Shown here piece by piece: positions 1 through 64,000 of a stretch of 64,000 nt of DNA (positions are counted from its first letter, which is position 1; each line of letters starts with the position of its first letter). The notes under the pieces were generated by a model that saw nothing but the letters and a program-made list of their open reading frames with translations, was not told where the DNA came from and did no database searches. The position numbers were made by a program, and so were the translations under genes. The DNA is from Sparassis latifolia. Its lineage: Eukaryota > Basidiomycota > Agaricomycetes > Polyporales > Sparassidaceae. The stretch covers positions 496,001 through 560,000 of the forward strand of contig CM031559.1 in NCBI GenBank assembly GCA_018466975.1, read 5' to 3'.

Positions 1-3000
1 AAGGCTGCATTGGATCTCGGAATCATTCCCAGCACGACAGATCGCAAGTTCTCTCTCGCAGATGCTGAACACATGGCCAAGGATGACGATTATCCCGATC
101 TGACTGAAGGTGAAGGTGGGGCTGATCCCGCCACTGTGGACGACGATGACGTAGAGCCATTCTCGGTGGAGGAAGATGCAGCTGATGTGCAAAAGAAGAT
201 GATGGGGCAGAAGTGGTCTTTGCGAAAGACTGCGCACTGGGCATGGCGAGAGGAGCTGTTGGAAAGGGTTGGCCAGGAGCATCCTGATGCGAAGGATCAA
301 GTTGAGAAATTGGTCTGGTATACCAAGGCATTTGTAGATAAATGGCATGACCTGACCGACGAGGAGCGAGATGAACTGAAAGTGCTTGCTGCGAAGAAGA
401 CGGAGGAGTCGCAGATGGATCGAGCTGGGCAAATTGCCTATGCTCAAAAGCATCTTGGCAGGATGGGTGAAGACTTCATCCAGACTGTGGAGACAAAGAT
501 GGGAGGAAAGGTTCTCATCCTCCTGGCCTTGCCGACAGAGAAGCCCACGCAGATTCGGCGCACCAAGTAAGTCTCGGCCATCATTATTTGCATTATTTTA
601 TTCACCGCCATCCTAGGCTTCAGTCACCTGATACTGGTGGCTTTCTGAAGTTCACCGACTCTGTCGATGACTGGCAGAAAGATTTGTGGAAGAAGTGGGG
701 GATGTGGGCAATGAATGTTATGAGTAAGTCATACCCATGGAATACGAAGCAACATGCACTAATCAATGACTAGTTCCCGATGAGCTTAAGGATAATGATG
801 CTGAAGAAGAGGATGAAATCGCACTCACCGACATGCAGCACAAGATCGATGATGATGGCAATGCCATCGTTCCTGCATTTGAGAAGACGTGAAAGCTGAC
901 TCAAAAGCGTCATTTGGTCCGGGCCATTGTGACTCACCAGCATTGTAAGCTTCATTCTCAAAGGTGAATCTGTATCCATGCTGATGATATACATGCAGGA
1001 AATATTGTTGATTCCAAGCATGCAAAGTGCCCTTAGAAGAAGATCAGTGAAGATGTCCGCAAGTACATTGATGAGGCATGTTGGCCGGACAGCGTGGTCT
1101 TTGCCGAACCTTGGAACATCAGTGTTGACAACATCGATTTGCTCCTCAAGCACTGAGCAAATTGACAGGCTATTGGCTCAGTTGCTTTCCAATTTCTGAT
1201 AGCAGCTGGTGGAGGTGATGCCATGAAGCCCAGGGGAAAAAAGCAGAAAGACGTCACTGATATGAATGTTGGCAATTCGGCAGATGAAGGGGACCAGGAT
1301 GACAACGATAATGAGGTGGAGGTCGGAGTCAATCGTCACACGAAGGGCAAAGGCAAGCAGCCTGCCATGAGGAAGAAGCATGTTCCCCCACATTCTGAGG
1401 AGGAGTTCGACTTGGATAATGTTTCCAGTGGCAAGGATGACTCAGTGGGGGTAAAGACGAAGGCTGCGATGAACAAGGCCAAGTCGATGCACACCGCCAA
1501 TACTGCCTATAATGAGGAGGGATGGCAGCCATTTTCTGCACAGGATCTTGTCGATGTTCCTCGGACGGGAGAAGCGAGTTCATCTGGAGTTGCTGGTGCT
1601 CCGGCAGCAATTGCACATGTAAGGAAACTCTATCCGAGGATCGCCAATCACCCGGAAGATATTATTCTGTGGCCCAGGTCAATAATGGTTGATGTCGACT
1701 GGTATAAGCACGATGTTAGCAGAATTGTGATCCCTCTGCCAGCATTTTCACTTCCGGATCTCGCTGAAAATGATGCAGCAGAGCTGGAGTGGGTTGACTG
1801 CCAGAAGGCAATTTTACTGACAACGTCTGCCCGATTCCAAGGCTTCAGGATACTTGACCTCAAACATATCGTTCAGTGACCATCAATGACACAATTGGAT
1901 AATCCGGGATGTTTCGCTCTGCGGTTGCTGGCTGACGACACTGCTGCTATTCCTGAAGACTATGTAAAGGTGTGGAAATATGAGCCTGGAGTATGGCAAG
2001 CTATCGAGCATCCTCTTCGAGAGCAATGGACGCTTGCAGGCAATTGGGTTGGTGGTCTTCCACGCATTGCGCCATCCTATAAAGCCTTTCTGCAATGGAA
2101 TTCCCCTCTGATGTGAGCGGTTACTGTTTTGGTCCAACTGATCGGGTCTCATGCTTGTTATTAGCAATAATCCGGAAGATGGATCGCCTGCTTCGGCAAC
2201 TCAGCGATCTGAATTTCTTTTATCTCTGTCTACCTTTAAGGAGTACAGGCTTCTTGTCAAAGTCTGCCAACTCACTCCCGTAAGTCAATTTTGCTTTCCG
2301 ATAGATTATTCATCTGATCAGAGATGTAGTGTGTCACACTGATGCTCAAAGAATATCCTCGCCCAGCATGGGCATCATGGGAACTCGCACACCGTGAACT
2401 CCCTCCCGACTTCTGCACGAAGGGAATTGAGACCTTCTGTGCTTATATTGAGGCACGACCGTATCAGGGATTTGAGATGCTGACCTCAGCTTTGGAGCTC
2501 TCACTCATGACATTGGCAATTGGCTTGGTACTGCGATTCATCGCCGAGCATAATGATCCACAGACAGTTGCACTTGGCCTTGATGACACCCTCGTGTTGC
2601 AGCTTCATCGACTATGTTGGCTCTTTGCACGGCAGATTCGTGCATATACGAAGACCGCATATGCAGAGGGCAGCCTGACAGCAGATGAATTCTCAGCATA
2701 CTCAGCGATGACAGGCCTCGTGGAGGAGCCAGTGATCGTAGAGCATCGGATGGTGTGTATGCTGTGAAAGCAAATGGATAAGGCCAGTAGGTGGATCGGG
2801 CAAGGCCAACCTCATAGGTGCAAAAGGATCCGACATTCTGTGAGGGATGTCGTGGTCATGCTCTCCGCTGATGCAACTCTTAACGATGTTAACGAATATC
2901 TGACTGATGACTACATGCGACACTATCAGGAAAAGGTAGAGTCGGGTCCTGTGCGAACAGCAGAAGCTGCATGGCTGATCTCCCAACAGTTGATCAAGAC

Positions 3001-3585
3001 TACATCAGCACCTGCCAATTCTCAAGCAGCCACGGCTGATAGCACTGCTGTGCAGCCACAGGTGAGGACATCTATCCATCTCCTTGATCATAGTGCTGAA
3101 GTTAAACAGGCCTCATCTCAGCTGCAACGTTTGAGCCCAGCCCACTCCTCCACCGGTAGAGTTTTTAGCTAATAGTGATGATGAACCGGCACCTCAGGAA
3201 CGTCCGAAAACTCACCAGTGACAACATCGTCAGCAGGCTCCTCCTGTTGCAGCCGGAGAGCCTCCAGAGGAGGATCAATTGCAAGAGGAACTCGCCAGGT
3301 TTTGTTGGCATGGTTTTTTATCGTCTTCACATTTGCTAATCGTGTTCATTTTTTAATCACAATAGATCTGCTGGAAAGAAGAGAACTCGGGCACAGGCCA
3401 AAGATGGAGGCACTGCTCCCAGTACCTCCAGTGCTGTCATTCCACGTCGCACTGGCCGAGTGACTGTAGCAACAAGGAAGGCTCAAGCAGCTGCAGCTGG
3501 GGTGACAGCAGTGACAGAGGCGACACCTGCTCAGGCGGCAAAGGCCAAGGCTCCTGCATGGAAAAAGAAGGGATCTCGGAAGTAG
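1..3585 (+). pseudogene. KDZ companion protein, decayed, 5' end missing
   Basis: This is a multi-exon plus-strand gene that enters the window already in frame and ends at TAG 3583-3585 after a Lys/Ala-rich basic tail. The visible exons hold an acidic N-terminal stretch, a helical segment with DKWHDLTDEERDELK (like the last helix of an HMG box), a long Lys/Asp/Glu-rich linker (about 1223-1500) and a hydrophobic helical block (2342-2767). Layout and composition parallel the minus-strand gene at 20276-23492 in element B. In-frame TGA stops at 890-892, 1877-1879 and 2765-2767 interrupt exons whose frame continues on the other side, so I call it a pseudogene. Each could be a CGA codon changed by one C-to-T transition. 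The function of the family is unknown to me; location and basic tail suggest a DNA-binding accessory factor, which is inference. Confidence 0.6.
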
Positions 3586-3821
3586 ATATAATTTGCGCAT
3601 TGTTATAACCTTGTCATGTTATGCAATATGAGAATCACATTTTTTATGATTTGCACGAGGTAGAAAATCATATGACCAACACCAGGCAGCCAGCAAAATG
3701 ATTACTCATTCATCACGTAATTTGTATTTCATGGAGCATGCGGCCTGCACATGTTGATAAAGAGATTGCCCGCCACTTTCTTCTCCCTTGCTTTATCCCC
3801 ACCACTTTCACCGGCATCACA
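3586..3821. other. Intergenic, no feature seen
   Basis: A short AT-rich gap lies between the companion pseudogene and the transposase of element A. It must hold the transposase promoter, but I see no clear motif. Confidence 0.5.
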
Positions 3822-6800
3822 ATGTCTCCAAGAAGTCAAAAGCAGTTCAGGAAATCGAAGCGCCATCGCAGTTCAATTGAGGATGTTGACCTTGTAGAGG
3901 TCCAGGCATGCCAGGGCAGAAAGTGGGTGATGCGAGCTGTGCAAGGTACACCAAAGTCGAGTCCTGGGACAGGAAGGAGGAAGGGTACAGCTGTAGAAGG
4001 ACCAAGCCAGACTTTAGCTGCGCCCTCTGAAAATCACATTATTGGTGATGATGGCCTGGATCCGTTTGCTCTGGAACCGCTGTCAACTAGGACACGTAGT
4101 GGCAAGGTGAGTGAAGAATGATGGAGATGATGTTTGCTCACTTTTTCCACATTGTAGTCACAACAGGACCTGATGCGTTCATGGCTTCCCTATCGGGCTG
4201 AGTATCTGTCGGAGATATTGGGCATGGAGGCACCTCCGGAGGATCGTGGATGCACTAATTGCAATGCACCTGATGGCCAGTTTCGTTGTCGAGACTACTG
4301 GGGGGATCATTTTGAATGTCTCCGATGCTGCCTTGATTCATATCGCTGACAACCATTTCATCGTCTCGAACACTGGGTTCAGAATCGGTTTGTCAAAATC
4401 TCTCTGGCTTCAATGGGGTTTGTCCTTCACCTGGGGCATGGCGGAAATGTATGTCCATGTGGATTTGGTGTCCAAGATGGATGAGAGGATGTCATTAATC
4501 TTGGGGGAGATCTCGGGCCGCAGCTGGAAGATGAAGGCCAGGTACATTTTTTGGGTGAAGATGTCATAGATGATCGACAGGAGGGAGAGGTGGTTATTGC
4601 TTCATGCAATGGAGTCTATGTGCAAAAGGTAAAATGGTGTATATGTCCTGATGCAGCTCCTCGCCACATTCAGATGCTTCGAATGGCCCTTTATCCTGCC
4701 AGTCAGCTTCGCCCCAGAACAGCGTTCACCTTTGATGTCCTCAAATATTTTAGTATTGATGCCATAGTTTGCAACACCTCGGCATCCAGGTTCTACACCA
4801 AGATGCGACGGTTAACCAATAATGCTGCACCCCAAACTGTTCCTGTGAGTAATCTTAGTTATATGATAAGTCTCTTGGAGGTAATCTGCCTGTTTTAGGA
4901 CTGTTATAGGGAACTCATGAGGGTTTCCCGCCAGTGGCGAGATATTGCAGTTCAGAAATGGTTTGGCTTTGGCCATGACCTTCTTAAGAGCCCAGGTCGT
5001 GAGGAGTTGGCTTATTTTTGTCCGGCTTGCCCCCAACCATGTCTCAATTTACCTGAGAATTGGCAAGAAGATCCTGAAATGTGAGTGTGATAATAAATGA
5101 TTTCAGCGCCCTGACTGAAATTCAAGATAAAGTGGTGTGTATCGTCGCACAATAGTGGCAGATGGAAACTTCACCTTGGAGCATATGAAGATGCATCGGC
5201 CTGAGAATGATGTGCCTCTGACTAATGGTCAAGGATTCATGGTTGATGATGTGGAGTATCAAGATCATTTGAAGTGCAGTAAAGAAACTATTGAGGTGCA
5301 TGCAATAAGATGAGTTGGAACTGCAATTGAGCTCTGGGAGATATCTGCAGAAATCTAGATGTGCAAATCACCGTGCTGTGAATCAGGCCAATGCTAATCG
5401 CCATAATCTGGAGGCCACAGGTGTTGGAGCATGTGTCTGTGCTCGCCATGGGTGTGTCATACCTCATTCAGTGGTTGACTTCCAAAAAGGAGAGAGGTAA
5501 GCATATTCCAACTGATCACATCTCCTTTGCCAAACATTCCATCTCTGCACGACTGTCAGACAAATGAACATAGACTACTCCATCTGCCAGGCCCTTCTAT
5601 ATAACACTGAAGGGCTCCAGTTCATGGATGTGTGCTACGATGTCGCATGTCAGTGGTGGATTCACTTTCTGGAGCGCGTTGCAGATAGCAAATATCTGAA
5701 GGTCGCAGACAAGATAAAGATCATTGCCTATGTGGGGAAGTTCCACCTTAGGGCCCATATTGCAGAGTGTTTTGCCAAGTTCTCCTTAAACTTCGGAAAA
5801 GACATGGGTGAGATTGAGGGTGAGGTTGTGGAGACGCTGTGGTCCAAAATGAATGGCACAGGTCCTTCAACACATGCAATGATCAAGGCACACCGACGAG
5901 AGGTTCTGAATGATCATTTTCGAGACTGGAACTGGATAAAGCTGCTGAGCATTGGTGGGCACTGTTTTTTTGCTGTTGCGCTGATGAGGGTTAATAGTAC
6001 TTCAGTGAACATGCTCCGAACCAAGTATTCCAAGGCTGTCAAAGGTGAATCTGAAATGGAGCAAGAGTTTGTTGATCTCTCAACCACAATGACCGAGGAC
6101 GATATCAAAGTGTGGACTGAGCAGGAGACCGTGGCTATGCGAGAGCGTGGTGATAAGTTGAACATATACAATGTCAACTTGGAGAAGGGTATGTGCATTC
6201 TCCAAGCCAGATTTCGTCTGATTGAGCAAACTGAGCCATAGCTTCATCCATGGGTGATATTCGCCTTCTGCTCACGACAGAAGAAAGACAGTCACCCAAT
6301 GAGGAGGGTAGAGTCCTGGAAAGTGGAACAGTAACCTGGTTGAGCACTGGAATAAATATCGAAAAGACACAGTGAGCCAGTTGACATTCACTTCAGTCTC
6401 TTTGCTCAGTCTGTGCTTCAGAGATGACATACAAGTAATGGCAAAACACCTCACTAAGCGAAGCTCCACCACGGACAAGAATTCGGTGGAGACGAAGCGA
6501 AATTTGCTGCAGAAAAGAATTGATGGATTTCACAATCGCGCAATGGCGCTATTAGATGGTGAAGACATTGAGCACTTAGAAATCTCCTCTAATGAGGTGG
6601 CAGATGAAGAGGGTTGGACCATGGAGGATGTGGAGGAGAACCCAGAAGATATTGAAGAGGAGGTGTTGCCAGAGAACATTACTCTCCTGCTTCCCTCCTC
6701 ACTTGGCATTGAGCAATGCAAGATGGTGGGATGGGAGAGCATTGCACAGCAGGAGTTACAGCTATGGGTTGGCCAAGCCAATGACTGTCTTGAAGACTTG

Positions 6801-7494
6801 CGACTCTTGTTAGGTCACAAGTCTTTGCTTTTCCGGACCAAATTCAGGCACAATAAGTCTCAATGGCACAAAACCCGAAATGCAGCTGAGCTCAGGAAGA
6901 TTGGTCAGCAAGAGCGCAAAATCATTAGACGATACAAGCGTGCTAGGAAAGCCCTGATCTGTTTAGGAGCAAGTGAACAGTTGTTGACACGATATCTTGA
7001 CATTCAAAAGGAAGACACAAAGATGCCTGGAGATATTGTGGAGGAGAATAGAGTTGGGCAGAGGAATGATAGATTGGTGTGGTTTTGGAAACTTGGAGGT
7101 GAGAATGCTCGAAATGCACGGGGGGAAAGTGTGGACAATAATATGGAAGACGTCGGTCAAAATGCCATGAAGGAGGGTGAGTGACTATCTGTTTATGCCT
7201 GGTCAAACTTATTCACAGATGGTAATCACCATGTCAGTTGATCGAGTTAACTGGCTGAGAGCAAAGGCACGATACACAAGGTACAAGGAGGAGGTACCGA
7301 AGGTGCGACATGAGATGTTATGGACTGTCCTGTGGTTTGAACGCAAGCAGCATGAGTGGCAGACCAGGGAGATGAAGGCAGTGAATGCAGGTCTACGTGG
7401 TCATGCATCCTATGCAGCAAAGCCAGGTGCAATGTGGAAGGACTTTGCACTTCAATCACAGCAGGCATTCAATGGTCAAATGATTGTCAGGTAG
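3822..7494 (+). pseudogene. KDZ transposase A, nonsense-mutated
   Basis: This is the transposase of element A. ATG 3822 opens a basic exon to 4106. After an intron comes a Cys-rich CxC zinc domain (4159 on: CTNC, then CLRCC, then FHRLEHW and HLGHGG). Next are the catalytic blocks DGNF (about 5160), the CxxH-type RAVNQAN and VVDFQKGE blocks (5360-5500), CYDVACQWW (about 5633) and GEVVETLW (about 5820). These carry the expected D, D and E of the RNase H-like fold. The C-terminal WLRAKA and HEMLWT blocks run to 7494. About ten introns are inferred from GT-AG sites. Two in-frame TGA codons, 4347-4349 and 4482-4484, cut the CxC domain, so the copy is probably inactive. It is clearly a different subfamily from the transposase in element B. 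Confidence 0.85.
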
Positions 7495-7687
7495 TCTGCG
7501 AGTTGCAAAGGTAGATATGCAAAATTAGCCAATAAATGTGTGTGACTGGCTATGTAGATTTGGACGAGTGTATCCTCTGGGACCTTAAAGAAGCATGGTG
7601 TCAGCAAGACCTTTAAGTTTGGATGCCTTAGCCTGGAGCACCATTTGTGTAGAAAGTTATACAGCCACGGCCAGAGTGTGGAAAACT

Positions 7688-8239
7688 CTCTATAGAATGA
7701 AAATTTCTAGATCATCGGCCGAGGCCACCATTTTCACAAACACTATATAGGGCATCCTTGGCCAATGCCAAAGTTCAGCAGACCTTATATAGAACAGAAA
7801 TTCCAGGACACTCGGCCAAGGTCACCATTTCCACAAGGAACTATATAGGACCTTTTTAGCCGAGGCCAAATTTCAGACAATCCTATATAGAATGCAAATT
7901 TCTTGACCCTTGGCCGTAGGCATTATTTCCACAAAATCTATATAGGGTACCCTTGGCTATGGCCAAATTTCAGGAGATGCTATATAGGATCGAAATTTCA
8001 TGTGCCTTGGCCAAGTGGACCATTTACACAAAGATTCTATATAGGTCCACTTGGCCAAGCCCAACTGTCTGCAAACTCTATATAGGATTGGACTTTTATG
8101 ACTCTTGGCCAATGGCACAATTTCAGCTATAATCTATATAGAGACATGGCAGCCGACCCCAAAATGCCCGACAACCTATATAGACTTCAAATTGCGCCTC
8201 CCTTGGCTAACTCCCAAATATGCGACTCAGCCTATATAG
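7688..8239. repeat. Palindrome array CTATATAG, alternating 42/56 bp
   Basis: Twelve sites lie at 7688 (CTCTATAG), 7743, 7785 (TTATATAG), 7841, 7883, 7938, 7980, 8037, 8078, 8134, 8176 and 8232; ten are exact CTATATAG. Start-to-start distances are 55, 42, 56, 42, 55, 42, 57, 41, 56, 42 and 56 bp, giving a composite unit of about 98 bp. Between sites there are diverged blocks containing TTGGCC or CCAAGG. The array lies between the transposase gene and the right end of element A, the subterminal position where transposase-binding repeats are often found. No coding frame runs through it. Confidence 0.9.
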
Positions 8240-8358
8240 CCTAATTGTCTTGGCCAACCCTATATCTCCATCCTATATTATATTTTGGCCAACACTCGGT
8301 TTTATGAAAATTTACACAAAATGTTCCACCTCGGTTATATGGAAGTTTAGGTATATAT

Positions 8359-8373
8359 TGGCTGAATGGGCTC
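8359..8373 (-). repeat. Right terminus of element A
   Basis: TGGCTGAATGGGCTC matches the last 15 bases of element B (TGACTGAATGGGCTG) at 13 positions. Gag coding sequence starts immediately after it. The adjoining CTGGCAT (8374-8380) is the predicted target duplication, whose partner would lie left of the window. Confidence 0.65.
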
Positions 8374-11245
8374 CTGGCATAGCGGCCATTGCACGCAGTG
8401 ACACTGATGTTAGCGCAAAGTCCTGATGCTCATATACAGGTGGAGCGTCATTGGGGTCCTCGAAGAGGATGTCCGATATTGCATTGAACACCGCAGCGAG
8501 CGACGGGTTGTCCTCATAGTCACTGCGGTCAGGCAACGGCATTGCAGCAAGAATATCATGCTGCACTAGAAGCTGTGCACGAATTCGCTCGCACCGCCAC
8601 ACGAATTCGGTCAGTGCCCGGATGCGATCAAATGGGTCGCGCAGCAAGTTTCCTTGCTCTACGATGCTGCAGGCAAGCTCGCGTTGGGTCCATACCAATT
8701 GGCCATACAATATGTCGATGTATCGGTCGTACTGTTGTAGGTTTGAAAGGAGGTCACCATTGAGGGCATACAGGCCATGGATAGCATCCATTGGAGGACC
8801 TGCAAGCCACGACTCAAGGGCGCCATCAGTATTGACTTCCGAGGTGCTGTCACTATTTTCCTCAGCATCTGAAATTGCCACAAGTGATGGCATTTCATCG
8901 TCATCTGCATCTGTGTCCGATTCGAACGACAGCGGCTCCGAGGACTCATCCTGGTATGCCGGCGGGTTTGTAAATACAGCGGACACAGCAGCATTGTCAG
9001 CATCTCCAACAAGTGCTGTAGCATCTCCTCCAGCTATAATTTCGGTCTGGAGTCAAAGCATCTCACGCTCGAACACAGAGAGCATTTCGCGCAAGGGCTC
9101 AGATTCCGCAGAATCTTCATCCTCAACAATGCGCATTGACCCGTAGTACATGACATCATCATCCTCAAGGTCAAAGTACTCCTCCAGAGGGTTGGTCTCC
9201 TCCTCTGGATCATACTGCGAGCCCTCGACGAGTGCAACTGTCTTGTCCTCGGGTTTGCCATTCCCTGCATTGGGTGCAATGTTATCATGCACAAAAGTGT
9301 GCTCATCCTCAGCTACCTCCGGATGCTCCTGCACATCATCCTGGGCAGGTTCTGCCTCCGCGGCTTCTCGCTCATCAATTACACGAGCTGCATGGAGCTT
9401 CGGGCCCTTGGACTTTGGGCAATTCGGTGACAAGTGGCCGTACTCACCACAGTTGTAACACCGGACGTTCACAAGGTTTCCTGAGGGTCCGCCACGATTT
9501 CCAGAGAAGTTAGTAGGCCGCCCGTCCTTCTGCGTGGACTGCAGCGGGGCTTGCAATGAGCGATTCGCGCTCTGCGGTGGACGGTTTCCAGATCTGCCAT
9601 CACGACGAAAATCATTGCGACGCACGATGCGCACAAATCGTGTCGACTTCCCATGGTCGGGGTGCTTCACAGATGAGCTCTGGCCATGAGTGTCTTGGGT
9701 AGAAGTAGTTTTCGCTGGCGTGGGTACGGGTGCAGGTGCGGAATGTTTGACACAATTTCGTGAAACAACCTGGTTGTTGTGTTCTTGCTGAACAGCAAGA
9801 CGCAGCAACGTGGTAAGCAGAGTGGTCTCGACGGAAACGTCCTTCGATCTGAACAGAGGGACGCAGACTTCATCCGGAAGCGCCTTGACAAAGGTTCGCA
9901 CGAACGTGTAGTCGTCGGGTGGCTGAGGCATATGGGCAGCATACTTAGCTAGCTCGTCCCATACACTGTTTACTCCGCCATCCTTCGTGTATATTACTGC
10001 ATAGAATTTATCAGCTGCATTTCCTGCAGTTGCGTGATACAAGAACCACCAGAAAATGGCACACGCGGCATCTTCAAAATTCCACTTTACATTATTGTGA
10101 GGCGTGTCGACATTGTCATTGTACTAGTCAGCAGCCTTACCCTTGAGAAATTGGCCCATAAGTTGGAGCTGTTCCTCATCGAGGTCTGGTCCGCACATGC
10201 GATAGAGCCGAAGCCATCGCAATAGGGACTTCAACCACAATTCGAAAACTTTAAGATCATCCTCACCTGAATACTTGTCAGGCAGAGGTATATTTTTCAT
10301 ATTTTTCAGAGCATTACTATCAGGTAGTGCCCATCCGACTTTCTTCCTGATCATCTCATGAATAGTTTTCACACCATCACGCATGAACGAGTCGTCAACA
10401 GCGGGTAACGTATATCCCGGCTGTGGCTGTTGTTGCTGACGAGGTACACTACCACGGGGCATGCTGTGTCTACCCTGTAAGTAGCTGGGACTCCGTGTTG
10501 CATGCCTGTCAAGATTACGGACAGACGGCCTCTCGGAGCTCTCGTCATCATCTCCGTCATCTCCATCCGAGCCGCTACCATGCAGACTCGAGTCACCATC
10601 GCCATCCAGAGAACCGCCATCACTGCCTCCACCAGGGAATCCACCAGAACGGAATCCCCGACCAGAGTAGACGGAGTGTGATCCGCGACCACACGCGGGC
10701 ATTCCTTCACGACGTGGCGGGTTGTTGCTACCACCACCACCAGGTGGTCCCGGCGACGGTGCATCACCAAATGCGGTGCGCAGTGTGGCAAAGGGCATCG
10801 CACTACCCCAGCACGCACGCATGTCTACGCGGGACTCGGATTGCTGCCAGGTCTCGTTGATGCGGGCCTCGCACTCTCGATGCCGTTGTTCTGCCCTGCA
10901 CGCATCCAAAAAGCGGGTTTGGCCATTGAGACGAATGTTGTACATGGCATCCATCTCGTTTCGGTCGCGGGGCCAAAACAGCATGTCGAGCGACCTCTCG
11001 ACATAGTCGTCCGAGTTGATTGGCGGAGACTGCGGCCGATCGCCTTCAATGCCAACAGGCGGCCTCGACTGATGAGTTGCCTCGTCTGTCATGCAAGATG
11101 AAAACTCGTGTAGCGGGGTCTCTAAGTTGTCAATCTTGGGGTTCTCCCGCTTCTTAATGCGGAGTATGGAGGAGCGAATCTTACTAATCGCCTCCTCAAA
11201 GTCCCTTTGAGCGTTCACGGCTCTAGCGCGGGTAGCATTGGCCTC
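8374..11245 (-). pseudogene. gag: Ty3-type Gag, main part (split by element B)
   Basis: This is the structural protein of an LTR retrotransposon of the Ty3/gypsy kind; it would form the cytoplasmic particle. The minus-strand frame is open from the element B boundary. It contains a coiled-coil-like start, a Gly/Asp-rich linker, the retrotransposon gag domain (YSGEDDLKVFELWLKSLLRW through FVRTFVKALPDE) and a CCHC zinc knuckle (CYNCGEYGHLSPNC, near 9430-9470). An acidic C-terminal region follows. In-frame stops are TAG at 10124-10126, in a position where the family normally has Trp, and TGA at 9053-9055. The frame continues unchanged after both. The 3' end is cut by element A at about 8374. No protease or reverse transcriptase is visible, and I identify no LTR. 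Confidence 0.85.
11239..11245. repeat. Target-site duplication, left copy (element B)
   Basis: TGGCCTC is identical to 35816-35822. Extending the pair by one base breaks the match, so the duplication is 7 bp, or 8 bp with one change. Confidence 0.8.
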
Positions 11246-11504
11246 CACACCTTTCAGTCATGTTACCTGAACTGAACTCCCATTTACTCTGACATTGTCA
11301 TGAACTGGACACATCAGCAAAAGTCAACTCTTGCTTACCCAGATTATTCCCTTGATCGAGGAAATTTTAAGGAGATCCTCATTATTATTCTTCCTTATTC
11401 ACCTTAATTGGCCAAATAAGGAAGCAGACCTCCTTAATCAAGGCAATAAGGAGCTAACCAAGAGTTGACTTTTCCTGATGCAGCCAGCGGACGTCGGCCC
11501 ATTG
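11246..11504 (+). repeat. Left terminal inverted repeat of element B
   Basis: The repeat matches the reverse complement of 35729-35815, from the CA next to the target duplication, through TTCAGTCATGTT, CTCCCATTTAC and GACATTGTCATGAACTGG, to CGGCCCATTG. A 169-bp MITE plus a 2-bp duplication interrupt it. Without them it is 88 bp against 87 bp on the right. Confidence 0.85.
11312..11480. mobile_element. 169-bp MITE in the left TIR
   Basis: The ends are inverted: CATCAGCAAAAGTCAACTC at the left, and TTGACTTTTCCTGATG closing the right, with one mismatch in 22. Comparison with the uninterrupted right TIR (ctggacagccag) shows the empty site directly and gives a 2-bp CA duplication (11310-11311 and 11481-11482). 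The interior is AT-rich with further partial inverted repeats (AAGGAG/CTCCTT) and no reading frame. Confidence 0.85.
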
Positions 11505-14229
11505 TCACCATGTTGACCTCTACCAGCAGTGGGCCCATATTTTTCATGTGTGGGATACTAGCAGTGGGCCCACCGCTAGTGTTCTTCTCTCAGTGCTCGG
11601 CCCACTAGCAGGGCATATTACAGTGTTGTAACCGTTAAGCAATGGGCCCACCGCCACAGGTCAGAGGGTGGGCCGACGCCAGAGCATGTTATCGCCATCG
11701 ATGGGCCCACTGCCAAAGTATGATCAATGAGCAGTGGGCCCATCGCCACGAGTGTAAGATGACGGATGGGCCCACCACCAAAGGTCAGAGTGTTGGCCAT
11801 GGCCAGAGCATGTTTGTCTGAGCAATCGGCTCACCGCCAGAGTATGACGAATAAGATGACGGATGGGCCCACTGCCAAAGGTCAGAGTGTTGGCCATGGC
11901 CAGAGCATGTTTGTCTGAGCAATCGGCCCACCACCAGAGTATGGCGAATGAGCAGTGGGCGATCGCTGAAGTGTAACCTGAAGGATGGGCCCACTGCCAA
12001 AGGTTAGAGGGTTGACGATTGCCAGAGCATGTTATCGCCAGCAGTCGGCCCATCGCCAAAGCACCCTCAGTGAGGGCCTTACTGCAAGCACCCATGGGAT
12101 AGGTCATTGCCAGAACATGTTTCCCTTCCGACCTAGCTCTTAGCTTCAACATAATCTATATTGTGTAGTGGCTAAGAGCCTCTCAGGTGTCAGACAGACC
12201 ATGGTACCAATACATGTCCCAGGGCATTATATGGGATTACCCAGGGCAAAGGCAGGGCAAAGGCAGGTCCAATGGCACAATTATCATATGGGATGTCCTA
12301 TAGTACTAGGGCATTGATATTTATATCCCAGTATTACTGGTTGTCCCATGGTGCCAGGGTACATAGGGATGTCCACTATTAGTAAAACATGTATTTTCAG
12401 GCTATTGTATGGTAGTTTTTATACTTTGTTCTACAATCATATTGTATAAGCTCTAATTATAAAAACAGTGACTAGAATACTGTAAATAAGTGCCTTATTT
12501 GCACTTTATATATGGTGAAATATTTATAGAAAGCAGGATATCCCATATCAAGTATTGTGCACATATTTGTAATGTTATAAAGACTATATTACTATTGGTA
12601 GCATGTACAACAACTTCATTAGCTCATATAACAACTAATACAGGTCAAACAACAATGTTTATTCTTGTGTTTCAAAATTAATTTTACATTTTCTGACATA
12701 ATGTTCAGACTAACATGATATAATCTTTGGCACATAGTATGTATCATAGCTATACTACAACTTTCACCAAGTGTCTCAAGAAATAAAACTACTCAGTCTA
12801 CTAATATACTAGCAAAGGAGATATATTCTTGTCATGTCTCCTATCATATACTATATTTGAATGAAAAAAGAAAGGCATTTGACCTAAGACTTCAGTCAAG
12901 TCACACTCAGAAATGCATTCACTGAATGACACCTTTGTATTATGGGATGTCCCTTTATGTGATGGGATATCCCTTGTAAGCACCTGTCACTCTTAAACCT
13001 TAGTAATTCAACTGTTAGTATAAATCTCTAGATAATTATAGTAGTTAAATAGAAACTTCAGGCTAAAGAAGAGACTAAATATCTGTGAATCTTAAAATAA
13101 CATCTTAGGATGTCCTTAAAATGGGAGATCCCACCTTATATAATATGCAAATAAAGTGCTTGTTTATATCACTATAGTCACTGTTTTCATAATTAAGGCT
13201 TAGATAATATGATAGTGGAACAAAGTATAAAAAAACTACCATACAATAGCCTGAAAATACATGTTTTACTAATAGTGGGACATCCCTATGTACCCCTGGC
13301 ACTATGAGACAACCAGTAATACTGGGATATAAATATAAATGCCCTAGTACTATAGGACATCCCATATGATAATTGTGCCATTGGACCTGCCTTTGCCCTG
13401 CCTTTGCCCTGGGTAATCCCATATAATGCCCTGGGGCATGTATTGGTACCATGGTCTGTCTGACACCTGAGAGGCTCTTAGCCACTACACAATATGGATT
13501 ATGTTGAAGCTAAGAGCTAGGTCGGAAGGGTACCCTGAAGTGACGCCAGAGCATGTTTGTTTGAGCAATCGGCCCACTGTCAAAGTATGACGAATGAGCA
13601 GTGGGCCAATCGCCCAGAGTGTAACCTGAAGGATGGGCCCACTGCCAAAGGTTAGAGGGTTGACGATTGCCAGAGCATGTTATCGCCAGCAGTCGGCCCA
13701 TCACCAAAGCACCCTCAGTGAGGGCCTTACTGCAAGCACCCATGAGATAGGTCATCGCCAGAACATGTTTCCGCCAGCAATCGGCCCACCGCCAAAGGTC
13801 AGAGGGTTGGCCAACGCCAGAGCATGTTATCACCAGCAATCGGCCCACCACCAAAGGCCAGTGGGTTGACGATCACCAGGATATGTCATCGCCACCAATG
13901 GGCCCATTGTCACATACAGCCCTGCAGTTTTCGGGCGCATTGGTGGTGATGACATGCTCTGGTGATCGCCAATCCTCTGACCTTTGCCGGTGGGCCCATC
14001 ACTCACCAGCACTCATGGCAGAGGGCCAATTGGTGGCGAAAACACGGCTTGGCGATGGCCAACCCTCTGACCCTTGGCAGTAGGCCCTTTGCTGGCGGAG
14101 CGATATTCCCATGCAGTGAAGCTTTCACTCAGGTCCTTTGGCGATGGGCCAATTGCTGGCAACAACATGCCTTGGTGATGGCGAGCGCAGTCCGCCCATC
14201 TGAAGAGTACACTGGAGGAGCGATGGGCT
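11505..14229. repeat. Left subterminal repeat array of element B
   Basis: The array contains diverged repeats of roughly 60 bp built from GCCAGAGCATGTT, GCAATCGGCCCACCGCCA and AAGGTCAGAGGGTTGGCC. A 1.4-kb foldback element splits it at 12123-13530. A block of about 155 bp is nearly identical on both sides of that insertion (about 11970-12122 and 13620-13775). From about 13920 to 14200 the repeats turn over and read in reverse orientation (CCTCTGACCTTTGCCGGTGGGCC). The core ATCGGCCCACCGCCA is the reverse complement of the core of the right array. Confidence 0.85.
12123..13530. mobile_element. Foldback element, 1,408 bp, arms about 355 bp
   Basis: Left arm 12123 to about 12476 and right arm about 13175 to 13530 are inverted copies of each other, starting CCCTTCCGACCTAGCTCTTA. 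The middle is AT-rich and I recognise no protein in it. Base composition differs sharply from the GC-rich array around it. No clear target duplication is visible, perhaps because the surrounding repeats recombined afterwards. It is a non-autonomous element of unknown superfamily. Confidence 0.8.
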
Positions 14230-15721
14230 TTAGAGCTTAGTGATGCAGAAGTGAATGTATCCATTTTGTACTGGTATACAAGCTGTTACATAGCGGTCAT
14301 ATATTGCTAACACCAGAGCGCTCAAAGACACTAGTTCAGTTGCTGCGATCGCCTCGCCACGAATGTCCCTCAGAATGTACCCCATTTGGAACACGGTCGA
14401 GCTGGCATTGAGGTTCGCAGCGTGCATATCCTCAGTGAGGTTGAGCTCACGCTGAAGGCGTACAATGCGCTCCGCAACATGGCGCGGCGACGACTAACCG
14501 CAAAGCTATCACCTTCGTCATCGTCCACTATGAATAAGGTCAACATCAGACTGAAGGTTGCCAGGGATGTACTCACTGGAACTGTCTGCCTCTGCTGCGA
14601 TCTGCGCAAACGATCTACCGAGGCGGGCCACTTGTGAGCCAGAAGCGGCATTCGTCTCTCCAGGGACTGCCATTGGCAGCAGCTGTGTGGTATCTGGGAA
14701 TAAGCCTGGAACCTGTTCCCAATGGGTGGGACGATGGATCGGCAGCTCATCTGGAAGTGCTGCCAGACTTGGCATCCTGGAAGTAACAGTGACTGGCTCG
14801 ATGCTGCCTTTCATATAGTGAATGACAGGTGCATCATGGCGGAAATTGCTGTCATCGAAAGTGCGAGCTGGCGAGTGAGAGCGCCGATGGCGGAGGCGGT
14901 GGACTTAAAACATCGTCCAACAAAGGCGCCTCTTTGGAGGCGAAGTGCTGGGACTATTTAGCCACCGGACCTGGCTACGCACAGGCGTCGCGCCAGGGCT
15001 GTCTATCACCAGAGCTCGCCGTCGTCCTGGCGTGGCGGGAGGACTATTGTCAAAGTCCAGCAGTTTCGGCACTGGTTCCGCATCAAGTGTCTCGTCCACC
15101 AGCATGCCCCTCGCCATCGGCGTACTTGCTTGACTATCGAAGTGGATGGATGTACGTGGTGTAGCGTCAAGGGGCTCAGCGATGAGCGATCGTCGAGGAG
15201 TTGGGAGGTGTCAGGAGTGCGAAAGTCGAAAGTGTGAGCTGGTGGAGGAAGGGAGTAGCTTCCAACAGGGCGCGTCGAGGATTGGCGAGATGCCAGGAGT
15301 GTCGAGTCGAACATTCCACCGGGCGCAGTGGGGTGGAATCTGAGATGAGTGCGCCTATGGATTGGCGAACTGCCACGACTTTCATCCCAAGCTGGCGCCA
15401 GAGGTCAGGAATAAGTGCGCGACTTCCCTCCACAGGCGCCACAGATCCAGATGACGCCTGTACCTTTGGCGAGGCGTGGCGGTGGAGATGCTCATGTGGC
15501 GAGTTGGATGGCGCAAATGGAGCTGCCAGGGACGGAGTAGTGTGGCGAGGCGCGAGGGGTGTCTGAGAAGCAGAGTGGAGAGGCAAGGAGATCTGGGCAG
15601 ATCCAGGAGAGTCAAGGAGATCCGAAATGAGTGGACGACGGGGCTCAGCGATACTATCCTCCTCATCCGACTCGCCCATCGTAATGTCCAGCGTGTCAGG
15701 AGGTTCCGCGTCACTGGCCAT
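14230..15721 (-). CDS. Unknown element B cargo protein
   Basis: A minus-strand gene of unknown function, divergent from the gene at 16091. ATG 15721-15719 opens a Pro/Ser-rich frame with an acidic start (DITMGESDEEDSIAEPRRP) that ends at a stop at 15176. Further coding-like segments follow in other frames: 15117-14905 (FDNSPPATPGRRR), 14814-14530 (RTFDDSNFRHD through ARLGRSFAQIAAEADSSS) and 14470-14230, a helical C-terminus with RIVRLQRELNLTEDMHAAN and YILRDIRGEAIAATEL. These can be exons joined by short introns, but I could not make every junction work, so frameshifts are possible. No catalytic motif is visible. It shares the intergenic region 15722-16090 with its neighbour, suggesting a common promoter. 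Confidence 0.5.
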
Positions 15722-16090
15722 GGCAGGTAGATTGTGGCGAGCAGACAAGTCTTCGATCAGTCCTGGATCGCGGGAGATCAGTTGTAGAAAGGGGATTGAT
15801 ATGACATAGAAAGGTCAGATAACATCACAAAGGAGTCAGATTCCACAAGGAGAGCAATAGAACTTACTGTTGGGAGCCATGAGAACTTGCGGCAGGTCAC
15901 ACTGACCTTGAGAGACTTGAGAAATCGCGCAAGTCCAGCGATCACGTGCAAAGCACGTGGTCGCGTGGCGTGTGAAGTTGAACTTGGTGCAGATCGCGTC
16001 TGCCAGCTCATAGCGTCGTCTGCTCCGCCTCCGCTGTACTGCAACCTCTGCTTTTGAAACACCCTCACGCTTTCTTCTGCCAAGCTCACC

Positions 16091-19000
16091 ATGCCTCTGG
16101 ATATCGACCCCAACTATGTTCTGCAGGCCGCGCGACTGACGGCCATTGTTGCAGCGGCGCCTCGCCAGGACGACCCTCGCTATCTGGACTGGGAGACGAG
16201 GATTTACCTCGAAGTGGTAAGTCATCGGTCGAAGGTCTGGCATGCACTTACCGAATATGCCACACAGAGTCGGCTTGAAAAGAGTTTCCGCAGCCCTTGA
16301 AGTCGTTGAGGATGCCTGGGATCGTCATCAGCGCGTTGCTGGAATTCACCGGGCATACCAGCAGAAGGCCCTGGCGCGGCTGGACCACATATCGAGCGGC
16401 GACGAGAGGATATACAAGAGGTACCCTCTGGCTGTGCGCAGTATGGGAGTGTGAGGACCTGGGAAGGCAGTGGTGGACTGAAGGTGAGTCACAAGCGTTG
16501 TGAGGCGTCGGCGACACACTGACTGCACCAGATCCATATTGCAAGCTGCCACCGGTGAAGAGTACGCCAGCAGAGGGCTGGGGCAATGTGCCAGCCGATG
16601 GCGACACCCAGGGGCGTGGCGAGGAGGACCTGGCTACCGGGGACCTCGTCACCAAGGGAAAGGCAAGGAGAGAGCTGACAACGGCGTCGGGACAGGCATG
16701 GTGGGTGAGCGTATCGTCCACGTGGAGGCAGGGGACAAGGAAAGGGCAAGAGCAAGGAGAAGGCGCGGGGAAGGCGGCACATGCGATGAGCGAGGAAGAG
16801 GATGGGGAGAGGGAGAGGGAGGGAGAGGGAGAGGAGAGGGAGAGGGAGGAGAGGGAGAGGAGAGGGAGAGGAGGAGAGGGAGAGGAGAGGAGAGGGAGAG
16901 GAGAGAGGGGAGAGGGAGAGGGAGAGAGGGAGAGGGAGAGAGAGGAGAGCGAGGCGCGGCGATGATGCCGACAAAGATGACAATGATGAGATGGCGGAAG
17001 GCGTGCGGGTGCAGGCCAGCCCGAATCCATCGAGGTCGATGCGGCGTCGCCCCTCCGCCAACTGCCAGACCAATATCGATCTCGCCAGCTGCCCCATCAC
17101 TCCGAAAGCGCAAGGCGGTCATCACAGAGTCAGTGAGGAGAGTGAGAATGAGGAGGCAGCTCCGAAGGCGAAGCGGATGAAGCCGATCGAGTCGCAAAGG
17201 AGAAAGGCGAGGCCCGACCACCTCTGGCTGAGCGCAGCGTGCGCAGAAGAGGATGGCGCAGACCGAGGTGGAGGGCTCGAAGGTGAGCACGAAGAAGAGC
17301 GGGAAGAGGAAGGCGAAGGAGTCAAGCGATGAAGAGGAAGTACCGACCGTCAAGCCGCCAAAGAAGAAGCGTCCGGCGAAGGAATACAAGAGCAAGGAGT
17401 TCATCGAAAGCGAAGGCGAGACTCCGGCACCGCCTTCAATCTACCGCCAAGACCGCGGGGACTCTAACGATGGTGTTGCGAAGACGAACGCCCCTGCCAA
17501 ACCTGTCAAACAGACAACGAGGATGGCGGCGACGCCTCATGTCGCACGAAGGAAGGGAAGGGAAGGCAAAGCAGCGGCGAAGGGAAGCGGCGGCGAAGGC
17601 GAAGGCGAAGGTGATGGTGTCACAGAAGGACATGTGGAAAAAGACGTCCACCCGCGTGTCTGACTTCATGTGGGCACATGCAACAGATTCGGTGAGTAAC
17701 GATCTTGTGAGACATTGACCTGTGCTAATGTTCCTGCAGCTCGTCCCTTGCATTGGCTGCCAGGAGAAAGAGTGGCCATGCAAGCTCAACACCGCCAACT
17801 TCAGTCACTGCCTTGAATGTGCAGCACGAGGCGTCAGTTGCAGCATCGCACCGAGGAACACGGACGGTGTGCCCCTGCGAGGAAACTCACACACCGCACA
17901 GCATGAGTTCCAAGAGATGTGCGCAGCGCTGGTGGTAGAGGGCAAGCCACTGCCCATGTCGCCACCTCCATACGACGTCAAGGTCGACTCCGATGAGCCC
18001 AACGGTGCAGAACCCATGGTCATGGGAGCATCGAAGCGCAAGCCGCCGAAGAAGACCAAGATGCGCAATGCTGCAGCATCCAGCTCCAAGGTCAAGGGTG
18101 GCGAGGAGGTCGAGGCGACGAAGCAGAAGGTGACCGTCACGCCTGATGAAGCCAACGCTGAAGGCGAGGCCTTGGTGGAGAAATCGTCGAAGTCCAAGCG
18201 CGCCACCAAGTCCGCCACTGCCACTGGAGCTGTGGCTCTGTCCAACTCTGGCGAGGTCGCCAACTCTGGCGAGGTCTCCAAGTCTGGCGCGCCTGCCAAG
18301 TCTGGTGCAGTCGCCAAACCTGGTGAAGGTAAGAAATCAGGACCCAAGCCAAAGCCAGTGAGGAGCCAAAACTCAGGTGCGCAAGATGGTGGCGAGGTCA
18401 CCAGGACCTCAGTACGTGAGGCGGATGAGGTCCCGCCTGCCAAGTCTGTTGCGAAGGAGGGCGGGCAGACGACAAGGGTGGCGATGGGAGGTCGCTCGGG
18501 CCCAATGGTGCCCGTGATCACCAGGAAGGCGGCGAGTGCTCGAAGGCAGCAGCCAAGATGCCTCTGGCGGAAGCGATGGCATGGAGGAAGCCGCCAGGCT
18601 GGCAATGGAGGCGGTGCGGGCTATGGCCTTCCAAACAGGGCCAGCTGCTCCGCCGCAAGCTAGCAGCAGCAAGCGCATGCTGACACCAGTCGCCGACGAA
18701 CCAGAGGATGCGCCAGAGTATCAGGCAGAGGTGGCGGAGGATGAGGTAAGCAGGACATCTTGTCGCAGCTGGAGTCGATGTAACCATGAAACAGCGCGCG
18801 TCCTTGGAGCGGCCACCACGACGATCGGCGGCGTTCGCTGCTGATGCCCCATGAGACAGCGCAGGAGCTGCCGAGGTGGCACAGGAGGTGGCGCCCTCCT
18901 GGAGATATCCAAGGCGTCGAAGGGCGAAGTCCTCCACATTGGCGAAGGCAGGACATCTCGATGAAGGCGAAGGCCAGCTAAGAGGCGCCCCACTGGACCG

Positions 19001-19909
19001 CAAGGCAGCGAAGAAGGAGGCGGAGGCGAAAAGGGATGTGAAGGCGAACCGCCTCAGAGCAGTGCCTCCAACCAGCAAGGGTAAGTGCGCCCGCCACAGC
19101 TTCGAATCCATGCAGCGCTGACCAGGGATACAGCACCCCACTTGCGCGATGTCCAGCGAGTGTCTACAGGAAGTCGCTCCGGTGAGCGAAGCGACACCCC
19201 AGTGGCGAAGAAACCTCGCAGTCATCCAGCGATGACTGCGCGGTGTGCCGAGTTGCGACAGGAGTTCCTGGCGCACAAGGACAGGATGGAAGTCCAATTC
19301 CAGGAGAGGATGGCGGACCTCAACACCGTCAAGGCAGAGATCACAGCGGCGCTCCAGCGAATCAACCCGCCATCCGCATTTCAAGAAAATGCCCGGAGCA
19401 TTCGCGAAGAGGTCAAGTTGGCCATGGAGGAGTTTCGCAGGCCGGTCACCATCGAGCTTCAGGAGAGCGTGAAGTTGGTGGTGGCAGACCTCGTCGCCAA
19501 GCGACATTACCTGCCAGAGCTCAAGGAGAAGGTCAACAGGTTAGAGCAAGGCGTGAACCAGATGGTGAGCCAAGCGGACGTCAACAAGCTGCAGGGTGAA
19601 TTGGCCAACCTCTGTCATTCGATGGAGCTCCAGGCAGCGCAGTCAGACAGCATGGAGAAGGAGCTCAGGTCTTCAGCAGCAGAGGCGATCGCTCAAGCGA
19701 GCAAGCTGGAGATGGAATTGGTGCTCACCAAAGAGGATTCGATGGCAGTGGCGACGTCCACTTTGGATGAAGTGAAGATGGTGGGGAAGGAGGTGGCGAC
19801 GGTGAGAAAGGAAACCTCACTGGTGGCGAAGTCTCTGGACGCATTCCGAGAGAAGGTCGACTCCGCCATGGTCTTCATCGCCTTTCACCCAGATAGCCAC
19901 AATGTGTAG
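16091..19909 (+). CDS. Zn2Cys6-spaced Cys cluster and coiled-coil protein, element B cargo
   Basis: A plus-strand multi-exon gene. It begins MPLDIDPNYVLQAARL (ATG 16091), followed by helical segments and a low-complexity Arg/Glu/Gly stretch (16798-16956). A Lys-rich acidic linker comes next (SGKRKAKESSDEEE, about 17290), then a cysteine cluster from 17749. The cluster spacing C-x2-C-x6-C-x9-C-x2-C-x6-C fits the fungal Zn(II)2Cys6 spacing. After an Ala/Lys/Ser-rich region the last exon (about 19130-19909) encodes a long coiled coil (EFLAHKDRMEVQFQERMADL and on). Coding frames shift near 17.6 kb and 18.54 kb without an obvious intron, so the copy may be damaged. A DNA-binding or scaffold role is inference only; I do not know the family. 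Confidence 0.5.
16798..16956 (+). repeat. GAGAGG-type purine microsatellite
   Basis: About 160 bp of almost pure purine built from GAGAGG and GAGG units, strongly strand-asymmetric, inside the coding region of the Cys-cluster gene. All forward frames are open through it, which explains several spurious Arg/Glu/Gly frames here. Confidence 0.9.
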
Positions 19910-20275
19910 TCATTAGAGTATTGATATACATGCTTTTTAACCTAGCATGGAATCTCCATGCACTCGATTCGCCACCACCACTCCAAGTCAACTGAATGCC
20001 TGCTGAAGTTCTCGCCAACTCCCCTCACCATTGCCACCATCTCCATGGCTTTACCTATGTAGATCTATGGGTCACATTAAACAATGTGGAAGCCTACGAG
20101 TCTACTTTAAACTGGAGTTATATTGTCAAGGTCTGGTGCCACCACTGCGGGTCTTGCGACCTGCGCCAACTTGGCCACTCTCTTTCACTTTGGCGGCTGC
20201 TTTCCCCAGACGGACCGGCTTCAGCTTGGTTTCTCCCTTGTCCTTGACCTCCGGGGTCTGAGGCAGAGCTCGTCT

Positions 20276-23200
20276 TCACTTTGCGGGAGGCTTGTCACCA
20301 TCATCCGAGTCCTCGGCCCTCGCATTCTTCTTCCTCAGCGAGGCCACTACCAACTCGTCCCAAGTACCACGTCCACGCTTCCGAGGTGGCGGATTGTCTT
20401 CACCAGAGCTGTCTTCGCCATCGGGCTCAGGATGTGCTGGTTGACGTTTCTGCTTTGGATCAGGAAGCTTCTTCAAATCTTTCACAGCTCCTAGTGGATG
20501 CTGACTGCGGGTATTCTTGGCGGGCGACTCATCCATCGCTTGACGCTGACTGCGAGTGATCCTGCCGGGGATATTACTCTGAAGGGCATCGGTGATCGAC
20601 CTTCCCTGGAGCGCTTTGGCTTGACCTGACGGACGGTCTTCCGTGGCTGCGGCCTTCCTCGTCTTAGGTATAAACGGAGGCGGTGGCGGTCGTTCAGCAC
20701 CACTGCTAGGTACGGACAAGTGTGCATCGTCCTCTTCGCCATCGTCAGAGGCCCCACCACTGGTCTCCTGGCTCGGCCCTTCGTCTCCTCCACTTGGAAT
20801 GATTGGTTTGTCAGCCATGGGGGCAGGCTGGTGAGCCTTGTGAACTTTGGCAGCAGTAGCAGCGCCATCGTGAGTTCTTGCAGAGGCATCACCTTCCTGC
20901 TCCTCCTGGCCCCCAAGGCCATCGCCACCTTGTGGGGCACCGCGTATGGCAGGCTTGCTCACTGGCTTCACCATGGCATGGGTGACGTTCCCTTCCACCA
21001 TGTCCAAGGTAATGATCTCGCAACAGCGAAGCAGCTGCTCTACTGCGTCAAATGAGATCGCCGAGTTCACCACATAGTCGGGAAGGTTGGTCGGTTCGCC
21101 CTCCTCAATGAACTGAGATCGTGTGAGGTCCCTCAGCGCCATACCAATCACGAGTGCAGATTGTTGTACGCCCTGTGGATGTAAGAACCGATATTTTGTC
21201 AGCCATGGTTTGTCGCCCAACCAGTTCTCGACGATGTCAAAGTTGTCCACCGCATGAAATGACGGCGGGAGGTAGCGCTGGCCATACGACCATTCGCTCC
21301 AGGGAATCGGATCATACCTGGCGAAAAGATACACCTGGGGCTATATGACGGATGATCAATAGTGGCTATGAATCCCCACGAAAGGAGCTCACCACAGTCG
21401 CAATCTTGACTTCCTTCAGCATATCCTGGTATCGCGGTTCGACGGAAAGGGTGGCGAGAAACACGTCTCTCCTTTTCACGAGGTGGGGCACAGTACTCCC
21501 CACAGTACTCCCGCCAGTGAGACGCGGGGCTCGGCCTTGAAGCTCAAGCCTGAGCTCCTTTGTACTGGGCTCCAGTTCACTCGATGCTTCATCGGTCTCC
21601 TCTGTGTCAAATCTGTGCAGTTCGCCCAGAGGAAGGTCTTGGAGACCTCGCTTTGCCTTCGTCTTGGCACCGCCGCTACCACTCGCTTGAGGTGCACCGC
21701 CATTGTTAGCCTTATGTCCATTGGTGGTGGCGACTGCCTTGCCCTTCGCTTTATTCGCAATCACGCTCTCGCCATCCCCTGAATCTTCATCGCTGGCCGT
21801 ATCTTCTTCGGAAGCCATGCTGGGTATATCTGGCGAACTCCGATCAGAGTCTTGGCTGCTTCTGGCATCATCTTCCGAGTCGTATGCATCTTTCGTCTTG
21901 CGTTTACGCCCACCGCCTTTGGCTCCACCAGGGGCCACTTTGCCCTTTGTCGCCTTCGATGCCACCTTTCCCGTGACCTTGTGCACAGGTTTACCCTTCT
22001 TCTTCGCCTTTCCCGCCTTCCTAGGTGTGAGTGCTTCTTGGACCTCATGTTCAGATCCTTCTTCTAATGCCTGTGCTGATCCGTCAAGTGGTGGAAGAGG
22101 ATCATACTTGGCGGGAGCAGCTTCGCCATCCTTGTCGAAGTACTGGGTGAATCGCATGGTCTGCTCAGGTCCATGTTCCTCTTGGCGTGCCCGCCAGTGG
22201 TCGAGGAGGGCACAAATGGAAACACTTGTCATCTTTGAGGGATCGATCCACTGGAAGTTCTCAGGTAGCATCTCCGCTGGAATAACCTCATTGATGTCGT
22301 CTATGCTGTTCAGCTTCGTCCATGGCGACTTGCAGTTCCGAACACCCTTCGCCAATGCTGTAAACTGGTCAGCATCTCTCAACACCGAGTGGGAGTGTCA
22401 TACCATAGTGATGATTCATGAAGTCTCGAACTTGTACCTTCATCACCTTGAGAGGCGCTTCCGCCATACCTTCGGGCACCGACGGGAGCAGAGGAAAACC
22501 GTTGGCTGTCAACCGAATCTTGTCCATGGCCCGCATGCAATCGGCAGGTGTCTTCTTCACCATCACCGTAGTCTTAGTCACACCTAAGGAATCAGGTCAG
22601 TGTGCCAGCGACAATGCAACTGAGGTCTTCTTACCGTATTCGCCTTTGGCCCACTCAGAGAACACCTTTGCTAGAGGCTGGTAAGCACGCAGCCACCCAG
22701 GATAGGCCCCGAATGGAGTTCCATTGGTGATGGCGTGGTTGACCTCCACCCTTCACTCAGGGGTTAGCAGATGGTGACAGTCGGACGGTCTACGCTCACA
22801 TCTCTACCTTCAGACTCCCCGCTTCCTTCGGATATGCTAGCATGAATGCCATGCGAATGCCCATGGTGTCCCACATAGTCTTGGCAAACTTCTTCAGATA
22901 TTGCATCATTCGCTGCTCCCTCAGCCTGTCTTAGGTCAGGATTTGCCTTATGCTACGTGACAGGAGGTACGCACTTCATTTTCGTCTTATCATCCAGAGT
23001 GCCATTGCGCCAACTTTCCGCCTTTTCCTCATACACCTTCTGCTCCTCCTCGGACAGTTTTGCCCATTCGGCACTCCGTGCGACTCTCCACACCTTGGAG
23101 ACATTGCAACCCTTATCTGCCGTGAGTGCTCGCGCGGCCTCAGTCACCTTGTCCCTCTCCAGCGCATCCCACACCTTGAAGGCATTGGGCTTGCCAGAAA

Positions 23201-23492
23201 CATGCATACGCTTTTTCGTCGCTTTCTCCTGCGCATGGCGGGCGTGGTTATTGAGCCACTCTCGGATTTTCTGCGGTGAGAGTTAGTGGGGACCTCACAG
23301 ACATGAAACACTGCTCACAGTTTCCACAATGATGTCGTCATAATTTGACGTGTCGACAAACTGTGTCTTCAGCTTCTGGCGCAAGCTCTGAACCAGAGTC
23401 TTGCGTCCCTTGGCATCTGCCGTGTCATAAGACCGCAGCTTCTCAGAGAGTATGGGCTGATGCTCCGTCAAAATTACAAATCTCGCCGGCAT
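20276..23492 (-). CDS. KDZ companion protein with HMG-like segment
   Basis: A minus-strand gene with at least six exons. ATG 23492-23490 starts MPARFVILTEHQPILSEKLR. Exon 2 has RSAEWAKLSEEEQKVYEEKA, which resembles the end of an HMG box. Later exons carry MAFMLAYPKEAGS, a block LPSVPEGMAEAP...VRDFMNHHYG, then DADQFTALAKGVRN and FQWIDPSKMTSV. A Lys-rich linker follows, then DPIPWSEWSYGQRYLPPSFH, and a basic tail ends at 20276. GT-AG junctions keep the frame wherever I checked them, and I found no internal stop, so it looks intact. It parallels the decayed gene at 1-3585 in element A, indicating a conserved partner of these transposons. Its role is unknown; DNA binding is a guess from the HMG-like helix and basic tail. 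It is divergent from the TET/JBP gene. Confidence 0.65.
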
Positions 23493-24159
23493 GCTTTCTC
23501 GATGTCGAGGATGAGATTTTTGTGTTGGGGCAGTGAAGGGGTCGATAGTTCAACGGGCAGCGCCTGTCCATTTCCTCGCCGGCCGCCCACAACTCAACAT
23601 GCACGTGCTGATGGCCCATTTGGGCTTACACCAATTACCCTCCTCGCCATGGTGTGTGGTGACTGCTGAAGCATTGTATGTGTATTTTTCGCAGTGGCGG
23701 AGGTGGTAGTAGGTATGCACTAGCATTCATGCCTGGTGAAAGGCAATGTTGAATGCCGCTTCTATGGCAGAGCACACCACGCCAACTTCATCTCGCGAAT
23801 GCTGGGCGGAGGCAATCTGGCGATCATCTGCATGCCAATCTGTGGGATAAAGGGCTTCCTCGGAGTTAGGCTCGCCAATTAGATGGCGGTGACGAAGGGC
23901 CCAGACATGGCGGACCACCCGCCCGTGATCCGCATGGCGGCATCAAGTCCGGCTCGCGGCATGATGAACATGTGAGATGTGCAAGGGACGTGCTTGCAAG
24001 CAATATGCAGGCAGATGAATGCATACTGTTCTTTGCCATTCTGGCCCTCCTACATTCTCCCCTGCATCTGCAAGCCAACCGCCTGAGCCCGCCATACACC
24101 TGTGCTCCTTCAACTGATGCATGCTGTAATCGCCCCATTGATTGGCAGACAGTATCAAG
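23493..24159. promoter_or_regulatory. Divergent intergenic region, companion/TET genes
   Basis: A 667-bp gap separates the start codons of the minus-strand companion gene and the plus-strand dioxygenase gene. By position it should hold both promoters. I see no TATA box or repeat I would defend, and no credible reading frame. Confidence 0.45.
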
Positions 24160-25597
24160 ATGAGCAATCTGTCACCCATGCCACTGACCGATCAGATAGC
24201 AGGAGTCTTGGAGCTCATGTTCCGCCGAAAGCTCCATCTGGCCACTCATGCAGCCCATTCTGTGCCATCTATAGAAGTGCTCTCCGCCCATGCCATCCGC
24301 CTCCTATTGGAGTGCAATGGCATTGCAGATGCTCTTGTGAAGGCCATCCGTAATCCTGGTAGTCATTAGTCTTGCCGCAGGTCTGATCACACTGATCACG
24401 CCATTGTAATAGTAAGGCTGCAGTGGGACATTGATAGATATTGCGACAGCCTTTCGATTCAGCCCACAGGGCAGAATGAAGTCCTCGAGGCAGAACTGGA
24501 ACGGAAGTGGCCTCCTCCATTTGGTGAGAGCGAAATACGCATAGACCAGCCCGCCACCCTCGTGGACATGCACGGACGCATCTTGGCTTGGATACTTCCA
24601 AGAGTGTTGATACCAGACCGCCAGGTGAGTGGCTTGCCCAGCCTTGCGCTGTGATCTGACAAATTTGTCAGATGAAGATGCTCCAAGCGACCAGGGCCCT
24701 ACACCCAGCAATAGCAGCCAGTAAGCCTTCCAGCACCACCGCCAGTTGGCGACACAACCCGTTGTACTTCTTGCCTCCTGAGGAGTGTGCCCAATTCCCA
24801 GCGGGCTCCTTGTGTCTCTCGCCAGGTTGGTTCCAACAAGTAAGAGAGGTGGGTCTCCTCGCCACGCCATTTGCCTTGCGTCTGGACAGCCTTTGCAGCA
24901 TATGGAGTCTGGGAGGCTGGAGACCTCCGCCAGCCTGAAGCTTGAGGGCGGAAGAAGTTGGCTGCGTGATATTCATGACTCCTCCGCATTGCTGGGCGCC
25001 ATCCTGGCCGTCGTTCACCCAACACTATATGCCGCAGGACGCCAGTGCTTGGGTTTGATCCAGCAAGACCCAGAATTGCGAGAGATGGCGCTGAACTGGT
25101 CGTCGCCATTCAATGCGCTCCAGGTGATCGCCAACCGGGAAACTCCTTTCCACCGAGATAGCAAGACAAGATACACGTTCTACGACCTGTTGGCGACGTT
25201 GGGCAACTACACTTGCGCGTGGTTGAAGTTCCCCGCCATGCGTGTCGCCATCGATTATAGTCCTGGAACTGTCATAGCCTTCTGTGGAAAGGCGATTCGT
25301 CATGGCGTCACTCGAGCAGATGGCGAAAGGCTCGTCTATGCATACTTCATGCGAGAGGGTGTCCAGAACAGGCTAGGCATTCCGGCGCCCCACTGGATGC
25401 AAGCTTCATATTACGCCTCACACATTGGCATGTGCACAGTTCATCACCGAGTCTGCATTCCTAACTCAGAACAGGTCCTAACTGGCTCGCTTATTAGAGG
25501 GACATCATGCCAAAGACTGATGGAGATGAGAACACTATGCAGGGGATGGAGACTGTCGATGGCAGCTTCATTGGCGGGACAAAGTTGGCGGAGGTGA
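24160..25597 (+). CDS. TET/JBP-family 2OG-Fe(II) dioxygenase
   Basis: Predicted nuclear dioxygenase of the TET/JBP family, which oxidises 5-methylcytosine (TET) or thymine (JBP) in DNA with Fe(II), O2 and 2-oxoglutarate. Model: exons 24160-24358, 24413-24624, 24672-24839 and 24890-25597. All junctions are GT-AG and in phase, giving 428 residues. Exon 2 has the family's start, PATLVDMHGRILAWILP. Exon 4 has the double-stranded beta-helix core: HRD at residues 281-283 (codons from 25151; first two iron ligands), YDLLATLGNY, DYSPGTVIAFCGK, RHGV with His 331 (codon 25301; third ligand), and GERLVYAYFMR with Arg 340 as the likely 2-oxoglutarate contact. No stop or frameshift is visible. It sits between the companion gene and the KDZ transposase. 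Association of TET/JBP genes with KDZ transposons is established for basidiomycetes; substrate and activity here are inference. Confidence 0.9.
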
Positions 25598-25921
25598 TGG
25601 CGAAATGTATGGAGTCACGAATTTCCGAATCCTAGCTGAAGGTTGGCGAGCGCGCGGTACGAGTGCGCATTTCACATCTCGACAGTGTTCAGCTCAAGGT
25701 GTAGTTATCACTGATGGCAGCATATGGTTGGCGGACCTCGAAGTTGGCGGAGATGGTGGCGAAATGTATTCGGTCGAGAAGTTGTGAGTGCTAGTGGGGC
25801 AGATGGCAGCAGTGTTGGTGAGCACACGGTGCAAGTGCACGTTTCCCTTTTGAACATTATGCTACTCCAAGTCAAGGCAAAGTTAGCACTGAGGGCGACA
25901 TACGATTGGCGGACCTCTTGC
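25582..25921 (+). repeat. Imperfect two-copy direct repeat
   Basis: Units of about 160-180 bp (25582-25740 and 25741-25921) both begin AAGTTGGCGGAG, continue with a GGCGAAATGTAT block, and end with TTGGCGGACCTC. They lie between the TET/JBP stop codon and the transposase start. No credible gene is present in this 530-bp gap. Confidence 0.6.
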
Positions 25922-28900
25922 CAACATGGCATCCTTATCTGCATAATGCTGATATGGTGCCTAAAGAGACCACGAGGTGATAAGGCCCAGGCATTGCAGC
26001 CATTCTTAACCACCTTGATGAGTAGTCTGGTGGGCAGCAAGGCCGTGTGTGATTTGCACGTGTTGTGCGATAGGGACACAATGCTCATCGATTGGCTTGG
26101 AATACGACTCCCCACTGACCTGAACCATGAGCAGACGCAACAAAAGCAGGCTCGTTGTAGACCTGGATGACGAGGTTGAGTTTGTGACCAAGGTAGCTAA
26201 GCAGACCACTAGGGGAGTACGCTATGTGGACGTACCTTTGCCCATGCCCACGGGTTCAAACGTGCCATCACCTTCCAAAAGTCCATCGAAGGCTCCAGCT
26301 TCAGGCTCCTTGTTTAACTTGGATGATGGCGACATCCTGGGCAACATAGGTGTGCCGATTCAGCTGGATCCGGCAGCTCGGAAGACAAAGGTGGGCACTC
26401 CTGCCATGACCATCTGACGGTCTGACCATGCGCGATAGACCCAGAATGACTTCATGAGGGACTGGATACCCCACCGTGATGACTATCTTCATGCCATTGT
26501 CGAGATGGAAGCCCCGCCTGAGCCCAGAAACTGTGCAGAATGCAAGGTTGGCGAGGGACGGTGGCGATGCCTGGACTGTATGGGCAGACCGCTCACCTGT
26601 ACCGACTGCTGTCGTAACGGCCATCAGCGTGCTCCTTTCCATCGGATAGAGCATTGGCAGGGTCAGTATTTTGAGCCGGCATCACTGTATCGGGTTGGTG
26701 TCTGCATCCATTTGGGGCATGGTGGAGATCCCTGCCCTCTGGGCGCCTTCACAGCACATAACAACCCTGCGCCGGTGGTGGCCCCGGGGTCCGATTTCTG
26801 GAATGCCTCCAATGAAGACCTAAATGCACATGATGGCGAGGTCTCAGATGATGGCGAGGTCCCATTCAACTTTGCACCTCTGGCAGGCACCCTTGACGGT
26901 GAAGCAAGGCAAACCGATGATGCTCCCGATCCCACTTGGGAGGAAGATGTGCCACCGGTGCTCTCCCGGCCACCTCGCCGTGATAGTTACGGGAATCGGA
27001 TCATAGTCATTGTCGACATCTCTGGCGTTCACCATATCGGCGTTGACTGGTGCCAGTGTGAGATGGCAGTGGAGCGTGACATGCAGCTTCTTCAAATGGG
27101 ACTTTACCCTGGTACCGTCAAGGATCCCCATACCGCCTTCACATTCGCCGTCCTCGACGATTTCCTTCTGGAGAACAAAGAGTGCAAGACGGCGGCATTG
27201 AACTACTACAGCAAGCTCAAATGGGTCACGAGCAATGCCTTCCCTGGCACCGTTCCCGTAAGTGTTCACATGCATTCCCATGGCCCAACCGTTCATGCCA
27301 GTTCCTCGCCAGGACCGTTATCGTGAGCTGATGCGGTGTCCTGCCAATGGCGCCAATTCAAATATCGCAAGTGGCACGGCTTCTCACACGATGCCCTCCA
27401 TCCTGTGGAGAAGGGTGGCCTCGCCATCTTTTGTCCCGCCTGTCCCCAGCCTGGGCTCAACCTGCCTTTCGATTGGCAAGCAGATCCAGTGCAGTGGAAG
27501 TTCAAATGCGACTTTGTCATGGATGGCAATTTCAGTGCAGAGCACATGAAGATGAAGCACCCCGAGGAGGACGTCGCCCTCAGTGATGGCCAGGCATTCA
27601 TGGTCAGCCAAGAGGATTACAAGGCTCATCTGGCGGTGGCCATGGAGTCTCATCAGGTGCGTGTCTGGCTGCACGTTCTTCTTTCGCCCTTGACTCCTAA
27701 GCCCACCAGCGCTCCACTTGTCATGAGCACCGCGCTGTCAATCAGGCCAATGTGGATCGCGCCAACCTCGACGCCATAGGAATCGGGGACACTGCTTGCA
27801 CCAGACATGGTTTCTTCGTCCCTCATACTGTCGTCGATTTCCAGAAGGGAGAAAGGTTCGCATATGTCTCTTGTCATGATTCATTCTCACCGACGCACCC
27901 TCTGCAGACAAATGAATATGGATTACTCTCTCAGCAATGCGCTCCTGACCTCACCGTATCACCTCGTATCCTCGTTATGTACGACATCATGTGCCAGTAT
28001 GGCGTCCATGTCCGCAAACATTTCTGCCACAGCGCCTATCTGAGGATGCCCTTCGAGCTCAAGGTAGACCAAGGCATCGGCTTATTTCATGTGCACGGAC
28101 ACCAAGATTGCTGCTTCCAACGGTTCTCGCCCAACTTTATAGTTGGCGCTGGTATGGTCAATGGCGAGGTCATCGAGACCCTGTGGGCACCGACAAATGA
28201 GGTCTCAGGCAGTACCAGGGGCATGACCCGAGCTCACTGCCAAGAAGTCCTTGACGATCACATGAATGACTCCAACTGGAAGAAGACGACTCACATGGGT
28301 GAGCCTGGTTCCTCCTTCCCTATTTGCCACCTGCCTTATGCTGCCTATAGTGCCAACCTTGATGACAAAGTGGAAACGCGTGCTCCTGGGCTTCCCACAA
28401 AGCAAGGAGTCCTTTGAAGCTTTATCTGCATCCACAGATGAGGATGTCCTTGAGGCATGGCAGAAGGAGTACGACAATGCTATGGAGGCTCGCCAAAATG
28501 ATCCGAAGATCATGGACACCTTCGATGTCCAGCTCATGAAGGGTGAGTATCCTTCCATCGTCGTGTGGCATGTAGTTGACGTGAATGCAAGCCCCGGGTA
28601 AAGACCTCACCCAACTCAGACTGGCGGGCGAGGAGTCCGCCAAGGGCTTGGAGAAGGGCACCGCCGGATGGTTGTTGACTGGCCTCAAAATTCAAGAAGC
28701 ACAGTGAGTTTGCCTCATCTTAACAAAAATACAGCTCTGACGGCCTTCAGGCTTAAGCTTGCGAATGATATCCGCAAGGCGGGTCAAAATCCGAGCGTGG
28801 CGGAGGACCTCAAGACTCTCGAGCACTGTCAGCGCCTCGAACGTTGCTCTGAGAAGTTTATGCGAAGGTTGAAGGACGTTCCCGCCATGGAAGATCGTGA

Positions 28901-28953
28901 CGATGGTGCGCTCTGGGATTCCTTGGATGAGAATCCTTTTCAAATCATCTTTG

Positions 28954-30130
28954 TCAGTTATGAAAGATAATCTTTTCCATCAATAAGTAGCAAATTTTTA
29001 TGAGAATTGCTACTTTTAAGTATACTTATCTGTAGGTGCATAGATTAATTCAGGATAATCTTAATATAATCTTCCAGATAATCTGAGGATAATCTTCTGG
29101 ATAATCTGAGAATAATCTGAAGATTAGCAACAAAGTACAATTTTAACTTTGACACCAGCCAGGATTGAACCCTGGACCTTAGGTTGATTTTATAGAATAT
29201 AATTCCAAGTGACACTTTAGACCACTTGACCATTAGGCCATACATCACAACCATCTTATATTAAATTAGACATCTTTTTCTTAGAAAAGACTTAGCCAAA
29301 TTCTGTCTATTAGAAAAGAGTAAGTAAAAGACACTTGACTTTTATCATAGATAGACAAGACTTATAAACAAACATTACTCTGAGTCTTATAGTCTTTTTT
29401 AATGCTTGCAGCCTTCATATAATGTAGTACAATATGTAATTAATAGAATATATGTTTCTACAGTTACTTCAGCAAAACAGAACTTTGCTATACAATTAGA
29501 AGATAGCTATAAAGATCTTATATATATAAGTGCTCAGTCTATAATATAATAGACTCTAGAGTATAAGCCTAAAATGAACAAATAAAATACTGTCTCTCAA
29601 TAACTTGTTATATATTGTAGATGACTATATTAAGATACTTTATAGTACTGCATGATAGTTTATAAAAACTGTAAGCTGTAGAACAAGACTATAATAAGAT
29701 GCAGAGTACTGTTTGTCTATAAGTCTTGTCTATCTATGATAAAAGTCAAGTGTCTTTTACTTACTCTTTTCTAATAGACAGAATTTGGCTAAGTCTTTTC
29801 TAAGAAAAAGATGTCTAATTTAATATAAGATGGTTGTGATGTATGGCCTAATGGTCAAGTGGTCTAAAGTGTCACTTGGAATTATATTCTATAAAATCAA
29901 CCTAAGGTCCAGAGTTCAATCCTGGCTGGTGTCAAAGTTAAAATTGTATTTTGTTGCTAATCTTCAGATTATTCTCAAATTATCCAGAAGATTATCCTCA
30001 GATTATCTGGAAGATTATATTAAGATTATCCTGAATTAATCTATGCACCTACAGATAAGTATACTTAAAAGTAGCAATTCTCATAAAAATTTGCTACTTA
30101 TTGATGGAAAAGATTATCTTTCATAACTGA
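28954..30130. mobile_element. Foldback element, 420-bp arms, in KDZ transposase
   Basis: Arms 28954-29373 and 29711-30130 are nearly perfect inverted copies with tips TCAGTTATGAAAG and CTTTCATAACTGA. Flanks are CATCTTTG (28946-28953) and CATCACTG (30131-30138), an 8-bp duplication with two changes. Deleting the element and one flank restores a continuous transposase frame (PFQII then TVQIHPEDAE). The 337-bp middle is AT-rich with no protein. Long arms with an 8-bp duplication could fit a hAT- or Mutator-related non-autonomous element; I cannot decide which. Base composition (AT-rich) contrasts with the transposase exons. Confidence 0.9.
29844..29922 (+). other. tRNA-like A and B boxes in foldback arm
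   Basis: TGGCCTAATGG (29844-29854) resembles the pol III A box and GAGTTCAATCC (29912-29922) the B box. The B-box region can pair as a T-arm-like hairpin. The left arm carries the mirror copy on the minus strand (about 29160-29240), with GGGTTCAATCC, closer to consensus. I find no acceptor stem, so this is not a functional tRNA gene; it may derive from a tRNA or SINE. Confidence 0.45.
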
Positions 30131-31208
30131 CATCACTGTTCAAATACACCCAGAGGACGCTGAGTATGGCGAGGATGCGATTCCTCCCGAGCGAGCTTCT
30201 TTGAATTTACCTTCGCAGATCGGATTCGTGGCCGCCATCGCCAATGGGCTCCAGACCCTGGCGGCCCAAGAGTTGGAGTTGCGCAAAGGCCTGATGAATG
30301 ACATCCTCCACGAGCTTCGCATGGCGCTTGGACTGAAGTCTTACCTCTACCGCAAGAGGGTTCGTCCCGCCAACAGCGTCGGAACCATGACTCGTGCACA
30401 GGCGGAGGTTCATGCTGCCGATCAGACCGTCTTGGCCTGCGCCAGGCTCTATTCCACCAACTGACGCACCATTATGCGCTTGGGCGCCACCGATGAAGAC
30501 TTGGCCCTCTATCGCCCTTTGGATAAGAAGAACCTGCACGTGAAGACTGCCGTCATCGAGGCTAGCACCTCTGGGCTCAGGAACGTCAACCTGGCTTGGT
30601 TCTGGACCATGGATGTCGCTGGAGATCGAGGTTCATCAGAATGGATGGATGAGTGTTCGTAATTGTCCGATCGATCTCTAGGCCTCCTGCTAATTTACCC
30701 TCCAGTCTATAGAGTGAATTGGCTGCGTGCCAGAGCTCAATATGAGAGATGGAGGGAGGAGCGTGTCTTGGTCCACTCGGAAATGGCCTGGACCATAGCC
30801 ACCTTCAAGCAGAATGCGGAACGATGGGCTCACTGGCTCGAGATGATGGATCCTTCCTGGCGGGGTCATGTTTGCTATGCCACCAGGCAAGTGAGTATGT
30901 GGCGGACCTTCGCCAGCCACGCCACTGACGCCTTCAGCCACATCCTCGCCCTGGACATTGAGGACGAAAGGGCGGGCGATGAAAATGTGCTTTGAGTCAG
31001 GGTTCACTGGGGTGTACGCATATTCATGTTTGCTATATCAATGTAGTGATCGTCATGTATGTAATTCCTACTCACCAATATCACATTTGGCGAAGTGACC
31101 TCCATCCTCGCCTGAGGGCTTCATCTCGGCATGTGCTCTCCAATCGCATGACATCAGACATCAGATAAGGTCGATCAGATATCAACCTCAGCTCATCCAC
31201 TCACCATC

Positions 31209-31929
31209 ATGTCTGCCCAGTCTTCAACATCAGATGCGCACCCCTGCCTGTTCTCCAGAGGGAGGTTGCAGTTGGAAGTCTACACTTGGAGGATCCAAGA
31301 AGCTGTTCTGGCACTGGAGCCTGACCCAGATCACTTCACCAAGGTCCGTTGGGAGGAAGGCTTGCACCGGGAGATGGTACGCCTTTCTTGCTGATATCCC
31401 CTGACCCTGCTGAGTCCTGTGCAGTTCGCCGTCAGGGGTATCTGTGGCGACCTCGCGTTGGCAGGTCATGCTGACCATATTGACCATGGCGGAGTTATCG
31501 CCAGTGTCCTCACCATCTGCACTTTCAATTGCGAAGTTCTGCGCCTCATCAGCATTGACGTCAAGGCGATTCCACACCCCACCACCCTCATTCCTCATCC
31601 TAAGAACCTACTCGAGGATTCACCCGACTACTGGTGGAAATGGGATCGTCAGGTTGGGCCGGCGGGGAGCCCTATGGAGGCCTGGTGGTACAAACTTGGT
31701 GATCCCTGGGTGAGTGGTACGTTCCAGCACCTTACAGTCTTGCTGAACCTCGAGAACATAGGAGAAGGTGTACACCATCTCCGAGTCTACACTGGTGCAG
31801 CTTGAACAGCTGCATGTTCGCGTCGCGAACCTCACTAGTTGGTTGCACGAGAGGACAGATCAGAACCTGGATGTGGTGCTGGAAGAGCTGCAGGAGGCGA
31901 CGCGACAGCTGCGTGAGTTAGGAATGTAA
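31209..31929 (+). CDS. Small unknown protein, element B cargo
   Basis: A three-exon gene downstream of the transposase. ATG 31209 starts MSAQSSTSDAHPCLFSRGRL. The second exon (from about 31425) has ICGDLALAGHADHIDHGG and SPDYWWKWDRQVG. The last exon (from about 31767) is a coiled coil (STLVQLEQLHVRVANLTSWL and on) ending at TAA 31929. GT-AG junctions are compatible but not proven. I do not recognise the family. It is the last gene before the right repeat array and lies in the same orientation as the transposase, so it may belong to the transposon's own gene set. Confidence 0.5.
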
Positions 31930-32036
31930 TCACCCAATGCCAGGCGTCCGTTCATGCTGTAGTGTGTCGAATATAAGGTTGTCATGTCTTTGAACCTGGG
32001 CAATGTACCTGGTGTGGTAAGGCGAAACATAGTAGC

Positions 32037-32365
32037 CACATACTCTCCTCAGGAGGGCACATCCCCAATGGTATCTGATGCATGACTCGAAAGCCAATGC
32101 CACATGGGAGAGTTTGGCGGTCATTCTGGACTGCATGTTCAGATAGCGAGTGATATCCACCACAGTTCACCAACCCTACTCACGGTGGAAAGGACCGCCA
32201 TTCATCTCCACATACTCTACCCAGAAGGGCACATCCCAAATTGTATCTGATGCATGTCTCGAAACACCGATGCCAATTGGGAGAGTTTGGCGAAGTCATT
32301 CTGAACTCCATGTTCAGATGGCGAAAGATATTCACCACAGTTTGCCAACCCTTCCCACAGTGGGA
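32037..32365 (+). repeat. Two-copy direct repeat, about 170 bp
   Basis: Two diverged copies (about 32037-32190 and 32208-32365) share CACATACTCT, GGGCACATCCC, GTATCTGATGCATG, GGGAGAGTTTGGCG and ATGTTCAGAT. They lie just inside the right repeat array of element B. No gene is seen here. Confidence 0.65.
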
Positions 32366-32445
32366 GAGAGTGTGATACTGCAAGGAGAGCTGATAGTGAG
32401 CTAACCAGAATTGGAGGGAATGATGGGTGGATTACGTGGAAATTA

Positions 32446-35400
32446 TTGGCTGGCAGTAGCTCCATCATTGCCCTGTTAGGTGGTGGATCAATCACTGAAA
32501 AATATGCCCATGGCAGTGGACTGATCGCTGAGAACTACACCTATGGCGGTGGGCCGATAGGTCTGAGCAAGAGGTGCCGCATGAGCAACGACTCGGCGTC
32601 GGAGCCCCCTTCTTCTGTGGTGTGCTTCGGCTCGTACGCTAATTCACACACGTCCACATCCTCGTCTACTTCGTGCTCTTCGGTTGACTTCGGGTACAAT
32701 CCGTTCACTTCGTATGGTCTACTTCTTGGCTCGGGCAACCAGGCGTGACATCCGCCCATGCTTCCCCCTGACCAATCTCCACATTTCATACATCTGCCCA
32801 TGCTTCCCCCTGACCAATCTCCATGTTTCATACATCCACCTATGCTACTCCCTGACAAATCATCCGGTATGTTCCTTCACTCACCCATGCTTCACCAAGA
32901 CGACATGGACACGATACGAGCCCAGTTGATAACCTAGGGCAAGGCAAATAACTCAGCTATGCCCAGGCTAGTCAGATATTTCAGGCTACCCATGCCTATG
33001 GGCTCAGAAATATACCTATGGCGGTGGGCCGATGGCTGTATAATAGCCCCATGGTGGTGGGCCGATCGCTCAGAACACTACCTATGGAGGTCGGCCCATC
33101 GCTCAGAACCCTACCTATGGGGTTGTGCCAATGGCTGTATAATAGCACCGTGGCAGTGGGCTGATCGCTCAGAAATATACCTATGGCGGTGGGCCGATCG
33201 CTCAGAACACTACCTATGAAGGTCGGCCCATCGCTCAGAACACTACCTATGGCGGTGGGCCGATGGCTGTATAATAGCACCGTGGTGGTGGGCCGATCAC
33301 TCAGAACACTACCTATGGTGGTGGGCGATCGCTCAGAACACTACCTATGGAGGTCGGCCCATCGCTCAGAACACTACCTATGGCGGTGGGCCAATGGCTG
33401 TATAATAGCCCGTGGTGGTGGGCCGATTGCTCAGAACACTACCTATGGCGGTGGGCCCATCGCTCAGAACACTACCTATGGAGGTCGCCCATCGCTCAGA
33501 ACACTACCTATGGCGGTGGCCCATCGCTCAGAACACTACCTATGGAGGTCGCCCATCACTCAGAACACTACCTATGGCGGTGGGCCAATGGCTGTATAAT
33601 AGCCCCATGGTGGTGGGCCGATCGCTCAGAACACTACCTATGGAGGTCGGCCCATCGCTCAGAACCCTACCTATGGGGTTGTGCCAATGGCTGTATAATA
33701 GCACCGTGGCAGTGGGCTGATCGCTCAGAAATATACCTATGGCGGTGGGCCGATCGCTCAGAACACTACCTATGAAGGTCGGCCCATCGCTCAGAACACT
33801 ACCTATGGCGGTGGGCCGATGGCTGTATAATAGCACCGTGGTGGTGGGCCGATCACTCAGAACACTACCTATGGTGGTGGGCCGATCGCTCAGAACACTA
33901 CCTATGGAGGTCGGCCCATCGCTCAGAACACTACCTATGGCGGTGGGCCAATGGCTGTATAATAGCCCCGTGGTGGTGGGCCGATTGCTCAGAACACTAC
34001 CTATGGCGGTGGGCCCATCGCTCAGAACACTACCTATGGAGGTCGGCCCATCGCTCAGAACACTACCTATGGCGGTGGGCCCATCGCTCAGAACACTACC
34101 TATGGAGGTCGGCCCATCACTCAGAACACTACCTATGGCGGTGGGCCAATGGCTGTATAATAGCACCGTGGTGGTGGGCCGATCACTCAGAACACTGTCT
34201 ATGGCGGTGGGCCGATTGCTCAGAACACTACCTATGGCGGTGGGCCCATCGCTCAGAACACTACCTATGGAGGTCGGCCCATCGCTCAGAACACTACCTA
34301 TGGCGGTGGGCCCATCGCTCAGAACACTACCTATGGAGGTCGGCCCATCACTCAGAACACTACCTATGGCGGTGGGCCAATGGCTGTATAATAGCCCCAT
34401 GGTGGTGGGCCGATCGCTCAGAACACTACCTATGGAGGTCGGCCCATCGCTCAGAACCCTACCTATGGGGTTGTGCCAATGGCTGTATAATAGCACCGTG
34501 GCAGTGGGCTGATCGCTCAGAAATATACCTATGGCGGTGGGCCGATCGCTCAGAACACTACCTATGAAGGTCGGCCCATCGCTCAGAACACTACCTATGG
34601 CGGTGGGCCGATGGCTGTATAATAGCACCGTGGTGGTGGGCCGATCACTCAGAACACTACCTATGGTGGTGGGCCGATCGCTCAGAACACTACCTATGGA
34701 GGTCGGCCCATCGCTCAGAACACTACCTATGGCGGTGGGCCAATGGCTGTATAATAGCCCCGTGGTGGTGGGCCGATTGCTCAGAACACTACCTATGGCG
34801 GTGGGCCCATCGCTCAGAACACTACCTATGGAGGTCGGCCCATCGCTCAGAACACTACCTATGGCGGTGGGCCCATCGCTCAGAACACTACCTATGGAGG
34901 TCGGCCCATCACTCAGAACACTACCTATGGCGGTGGGCCAATGGCTGTATAATAGCACCGTGGTGGTGGGCCGATCACTCAGAACACTACCTATGGCGGT
35001 GGGCCCATCGCTCAGAACACTGCCTATGGCAGTCAGCCCACTGCTCAGAACACTACCTATGGCAGTGGGCCAATGGCTGTATAATAGCACCATGGTGGTG
35101 GGCCGATGGCTGTATAATAGCACCGTGGCGGTGGGCTGATCACTCAGAAATATACCTATGGCGGTGGGCCCATCGCTCAGAACACTGCCTATGGCGGTGG
35201 GCCGATCACTCAGAACACTGCCTATGGCGGTGGGCCCATCGCTCAGAACACTACCTATGGCGGTGGGCCCATCGCTCAGAACACTACCTATGGAGGTCGG
35301 CTCATCGCTCAGAACACTACCTATGGCGGTGGGCCGATCGCTCAGAACACTACCTATGGAGGTCGGCCCATTGCTCAGAACACTACCTATGGCGGTGGGC

Positions 35401-35728
35401 CAATGGCTGTATAATAGCACCGTGGTGATGGGCCGATCACTCAGAACACTACCTATGGCAGTCGGCCGATGGCTCAGAACAGCTCCAATGGCGGTGGGCC
35501 GATGGCTGTATAATAGCCCCATGGCAGTGGGCCGATCGCTCAAAAATACACCTATGGCGGTGGGCCCATCGCTCAGAACTATCACCGCGGCAGTGGGCCC
35601 ATGCCTGTATAATAGTAGCATCATGGTGATGGGCCGATCGCTCAGAAATACTCCTATGGCGGTGGGCCCATCGCTCCAGCATTCCCTTCATCGCCATGAG
35701 CCGATCGCTGACAGCTCCTTACACAGAC
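32446..35728. repeat. Right subterminal array, 33-bp units, element B
   Basis: Tandem 33-bp units contain the core TGGCGGTGGGCCGAT and the segment CGCTCAGAACACTACCTAT; two main variants read GGTGGGCCGATCGCTC and GGTCGGCCCATCGCTC. Interspersed units carry GGCTGTATAATAGC. A higher-order copy of 792 bp (24 units) repeats at 33597 and 34389 with almost no change. An earlier copy at 33041 is 556 bp away and contains small indels. Since 33 is a multiple of 3, long stop-free frames arise on both strands; I do not regard them as genes. Before 32950 the units are degenerate. Confidence 0.92.
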
Positions 35729-35815
35729 CAATGGGCCGACATCCGCTGGCTGTCCAGTTCATGACAATGTCAGGGTAAATGGGAGTCCAGTTCACAAACA
35801 TGACTGAATGGGCTG
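35729..35815 (-). repeat. Right terminal inverted repeat of element B
   Basis: The reverse complement of the left TIR, uninterrupted, so it shows the empty site of the MITE found on the left. It ends TGACTGAATGGGCTG directly against the TGGCCTC flank. Confidence 0.85.
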
Positions 35816-35822
35816 TGGCCTC
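35816..35822. repeat. Target-site duplication, right copy (element B)
   Basis: TGGCCTC is identical to 11239-11245. It forms part of the gag codons GAG-GCC on the minus strand. Confidence 0.8.
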
Positions 35823-36218
35823 ACGGGTGGCCCGATTAGCATAGCTGATGGCCTGCTGGTAGGATACGTCGGACTCATTGAACCTCACCTTTATGGCAGC
35901 AAGGAGGTCCTCCATGTCGTTCCATAACTGGCTGAGCTGCGGCTCATCCATGTTAGTATCAGGTACACGGTTCTGATCACCGACTGTGTTGTCGTCTGCA
36001 GCACCCGTGCGAGCATCATGGTCACCCAGCGTATCGACGATGCCATCGTGCTCTGATCTGCCCGATCACGAGGGATCAGCCTCATGAGACGGGTTACCGG
36101 CATCATCATGAACGTCGGCAGGTGGTACTGGTTCATTCTTGTCAGTGGATTGACCGCGATCATCGATGTTATTGTCGTCGTCGGCGGTGTCCTGAACAGT
36201 ACTACGTCTTGTCTTCAT
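35816..36218 (-). pseudogene. gag: Ty3-type Gag, N-terminal part (split by element B)
   Basis: The 5' part of the gag gene whose remainder is at 8374-11245. The likely start is ATG 36218-36216 (MKTRRSTVQDTADDDNN); the frame is open somewhat further upstream, so the start is uncertain. A polar acidic region follows, then a helical segment (LWNDMEDLLAAIKVRFNESD) ending in YANRATREA at the insertion point. The frame at GAG (35822-35820) is the same as that of GAG at 11245-11243 on the other side, and the two helical segments join without a gap. A TGA stop lies at 36066-36068. Confidence 0.75.
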
Positions 36219-37159
36219 TCCACCAACTCCAATGGTGACGGTCACAGTGGAGCTTGTAGGGTTCCTCTTGGCCGGCGTGTCGACAGAGAAGATGATAGAA
36301 GCAAGGTCTTTTCGAAGGGGTGTAGAAAAGGGGTTTGTTGCCTAGCTAGAATAGACTTCACTAATACTGAGGTGGTATCAGCGGCGAGTGCAAAAATGTA
36401 TAAGGCTTTTGCGGCCTTTGGTGGTCCTTAAGTCGCGGGAAATGCACTGAACCGAGTTTATTCAGAAGGCAGGTTTTCAGCGAGTAAAGTAAAGATGAAA
36501 AACCCATCTACGCGGTTGAGCACGTATTCAACGCCTCGGCTAACTCTGACCCCTCGACTACTCTATTCCTCTAATATCCTTACACTCTGGCTGCTTGGCG
36601 ACCTGAAGAAAGTTGATTGCTGTTAGTTGAATATCGAATGTCCATTTAGAGTTGGATCTAATGTTGTGGGCGAGAGTGTTCTTGACCTCGTGCAGTGCTG
36701 GCTTACTCACCTTTCCACCCTCTAAGACGCTCCTGACTCTGACATGACAACAACGTGGATAATGGAGTGGTTTGTAGACAATTGACAGTTTCCATCGCTG
36801 TGGCTCTCCGGCTGTACATACTATCAAACTCGTTACTTGCTTTTGTCTCACTTTCTCAATTCCCAGCATTTTTATCGAAGAACTGGTCTTCTGGTACCAT
36901 CAGCCACATTCATGGCAGAAGCAGTTGGTTTGCGATCTTCGTGCACTAGTAATTGACAATGTTTACACGCATATGCGGCGTCTCTTCTCAGGCATCCCAT
37001 CTGCATCGCAAGGCACTTACTGCCCACCAGAACACCTGGATGCTCATGGGCAATATGACATACAGACGAAGTGTTATCACGAGCTTGAACACACTGGTTA
37101 AAGTGTGATAAAGCAGTCTCGACATTGTTCATTCTCTCTCAGGGAACCGAGGCACTACG
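36219..37159. other. Gag upstream region, no gene recognised
   Basis: This stretch lies between the gag start and the first P450 remnant. Short frames exist but none resembles a known protein. It should include the 5' leader of the retrotransposon, but I could not identify an LTR, because its partner would lie left of the window. Confidence 0.4.
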
Positions 37160-38060
37160 ATGGACCCCTTCCAAGTTGACCTCTTTGTTCTGCTCGTCTT
37201 CCTCAGACACTTCTTGTGTATGCATGGGCTTTCTGCGGGTCGGCGCTTCGTCTCCCACTGGGCTCCAAGCCCTCATTTCTTTTCGGAAATATTCACCAAC
37301 TGCCCAAAGATGAAGTCTGGTAGACTCTGTCTGCATGGGGCGCACAATCTGGTGCGCTGTATTGACAGCCTGCCTACGTTCACATCGACTGACCATCCTG
37401 TAGGTGACGTGGTCTACTCGTGGTTCCTCCGCAAGCCCGTCCTTGTCCTCAACTCCTTGCAAGCCGCACACGACCTCATCAACAAGAAAAGTGTGATCTA
37501 CTCTGACAGGTCACATTTCACTCTGCACGTCGATATGAAAGTATATCGGTCAATATTTGCGTTGTGCGACAGGAGCACCTCACCGCCCACGCAGGATCGG
37601 GATATCCAGCATGATCTCCCACAAGCGGTGTGGAGAGCGCTTCCACAAGCACCGGTGGTGGTTCCACGCAGGACTGCAGGACAAGGGCGTGGCCGTGAAC
37701 TTCCGGCCCGTGCGTCTCCGCGAAACGTACCAGCTTCTCGCAGGCTTGACTGAGTCCCCGGAGAAGTTCATTTTACATATCGAGCGGTACGTTATGATTA
37801 TTACCTTGGTGCATGTATATGACCCGCTGTCGGGCCTGCAGATATGTCGGAAACATGCTCATTGGGGTAACCTATGGGCACTCCGTGCAGTTCCCCAACT
37901 CGGACGAAAGGGTATGTGCACCTCGCGCGACGCGCGACAGACAGAGTTTGGCGAAGTCGGAAGCGCTACGGCTCTGCCCGTTGACTGTCTCCCCGTGTGT
38001 GAGCACCACTACCACCACCTTCTGTAACATTCCTCGGGAACTTTGCCAAGTACTTACATT
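37160..38060 (+). pseudogene. Cytochrome P450 remnant 1 (N-terminal part)
   Basis: Remnant of a membrane-anchored haem monooxygenase. It contains a hydrophobic anchor (DLFVLLVFLRHFL), the proline-rich hinge in another frame (LPLGSKPSFLFGNIHQLP, about 37250), then GDVVYSWFLRKPVLVLNS (about 37403), RWWFHAGLQDKG and NMLIGVTYGHSVQFPN. The hinge frame differs from the anchor frame, and TAG 37321-37323 stops it where the second copy has Lys. The I helix, the ExxR motif and the haem-binding Cys region are absent. It is homologous to the copy at 39804, so this is a decayed tandem duplicate. Confidence 0.8.
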
Positions 38061-38395
38061 CCCATTTCTTCCTGTCCAGTATCGCATGGGTAATGCTCTC
38101 ACCCGGCCGTCCTGCTCCATTCAAATGCGCCATCCCGGTCCACGATCACGGGAAGTTGTCGACACCGTCTTGCAGATATGATTACAAGTTCTGTTGCTTG
38201 ATGGGACGATGTACGCTGCGATTTCCTTGAACTGCTGTGGCTTTTTCTTCTAGTGCTGCGACTGCTGTTGTTCCAATCCAAGCTTGAGAGCACCTGAAAG
38301 TTAGAACGATGGACTCTGGATATAACTCCCTCGTTCGTTCGCACACTCCGACTTGTTCACTTCCTCGCTCGAAGCATTGTTCACTGCGTAACATA

Positions 38396-38662
38396 CTGTA
38401 CTCCAACAACCTTAGGTTCAGTCACGCGTCACACAGCTCGTGAACTGAACCTATTTGGGCGCTTGTCACAAGTCACAGGAGGTTGTGAACCGGACAAAGA
38501 GGGGTGACTCGAGCGCCGAAATAACAAATTTGGTTCCCGATGCCTGGCGCTTGTGTGAACTGAACTACATGTCCCGCGTCACCCAGCCGTGTGAACTGTG
38601 AACTAAGTCAAATTGGTGTGTCACAGGTCACAAGGTGTGAACCTAAGGTCGTTGGAGTACAG
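38396..38662. mobile_element. 267-bp MITE with TA target duplication
   Basis: The ends are inverted (CTGTACTCCAACAACCTTAG and, at the right, CTAAGGTCGTTGGAGTACAG) and flanked by TA on both sides (38394-38395, 38663-38664). TA flanks and a CTGTACTCC tip fit a Tc1/mariner-type non-autonomous element. There is no coding sequence. Confidence 0.85.
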
Positions 38663-38874
38663 TATGCTACTTTGTGATCTCTGGAGCCTAATTGAACGCT
38701 TTCTTGACAGCATATCAAACAACTCGTGCTGGTACCTCACTGTTTCGCTCGCTTGGCCCGAGCCGATTAGAATTCCCTTCGCACGTTCTATTGCCCTAGT
38801 ACTTCCGTTGGATCGGATGTTTCTCCCAATGGAGCATATGCCACGTCAAAAACTTTTCCAGGGCAACGTAAACC

Positions 38875-39518
38875 TGGTCTCGTACCCCGACGTGAGCGAG
38901 TAACGCACCCCACCACCGCCCTCGCTCTGACGTCTGGGGCATTTCAACCGTGACACCCCCCCTTGCTCTTATCAGCCCTAAGCGAGATTATCTGAGCCCG
39001 CGCCATCAATCATCCTGCCTAAATCGGCAATTCCTCTACGCTTCCTCTGACTTTCGAGCCATGATATCACCGCGTGCACATACTGTTGTAGCAGTCATTC
39101 TCTGTAATTATCATAGAAATACTATCTTGACAACGTACATGTAGTTTAATGAATTATATGAGGGATTGCGGCCGCAGAAAACATGAACTAACTGCAGACT
39201 CTACTTACTTTCCTTGGTTTCTCACAGAGGTGTCTCAATCCTACTTATTCCTCTTGCGAGGAAGCTCATATTGCATCACTTTTATATTTCTGCATGATTA
39301 CATGGCCTCCTCGCTGGCAATGCCTCCGAAAGTTGAGTATGAATCTCGACATCGAGTCTCTGCCTTCCCGAAAAGGCAGGATGATTGATGGCGCGGGCTC
39401 AGATAATCTCGCTTAGGGCTGATAAGAGCAAGGGGGGTGTCACGGTTGAAATGCCCCAGACGTCAGAGCGAGGGCGGTGGTGGGGTGCGTTACTCGCTCA
39501 CGTCGGGGTACGAGACCA
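38875..39518. mobile_element. 644-bp inverted-repeat element
   Basis: Arms of about 145-150 bp (38875 to about 39025, and about 39373 to 39518) are almost perfect inverted copies. Tips are TGGTCTCGTACCCCG and CGGGGTACGAGACCA. Flanks CGTAAACC (38867-38874 and 39519-39526) form an 8-bp duplication, or 9 bp (ACGTAAACC) if the outer T/A pair is not part of the element. The interior of about 350 bp has no recognisable gene. The near identity of the arms suggests recent activity. Confidence 0.88.
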
Positions 39519-39803
39519 CGTAAACCCGCAGTGGCACCAGTGCCTCTCTTGGCTATCTGTATTCACCGGCCCTTAGCGAGGTCAAATAATCCTCTAACGG
39601 GTGTTCATATAAATCAGCTTCTGGCTTGTCGAACTAACATGGCTCCGTCTCCATCTATGGCCCTGCAACGTATGTCCCCGAAGAATGGATCGTCCTTAGC
39701 AAGGTACAGACAGCTAGGCGTCAGGTTTTTCTGTGCTGCAATATAAGGTTGTGGTGACGAATATTCGCGAAGTCGCTCAGATCGAAGAGAACCTCATCGA
39801 AAT

Positions 39804-42053
39804 ATGCTCGTCCTCCTCGATGTTTTCTTCTCTCTCCTGCTTGTCTCCGTAATCGGACACTACGTGTACACATACTGGCTTCGTGGTGAGCCCCGTCTTC
39901 CGCCCGGCCCGAAGCCTGTCCCTCTGTTTGGGAACATCAATCAGGTCCCCGCGAGTGAGATATGGAAAGGCTTTTGCTGCCTGGGGTGCACAGTATGGTG
40001 AAACGTCGTTTGCAATTTCTCCGAGAATATGAGATGCTCATCAACCTCCAGGTGATGTCATCTAAGTGCGATTCTTCAACACCCGTGTGCTTGTCCTCAA
40101 TTCCTTGAAGGCAGCACAGGAGTTGCTGGATAAGAAGAGCGCCATTTACTCTGACAGGCCAAGGTTCACATTGCCTGTAGAACTGTGAGTGTGCAACGGG
40201 CACAATCATTTTTCCTAGAGTCGTCGCGCGATTATGTCATCTCACTGAATGTGCATATCCAGGATGGGGATTGATTCGTTGGTCTCGCATATATGAGGTA
40301 TGGCGAGCGCTCCCGCAAGCATCGCAGATGGATCCATGATGGCCTGCAAGACCATGCGGCTGTTACGAAGTTCCGTCCAGTGCGGATCCGGGAAGCGTAT
40401 AAACTCTTGTTGGACTTGATCGATACTCCGGAGGAGTTCGTCTCGCACATCGAGCGGTACGTGGCGCCTTCCAGTTGTCCTCCTAACTAGAGAGGATGTT
40501 TTTGACGTTGCTGCAGATACGTAGGAACCCTGATCGCGGAAGTGGCGTACGGAGATTGTGAGGAATTATCCTAGGTAGGATATGTGCAACTCGCGCGGAC
40601 CGCGACCACACCATTGTCCGACGTGGGGAGTCCCGCAGCACTTCTGGTGGACTTCTTCCCCGTGTGTGAGTACTGTCACCTCCTCATGCTAGTCGATAGT
40701 GCCAACGCAAATCAGTGAAGTACCTGCCCTCGTGGATGCCCGGGGGCGAATTCAAGAAAGAAGCAGCGACGATACGGGGATACATGCGGCGCATGTTGGA
40801 CGTCCCGTATGCAGTCGTCAAGAATGCGATGGTGCATGTCTGGAGTGGTCCGTTGAAGCCCCTTGTAGACGTTCGTTTCTAGGCCGCCGGTACTGCTCCG
40901 CCCTCTATGACGATGACTCTGCTCGAGGAGGCCTCAAGCAAGGGAAGGATCACAGAGGAAGAAGAGGACGATATCAAGGGGACCGTTGGCGTCTTGTTTG
41001 GAGGTAAATTTTACCACGTCTTGTATGAGCGTCCGAACTGATACACATCGAAAAGCGGCAACCGAGACGGTACACCCTCCATCATTTGCCTGACTGCGCC
41101 CGTTCTCTTATATGATTTGCTCTTCTCATAGACTGTTGCTACCATGTCTCTGTTTTTATTGGCAATGGTGCTCCATCCTGAGGTCTACAAGAAGGCTCAA
41201 GAAGAAATGGATCGGGTAGTTGAACACGGGCGTCTTCCTGATTTTGAAGACCGCCAGAACCTACCCTACCTTGAGTGTATCTTGAAGGAGCTTTATCGGT
41301 ACTCTCATGTCATGTTCTCTTGACTAAACTTGGCTGATTGTCGTGTGTCGACCCGTCTCTGATTGTAGTTGGAACGTTTCGCTTCCTACAGCCTCAGACA
41401 GGTTGGAGTCTGTTCCTGAAGTCTCTCATTCTCATACACGTTGCTTACCTTACCTTTGAGGTGTTCCGCATCAGCTTATGCAGGACGACGAATATCGCGG
41501 ATATCGTATTCCAGGAGACACTATGGTCATCCCGAACATTTGGTCGGTGTAGGTGTCATCAGATATGATTGCTTCCTTATATCAGACTGCAGGGCCATGT
41601 CACAAGACGTGACATTCTATCCAAAGCCTCAGCAGTTCCGTCCTGAACGGTTCGCCGAAATGGACTCACAGACGAGCGCGTCGAGAGACCCGCGGCAATT
41701 CGTGTTTGGGTTCGGCAGACGGTACGATGCACCTACTCATTGTCAGGACATCGTCACTGAGCATTGATCGTCTATAATTTCTTCGTAGCATCTGCCCAGG
41801 CCGGCTGTTTGCCGAAGAGGGAATGTGGATCGCCTTCGCAAGCATCATAGCCACGATGGAAATCACCAAGGCGCGCGACGTACACGGCAACGATATCACA
41901 CCTCCGCTCGCCTTTCAAGCAGGGTTCGCCAGGTCTGCTCCTTACCTTGCTCCTGCTGGCGTGAGTGCTGACCTAGAGATAGTCGTGCTCTTCCGTTCCG
42001 ATGCTTCATTCATCCACGATCCAGTGCAATTGTTGACATCGTACGACAGATGA
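39804..42053 (+). pseudogene. Cytochrome P450 pseudogene 2 (near full length)
   Basis: A decayed microsomal P450 gene. It has an N-terminal anchor (MLVLLDVFFSLLLVSVIG), the hinge RLPPGPKPVPLFGN, then VRFFNTRVLVLNS, RKHRRWIHDGLQ, YLPSWMPGGEF, the I-helix neighbourhood (TVATMSLFLLAMVLHPEV), ExxR in ECILKELYRW, KPQQFRPERF, and the haem loop FGFGRR-ICPGR split by an intron near 41720. Damage: an extra base near 39969 shifts the frame (the shifted frame reads AFAAWGAQYGE), TAA at 40063-40065, and a further frame problem near 40285. The stop of the last exon is at 42053. It belongs to a basidiomycete P450 family I cannot name. Confidence 0.82.
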
Positions 42054-43000
42054 ACGCGTACGCCGCTGCTTAGTGATCATACTGGGTTGATCGTCATCGT
42101 TCCGCTGTCTCTCAGTCCGATGTCTTAGCGTGTAAGCAGTCTGCTGTATTTTATGTCTTTCTGGCAACAAAAAGTTTAGCTCCGAGAACCATCGTCGATC
42201 CCGTGTGCTCAAATCCACTTGTTGGCTCTGGGAGCTCATCCTCAAATCTTAACGTCGGGTTTGGGCACATCCTGCCAGCGTCCTGTTGGTTCTTTCTTCC
42301 ACGAGCTCTATACGCTAGGTGTTGCAGTCTGAGTGGAACTCGGTGGTCGCATCATGTAATTCTGTCCCGTCATTGCCTTCTCTCCAGCAGTAACATTACC
42401 TGACTGCATCTGAATATCCTTTCTCTCTTTCTGGCAAGGGGGATGTTCCTGTTCCCGAAGTGCGTGGTCGTGATCTATTATACGTGATACTTATGAGTAC
42501 CGGAGCAACACAGCTATCTCCGCGATAGCTTTGAGGAGACGCTCTAGATTGGTCACGTTCAGCGGCGAGTCAGCTTCCTTTTTGTTATTGTGAATGAGAT
42601 GCGCTCGCAGAATGACAGGTTATCAAATGACAGAATGAATGTGGGCATTCGTACGTCAAACGGAGGGGCGCCCGGGACTTACCGCTGACGTCGTGCTTCA
42701 GCCAGGCGAGGAGAGGAGCAGGCCTTTCAGCGCTGTATATCGACGGTGGTGGCACGCAGGTGATCGTTATCAATACCGTTCAGCAATATTTTTTCTCGGG
42801 GTGAGCATTTAAGAGTGTACTTTGTGACCTTCATTGACAGTCCTAACCTTGTTGGTACTTCCGGTCATCAGTCAACCTGAAGTTGTTTGCCTTTAAACAC
42901 CATTTGAACCAGACAAGTCACGATGTGAGTTGTCATCAGGGCGATGCTCAGTTTTCATACGTCTCGGCCGGGCTGCTGATCATCACAGTTCTGCACAGTC
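42054..43000. other. Intergenic, no feature recognised
   Basis: This gap separates the P450 pseudogene from the F-box-like gene. There are only short frames without known motifs. It marks the change from the repeat-rich half to gene space. Confidence 0.45.
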
Positions 43001-44367
43001 ATGTCCTTGTTGTCGTTGAACGACGACGTCCTCGCAGCTATCATTCTCTTCATGCCACCCAGCGAGGTCCTGCCATTCTCAAGGACATGCAGATACGCGT
43101 ATTCTGCCGCGATTCCCCAGTATCTCTCAGAAGTGACGATTAAGAGTACCCTGCAGCTCGCCGGATTCTGTGCTTTCGTGCTGGCCGAACCCTTTCACCG
43201 CCCCATCTGCATACACGGGCTTGATCTCGCTCTCCAAATATTTCACGAACAAGACATCTGTGCAAGTGTTTGTGCGCTGACCGATATACTACGCCGTGCA
43301 ATTTGTCTTGATTCTCTGAGCGTCAGAAACTTGGAAAACCTCCTCTTATTTGGGCCATCACTCAGGAACGTGCTAGCCGCTCTGCCTGCTTTGCGGCAGA
43401 TTTCGTTCCGGGGCATAGGTGAAATCTCTCTCGCGGTGTTGTCACAAATGGCCAGTCGCCCCCGCCACGTCATACTCGACACGTTCTGGAATGAAGCTGG
43501 GTACACCTGTGAAGGCGCTCTTGACAAATTCGCCCAATGTCTTGAGACGCTCGAGATACGGCGAGCTTCTGGTTTCGTAAAGCTAAACGCCGAAGTTGTC
43601 TGGCCGCATGTGCGCACACTCCATGTCGCTTACATTGACCACTCTACGTCGCTCTCTCGCCTCGCATACGCGTTCCCCAATGTACGGCATTTCAAGTCCA
43701 TGGCGAGCCGGCCATTTTTGCCCGACCACGGCCCACATTGGGCCTTCCTGGATTATGTTGAGGCAGATATCCCTGTAGAGCTCTTCTCAAGCATTCGCCG
43801 ACTTGTGCTCCGTTGCCCCTACTCCAGGGAATCTTCTGAAATCAATCGCCTCACACTGGACATGCTTCGACGTGCGTCGCCTGTAGTGCTCGCGTGTCAG
43901 GTGCACCGAGACATTGTCCCGCATATCGCGGATGTCTTGCCCGCTCTGAAGTACCTCAAAATATTAGTTCGAGAGGATTTAGCGAAGTCGAGCATCGAAT
44001 CGCGCTCGGTAGGTCGGCTCGAAGTCCATCATTGCTGTACCATCCTGACATTATGGCGTAGCTCTCCATCGCACACGCCGTCCAGAAGCTCCCCCTCGTC
44101 GCGCTTTCGTTGTGCCACGGCGATCGCTGGCCCACTGCCTTGCACTGCGACATCTCACGCCTCCAGTGCATTGCGCGGGAGGTCGCGGCGGTACTCCCGA
44201 CGTTGAAAGACGTCGGATTCGATGGGCCGTTGCTTCTCCCTCGTCATGACGTCTGCCGTTGGTTCCGTGTGACGGACAGAAATGGAGATACTCCCCAGCT
44301 CCGCTTGCTTTCTCGACAGGAGGGTGATGGGCTAGAGGCGCAGCTAGCAACGATGGGCCCTGCTTGA
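43001..44367 (+). CDS. F-box-like protein
   Basis: Probable substrate-recognition protein of an SCF ubiquitin ligase, of the large expanded mushroom F-box family. Two exons: 43001-44008 and 44062-44367. The intron (GTAGGT...GCGTAG, 53 bp) is in phase 0 and joins two frames that otherwise break, giving 437 residues. The N-terminus LNDDVLAAIILFMPPSEVLP...CRYAYSAA has the F-box pattern. The rest has irregular leucine-rich segments (LETLEIRRASGF, VRTLHVAYIDHS, LKYLKILVRED) typical of the substrate side. No damage is visible. The substrate cannot be predicted. Confidence 0.75.
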
Positions 44368-45368
44368 CGGCCAACCACCGTGTTGGCCTCACGCTTCTTC
44401 CGGATAGATTTCCACCCGACTCTGTCGTCCTACACGCGTCCCATTGCCCACCACTTCTTGGTCGTTGTGCGTATTTCCTGCACGTATATTCTAGCTCACC
44501 GCAGTGCCTTGCGTCAAGAATGTTCGCTTTTTCAGATTTTCTTTTGGCTGTACATCGTCACTTCGTTATACCGCTATCTCCTTCCCGTCTAAGTTGTCTA
44601 AGTTGTGATCCAGTTCACGCTTGCCTATTTTCTTCTTGTCCAACGTCACCTATGTAGCCATGTATATCTTGTCTTCGTGGTCATGAGCAATAAGTCCGAT
44701 AGATCTAGATCTGACGCATACGCCACGAGGCTCTTGAGACCACCTGTGTATGTATCTGTCCAATGCATTCATATCCATCTCATTATGTACGTGTATGGGG
44801 GCGAGATCTAGAGCGTACAACAGCTATTCCCTCATAGATCGTGCGGGTTATTGATATGGACGTATACCAGCCTGCGCTAGACTCGTGAACCAGCCTTTAG
44901 TAGGTATGAAAGAGTCGTTCCTCGCTATATGCGAGCCTTCTCACGGAATTAGAGCGGACGCGCAATCGCGCGCTAGGTCATATGACAAAGAGATTGAACT
45001 CGAGCCACAGAGATAAATTGCAGTGACATCAAATTCCGCATAATACCTTTCCATCAGACGCAGATTCTCTGATGACTAGGAGACGAGAAACAACTGAGCG
45101 GCTCACCGTGTTCGGCCTTGTCGACGATCTATATCACGCATCGGCACCCAAGAAAGATCGTCATGTCAAACATCGTGAATACGAAAAGGCTTGTTACCAT
45201 CGTCTCGTCGCCCAAGTGAATTGCCTCCCGTGGGCGACTAGTGATAACACACACCAAAGAACGAGCACAGACATATTGAGACATGATGACATGACATGCA
45301 TTATCTCATAGTCAGATGCAGCGATATAGAAGGTGAAGATATGCAGAAACTAGTAATAACATCCATGC
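44368..45368. other. Intergenic, no feature recognised
   Basis: The gap between the convergent 3' ends of the F-box-like gene and the uL14 gene. It must contain both 3' UTRs. No credible gene is seen. Confidence 0.45.
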
Positions 45369-46160
45369 TCATACGACTGTGCCCGCATTCGCCGCGATAC
45401 GTGGCCACAAATCGGCCTGTATGTAGCGAAGAAAAAGTATAAGTGACCGGGACCCGGTGAGATGGTAAATGGGAGCACGCACGCATTCTTTTGCTACTGG
45501 CCCTGTGATGGCCGAGCCCTTCATCTCACCCTTCGGATTTACAATCACTCCGGCGTTGTCCTGGCGGCACAGAATCAGCTGAAGTATGGACGCACTGGGA
45601 AAAAAATACGCACCTCGAAGTAGAGTACAAGACCCTCTCGCCGACGCCACGACTTGCGCTGTCGGACAACAACAACGGGCATGGCTGTAGGACAGAAGCA
45701 CATACTGTCAGTAAACCTTCACCCTGCGCTCTACCACCAAAACACCCGAGATTCTCCTACACCGAGTCCACACCCCACCCAGAACACGCAACGCTAGAAG
45801 GTACGAACAAAAGACTCACTCTTCTTCCTTAGCTCTGGCTTTCCTTTCTTCACTGATGCAACAACCATATCACCGACACCCGCATCGGGGAGACGGTTCA
45901 GGTGCGAGCCCGTGCCATATGCCTCGATCACGTAGAGCGACTTGGCACCGCTGTTGTCCGCGCAGTTCAGCACGGCTCCAGTGGGCAAACCAAGAGTAAG
46001 ACGGAATTTGTTGCCAGAGGCACCTGAGCCTGTTCCACACGAGAGTATCAGCATCGCAAACCCGGAATGGATAGAAATACGAACCTAGGAGAAATGGGGG
46101 ACATGTCAGAGCATGCGCAGAGTAACATGAAGCATGATTTCACTCACCGCGCTTCGACAT
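45369..46160 (-). CDS. RPL23: 60S ribosomal protein uL14 (L23)
   Basis: Cytosolic large-subunit ribosomal protein uL14. Five exons on the minus strand: 46160-46148, 46023-45820, 45684-45614, 45560-45483 and 45416-45369. All junctions are GT-AG and in phase, for 137 residues, the usual length. The start [71 protein letters not shown] and the end [12 protein letters not shown] match the family along its whole length. A 13-nt first exon followed by an intron just after the start is common in fungal ribosomal protein genes. Single-copy housekeeping gene; intact. Confidence 0.97.
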
Positions 46161-47492
46161 TTTGCTGAAGTCCTGAAGAACGTACGGATGGTTCGGAGTC
46201 CTGAAACTTACGGATGTTTAGAATCCACGACTGTCCCGGTATCCAGAGTTTGTTGCCGAGAGAAGCCGAGATCAACTGTACAGTTTTGAGGAAATTGCCG
46301 AACTCCTGGGAAAAGTTTAGACGTATCTCGATGAAACGATGAAACGAGTAATATTAGCTGACTACGCTATATGACTAGCTCAGGTACGTAAGATACTTAT
46401 CACGTGCTTACGTTTTGCGCGCTCCGCACTTGTGGGCTAACTCCTTGTTCCACAGCAACTTTCACAAAAACCTGTGTCTACCATATTGTCAACACAAGTA
46501 TTCTTCACATTATGATAGAGACCAACTTTCTATCTCCATGCTGTGGGAAAAGCCTATAGCCTTTTCATGCAGTTCCCCAGCCAAGCGTGACACGTTACAA
46601 TGGATTTGACGCACGTTTTCTGCTGATTTATTAAAATTTGTATCCGCCAGGAGACAATCTGGAAAATCCGGCTAAGAGGCACACCGCAGAACTTACATAT
46701 CTATGAACCAACTCAGACTTATTTCATATCGATGTTTCGTTGTTTCGTTGTATTGAACATGTTGATTCATAGAGGCGAGTATGTTGCTCTCGGGAGATCC
46801 TGAAACAGCCACTGGTCTGCAGCCTTATTCTAGAAATACAAGTAAGTCAAATTTCGCGTCCCGTGGTTGTCATCTATATCCTGCTCAATGCAATTCGGGA
46901 ATCGCAGTGCTCGCAAACGCTTGCCAAACGTCTGCTGTCTTAAGCGAGCCCCTCACATCGGTTAAGGCTGCATTTCTTTCGTGAGGTGTGGTGCCATATT
47001 GTTCACGAAATATCTGGTTTCCGAATATGCAGACTCACCCTCCCTTGTGCTATAATTGCAGGAGCATGGTTTCTACCGTACGAGAACTGAACTTTATTTG
47101 CCTGGATACTGTCACAGACTGACTTCCGCTATATTATACAAAATGCAGGTCGTCTTCATTTTGTGCAATATCGCGAAATATAGTCTTTCCACATAAGCAG
47201 GGAAACAATATCGTCATTGCGCTGCATGTTGACGCGATCCCGCATGTAGATACGTCTCATGGTCTGTCGCTCGTATTGCGGTAATTGTGTCACTAAATGT
47301 TGCAAGAGAACATCGGACAATATCTTCGGCGATGCTACCTCGCTTCTCACCCAAACGAGGAACGAACCAGACATACACATGCATTGGACCTACCTATCTC
47401 ATGGCATACACGCTGATCATACAATTGAATGTGACACGAAATGATGCGACGATTCCAACCGATTTCCCGAATGTACCTGCAGCGCACCGCTC
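46161..47492. other. Intergenic, no feature recognised
   Basis: A 1.3-kb gap between the uL14 start and the catalase stop. It contains the uL14 promoter by position. Short frames show no known motif. Confidence 0.4.
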
Positions 47493-49587
47493 TCAGGCGA
47501 ACGCCTTGAAACGGATAGCCTCCGATGCCGACGCAACCTTAAGGGGCGGGACGGTCGGCACACCAATAGCCTTCGCGATACGGTCGGCGATCTCCTGGTC
47601 GACAGCGGCGAACACGGATACTGATAACACAAAAAAGATCAACGGGACCGTTTCAGGGATGTGGGAAGGGTAAGTAAGAGAAGATCACGCACGCTGCCTC
47701 GCCTTCACTGCGGCGCTCTTTGCGTTGCCCAGGTGGACCGCGACGTTGTGCACAAAGTGCTCCCGATCCGTGTCGTTAAACACCTTCTGCCACAGTGCAC
47801 GGGGCTGCTCAAAGTCGACTGCACGTCCAGAGGACTCGTCAGTACGAACACATAACACCAGTAACACCGCACTCACGCTCGGTGATGAAGCTCAAGTCGG
47901 CGTTGGCAGCGCCGAGCCACGTCTCATGCTTGACGGTCGCGTATGGCTTGGGCTTGTAGCTGCCGTAAAAAATCGAATGAGCTGGAGCATTCGAGACCTG
48001 CATTGGAGAATCACATACGTGAGAGGCACCAGGCTGCTTTGATAGTTTGGGCGCGCCCCCTGGCTGACGAATGCCATCGCACCAGCACGCTGGAAATTTG
48101 CGACAGGCGCGATCGGCGCGTTCACGGGCAGCTGGTTGTAGTTGGTGCCGAGACGGTGCCTGCAAATAAAGTCAGTGTCTCCGGCGGCAATGAGTAAAAG
48201 TGCATTGACCTGTGGGTATCGGGGTAGGAGAAGAGACGGGACTGAAGAACGGGGTCGGCAGAGGCTTCGATACCGGGAACAAGGTGGGACGGAGAGAATG
48301 CAGCCTGTATAGTACCAATAATCAGCACCAGGTGGTCACTCAATACCTCTTGAACGCACCTGCTCGATCTCCGCGAAGTAGTTCTGGGGGTTATCATTGA
48401 GCACGAGCTTGCCGACGGGGCGAAGAGGGTAGTCCTTGTGCGACCAGATTTTAGTGAGATCAAGGATGTTGTAACGGAAGCTCTCCGCTTGTTGGGTGGT
48501 CATAGTTTGCTGCCACAGCGTCAGCACATCTCCATTCACAAGAACGTCCTTATGTGATACTCACGACGTAGACGGTCCAGGATGGGAAGTTGCCCGCCTC
48601 GATGTCCTCGAACAGACCCTGGATACCATAGTCGGGGTTGTCACCACCGAGCTTCCCCGCGACGGGCTCTGCGAGAGACTTGGCGCCGCCGTCCTTGATG
48701 AGGTGGATCTGAACGTAGACGAACTCGCCGTTCTCCTTCACGAACTTGAAGGTATGACCGGAATAGCCGTGCATACGGTGGAAGCCGTCGGGGGTTCCAC
48801 GGTCCGAGAACAGGATCATCACCTGGTGGATCGACTCCGGGTTCAGACTGAGGTAGTCCTGCAGTACCGTGTGAGCCGCCATGCATCATGATGACTAACG
48901 TAGACATGATCTACCCAAAACATGTCAGCATCCTTCAGGTGCGTCTGGGGATCACGCTTTTGCGTGTGGATGAAGTGGGGAAACTTGGCGGGATCTCTGA
49001 TGAAGAAGACGGGAGTATTGTTGAACACCCAGTCGAGGTTACCCTCGTCCGTCTTGATCTTGATGGCAAAGCCTGAATTGGAGCATTAGACAGGACAAGC
49101 AGTTACAACGACAACACAGCCTACCGCGGGGATCACGCGCAGTGTCGGCGGACCCGGATTCACCACCTACGGTGGAGAAACGAACGGTAGCCCTAGCCTT
49201 GTTACCAACCTTCTTGAAGATTGACGCGCAGGTCAGGTCGGTGATGTCGTGCGTCACCTCGAAGTAACCGTGAGCACCAGCACCCTTGGCATGGACAACA
49301 CGCTCTGCCCACAATAGTAAGAACTGAAGAACATGGTAGTCTGACAGGAGTCACATACCGGGAATACGCTCGCGATCGAAGTGGGCGAGCAGGTCAATGT
49401 GGTGGAAGTCTACGAGACATGCGATCAGCTTTTGTATCTCGGAGAATATCCCGACGAGCGTACCCTGCAGCAACAGGGGGCCGAGCCCGCCAATACGCTC
49501 AGCCGCGTAAGGTTCACCCACTGGCGCACCAGTGGAGGTCGTATAAACTGCTCCGTCACGAGAATTAAAAACCTGCTGGGAAGGCAT
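47493..49587 (-). CDS. Catalase, haem monofunctional
   Basis: Decomposes hydrogen peroxide to water and oxygen. Minus-strand gene with many short introns; ATG 49587-49585 starts [20 protein letters not shown], stop at 47493. Visible: the [20 protein letters not shown] region, the distal His in [34 protein letters not shown], the active-site Asn region [39 protein letters not shown], and the proximal haem-ligand loop [14 protein letters not shown], where Tyr binds iron. The C-terminal exons ([12 protein letters not shown], then [12 protein letters not shown]) are also present. The end FKAFA lacks an obvious peroxisomal SKL signal, so a cytosolic location is likely. This is a small-subunit type without the C-terminal flavodoxin-like extension. 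Confidence 0.95.
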
Positions 49588-51607
49588 TGCAATGGTCGCG
49601 CGTCGAGATGGATAGATACTAATCCTGCGCAAGTGAGGAAGAGGTGAGGAAGAGGTGTGAGCGAGATACGATGGCTATTTGTAGTCTGCGTACTTTCGGG
49701 CGCAGAACCGTGCTTCTTGCTTCACCTTCCGACGGTCAGCAGATCACGACGAGGTCACGAACGATGTCTTGTGGAACGCACCACGGATTTACTAACGAGC
49801 GTGACTTAGGACGTTCTACACGTGACGGTGATTCATCTGTTCAGATGATCGAGAACTGCTTGAAGGACTCCGTCTTCCCCATCCTCGATTCGTGGAAGCC
49901 CGACATTGCGGTTCCACTATGCCTGCTATCACGTATGGCAATGATTTCACCTAGAAAGAAGGCACGCTTGTCAAGCGAGTGAAATTCATCCAGTCCTGTG
50001 GTAATCGTTCTCGCGCCGTTGCACACGAAGTAATGATGGTCTGGATATGAGCCAATGCAGTTACCCCGTGCATAATCAGGCAGTGATTTTCTCGTCCTGG
50101 TAAGTTTCGCGTCGCAGCACAAGTCCCGAAGTCCGCTAAGCATTGCATGGGCGATCGAAGAAAGATTGTGACACGGAAACTGGAGCAAGAAGAGGAAACA
50201 CTCTTCTGTTCAATGCACGAGCTGCGTGTCTCGATCTCGGTGAGAATCCAGCTGACTCTCGGGTGGATCTAGCCATCTTATCAGCAATACGCAAGCGTAC
50301 GACAGCTGTGTCGCGATTACTGATGAAAGGGGGTCGAAAGGTCATGCGATGCGTGAAACGGAGAACCCACGAAAGTGGACCACGCACCGGGTTCCGCAAC
50401 TGTGAACTCTCAGAAAGTCGTGCTTAGCAGGTCACTTGGTAATCGATCATTCGCTATTGGTGACAGCACGTCGGAGCAGCCCCCTGAAGCTTGAAACAAT
50501 TCACTTGCCATTGTGATCGAATGTCGAGGCGCTAGAAAGTGACACGTGCAGTACACCACTCACCAACACCTACGTCAGCCGTCTCTCAAATACTCGTCGA
50601 GTGACTACCCTCTTCTCGGTATTCTTGATTGGAATCGTGCGCCGAGGGGGTTCAGATTGTAGCAACGTGTTTGCGATACCGCGCAGAAAACAATATGCGA
50701 AGTACGCAGATGTGAAGTAACATCTAGCGGCCCGAAGATTGTGAGAACGGAGAAAACAAAGCAATAAATGGTTCTCTTCGTAGTTCCGTACCCACGACGT
50801 CAAATTGCCTGCGATGCCACTAAACGCGTTCGTTGGAAATAAAGGTATTATTTGCACGATCACAGAGAAGGGTCAACAGAGCCGCTGAGTGCAAGAACTC
50901 GAAAAGCTACAATATTTTTAGCCTCATCATCAAGGTGAGGAAAGGACTGCCTCCTGCCTCACAATAGACGTCGGACTTCGACATCTCGCGATAGACCGAC
51001 TCTTCGCACTGTTATTCTCATGACGACGACCGACAAACCGAAGCTCACCTCGACAGAATGCTCATATATACCTACTCCTCATCGAACCGCAAGCACAGGG
51101 AAAACAGACTCTAGCGCTGGTGAGCAACAGATTGTCTTCGGAGATCCTTACTGCTCTGAGAAAGGGTCTCTGGACCAAGTGTATGAAAACGCTTGTGTGA
51201 TTTGTAAACAACATTCAGGATTCGTGCGGTATTATATATCGAACGAGCAGTCGTACACTGTTAAGAAGTGCAATGGGATGTTGCTTCAGATCAACAATTT
51301 TCATACGATGATCAAGTACACACCAGAGATTATTTAAATCGCTTCGTTCGCCGACACTAAACTCGCTATATCCACAACAACAGCCTGAGATCCCTGAGAA
51401 TATCGGCGGTCGAGAGCAACATTGGCAGGAGTCGTCAGATAAGTAGTGGTTGTTGAGGCTTCGGCTTTCGGAGTTCGAACCGTGACTTCTCAGTACACAT
51501 TAATTAAGTTTGTTTATTTAATCGACATGATTTACGTTATCAGCCTAAATCCCTGCACAAACTTGTTCTTCCCGTCTACTGCTTATTTTCTTTACATTCT
51601 GGCAGTC
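49588..51607. other. Intergenic, no gene recognised
   Basis: Two kb between divergent genes (catalase minus, MTR4 plus), so both promoters lie here. Several frames of 60-115 codons occur on both strands, but none has a recognisable motif, signal peptide or plausible exon chain. Confidence 0.4.
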
Positions 51608-54600
51608 ATGAGCTCAAACGATCTCTTCTCTTTTTTGGATGAGGCTCCAGCGGAGACTATAAGCGACATCGATGGCGACGCGGTCATGCGAGATGTTACA
51701 CAGGCTGAAACCTCGAGAAAACGAAAAGCTGGATCTCCCCGAGCTGCGAACGGCGCTGGTCTTTCTCCTGCTGCCGACGAGGCTGGTCCCTCTGTACCAA
51801 AAAAGCAACGTGTAGCATTATCGCAACCGTTAGTGGTGGATGAAGTCGAAATTGAGGCCAAGCGGGAGGTTGCCGCCAGCGCTGGCCTCGAAAGTGCCGT
51901 CGATGCAGGTTCTCGATTGGAATTGCGACATCGCGTACGTGGTTTGTTATTTCATTCGTGCACCTGTCTGATGTGGATTAGGTACGGCACCAAGTTGCGG
52001 TACCGCCAGGGTACGATTACATACCCATCGCGAAACACGTTCCGCCTGCGAAACCTGTTCGAGAGTACAAATTTACTCTCGATCCTTTCCAGCAAGTATC
52101 TGTATCTGCTATTGAACGGAATGAGAGTGTGCTTGTATCTGCACATACAAGTGCAGGAAAGACAGTCGTAGCCGAGTATGCCATCGCTCAGTGCTTACAG
52201 AACAAACAGCGTGTAATATACACAAGTCCCATCAAGGCCAGTAGTTAGACTCTTACCCTTGAGACGCGAATCACAGAACAATGTTGTATAGGCTCTGAGC
52301 AATCAGAAGTATCGTGAGATGGAGGCAGAGTTTGGCGATGTCGGTCTTATGACAGGGGATGTCACCATAAGACCTACTGCAACATGTCTGGTCATGACAA
52401 CTGAAGTACGCGTTCGCCGGTCGTCATCCACCATATCTATACCACGTATAATAATGAACTTCGTGTTTGGCAGATTCTGCGTTCGATGCTTTACCGCGGT
52501 TCTGAAATCATGCGTGAAGTCGCATGGGTCATCTTCGACGAAATCCACTACATGCGAGACAAGGAGCGCGGAGTCGTTTGGGAAGAGACCATCATCCTCC
52601 TTCCGCACACCGTACGCTACGTTTTCCTGTCTGCAACGATACCCAATGCCATGCAATTCGCCGAGTGGATATGCAAATCGCATGATCAACCTTGTCATGT
52701 CGTCTACACCGACTTTCGACCCACCCCTCTACAACATTATTTGTTTCCTGCGGGAGGCGAAGGCATTTATCTGGTCGTCAACGAGAAGGGCGAATTCCGG
52801 GAAGACAACTTCAGCACGGCAATGGGCATGCTTCAGGAGAAGATGGGCGATGACCCTGCTGACCCGAAAGCTGGGAAGGGAAGGAAAGGAAAATCGAAGA
52901 AGGGGGGCGAAAAAAAGGGTGAGCGGCTTTATACATCGAAGACAACGCGGCCGGACATACTCATACTATGCAGGCAGTTCGGATATCCAAAAGATAGTCA
53001 AGATGATCATGCGGAAAAACTACAACCCTGTCATCATCTTCTCTTTCAGCAAGCGTGAATGCGAAGCCTTGGCATTGCAAATGTCCAAGCTCGAGTTCAA
53101 CTCTACTGACGAGCAGGATAATGTGGAGAAAGTCTTCGTCAATGCCATGGACATTCTCTCTCCAGAAGACCGCCAACTTCCTCAAATCACAAATCTTCTC
53201 CCACTCCTAAAACGCGGCATCGGTATACATCATGGTGGCCTTCTACCCATCCTAAAGGAGGTTATCGAAATCCTCTTCCAAGACGGACTCATCAAGGTCC
53301 TCTTCGCCACCGAGACGTTCTCGATTGGTCTGAACATGCCCGCCAAGACGGTGGTATTTACCGCTGCACGCAAGTTTGACGGACGCGATTTCCGTGACCT
53401 TTCTTCGGGTGAATACATCCAGATGTCTGGGCGTGCGGGTCGGCGGGGTCTTGATGAACGTGGTATTGTGATCATGATGTGCGACGAAAAGCTCGAGCCA
53501 ACTTCCGCGAAGCAGATGATCAAGGGTGAAGCAGATCGCCTGGACTCCGCGTTCCACCTAGGATACAACATGATCCTCAATCTTATAAAGGTCGAAGGAA
53601 TCAGTCCCGAGTACATGTTGGAACGTTGCTTCTACCAATTTCAAAGTAGTACTGGGATTCCACTGATGGAAGATGGTGCGCTAAAACATCTTATATCTTG
53701 CTGCTCCCTATTTGATGCCATGTTCACAGAGTTACAGCGTGAGGAAGAAAGGAAGAAATCGATTGTCATCCCCAATGAGGAGCTAGTGGCGGAATACTAC
53801 GAGTTCCGACAGCAGCTCGATCAGATGGCTGCTGATTTCAAAGACGTGATCACACACCCCAACTACAGCCTTCCGTTCTTGCAATCCGGACGACTGGTCA
53901 AAGTGAAGCACCAGAAGCTGGATTTTGGATGGGGCGCTATCGTCAACTACCAGAAGCGTGTACCACCAAAGGTGTGATAGCAGTGTCACTAATTCAGGTC
54001 ATTTGCAACTCACTGGTGTCCATGCAGAATGCGCCACCTCTTAGCGAAGATATTCCACCGCACCAGCAGTATGTTGTAGACGTTTTGCTCAATTGCAATT
54101 CTGGATCGACACTATCAAAGGACCGGAACATATCAACACCCACGCCGGGTGGTGTGCAGCCTTGTGCTTCGGGCGCGAATGGCGAGCCTATGGTGTTACC
54201 AGTCTTGCTTTCGACTGTCAATGCTATAAGTCGCCTACGAATTTCTATGCCCAAGGACTTGCGGTCACTGCAGGCACGGGAGACTGTTTGGAAGAGCGTG
54301 CAGGAGGTGCAGCGTCGGTTCCCTAAGGGAATCGCATTACTTGATCCAATTCAGGACATGGAGGTCAAGGACGATAAATTCCAAGCCCTTGTTAAGGTGA
54401 GTGAACCCCCCCTTTCCCATCCTGCGCGCTTACATCAATGATTCTTGGCAGAAAATTGATATGATGGAGGGTAAGCTGTTCTCCAGTCCTCTGCACACAG
54501 ACCCGCGCCTCCCAGAGCTCTACTCGCTGTATGCTCAAAAGCAGGAGTGCCAGACGCGCATCCGGGAGCTCAAGAAGCGAATACAAGCAACAAACGATGT

Positions 54601-55321
54601 GCTACAGATGGAAGAACTGAAGTGCCGCAAACGGATCCTGCGGCGACTTGGATTTACTACATCTGCCGACATCGTCGACATGAAGGGCCGTGTTGCGTGT
54701 GAGATCAGCACAGGCGACGAGCTGTTACTGACGGAGCTGATCTTCAATGGCGCATTCAACACGCTGTCACCCGAGCAGTGCGCGGGGCTGCTCAGTTGCT
54801 TCGTATTCGCTGAGAAGGTATGTACAATTTTATAACATAGTCTTACTGCGTTATTCTGACGACGCAACACCCCAGAGTGAACAAGTCATTAAGCTGAAGG
54901 AGGAACTGGCGGCACCTTTACGTGTAATGCAAGAGATTGCCAGACGGATAGCTAAAGTCTCTAAGGAGTCGAAGCTCGCCATCGACGAGGAGGAGTATGT
55001 TAAATCCTTCAAGGTCGAACTCATGGATGCCGTTGTACAGTGGTGCCGAGGCGCATCCTTCTCCGACATCTGCAAGGTGGGTAGTGCACATGATCTCTTG
55101 CTCTCACCTGTGCTCACATTGAAATTTGTCTCTAGCTCACTGATCAGTTTGAGGGAAATCTTATCCGAGTTTTCCGGCGGCTGCAAGAACTGCTACGCCA
55201 GATGAACCAAGCAGCAAAGGTCATCGGGAACACCGAGCTGGAAGAAAAATTCGAGAAGGCTTCTGAGATGCTCGAACGACCGAACTCCGTCATCTTCTGC
55301 TCTTCACTATACATAACCTAG
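51608..55321 (+). CDS. MTR4: MTR4-type exosome RNA helicase
   Basis: Ski2-like DExH RNA helicase that feeds RNA to the nuclear exosome, as part of TRAMP. ATG 51608 starts [14 protein letters not shown]; stop TAG 55319-55321. A Lys/Ala-rich N-terminus is followed by the helicase start [18 protein letters not shown], Walker [15 protein letters not shown] (about 52140), motif Ia/Ib with [13 protein letters not shown] box FDEIHYMRD (about 52535), [10 protein letters not shown], then [39 protein letters not shown] and MSGRAGRRG (about 53425). The arch/KOW insert and C-terminal helical bundle follow, ending [11 protein letters not shown], as expected for MTR4. About nine introns; no damage seen. 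Confidence 0.95.
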
Positions 55322-55548
55322 ATTGCTTGATTGATGTAGATTTGGTATCCTGTGTCACGGCCGTATGAAACTTAATGATTTCGGTACCAATTGATACATC
55401 AAACCCAAGAGAATAGAAGAAAGAAGGTTATTGTCCAATACAACCCTTATTATGGTAGTGAGAATACGACGGGATCGATGTTTAACATGATCCATCGTCA
55501 GTCCATACGCCAGCTGAATTGCGTTTGGATAAATGAGCCGTCATGGTG

Positions 55549-58041
55549 CTATTGAAAGTAATTCTCACCTGATCCGCCTGGGGTATCTCCTGAAGTCCAC
55601 CACTTCGCAGTCCAGAGATCGCCATCTGGAGGGACAAATTCATTTAGTAACTTCCAGTGCTTTCTCAGAAGACTAGCTTACTGTATGTCGCTTCCATTCC
55701 ACCCGTGTAGGTTGCCTAAGCGATGACGTTCTTCAGTATACACATGGTGAGATTCAACAAGGCGACTTACAGCAGCCGCCCAGGCGCTGATGCCGTTGCA
55801 CTGGGAATTAGAAGTGATGGTGGGAGAAGCCGTTGTGGACGTGGGAGTGCCAGTCGTCGCGCTAGAAGTCGGGGCAGAGGATACTGAGCTCGAGCCCATG
55901 TTGTTCGCGATGTTATCCCACTCGCTGTCAGGGTAACTGGAGAAAGAAAAAGTACTTCAGTCACGAGGTCAGATGAAGTAAGATGTGCGACTCACTCGAT
56001 GTGGTTCTAGGAGAGATTGGTTTCAGTGCCTGTAAGGGAGGAACTGCCACAACAACTTACCAGCGTTTGATCGAGCGTTCCGTATACTTGAGAAGTTGTG
56101 TAAACGAGCGACTCGCTTCCAACCTTGTCGGTCGACAACTACGCCATAAGCACTCATCAATTTCATCGTCAAAGTTAAGATTTTGTCTGAACACCTACAT
56201 CCCAGAACATGGACCCAGCAAATCCATTGTTAATGACGTACTGGGCTTTGACAGTGGCGATGCTGGGGGTATCATAAGATACCAACTCGGCCTTACTCGA
56301 ATCATAGGAGTAGCTTGTCACGTCAGTGTAATTTTCGAACACCTATCACGGGCCAAGATGAGTCAAGGTAATCTGGAGCGAATTATACGACGAACAGAAG
56401 CTCCCGAGAGGGGAAGGTCGCTGTAAGAGTAAATCCCTGCTTGTATAGTACCTGGACCAATCTGACAAGGGTATGAGTGACAAACAAACGAATTTCCAGC
56501 TGGAACCTACACCACTGTAGGGAGCTCCAATCCCGGTTGTATCCTCAAAAGCTCGCCCGTATAGCGGTACACCTGCAAGTACATGCTGTTAGCTGGACAT
56601 GTTGATTCAGTCAGGGTCACGTACCCATAGTCATCTTGCTCGGTGTAGCACCGTTCTCGACATACCACGACAACGCCCTGTAAGTCGAAACGTTTGTGCG
56701 AATACCATCGTACAAGTTGGCTTATAGACAGAGCATTTGTATGCTGACGAAAACAAATTTGCAAGGTCATACCTTGGTTATCGGTCTTGAGTCGTCCTTC
56801 AGTAAGTGATATGATGATTATGTAGCTAGATTCAACTCACCCAATTCAACCAGGAGCCGGCATAGTCATACGCCTGATGCTGCCATCAGCAGAGATACAA
56901 TACCGATGTACAATGCGGCATACCATCAAGTTCCAATAGGTCAACGCAGCATCCATCTGTGGAACTGGGAGATACTCGTAGTTCTGCCAACCAGCAGGCA
57001 TAGCGGCCTTTTAAGGGGACATGTTAGAGTCTACCGCTTTGTCCATAATACGGTCGAATACTGACAGTGATTTGATAAGGGACAGTGTCTCCCTTAGAAG
57101 TCGCGAGCTGATCGAACGCGGTCCTCAGCTCGGTCAAGAGGTCTGCGAAGCCCTGCGCGAGGGCCGGGGTATTCGGATACTCGAAATCGAGATCAACTCC
57201 ATCCAAACCGAAGTTTTCGACGAAGCTGACGGCGCTGGTAGTAAATGCGGAACGCAGACTCGAGTTAGTGACAAATGCGAAGTGTCCGTCTTGCGAATAG
57301 GTGTAGCCACCAATTGACAGCAGAACTTTCAGGTTCCTACAGAGCTAGTCAATATTGGGCCAAACCACTAACGCGGAGACGAGGAACAGGTACCTGTTTG
57401 CCAATTTTAGCAGATACATCTGGAAGATTGGTTCTCAGATATGCTGTTGTCGAAGAAATAATAGATACGTACCTGTTTCAGACAGCCGAACAGATTGTTT
57501 CCGGGCTGGCTCCATGAGTCTCCAGGGAAGTGTTTCTAGATGCAATCAGTTAATCACTTGCAAAGTGAAACATATGTGCTTATCTCCATACCTGTTCGTC
57601 CGCATACGTATCAGTGAGTGCGATGATACCTGTGTCTGGAGACACATCCGCGAAAGCATAGAGAATGTGAGTGAGATCAGACGGCGTGATGTTGGTTGGC
57701 TCTGTGAGGCAGATAAATTCAGCGAAGCCTGAAAATGCGACAGTAAATCTATCTCACGGAAGTTAGCTCCGTAGATGCCCCTACACACAGACAAAAATTA
57801 ACATCGATGCCGACTTGTATGGAGGGTCATACCAGTTCGTGAAGTAGGCAGCTTGGACATAACCAGTCCCTGCACGCTTGTGAATAGCCTGAGGGAATGG
57901 ATTGCCTGTGGGATATATGCGGACGGGATCCATGTAGTCCGCAGGCCGCTGCATCACCTCAGTCGCCCTGACAGCAACGAGAGATGTAAACGCCACGACG
58001 GCTGAGACAACAGCACGACCGAGAGTCATAGAGGGCAGCAT
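55549..58041 (-). CDS. Secreted GH18 chitinase with CBM5
   Basis: Extracellular endo-acting chitinase. ATG 58041-58039 starts a signal peptide ([20 protein letters not shown]). After a short linker the catalytic barrel begins ([21 protein letters not shown]). The GH18 signature [10 protein letters not shown] lies about 57200, with the catalytic Glu last in DxDx[17 protein letters not shown] and the barrel end follow in later exons. A Ser/Thr-rich linker ([20 protein letters not shown], about 55850) leads to a C-terminal chitin-binding module of CBM5/12 type ([10 protein letters not shown], then [16 protein letters not shown]); stop TAG 55549-55551. There are many introns of about 55 bp. Likely role: fungal wall turnover or use of chitin. 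Confidence 0.92.
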
Positions 58042-60717
58042 GAAAAGCAGATAGACGCGATGAGACGAGGTCAATGGAAGACGGGAAAGCGCAATGTGCA
58101 GGTCTGAAGCCCACCTTTCCTGGCAGCGATCCTTTTGTACCTCCCATTCGATTGTCATTCAAATACTCCGGTAGGGATTGATCTGCTGCAGAAGGGAGTG
58201 AGACCGCCAGTACTGTATGACCATTTCGACCGAAGGACAATATGGGAACCTGCCTTACAGAGATACGGAGCATGCGACTGCCTCCGTTGCGCTGATCGTG
58301 GGCAGGCTTGAGGCATATGGAGATCCTGATAAACGCAACCTTGATTCTCGAAGCTGACGCTCGAAGACCGATAATCAAATCTCGACGTGACAATATGGCC
58401 AGTCAGGCGAACAGTAGGCGATGCCAGGACGAACATACTGAAAGAGAAGTGTTTCCGGACCTCCAAGCATGCAGACATAAATAAACGGGCGTCCCTTACG
58501 TCCGAGAAAACATCGAGGAAGTAGCCATTGATAAACCAAAGTAGCCACAAATGTCTGAGAGGCTAGTGCTGCTGGGAAAGCTTATGGAAACCGCCAAGCG
58601 CCAATAACATAAATGATATTAAGAGCGCAAGTGACTCAAGATGTCGTCCAGGGACTTGGTCGCGGAGACAGGCTGAGTGGCACGAACACCAAGATCAGCC
58701 ATATGGTGAGCAGATCCGGGAAGTCAATTGAGTTATTATTACTTGAGGTACGCCGCCATCGCTCCTGAGTATCCTGAAAAAGATTGTTCAGTCCCGCAAG
58801 ATGCATACGATAGCGCTGGGAAACCTGAACCCTGCGGACTAGTCTTTCAGCGTAAATCCTTCACCTGTATCGGCATCATCTGTAATTTCATGAGTTCATT
58901 CGAGAAAGTTGAGAGACGCACGAACATGGGTTACGTCCATATCGCGTAGAAGAATACCCAAGGGCTGCCTTCAGTTTCGCCCGTGTGAATCATGCGTGAG
59001 TTCCTCGAGAAGTCTGATTCACCGATATACAACCCATTATCAGAGATAGTTCATTGGGCATGGAAGTAACTCACGCAAAAAAAGAAGACAACGATGGTCA
59101 TCCCAGATGAGGAACAACGTGGTCGTGCGACTGCACGTACCTTATTCTCGTGCTGTTCCGTGTTATCTCTTGATGTTTATCTATGATAGGAACCAGAACA
59201 TGCACACTAACCACAGAAAAGGCCCACGTCCGAGCAGAGCAATCAAAGACCGGTAGATGACAGAACATGTCACTTCAGTACCGAATCGCTGGAGCCTGGC
59301 TTAGGAGCGGGCAATGATACAGTGAAGCGCAGTGAGAGTGAGAACAACCACAATCACGTGCTTGGTAAGCCCTCTGAGATTCTGACCTTGCAAGTGCGTT
59401 GACCCATATGGTAGCGTTTGTCAAAGTTCCACGCCGATGTAATGTGAGACTTATACTCCCTCCCCATACCTAATTTCGCGATTAACCTGTTCGCACAAGC
59501 CACTGTACCCATCTGAGCCGAGCGAGTGAATCATAAAACAGTTGTGTCCGCAACCTCTGTTACCCACATTTTGTGGAATAGTAGGTGTTCTTTTCCGAAT
59601 GCCTGTACGTACCTACTAAGCATAACTTTGTGGAACCCCAGAGCACCAGTCGTTCGCAGCACAGATATCTATAAGGGGTATGCCACCTTCCGGATTTGGT
59701 TTACTAGGATCGTTTTATCAGGAGGAAAGTTGTAGTCTCCGTTGGGAATATTTCAGAAAAAATATATAGATGTATATAGTTTTTACTGAAATTATTTCTC
59801 TTCTCGGTTTCACTGTGTTCCCCGGAGCTTGCTGAGATACGGGTGTCATGCTCGGCTCGGCCGTGCAGCATCGCAGTGGTACCTTCACAGTGCTGTCATT
59901 CGATCTCTGAGAGAGCGATACACCAGAAAGCAAGCACTCTTTTTTCCTTGCCGCGTAATATGGCGCAGTAGTCACAAGAGAAGGCTCGACGAAGAGTAGC
60001 GGTGATTCCGATCATCTAGCTCAATTGTCCTTCAGATTTGCCAAGAATTCGCAGAGGAGCGTAGGAGCATGCCATCTTCGCAGATGCTCGGAACTTTCCC
60101 TAGACATTCCTCTGCAAGCCCCACTGGATACAACGACAGCGTGTTTCCACCGCATGAACATAAACACGATGTGATGCACCCCGATTGTGAACATAGGTAA
60201 CAGCACATTGGCATTAGATAAAAACGGCAAATGCAGACGACGAGCGAGATAAGCGCAGACATAGAGTAAGTATGCAGTAGACGAACAAACGACAACAGGG
60301 ACGTATACGAGCAAGGGGACGAGATGCAGTGGATAAAGCTGGTGGACGCGCGGTTGCAAATACGAGATGCGAGGACGACTGAACGGAAGGGTATGTGGGG
60401 GAAGGAAGAGGAAGATGGAGTCCGACCATGCGCTCGAGCCCGTATTAGGATATTCTTGAAATTCTTTTGTCTTGCGAGCACATAGCACGTCGACAGTCTA
60501 AGCGCTCGGTGTGAAGTGCGCAGAGCGAACGGGGTAATCTTGTAGGGTGCACCAATAATACAACGGCACTTCAGCCTGTACAACATAAACCGAGACCGTG
60601 ACGCCAGTCAGACCAAACACGTCACGTGACGTATACCACACACCTCGCCATCCCTTCCAGTTCCCCTACGATCCGTCACCGACCTCGCATAACGCAAACA
60701 TCGCCTCCAAAACCCCA
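58042..60717. other. Intergenic, no gene recognised
   Basis: 2.7 kb between the chitinase start and the 3' end of the SPG1-type gene. It includes the chitinase promoter. A minus-strand frame of 184 codons at 60032-60586 lies just downstream of the GTPase gene, is Cys/Ser-rich and resembles nothing I know; it may be 3' UTR or chance. Confidence 0.4.
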
Positions 60718-61601
60718 CTATACGTCGACATACATAAGCACTGGCTCTCCGACGCCGTCGATCTCGGGTATGACGCATTTCAGGTCGAAGGCCTTCGCGA
60801 GCACGATCTTGAAGATCTTCTGCACGTTGATCGACGCTGACGTTGAGCAGAAGATGAGCGACGCGTGCATCGCCTTCGCGAAGCGCTTCGCCTGCACGTG
60901 TGGATTAGTGAGATGCAATAACGTGAATAGTATGAGGAAACAACGCGCCTGCTTTGTGATTTCTTCTTGTTCATCTCGAGGGAATGCTGAGAAGGTGTCG
61001 AATTTGGTGCCAATCAGGAATGGAATTGCCGTCTTGAGAGACGACAGCTCAGTGCGGATTCTGGTCAGAAGGTCGGTGCCGACGACACACCTTATTGAAA
61101 CCACGCGCTTGTCGATACCACTCCTTGACAGAGTTGAGTGTCGACTTCCGTGAGAGGTCAAACATGAATAGGATGGCAACGGCATCGTTGCAAACTAGCG
61201 GAAGCATGTTCACGAACTCCCGTTGCCCGCCCAAATCCCACAGCGAGAACGTGATTGATGTGCGACGCACTGTGATTGTCTTCTCCATGAAATTAACGCC
61301 TGATAGCGAACGGTATGGTGAGTTTTATGAACGGCAGACAGCTTGAGAGGCACGCACCCAGTGTTTGAATGTAATCCTCATCAAAGTGCCCCTCGACGTA
61401 TTTCACCATGAGACTCGTCTTTCCGATCTGCGAATCGCCCAACATTCCGACTTTAATGACCACACTGTACAGCATCAGCGACGGTATTCCTGCGTAAGCG
61501 GGCGAGTGTACCTGTTCGGCTCGTTGCCATTCTCGAGGGATGGGCGCGAACTTTGTGTGCTTGAGCCGGGAGTTGGAGACGAGGACGATGACGCAGACAT
61601 G
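60718..61601 (-). CDS. spg1: SPG1/Tem1-type small GTPase
   Basis: Ras-like GTPase that starts the septation initiation (mitotic exit) network at the spindle pole body. ATG 61601-61599 gives a Ser-rich start ([16 protein letters not shown]). Intron 1 joins it to [20 protein letters not shown] (P loop GDSQIGKT). Later come [16 protein letters not shown] (switch I), [10 protein letters not shown] (G3), FLIGTKFD (G4, the TKxD variant usual in this family) and the end [15 protein letters not shown]...PEIDGVGEP. Between ITKQ and AKRFAKAM about 57 nt are open in frame but interrupt family conservation. They look like an intron with a GC donor and the acceptor GTGCAG, or an in-frame insertion. There is no C-terminal prenylation motif, as expected. 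Confidence 0.93.
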
Positions 61602-64000
61602 TCCTACACGTGCGATCCGGTAGATAGAATGGAAGGTAGATGTGAAAACGATGATCCCGCTGGTTCAGACAGTTGAAGGCAGGATACCGGGTCGGTGGCG
61701 TTAAAGAACCCGAGAGAAGAAGAAAAGAACGTGTTCTGAAGTGCGCTGATGGGAGTGAAGGCTCACTCTTGAGCAAGAGTGAGCTGGGAGCTGAAACGGA
61801 CGCCAACCGAGCAGGAGCAGGAGGAAGGGGGGGCGAATACTTAGACGCCCAGGCGGTTTGTGTTCCTCGTTGAGAATTCAATCCCTTCTACCGCATCACC
61901 TGCTTCGAACAATGGCATCTCATGTGTTCTGAGTTCCCACTGTGACCTCCTACAGAGGGCACTTAAAGTGTCTTACTTCCAGGCAGGCTATCATCGACTG
62001 CAAGTCGAAGCGAGCGAAGCGATGCTTTGAACTAATCACAGGCAGAGGAAATCGAGGAACATCGGGGAATTGTAACAGTGGAAATGAAGCTGTTAGACTT
62101 TGGTGAGAAACACGATGTTCGTAGAGAGATTATACGACGATGATGAGCTGTCTCCGTTAACCTCTGCTAGGAAGGAAATGCATCGGCGTCCATCGACGTG
62201 TTCAGTACAGTGAGCCTGCCTTCGTTTCCCGTGCCAATCTGATTAATTCATGGTGCAGTTCATCTATGCCGGAATTCTCTTAAAATGAACAACAAGCCGT
62301 CACCTCCGGCGCCTCGCGTTAATTGAACGTCGCATGATAGTAAACTCTGGACAAACGTGTCGATGACTCGGGTTTTTATCTTTTATAGAGGTCCGCGAAT
62401 TCTTTGGTGCTAGGGCAAGAAAGAAACAAGAGGGCGTCAGTTTACGAGTCAACCTGGACTTGAATCATCCACATTTTGAGCTATAGATGACGGACGAGGC
62501 GTTCAACTCGAAGCGGACCGATATGGCTCATGCATAAGCACCATATATTTTTGCCTTTTGTTCCGCAGGAACGATGCGCGCTCGAAAGCGCAGCCTATTT
62601 TATCGGAAGTATTTCCCTGGAAATTCTGGCTAGGAATTAGGTCCGTGCGAAGATTTGCTGAGCTGAACTCGTAACCGATACTACAATCATTCTCAGATAA
62701 ATATATAGAAGATATCATAGACGCATATCGTCAGTTTTTTGAAAAAGGCTCTTTCCTTGAAAGAGGGCTTTCGTGAAGTCGTGCCTTGGTCACGAACGTA
62801 CTAGTCCTTTCCAGGTAGGTGACATACCATTCATGGAAACGCACTCGGAATCGAACTGAAGTGCGGCAGCAAATCGTCGATCGCAATCGTGCCCTTGATC
62901 ATTCTGCAGTCATCTGAGCCATATATCGTGCACTTTATTAGGGATATTGCAATGCCCATAACCTTTGCGCATGATGGGTGTGCTATGTCCAACGGCTGGA
63001 AGAACCGCAGGAGAAAATTGAGGGCATTCCATACTCATCCATAACCTGGCAGATAATCCTTTACAGTTTGTTCTCTCGTAAATATGCTTGTACGCAATAC
63101 TTACAGCCGGCAGTGCTAATCGATATGATTAAATTTTTGAAGCATCAGTAGCCTCCTGCAGGACGTGGGCAAACTTTCTGTCGTCGAGATAAAGAATCCT
63201 GGTAACAGACGTCACGGAAGGCAAGCGAAGTGCTTCGAACAAACTTGGAGTGGACTTCACTGCTGAGCAAAACATGGATGTAATCGAGGTCGGGCCAGCA
63301 ACTATGGGTATCTCACCGTTGTTTCACTGTAAGGTTACACTCCCCTTCAACATGCAGGCGGTCATCCGAATGGCAAACAACTGCTGATAATGCAGGGAGT
63401 GTAGGAGGCCCCAGTTATGACAGGTAGACTAATGAGAGGTTGGCGTGGATCACTTTCACGCACAAACGGGTATACGTATCCTCCTGGCTGCGGATATTGA
63501 CGCGGTGGAACGCCGTAATAGTAAGTTCGACGCGGCGTATGGATGTAAGGTTTCCTGGAAAATATCTCAACGAAAAATGCCTAAGAGCAACTTGCAATAA
63601 TATCCAAAGACTGAAAAATTCTGGCACCATCTAGTAGCCCGAACACGGTAAGGCTATATCGAGGAATAAGTCTAAGATCGCGAGATAGATGTCGAAAATC
63701 TCGTAAAACTGGACGTCAGGGTGTCTACAAGCATCTGGCTTTGTAGATAAGCATTCAGAAGATGGAACGACATGGACACGTATAAGTAGTGTTCTTGATA
63801 CGGAGGGGTGCTGCGCAGCCTCTCATGCTGGTATCATCCATATCGCACGGAAGGTAGAGACCCAGGTTTGAATACAGGTCCTCAAGAGCAGCATCACGGT
63901 GCCAGGGCCTGATGTATCACTTGTCAATAAATATAAGTAGTAGAAGAAAGTGAAGAACGATCGAGTACCATCGCAGTGAACGATTGCAAAGTCTATGCAC
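61602..64000. other. Intergenic, no gene recognised
   Basis: The last 2.4 kb of the window contain the SPG1-type promoter by position and no reading frame with recognisable motifs on either strand. A gene with its body outside the window cannot be excluded. Confidence 0.4.

Follow-up and report, generated by a model that had tools for sequence, protein, structure and literature searches.

TET-bearing Kyakuja DNA transposons have been described from Agaricomycetes of five orders, including the Polyporales (Kojima 2025, PMC12730594). As presented there, they encode a KDZ transposase, are flanked by 7-bp duplications, terminate in CA..TG and carry AG-type TET enzymes near CcTet; two Laccaria Kyakuja families are stated to be without terminal inverted repeats (TIRs), and the function of TET in fungal transposons is described as not experimentally validated. 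The Cryptococcus elements KDZ1-KDZ3, for which new insertions have been observed, measure ~9-11 kb, have TIRs of 139-241 bp and duplications of 4-8 bp, and combine a KDZ transposase with a CxC1 cysteine cluster; the available text mentions no TET (PMC12810828). In KDZ elements of Pleurotus ostreatus a CxC2 cluster lies ahead of an intact KDZ transposase, while their ends and TET content are left undescribed in the available text (PMC7641404). A system that works in a comparable way is VANDAL/VANC of Arabidopsis, in which a silencing-countering protein of a plant element has been shown to bind repeats, and which has fast-diverging noncoding tandem repeats (PMC10398659).

Here we analyzed a window of 64,000 nucleotides from Sparassis latifolia (contig CM031559.1, that is contig 8, positions 496001-560000, of the 41.4-Mb, 22-contig assembly that served for all genome searches). 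Sparassis belongs to the Polyporales. The window contains a transposon of 24,570 bp, the features of which are listed in the table; its family is of a kind already in print and is unusually well delimited. Common to it and the TET-bearing Kyakuja elements are the 7-bp duplications, the CA..TG termini, the KDZ transposase and the AG-type TET near CcTet, whereas its ~87-bp inverted repeats differ from the two Laccaria families (PMC12730594). We take the absence of TIRs as a description of those two families and not as a definition of Kyakuja, and on the basis of the 7-bp duplications and CA..TG termini we would place the Sparassis family in Kyakuja, with the TIRs as a departure that widens what is described for Kyakuja ends. 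With KDZ1-KDZ3 it shares a KDZ transposase joined to a Cys-cluster domain, TIRs and short duplications, but it has CxC2 where those have CxC1; the order of CxC2 and KDZ is that seen in Pleurotus. The main text of the Kyakuja survey (PMC12730594) makes no mention of Sparassis, subterminal, zinc, accessory or HMG, and none of the titles listed in searches for Sparassis genome papers is on Sparassis transposons; the extra genes A and B described below are not claimed as new to the literature.

Features of the transposon in the window (positions are those of the window)
Feature	Position	Strand	Basis and remarks
TET-bearing Kyakuja-type (KDZ) DNA transposon	11246..35815	+	End matches, end pairs, duplications, empty sites; 5'-CA..TG-3'
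Left target-site duplication TGGCCTC	11239..11245		Single copy at empty sites L062 and L063
Right target-site duplication TGGCCTC	35816..35822		Identical to left flank; empty sites
Left terminal inverted repeat, first 66 bp	11246..11311	+	Resumes at 11483-11503 beyond the nested insert
Right terminal inverted repeat	35729..35815	-	Pairs with left end
Nested 169-bp insert	11312..11480		CATCAG..CTGATG, 2-bp duplication CA, PlavakaB-type ends
Left subterminal GGGCC-rich region	11483..12124		GGGCC counts
Nested inverted-repeat insert	~12125..13541		Edges approximate; CpG observed/expected 0.04
Gene A	17719..19909	+	Zn2Cys6-like cluster at 17749-17841; middle part basic and of low complexity, end coiled-coil-like; exon structure only partly read
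Gene B	20279..23492	-	HMG-box-like stretch in N-terminal half, basic/acidic tail, several introns; piece 20279-21340 attached by inference
TET/JBP dioxygenase gene	24005..25633	+	Several exons; main exon ~24902-25441
CxC2-KDZ transposase gene	26127..30995	+	Terminal bases set by eye; split by nested insert
Nested 1,193-bp foldback insert in KDZ gene	28946..30138		7-bp duplication TTCAAAT, CA..TG ends
Possible small gene D	31210..31930	+	Reading by eye; the N/S ratio of 1.2 lends no support
Right subterminal 33-bp tandem array	33002..35676		62 recognisable units on right side

Ends, target site and subterminal arrays

The limits of the element were determined by using each end as a query against the genome, with 40 matches scored per query (of 126 and 123 candidates). 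All 39 other scored matches to the right end stop at 35815 (+0-4 bp), and all 39 others to the left end begin within 11241-11246; wrongly placed ends are ruled out by these positions. The initial annotation had given the span as 11239-35822, in which both ends and flanks are real but the target duplications are counted as part of the element proper. The first 66 bp of the element are an inverted copy of the final 65-66 bp ahead of 35815, with a 44-bp core that is 95% complementary. Once the 169-bp insert is skipped, the inverted repeat of the window copy extends over ~87 bp, the length originally proposed, and alignment of 100 bp from each end yields 87 identities in 105 columns. The same alignment for five other copies gave 86-90 identities in 102-105 columns, and inverted repeats of ~87 bp are thus seen in six of six copies aligned. 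The 169-bp insert sits within the left inverted repeat; ends of the type CATCA..TGATG are given for PlavakaB (Kojima 2025, PMC12730594).

The reading of the TGGCCTC flanks as a target site, and the empty site reconstructed from them, were upheld within the same genome. The query, 400 bases long, combined 200 bp from the left flank, including one TGGCCTC, with 200 bp from the right flank; in these joined flanks a minus-strand frame stays open across the joint. Nine genome matches were obtained, two of which were the window's own halves. Six spanned all 400 bases, the two best at 96.3% and 94.5% identity and four at 81-82%, and one spanned bases 36-400 at 76%. Both of the best relatives align gaplessly over 400/400 bases and hold a single TGGCCTC, which places the insertion in one of the copies of a repeated gag-like gene. 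A chance duplication at the flanks is ruled out by the empty site. An ORF next to the gag-like target gene has a zinc knuckle.

A pattern search allowing up to 3 mismatches found 58 left and 65 right ends in the genome, and none with the reversed control pattern. A same-direction right end lies within 60 kb of 55 of the 58 left ends, some right ends being shared; 49 non-redundant pairs amount to 715 kb, or 1.7% of the genome. The transposon is not only precisely bounded but also present in many copies that share their ends and differ in their flanks, which the initial annotation had proposed to look for. Ends lying inside a longer unit, or copies ending elsewhere, were sought in this one genome and none were seen. 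Seventeen end pairs (15 long, 2 short) were inspected for target duplications: CA..TG termini were present in all 17 and an exact 7-bp duplication in 10, the remaining seven comprising one that matches at 6/7 bases, two with swapped partners and four without a duplication. In the swapped case, the copies at C10:495586-515388 (minus) and C10:538596-560016 (plus) have exchanged the partners GGGTGAC and GATGGCA, which fits recombination between inverted copies flipping the intervening 23 kb. One additional short copy has an exact duplication, GATTCTC, yet its flanks are the same as those of a short copy already counted. A TA start was seen at one of the 58 left ends found by the pattern search.

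The subterminal arrays noted in the initial annotation were confirmed. In eight copies, the outermost 1.3 kb holds 22-56 GGGCC/GGCCC motifs on the left and 12-43 on the right, compared with 1-5 in the middle and single-base shuffle means of ~2-6. The right-hand count of 12 belongs to the copy on C1 and falls inside the shuffle range. The array of 33-bp units in the window copy is the longest of seven; the six other long copies have 13-42 units.

Long and short copies, nested inserts and genes

By spacing, 21 end pairs fall at 19-25 kb and 22 at or below 9.4 kb. A TET stretch was found in 20 of the 21 long pairs (in one of these 20 as a stretch under the Pfam cut-off) and in none of the 22 short ones. 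Six other long copies have the same block order as the window copy over the blocks listed and are 96-98% identical in two aligned blocks. The order of the long copies rules out a composite of two elements. In the copy on C2, ~3.7 kb near the left end lies outside the block listing. Small deletions occur in some copies. One short copy of 6,662 bp was fully inspected: only its ends (to 1308 and from 5706) match the three long copies with which it was compared, and its filling differs from theirs. From this one short copy, ends and arrays seem to be enough for mobility in trans.

All three nested inserts of the window copy are missing from the six other long copies. The 1,193-bp foldback is without CpG (observed/expected 0.00). 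Because it splits the transposase gene, the window copy is probably unable to make its own transposase; it is structurally complete, probably has no self-mobility and probably now depends on other copies. The description of the element as complete thus holds for its ends but not for its transposase gene. Several copies, that of the window among them, show clustered single-base gaps that may be assembly errors, which makes the intactness of individual frames uncertain.

Among the 58 stop-to-stop ORFs of at least 120 aa within the element, 20 were scanned with Pfam. In these 20, TET_JBP, CxC2 and KDZ alone scored over the cut-off, and no host-type domain and no recombinase did so. The transposase yielded 125.3 bits for KDZ (PF18758) and 92.3 bits for CxC2, and the TET gene 72.7 bits for Tet_JBP, in agreement with the initial view of a KDZ transposon with a TET gene as cargo. 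Six genes had been proposed; the three domains are confirmed, and support was obtained for four genes and, more weakly, for a fifth, gene D. For three of the element's genes, the nearest protein matches belong to Sparassis crispa or S. latifolia.

Gene A has a Zn_clus score of 12.4 bits, under the cut-off of 21; its Zn2Cys6-type motif occurs once per copy in five of seven long copies and is missing in the other two. For gene B, HMG_box_2 scores 19.5 bits, under the cut-off of 22.4. A fold model of the gene B protein, built from a 3-sequence alignment, is poor (mean pLDDT 39.6, pTM 0.27); the only part to reach a pLDDT of 62-76 is helical (residues ~121-150) and coincides with the weak HMG match at 123-148, and the model speaks neither for nor against an HMG fold. 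Both genes are nearly restricted to the family: grouping the listed matches into loci by hand, we found gene A no more than 16 kb from a family end at 33 of 33 loci, such zones making up 6.1% of the genome, and gene B at 33 of 34 loci among the matches listed. The one exception for gene B among the matches listed is at C8:2161212, with 56% identity. Relatives at E 0.001 were all from Sparassis for both gene B (5/5) and gene A (2/2), in searches that need shared 5-residue words and could miss distant relatives. Neither gene A nor gene B looks acquired from the host; both look specific to the family.

Compared with the solved CcTet (E 6.6e-26), the TET protein keeps the HxD motif, the distal His, an Arg and Asp337, the roles of these residues being taken from PMC12730594. 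The HxD..H iron site and the match to Asp337 suggest that it fits the AG type, in a comparison made with CcTet. At the position of CcTet Gly331 it has Thr, in contrast to the Gly or Ser given in print (PMC12730594). Main exons from 28 copies retain the distal His in 28, HxD in 27 (one is gapped) and the Asp337 match in 27; eight of the 28 contain a stop. Genome-wide, 32 TET stretches score over the Pfam cut-off, 27 of them without an internal stop, and 12 further stretches fall under it. Paired family ends enclose 23 of the 32, and eight of the other nine lie at most 13 kb from an unpaired end. The sole TET stretch over the cut-off that is far from family ends is at C7:3173839.

CpG decay, coding constraint and the role of TET

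Among seven long copies, the main block has 2,029 differences, 1,088 of which are C-to-T changes at CpG (either strand); for a second block the numbers are 207 and 120. The C-to-T rate is 0.076 at CpG compared with 0.004-0.009 in other contexts. This pattern of decay indicates that the family copies behave like methylated DNA. The ends, arrays and TET gene were examined for lower CpG decay, and no stretch tested looks protected: the values are 0.05-0.094 in the subterminal regions, 0.076 in the TET gene and 0.071-0.086 in the rest of the body. With CpG decay alike across these stretches, protection by TET is invisible in the sequence.

CpG decay swamps raw N/S counts, which are therefore little informative, and the N/S tests were carried out with CpG transitions set aside. 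The p-values given here are one-sided and uncorrected over 11 rows, with each allele taken as one event and few sites available. The three KDZ exon pieces in seven copies yielded 34 S and 44 N (N/S ratio 0.47, p 0.0009); the main exon of TET, in the same number of copies, yielded 10 S and 6 N (ratio 0.24, p 0.005). Extending TET to 28 copies gave 28 S and 36 N (ratio 0.56, p 0.016), a weaker ratio than in seven copies. Shifted frames of TET and KDZ gave ratios of at least 1.28 (1.53 and 1.28 for the two shifted TET frames in 28 copies), and the test was non-significant for genes A, B and D. By these values, both the TET frame and that of the transposase show constraint.

The climb of the TET ratio from 7 to 28 copies, a CpG decay as strong in the TET gene and at the ends as elsewhere, and the spread of TET-less short relatives would all be accommodated if TET were a passenger in a unit moved by the transposase alone, without a role in its spread. 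We nevertheless consider this unlikely: TET is retained in nearly every long pair, its frame has fewer amino-acid changes than expected, the 28 main exons keep the iron-site residues and the Asp337 match almost without exception, and short copies can borrow both transposase and TET in trans. It is less probable still that TET serves the host, for instance in gene regulation or centromere chromatin, with the transposon merely as its vehicle. Oxidised methylcytosine in Coprinopsis cinerea is found also over other transposons and the centromere (PMC12730594), which would suit such a role; in Sparassis, however, TET stretches over the cut-off lie within paired family ends or near unpaired ones in all but one case, and the stops in main exons are as expected for element copies, not for host genes.

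We favor, with considerable confidence, the reading of the whole as a TET-bearing Kyakuja-type (KDZ superfamily) cut-and-paste transposon whose TET most likely counters methylation silencing. The CxC2-KDZ transposase would bind both the inverted repeats and the subterminal arrays rich in GGGCC, cut the unit out and insert it elsewhere with a 7-bp stagger; it may also move, in trans, the short relatives that are without its genes. The host would methylate CpG in the family copies, and the TET of the element would oxidise their 5-methylcytosine and so lift silencing of the family, which is the most likely role of the enzyme. More tentatively, the products of genes A and B may bind element DNA and help a transposition or demethylation step. 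One genome offers copies with and without TET next to each other, empty sites, CpG decay and a selection signal on TET, and the question whether a transposon's own TET lifts its silencing becomes testable in an edible mushroom.

A more specific version, to which we give slightly less credence than to the passenger explanation, has the Zn-cluster protein, the HMG-like protein or both binding the GGGCC and 33-bp arrays and recruiting TET to the element's own methylated ends. Such self-directed recruitment, if true, would be a fungal, enzymatic counterpart of plant VANC, which is not known to be a dioxygenase; in contrast to VANC, repeat binding in Sparassis is a guess. Array length would then tune dosage, and the gene-less short copies would keep their arrays to remain recruitable.

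The initial annotation likened the element more to a cargo-carrying giant than to a cut-and-paste transposon. This is not supported: the inverted repeats, the 7-bp duplications and the TET-less short relatives are as in cut-and-paste elements, and genes A and B have a family-specific appearance; judged from its sequence, the element is a large cut-and-paste transposon with dedicated genes and not a cargo collector. Starship elements have a tyrosine-recombinase captain and carry host genes as cargo. A Starship-like giant that captures and moves host genes is very improbable, since the basal size of ~20 kb and the extra genes of unclear role are set against the location of genes A and B almost exclusively near family ends, the shared block order of the long copies (apart from the stretch of the C2 copy outside the listing), the 20 scanned ORFs free of host-type domains, and a mobility gene that is a KDZ transposase. 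The size of 24.6 kb given for the unit is itself inflated by the three inserts and the longest array. Besides the window copy, the 19-25 kb class comprises 20 pairs, which measure 19.3-21.5 kb; the usual unit of the family is ~20 kb, and the window copy is atypical.

Family copies and their rearrangement

Two full-length copies of the TET-bearing Kyakuja (KDZ) family on contig 10 (C10:495586-515388 and C10:538596-560016) are mutually inverted and have exchanged their 7-bp target duplications (GGGTGAC and GATGGCA). Judged from sequence, this exchange is the trace left when the intervening 23 kb was flipped by an inversion. At two further places, family copies are alike in spacing and identical in their flanks (C10:2829356-2856465 versus C11:3024777-3051688; C8:1962096 versus C8:1504721); these represent either segmental duplications or leftover haplotypes. 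The copies at C5:1323078 and C5:4301341 contain numerous one-base gaps at identical positions, some of them also common to C1:821999; the gaps co-located in the two C5 copies are perhaps shared assembly errors in repeats.

Nested and flanking repeats

The two foldback inserts nested in the window copy, at 28946-30138 and 12125-13541, have CpG observed/expected ratios of 0.00 and 0.04, respectively, and yet their arms are 97-98% alike. The inserts were either CpG-free from the start or underwent extreme decay and then spread. The inverted repeats in the right flank (see table) are perhaps another foldback element.

Repeats in the flanks of the element
Feature	Window position	Flank	Details
Further inverted repeats	38381-39521	right	90 bp at 99%, 64 bp at 100%, 40 bp at 88%
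Tandem repeat	7683-8085	left	period ~195 bp

Candidate second TET-bearing family

Six TET matches below the Pfam cut-off, with 204-aa frames, were found in the Sparassis assembly (C8:489342, C10:525251 and others), which suggests that the genome harbors another TET-bearing family. The match at C8:489342 lies a short distance to the left of the window. A second KDZ transposase is located at window 5309-5932, beyond the bounds of the element.
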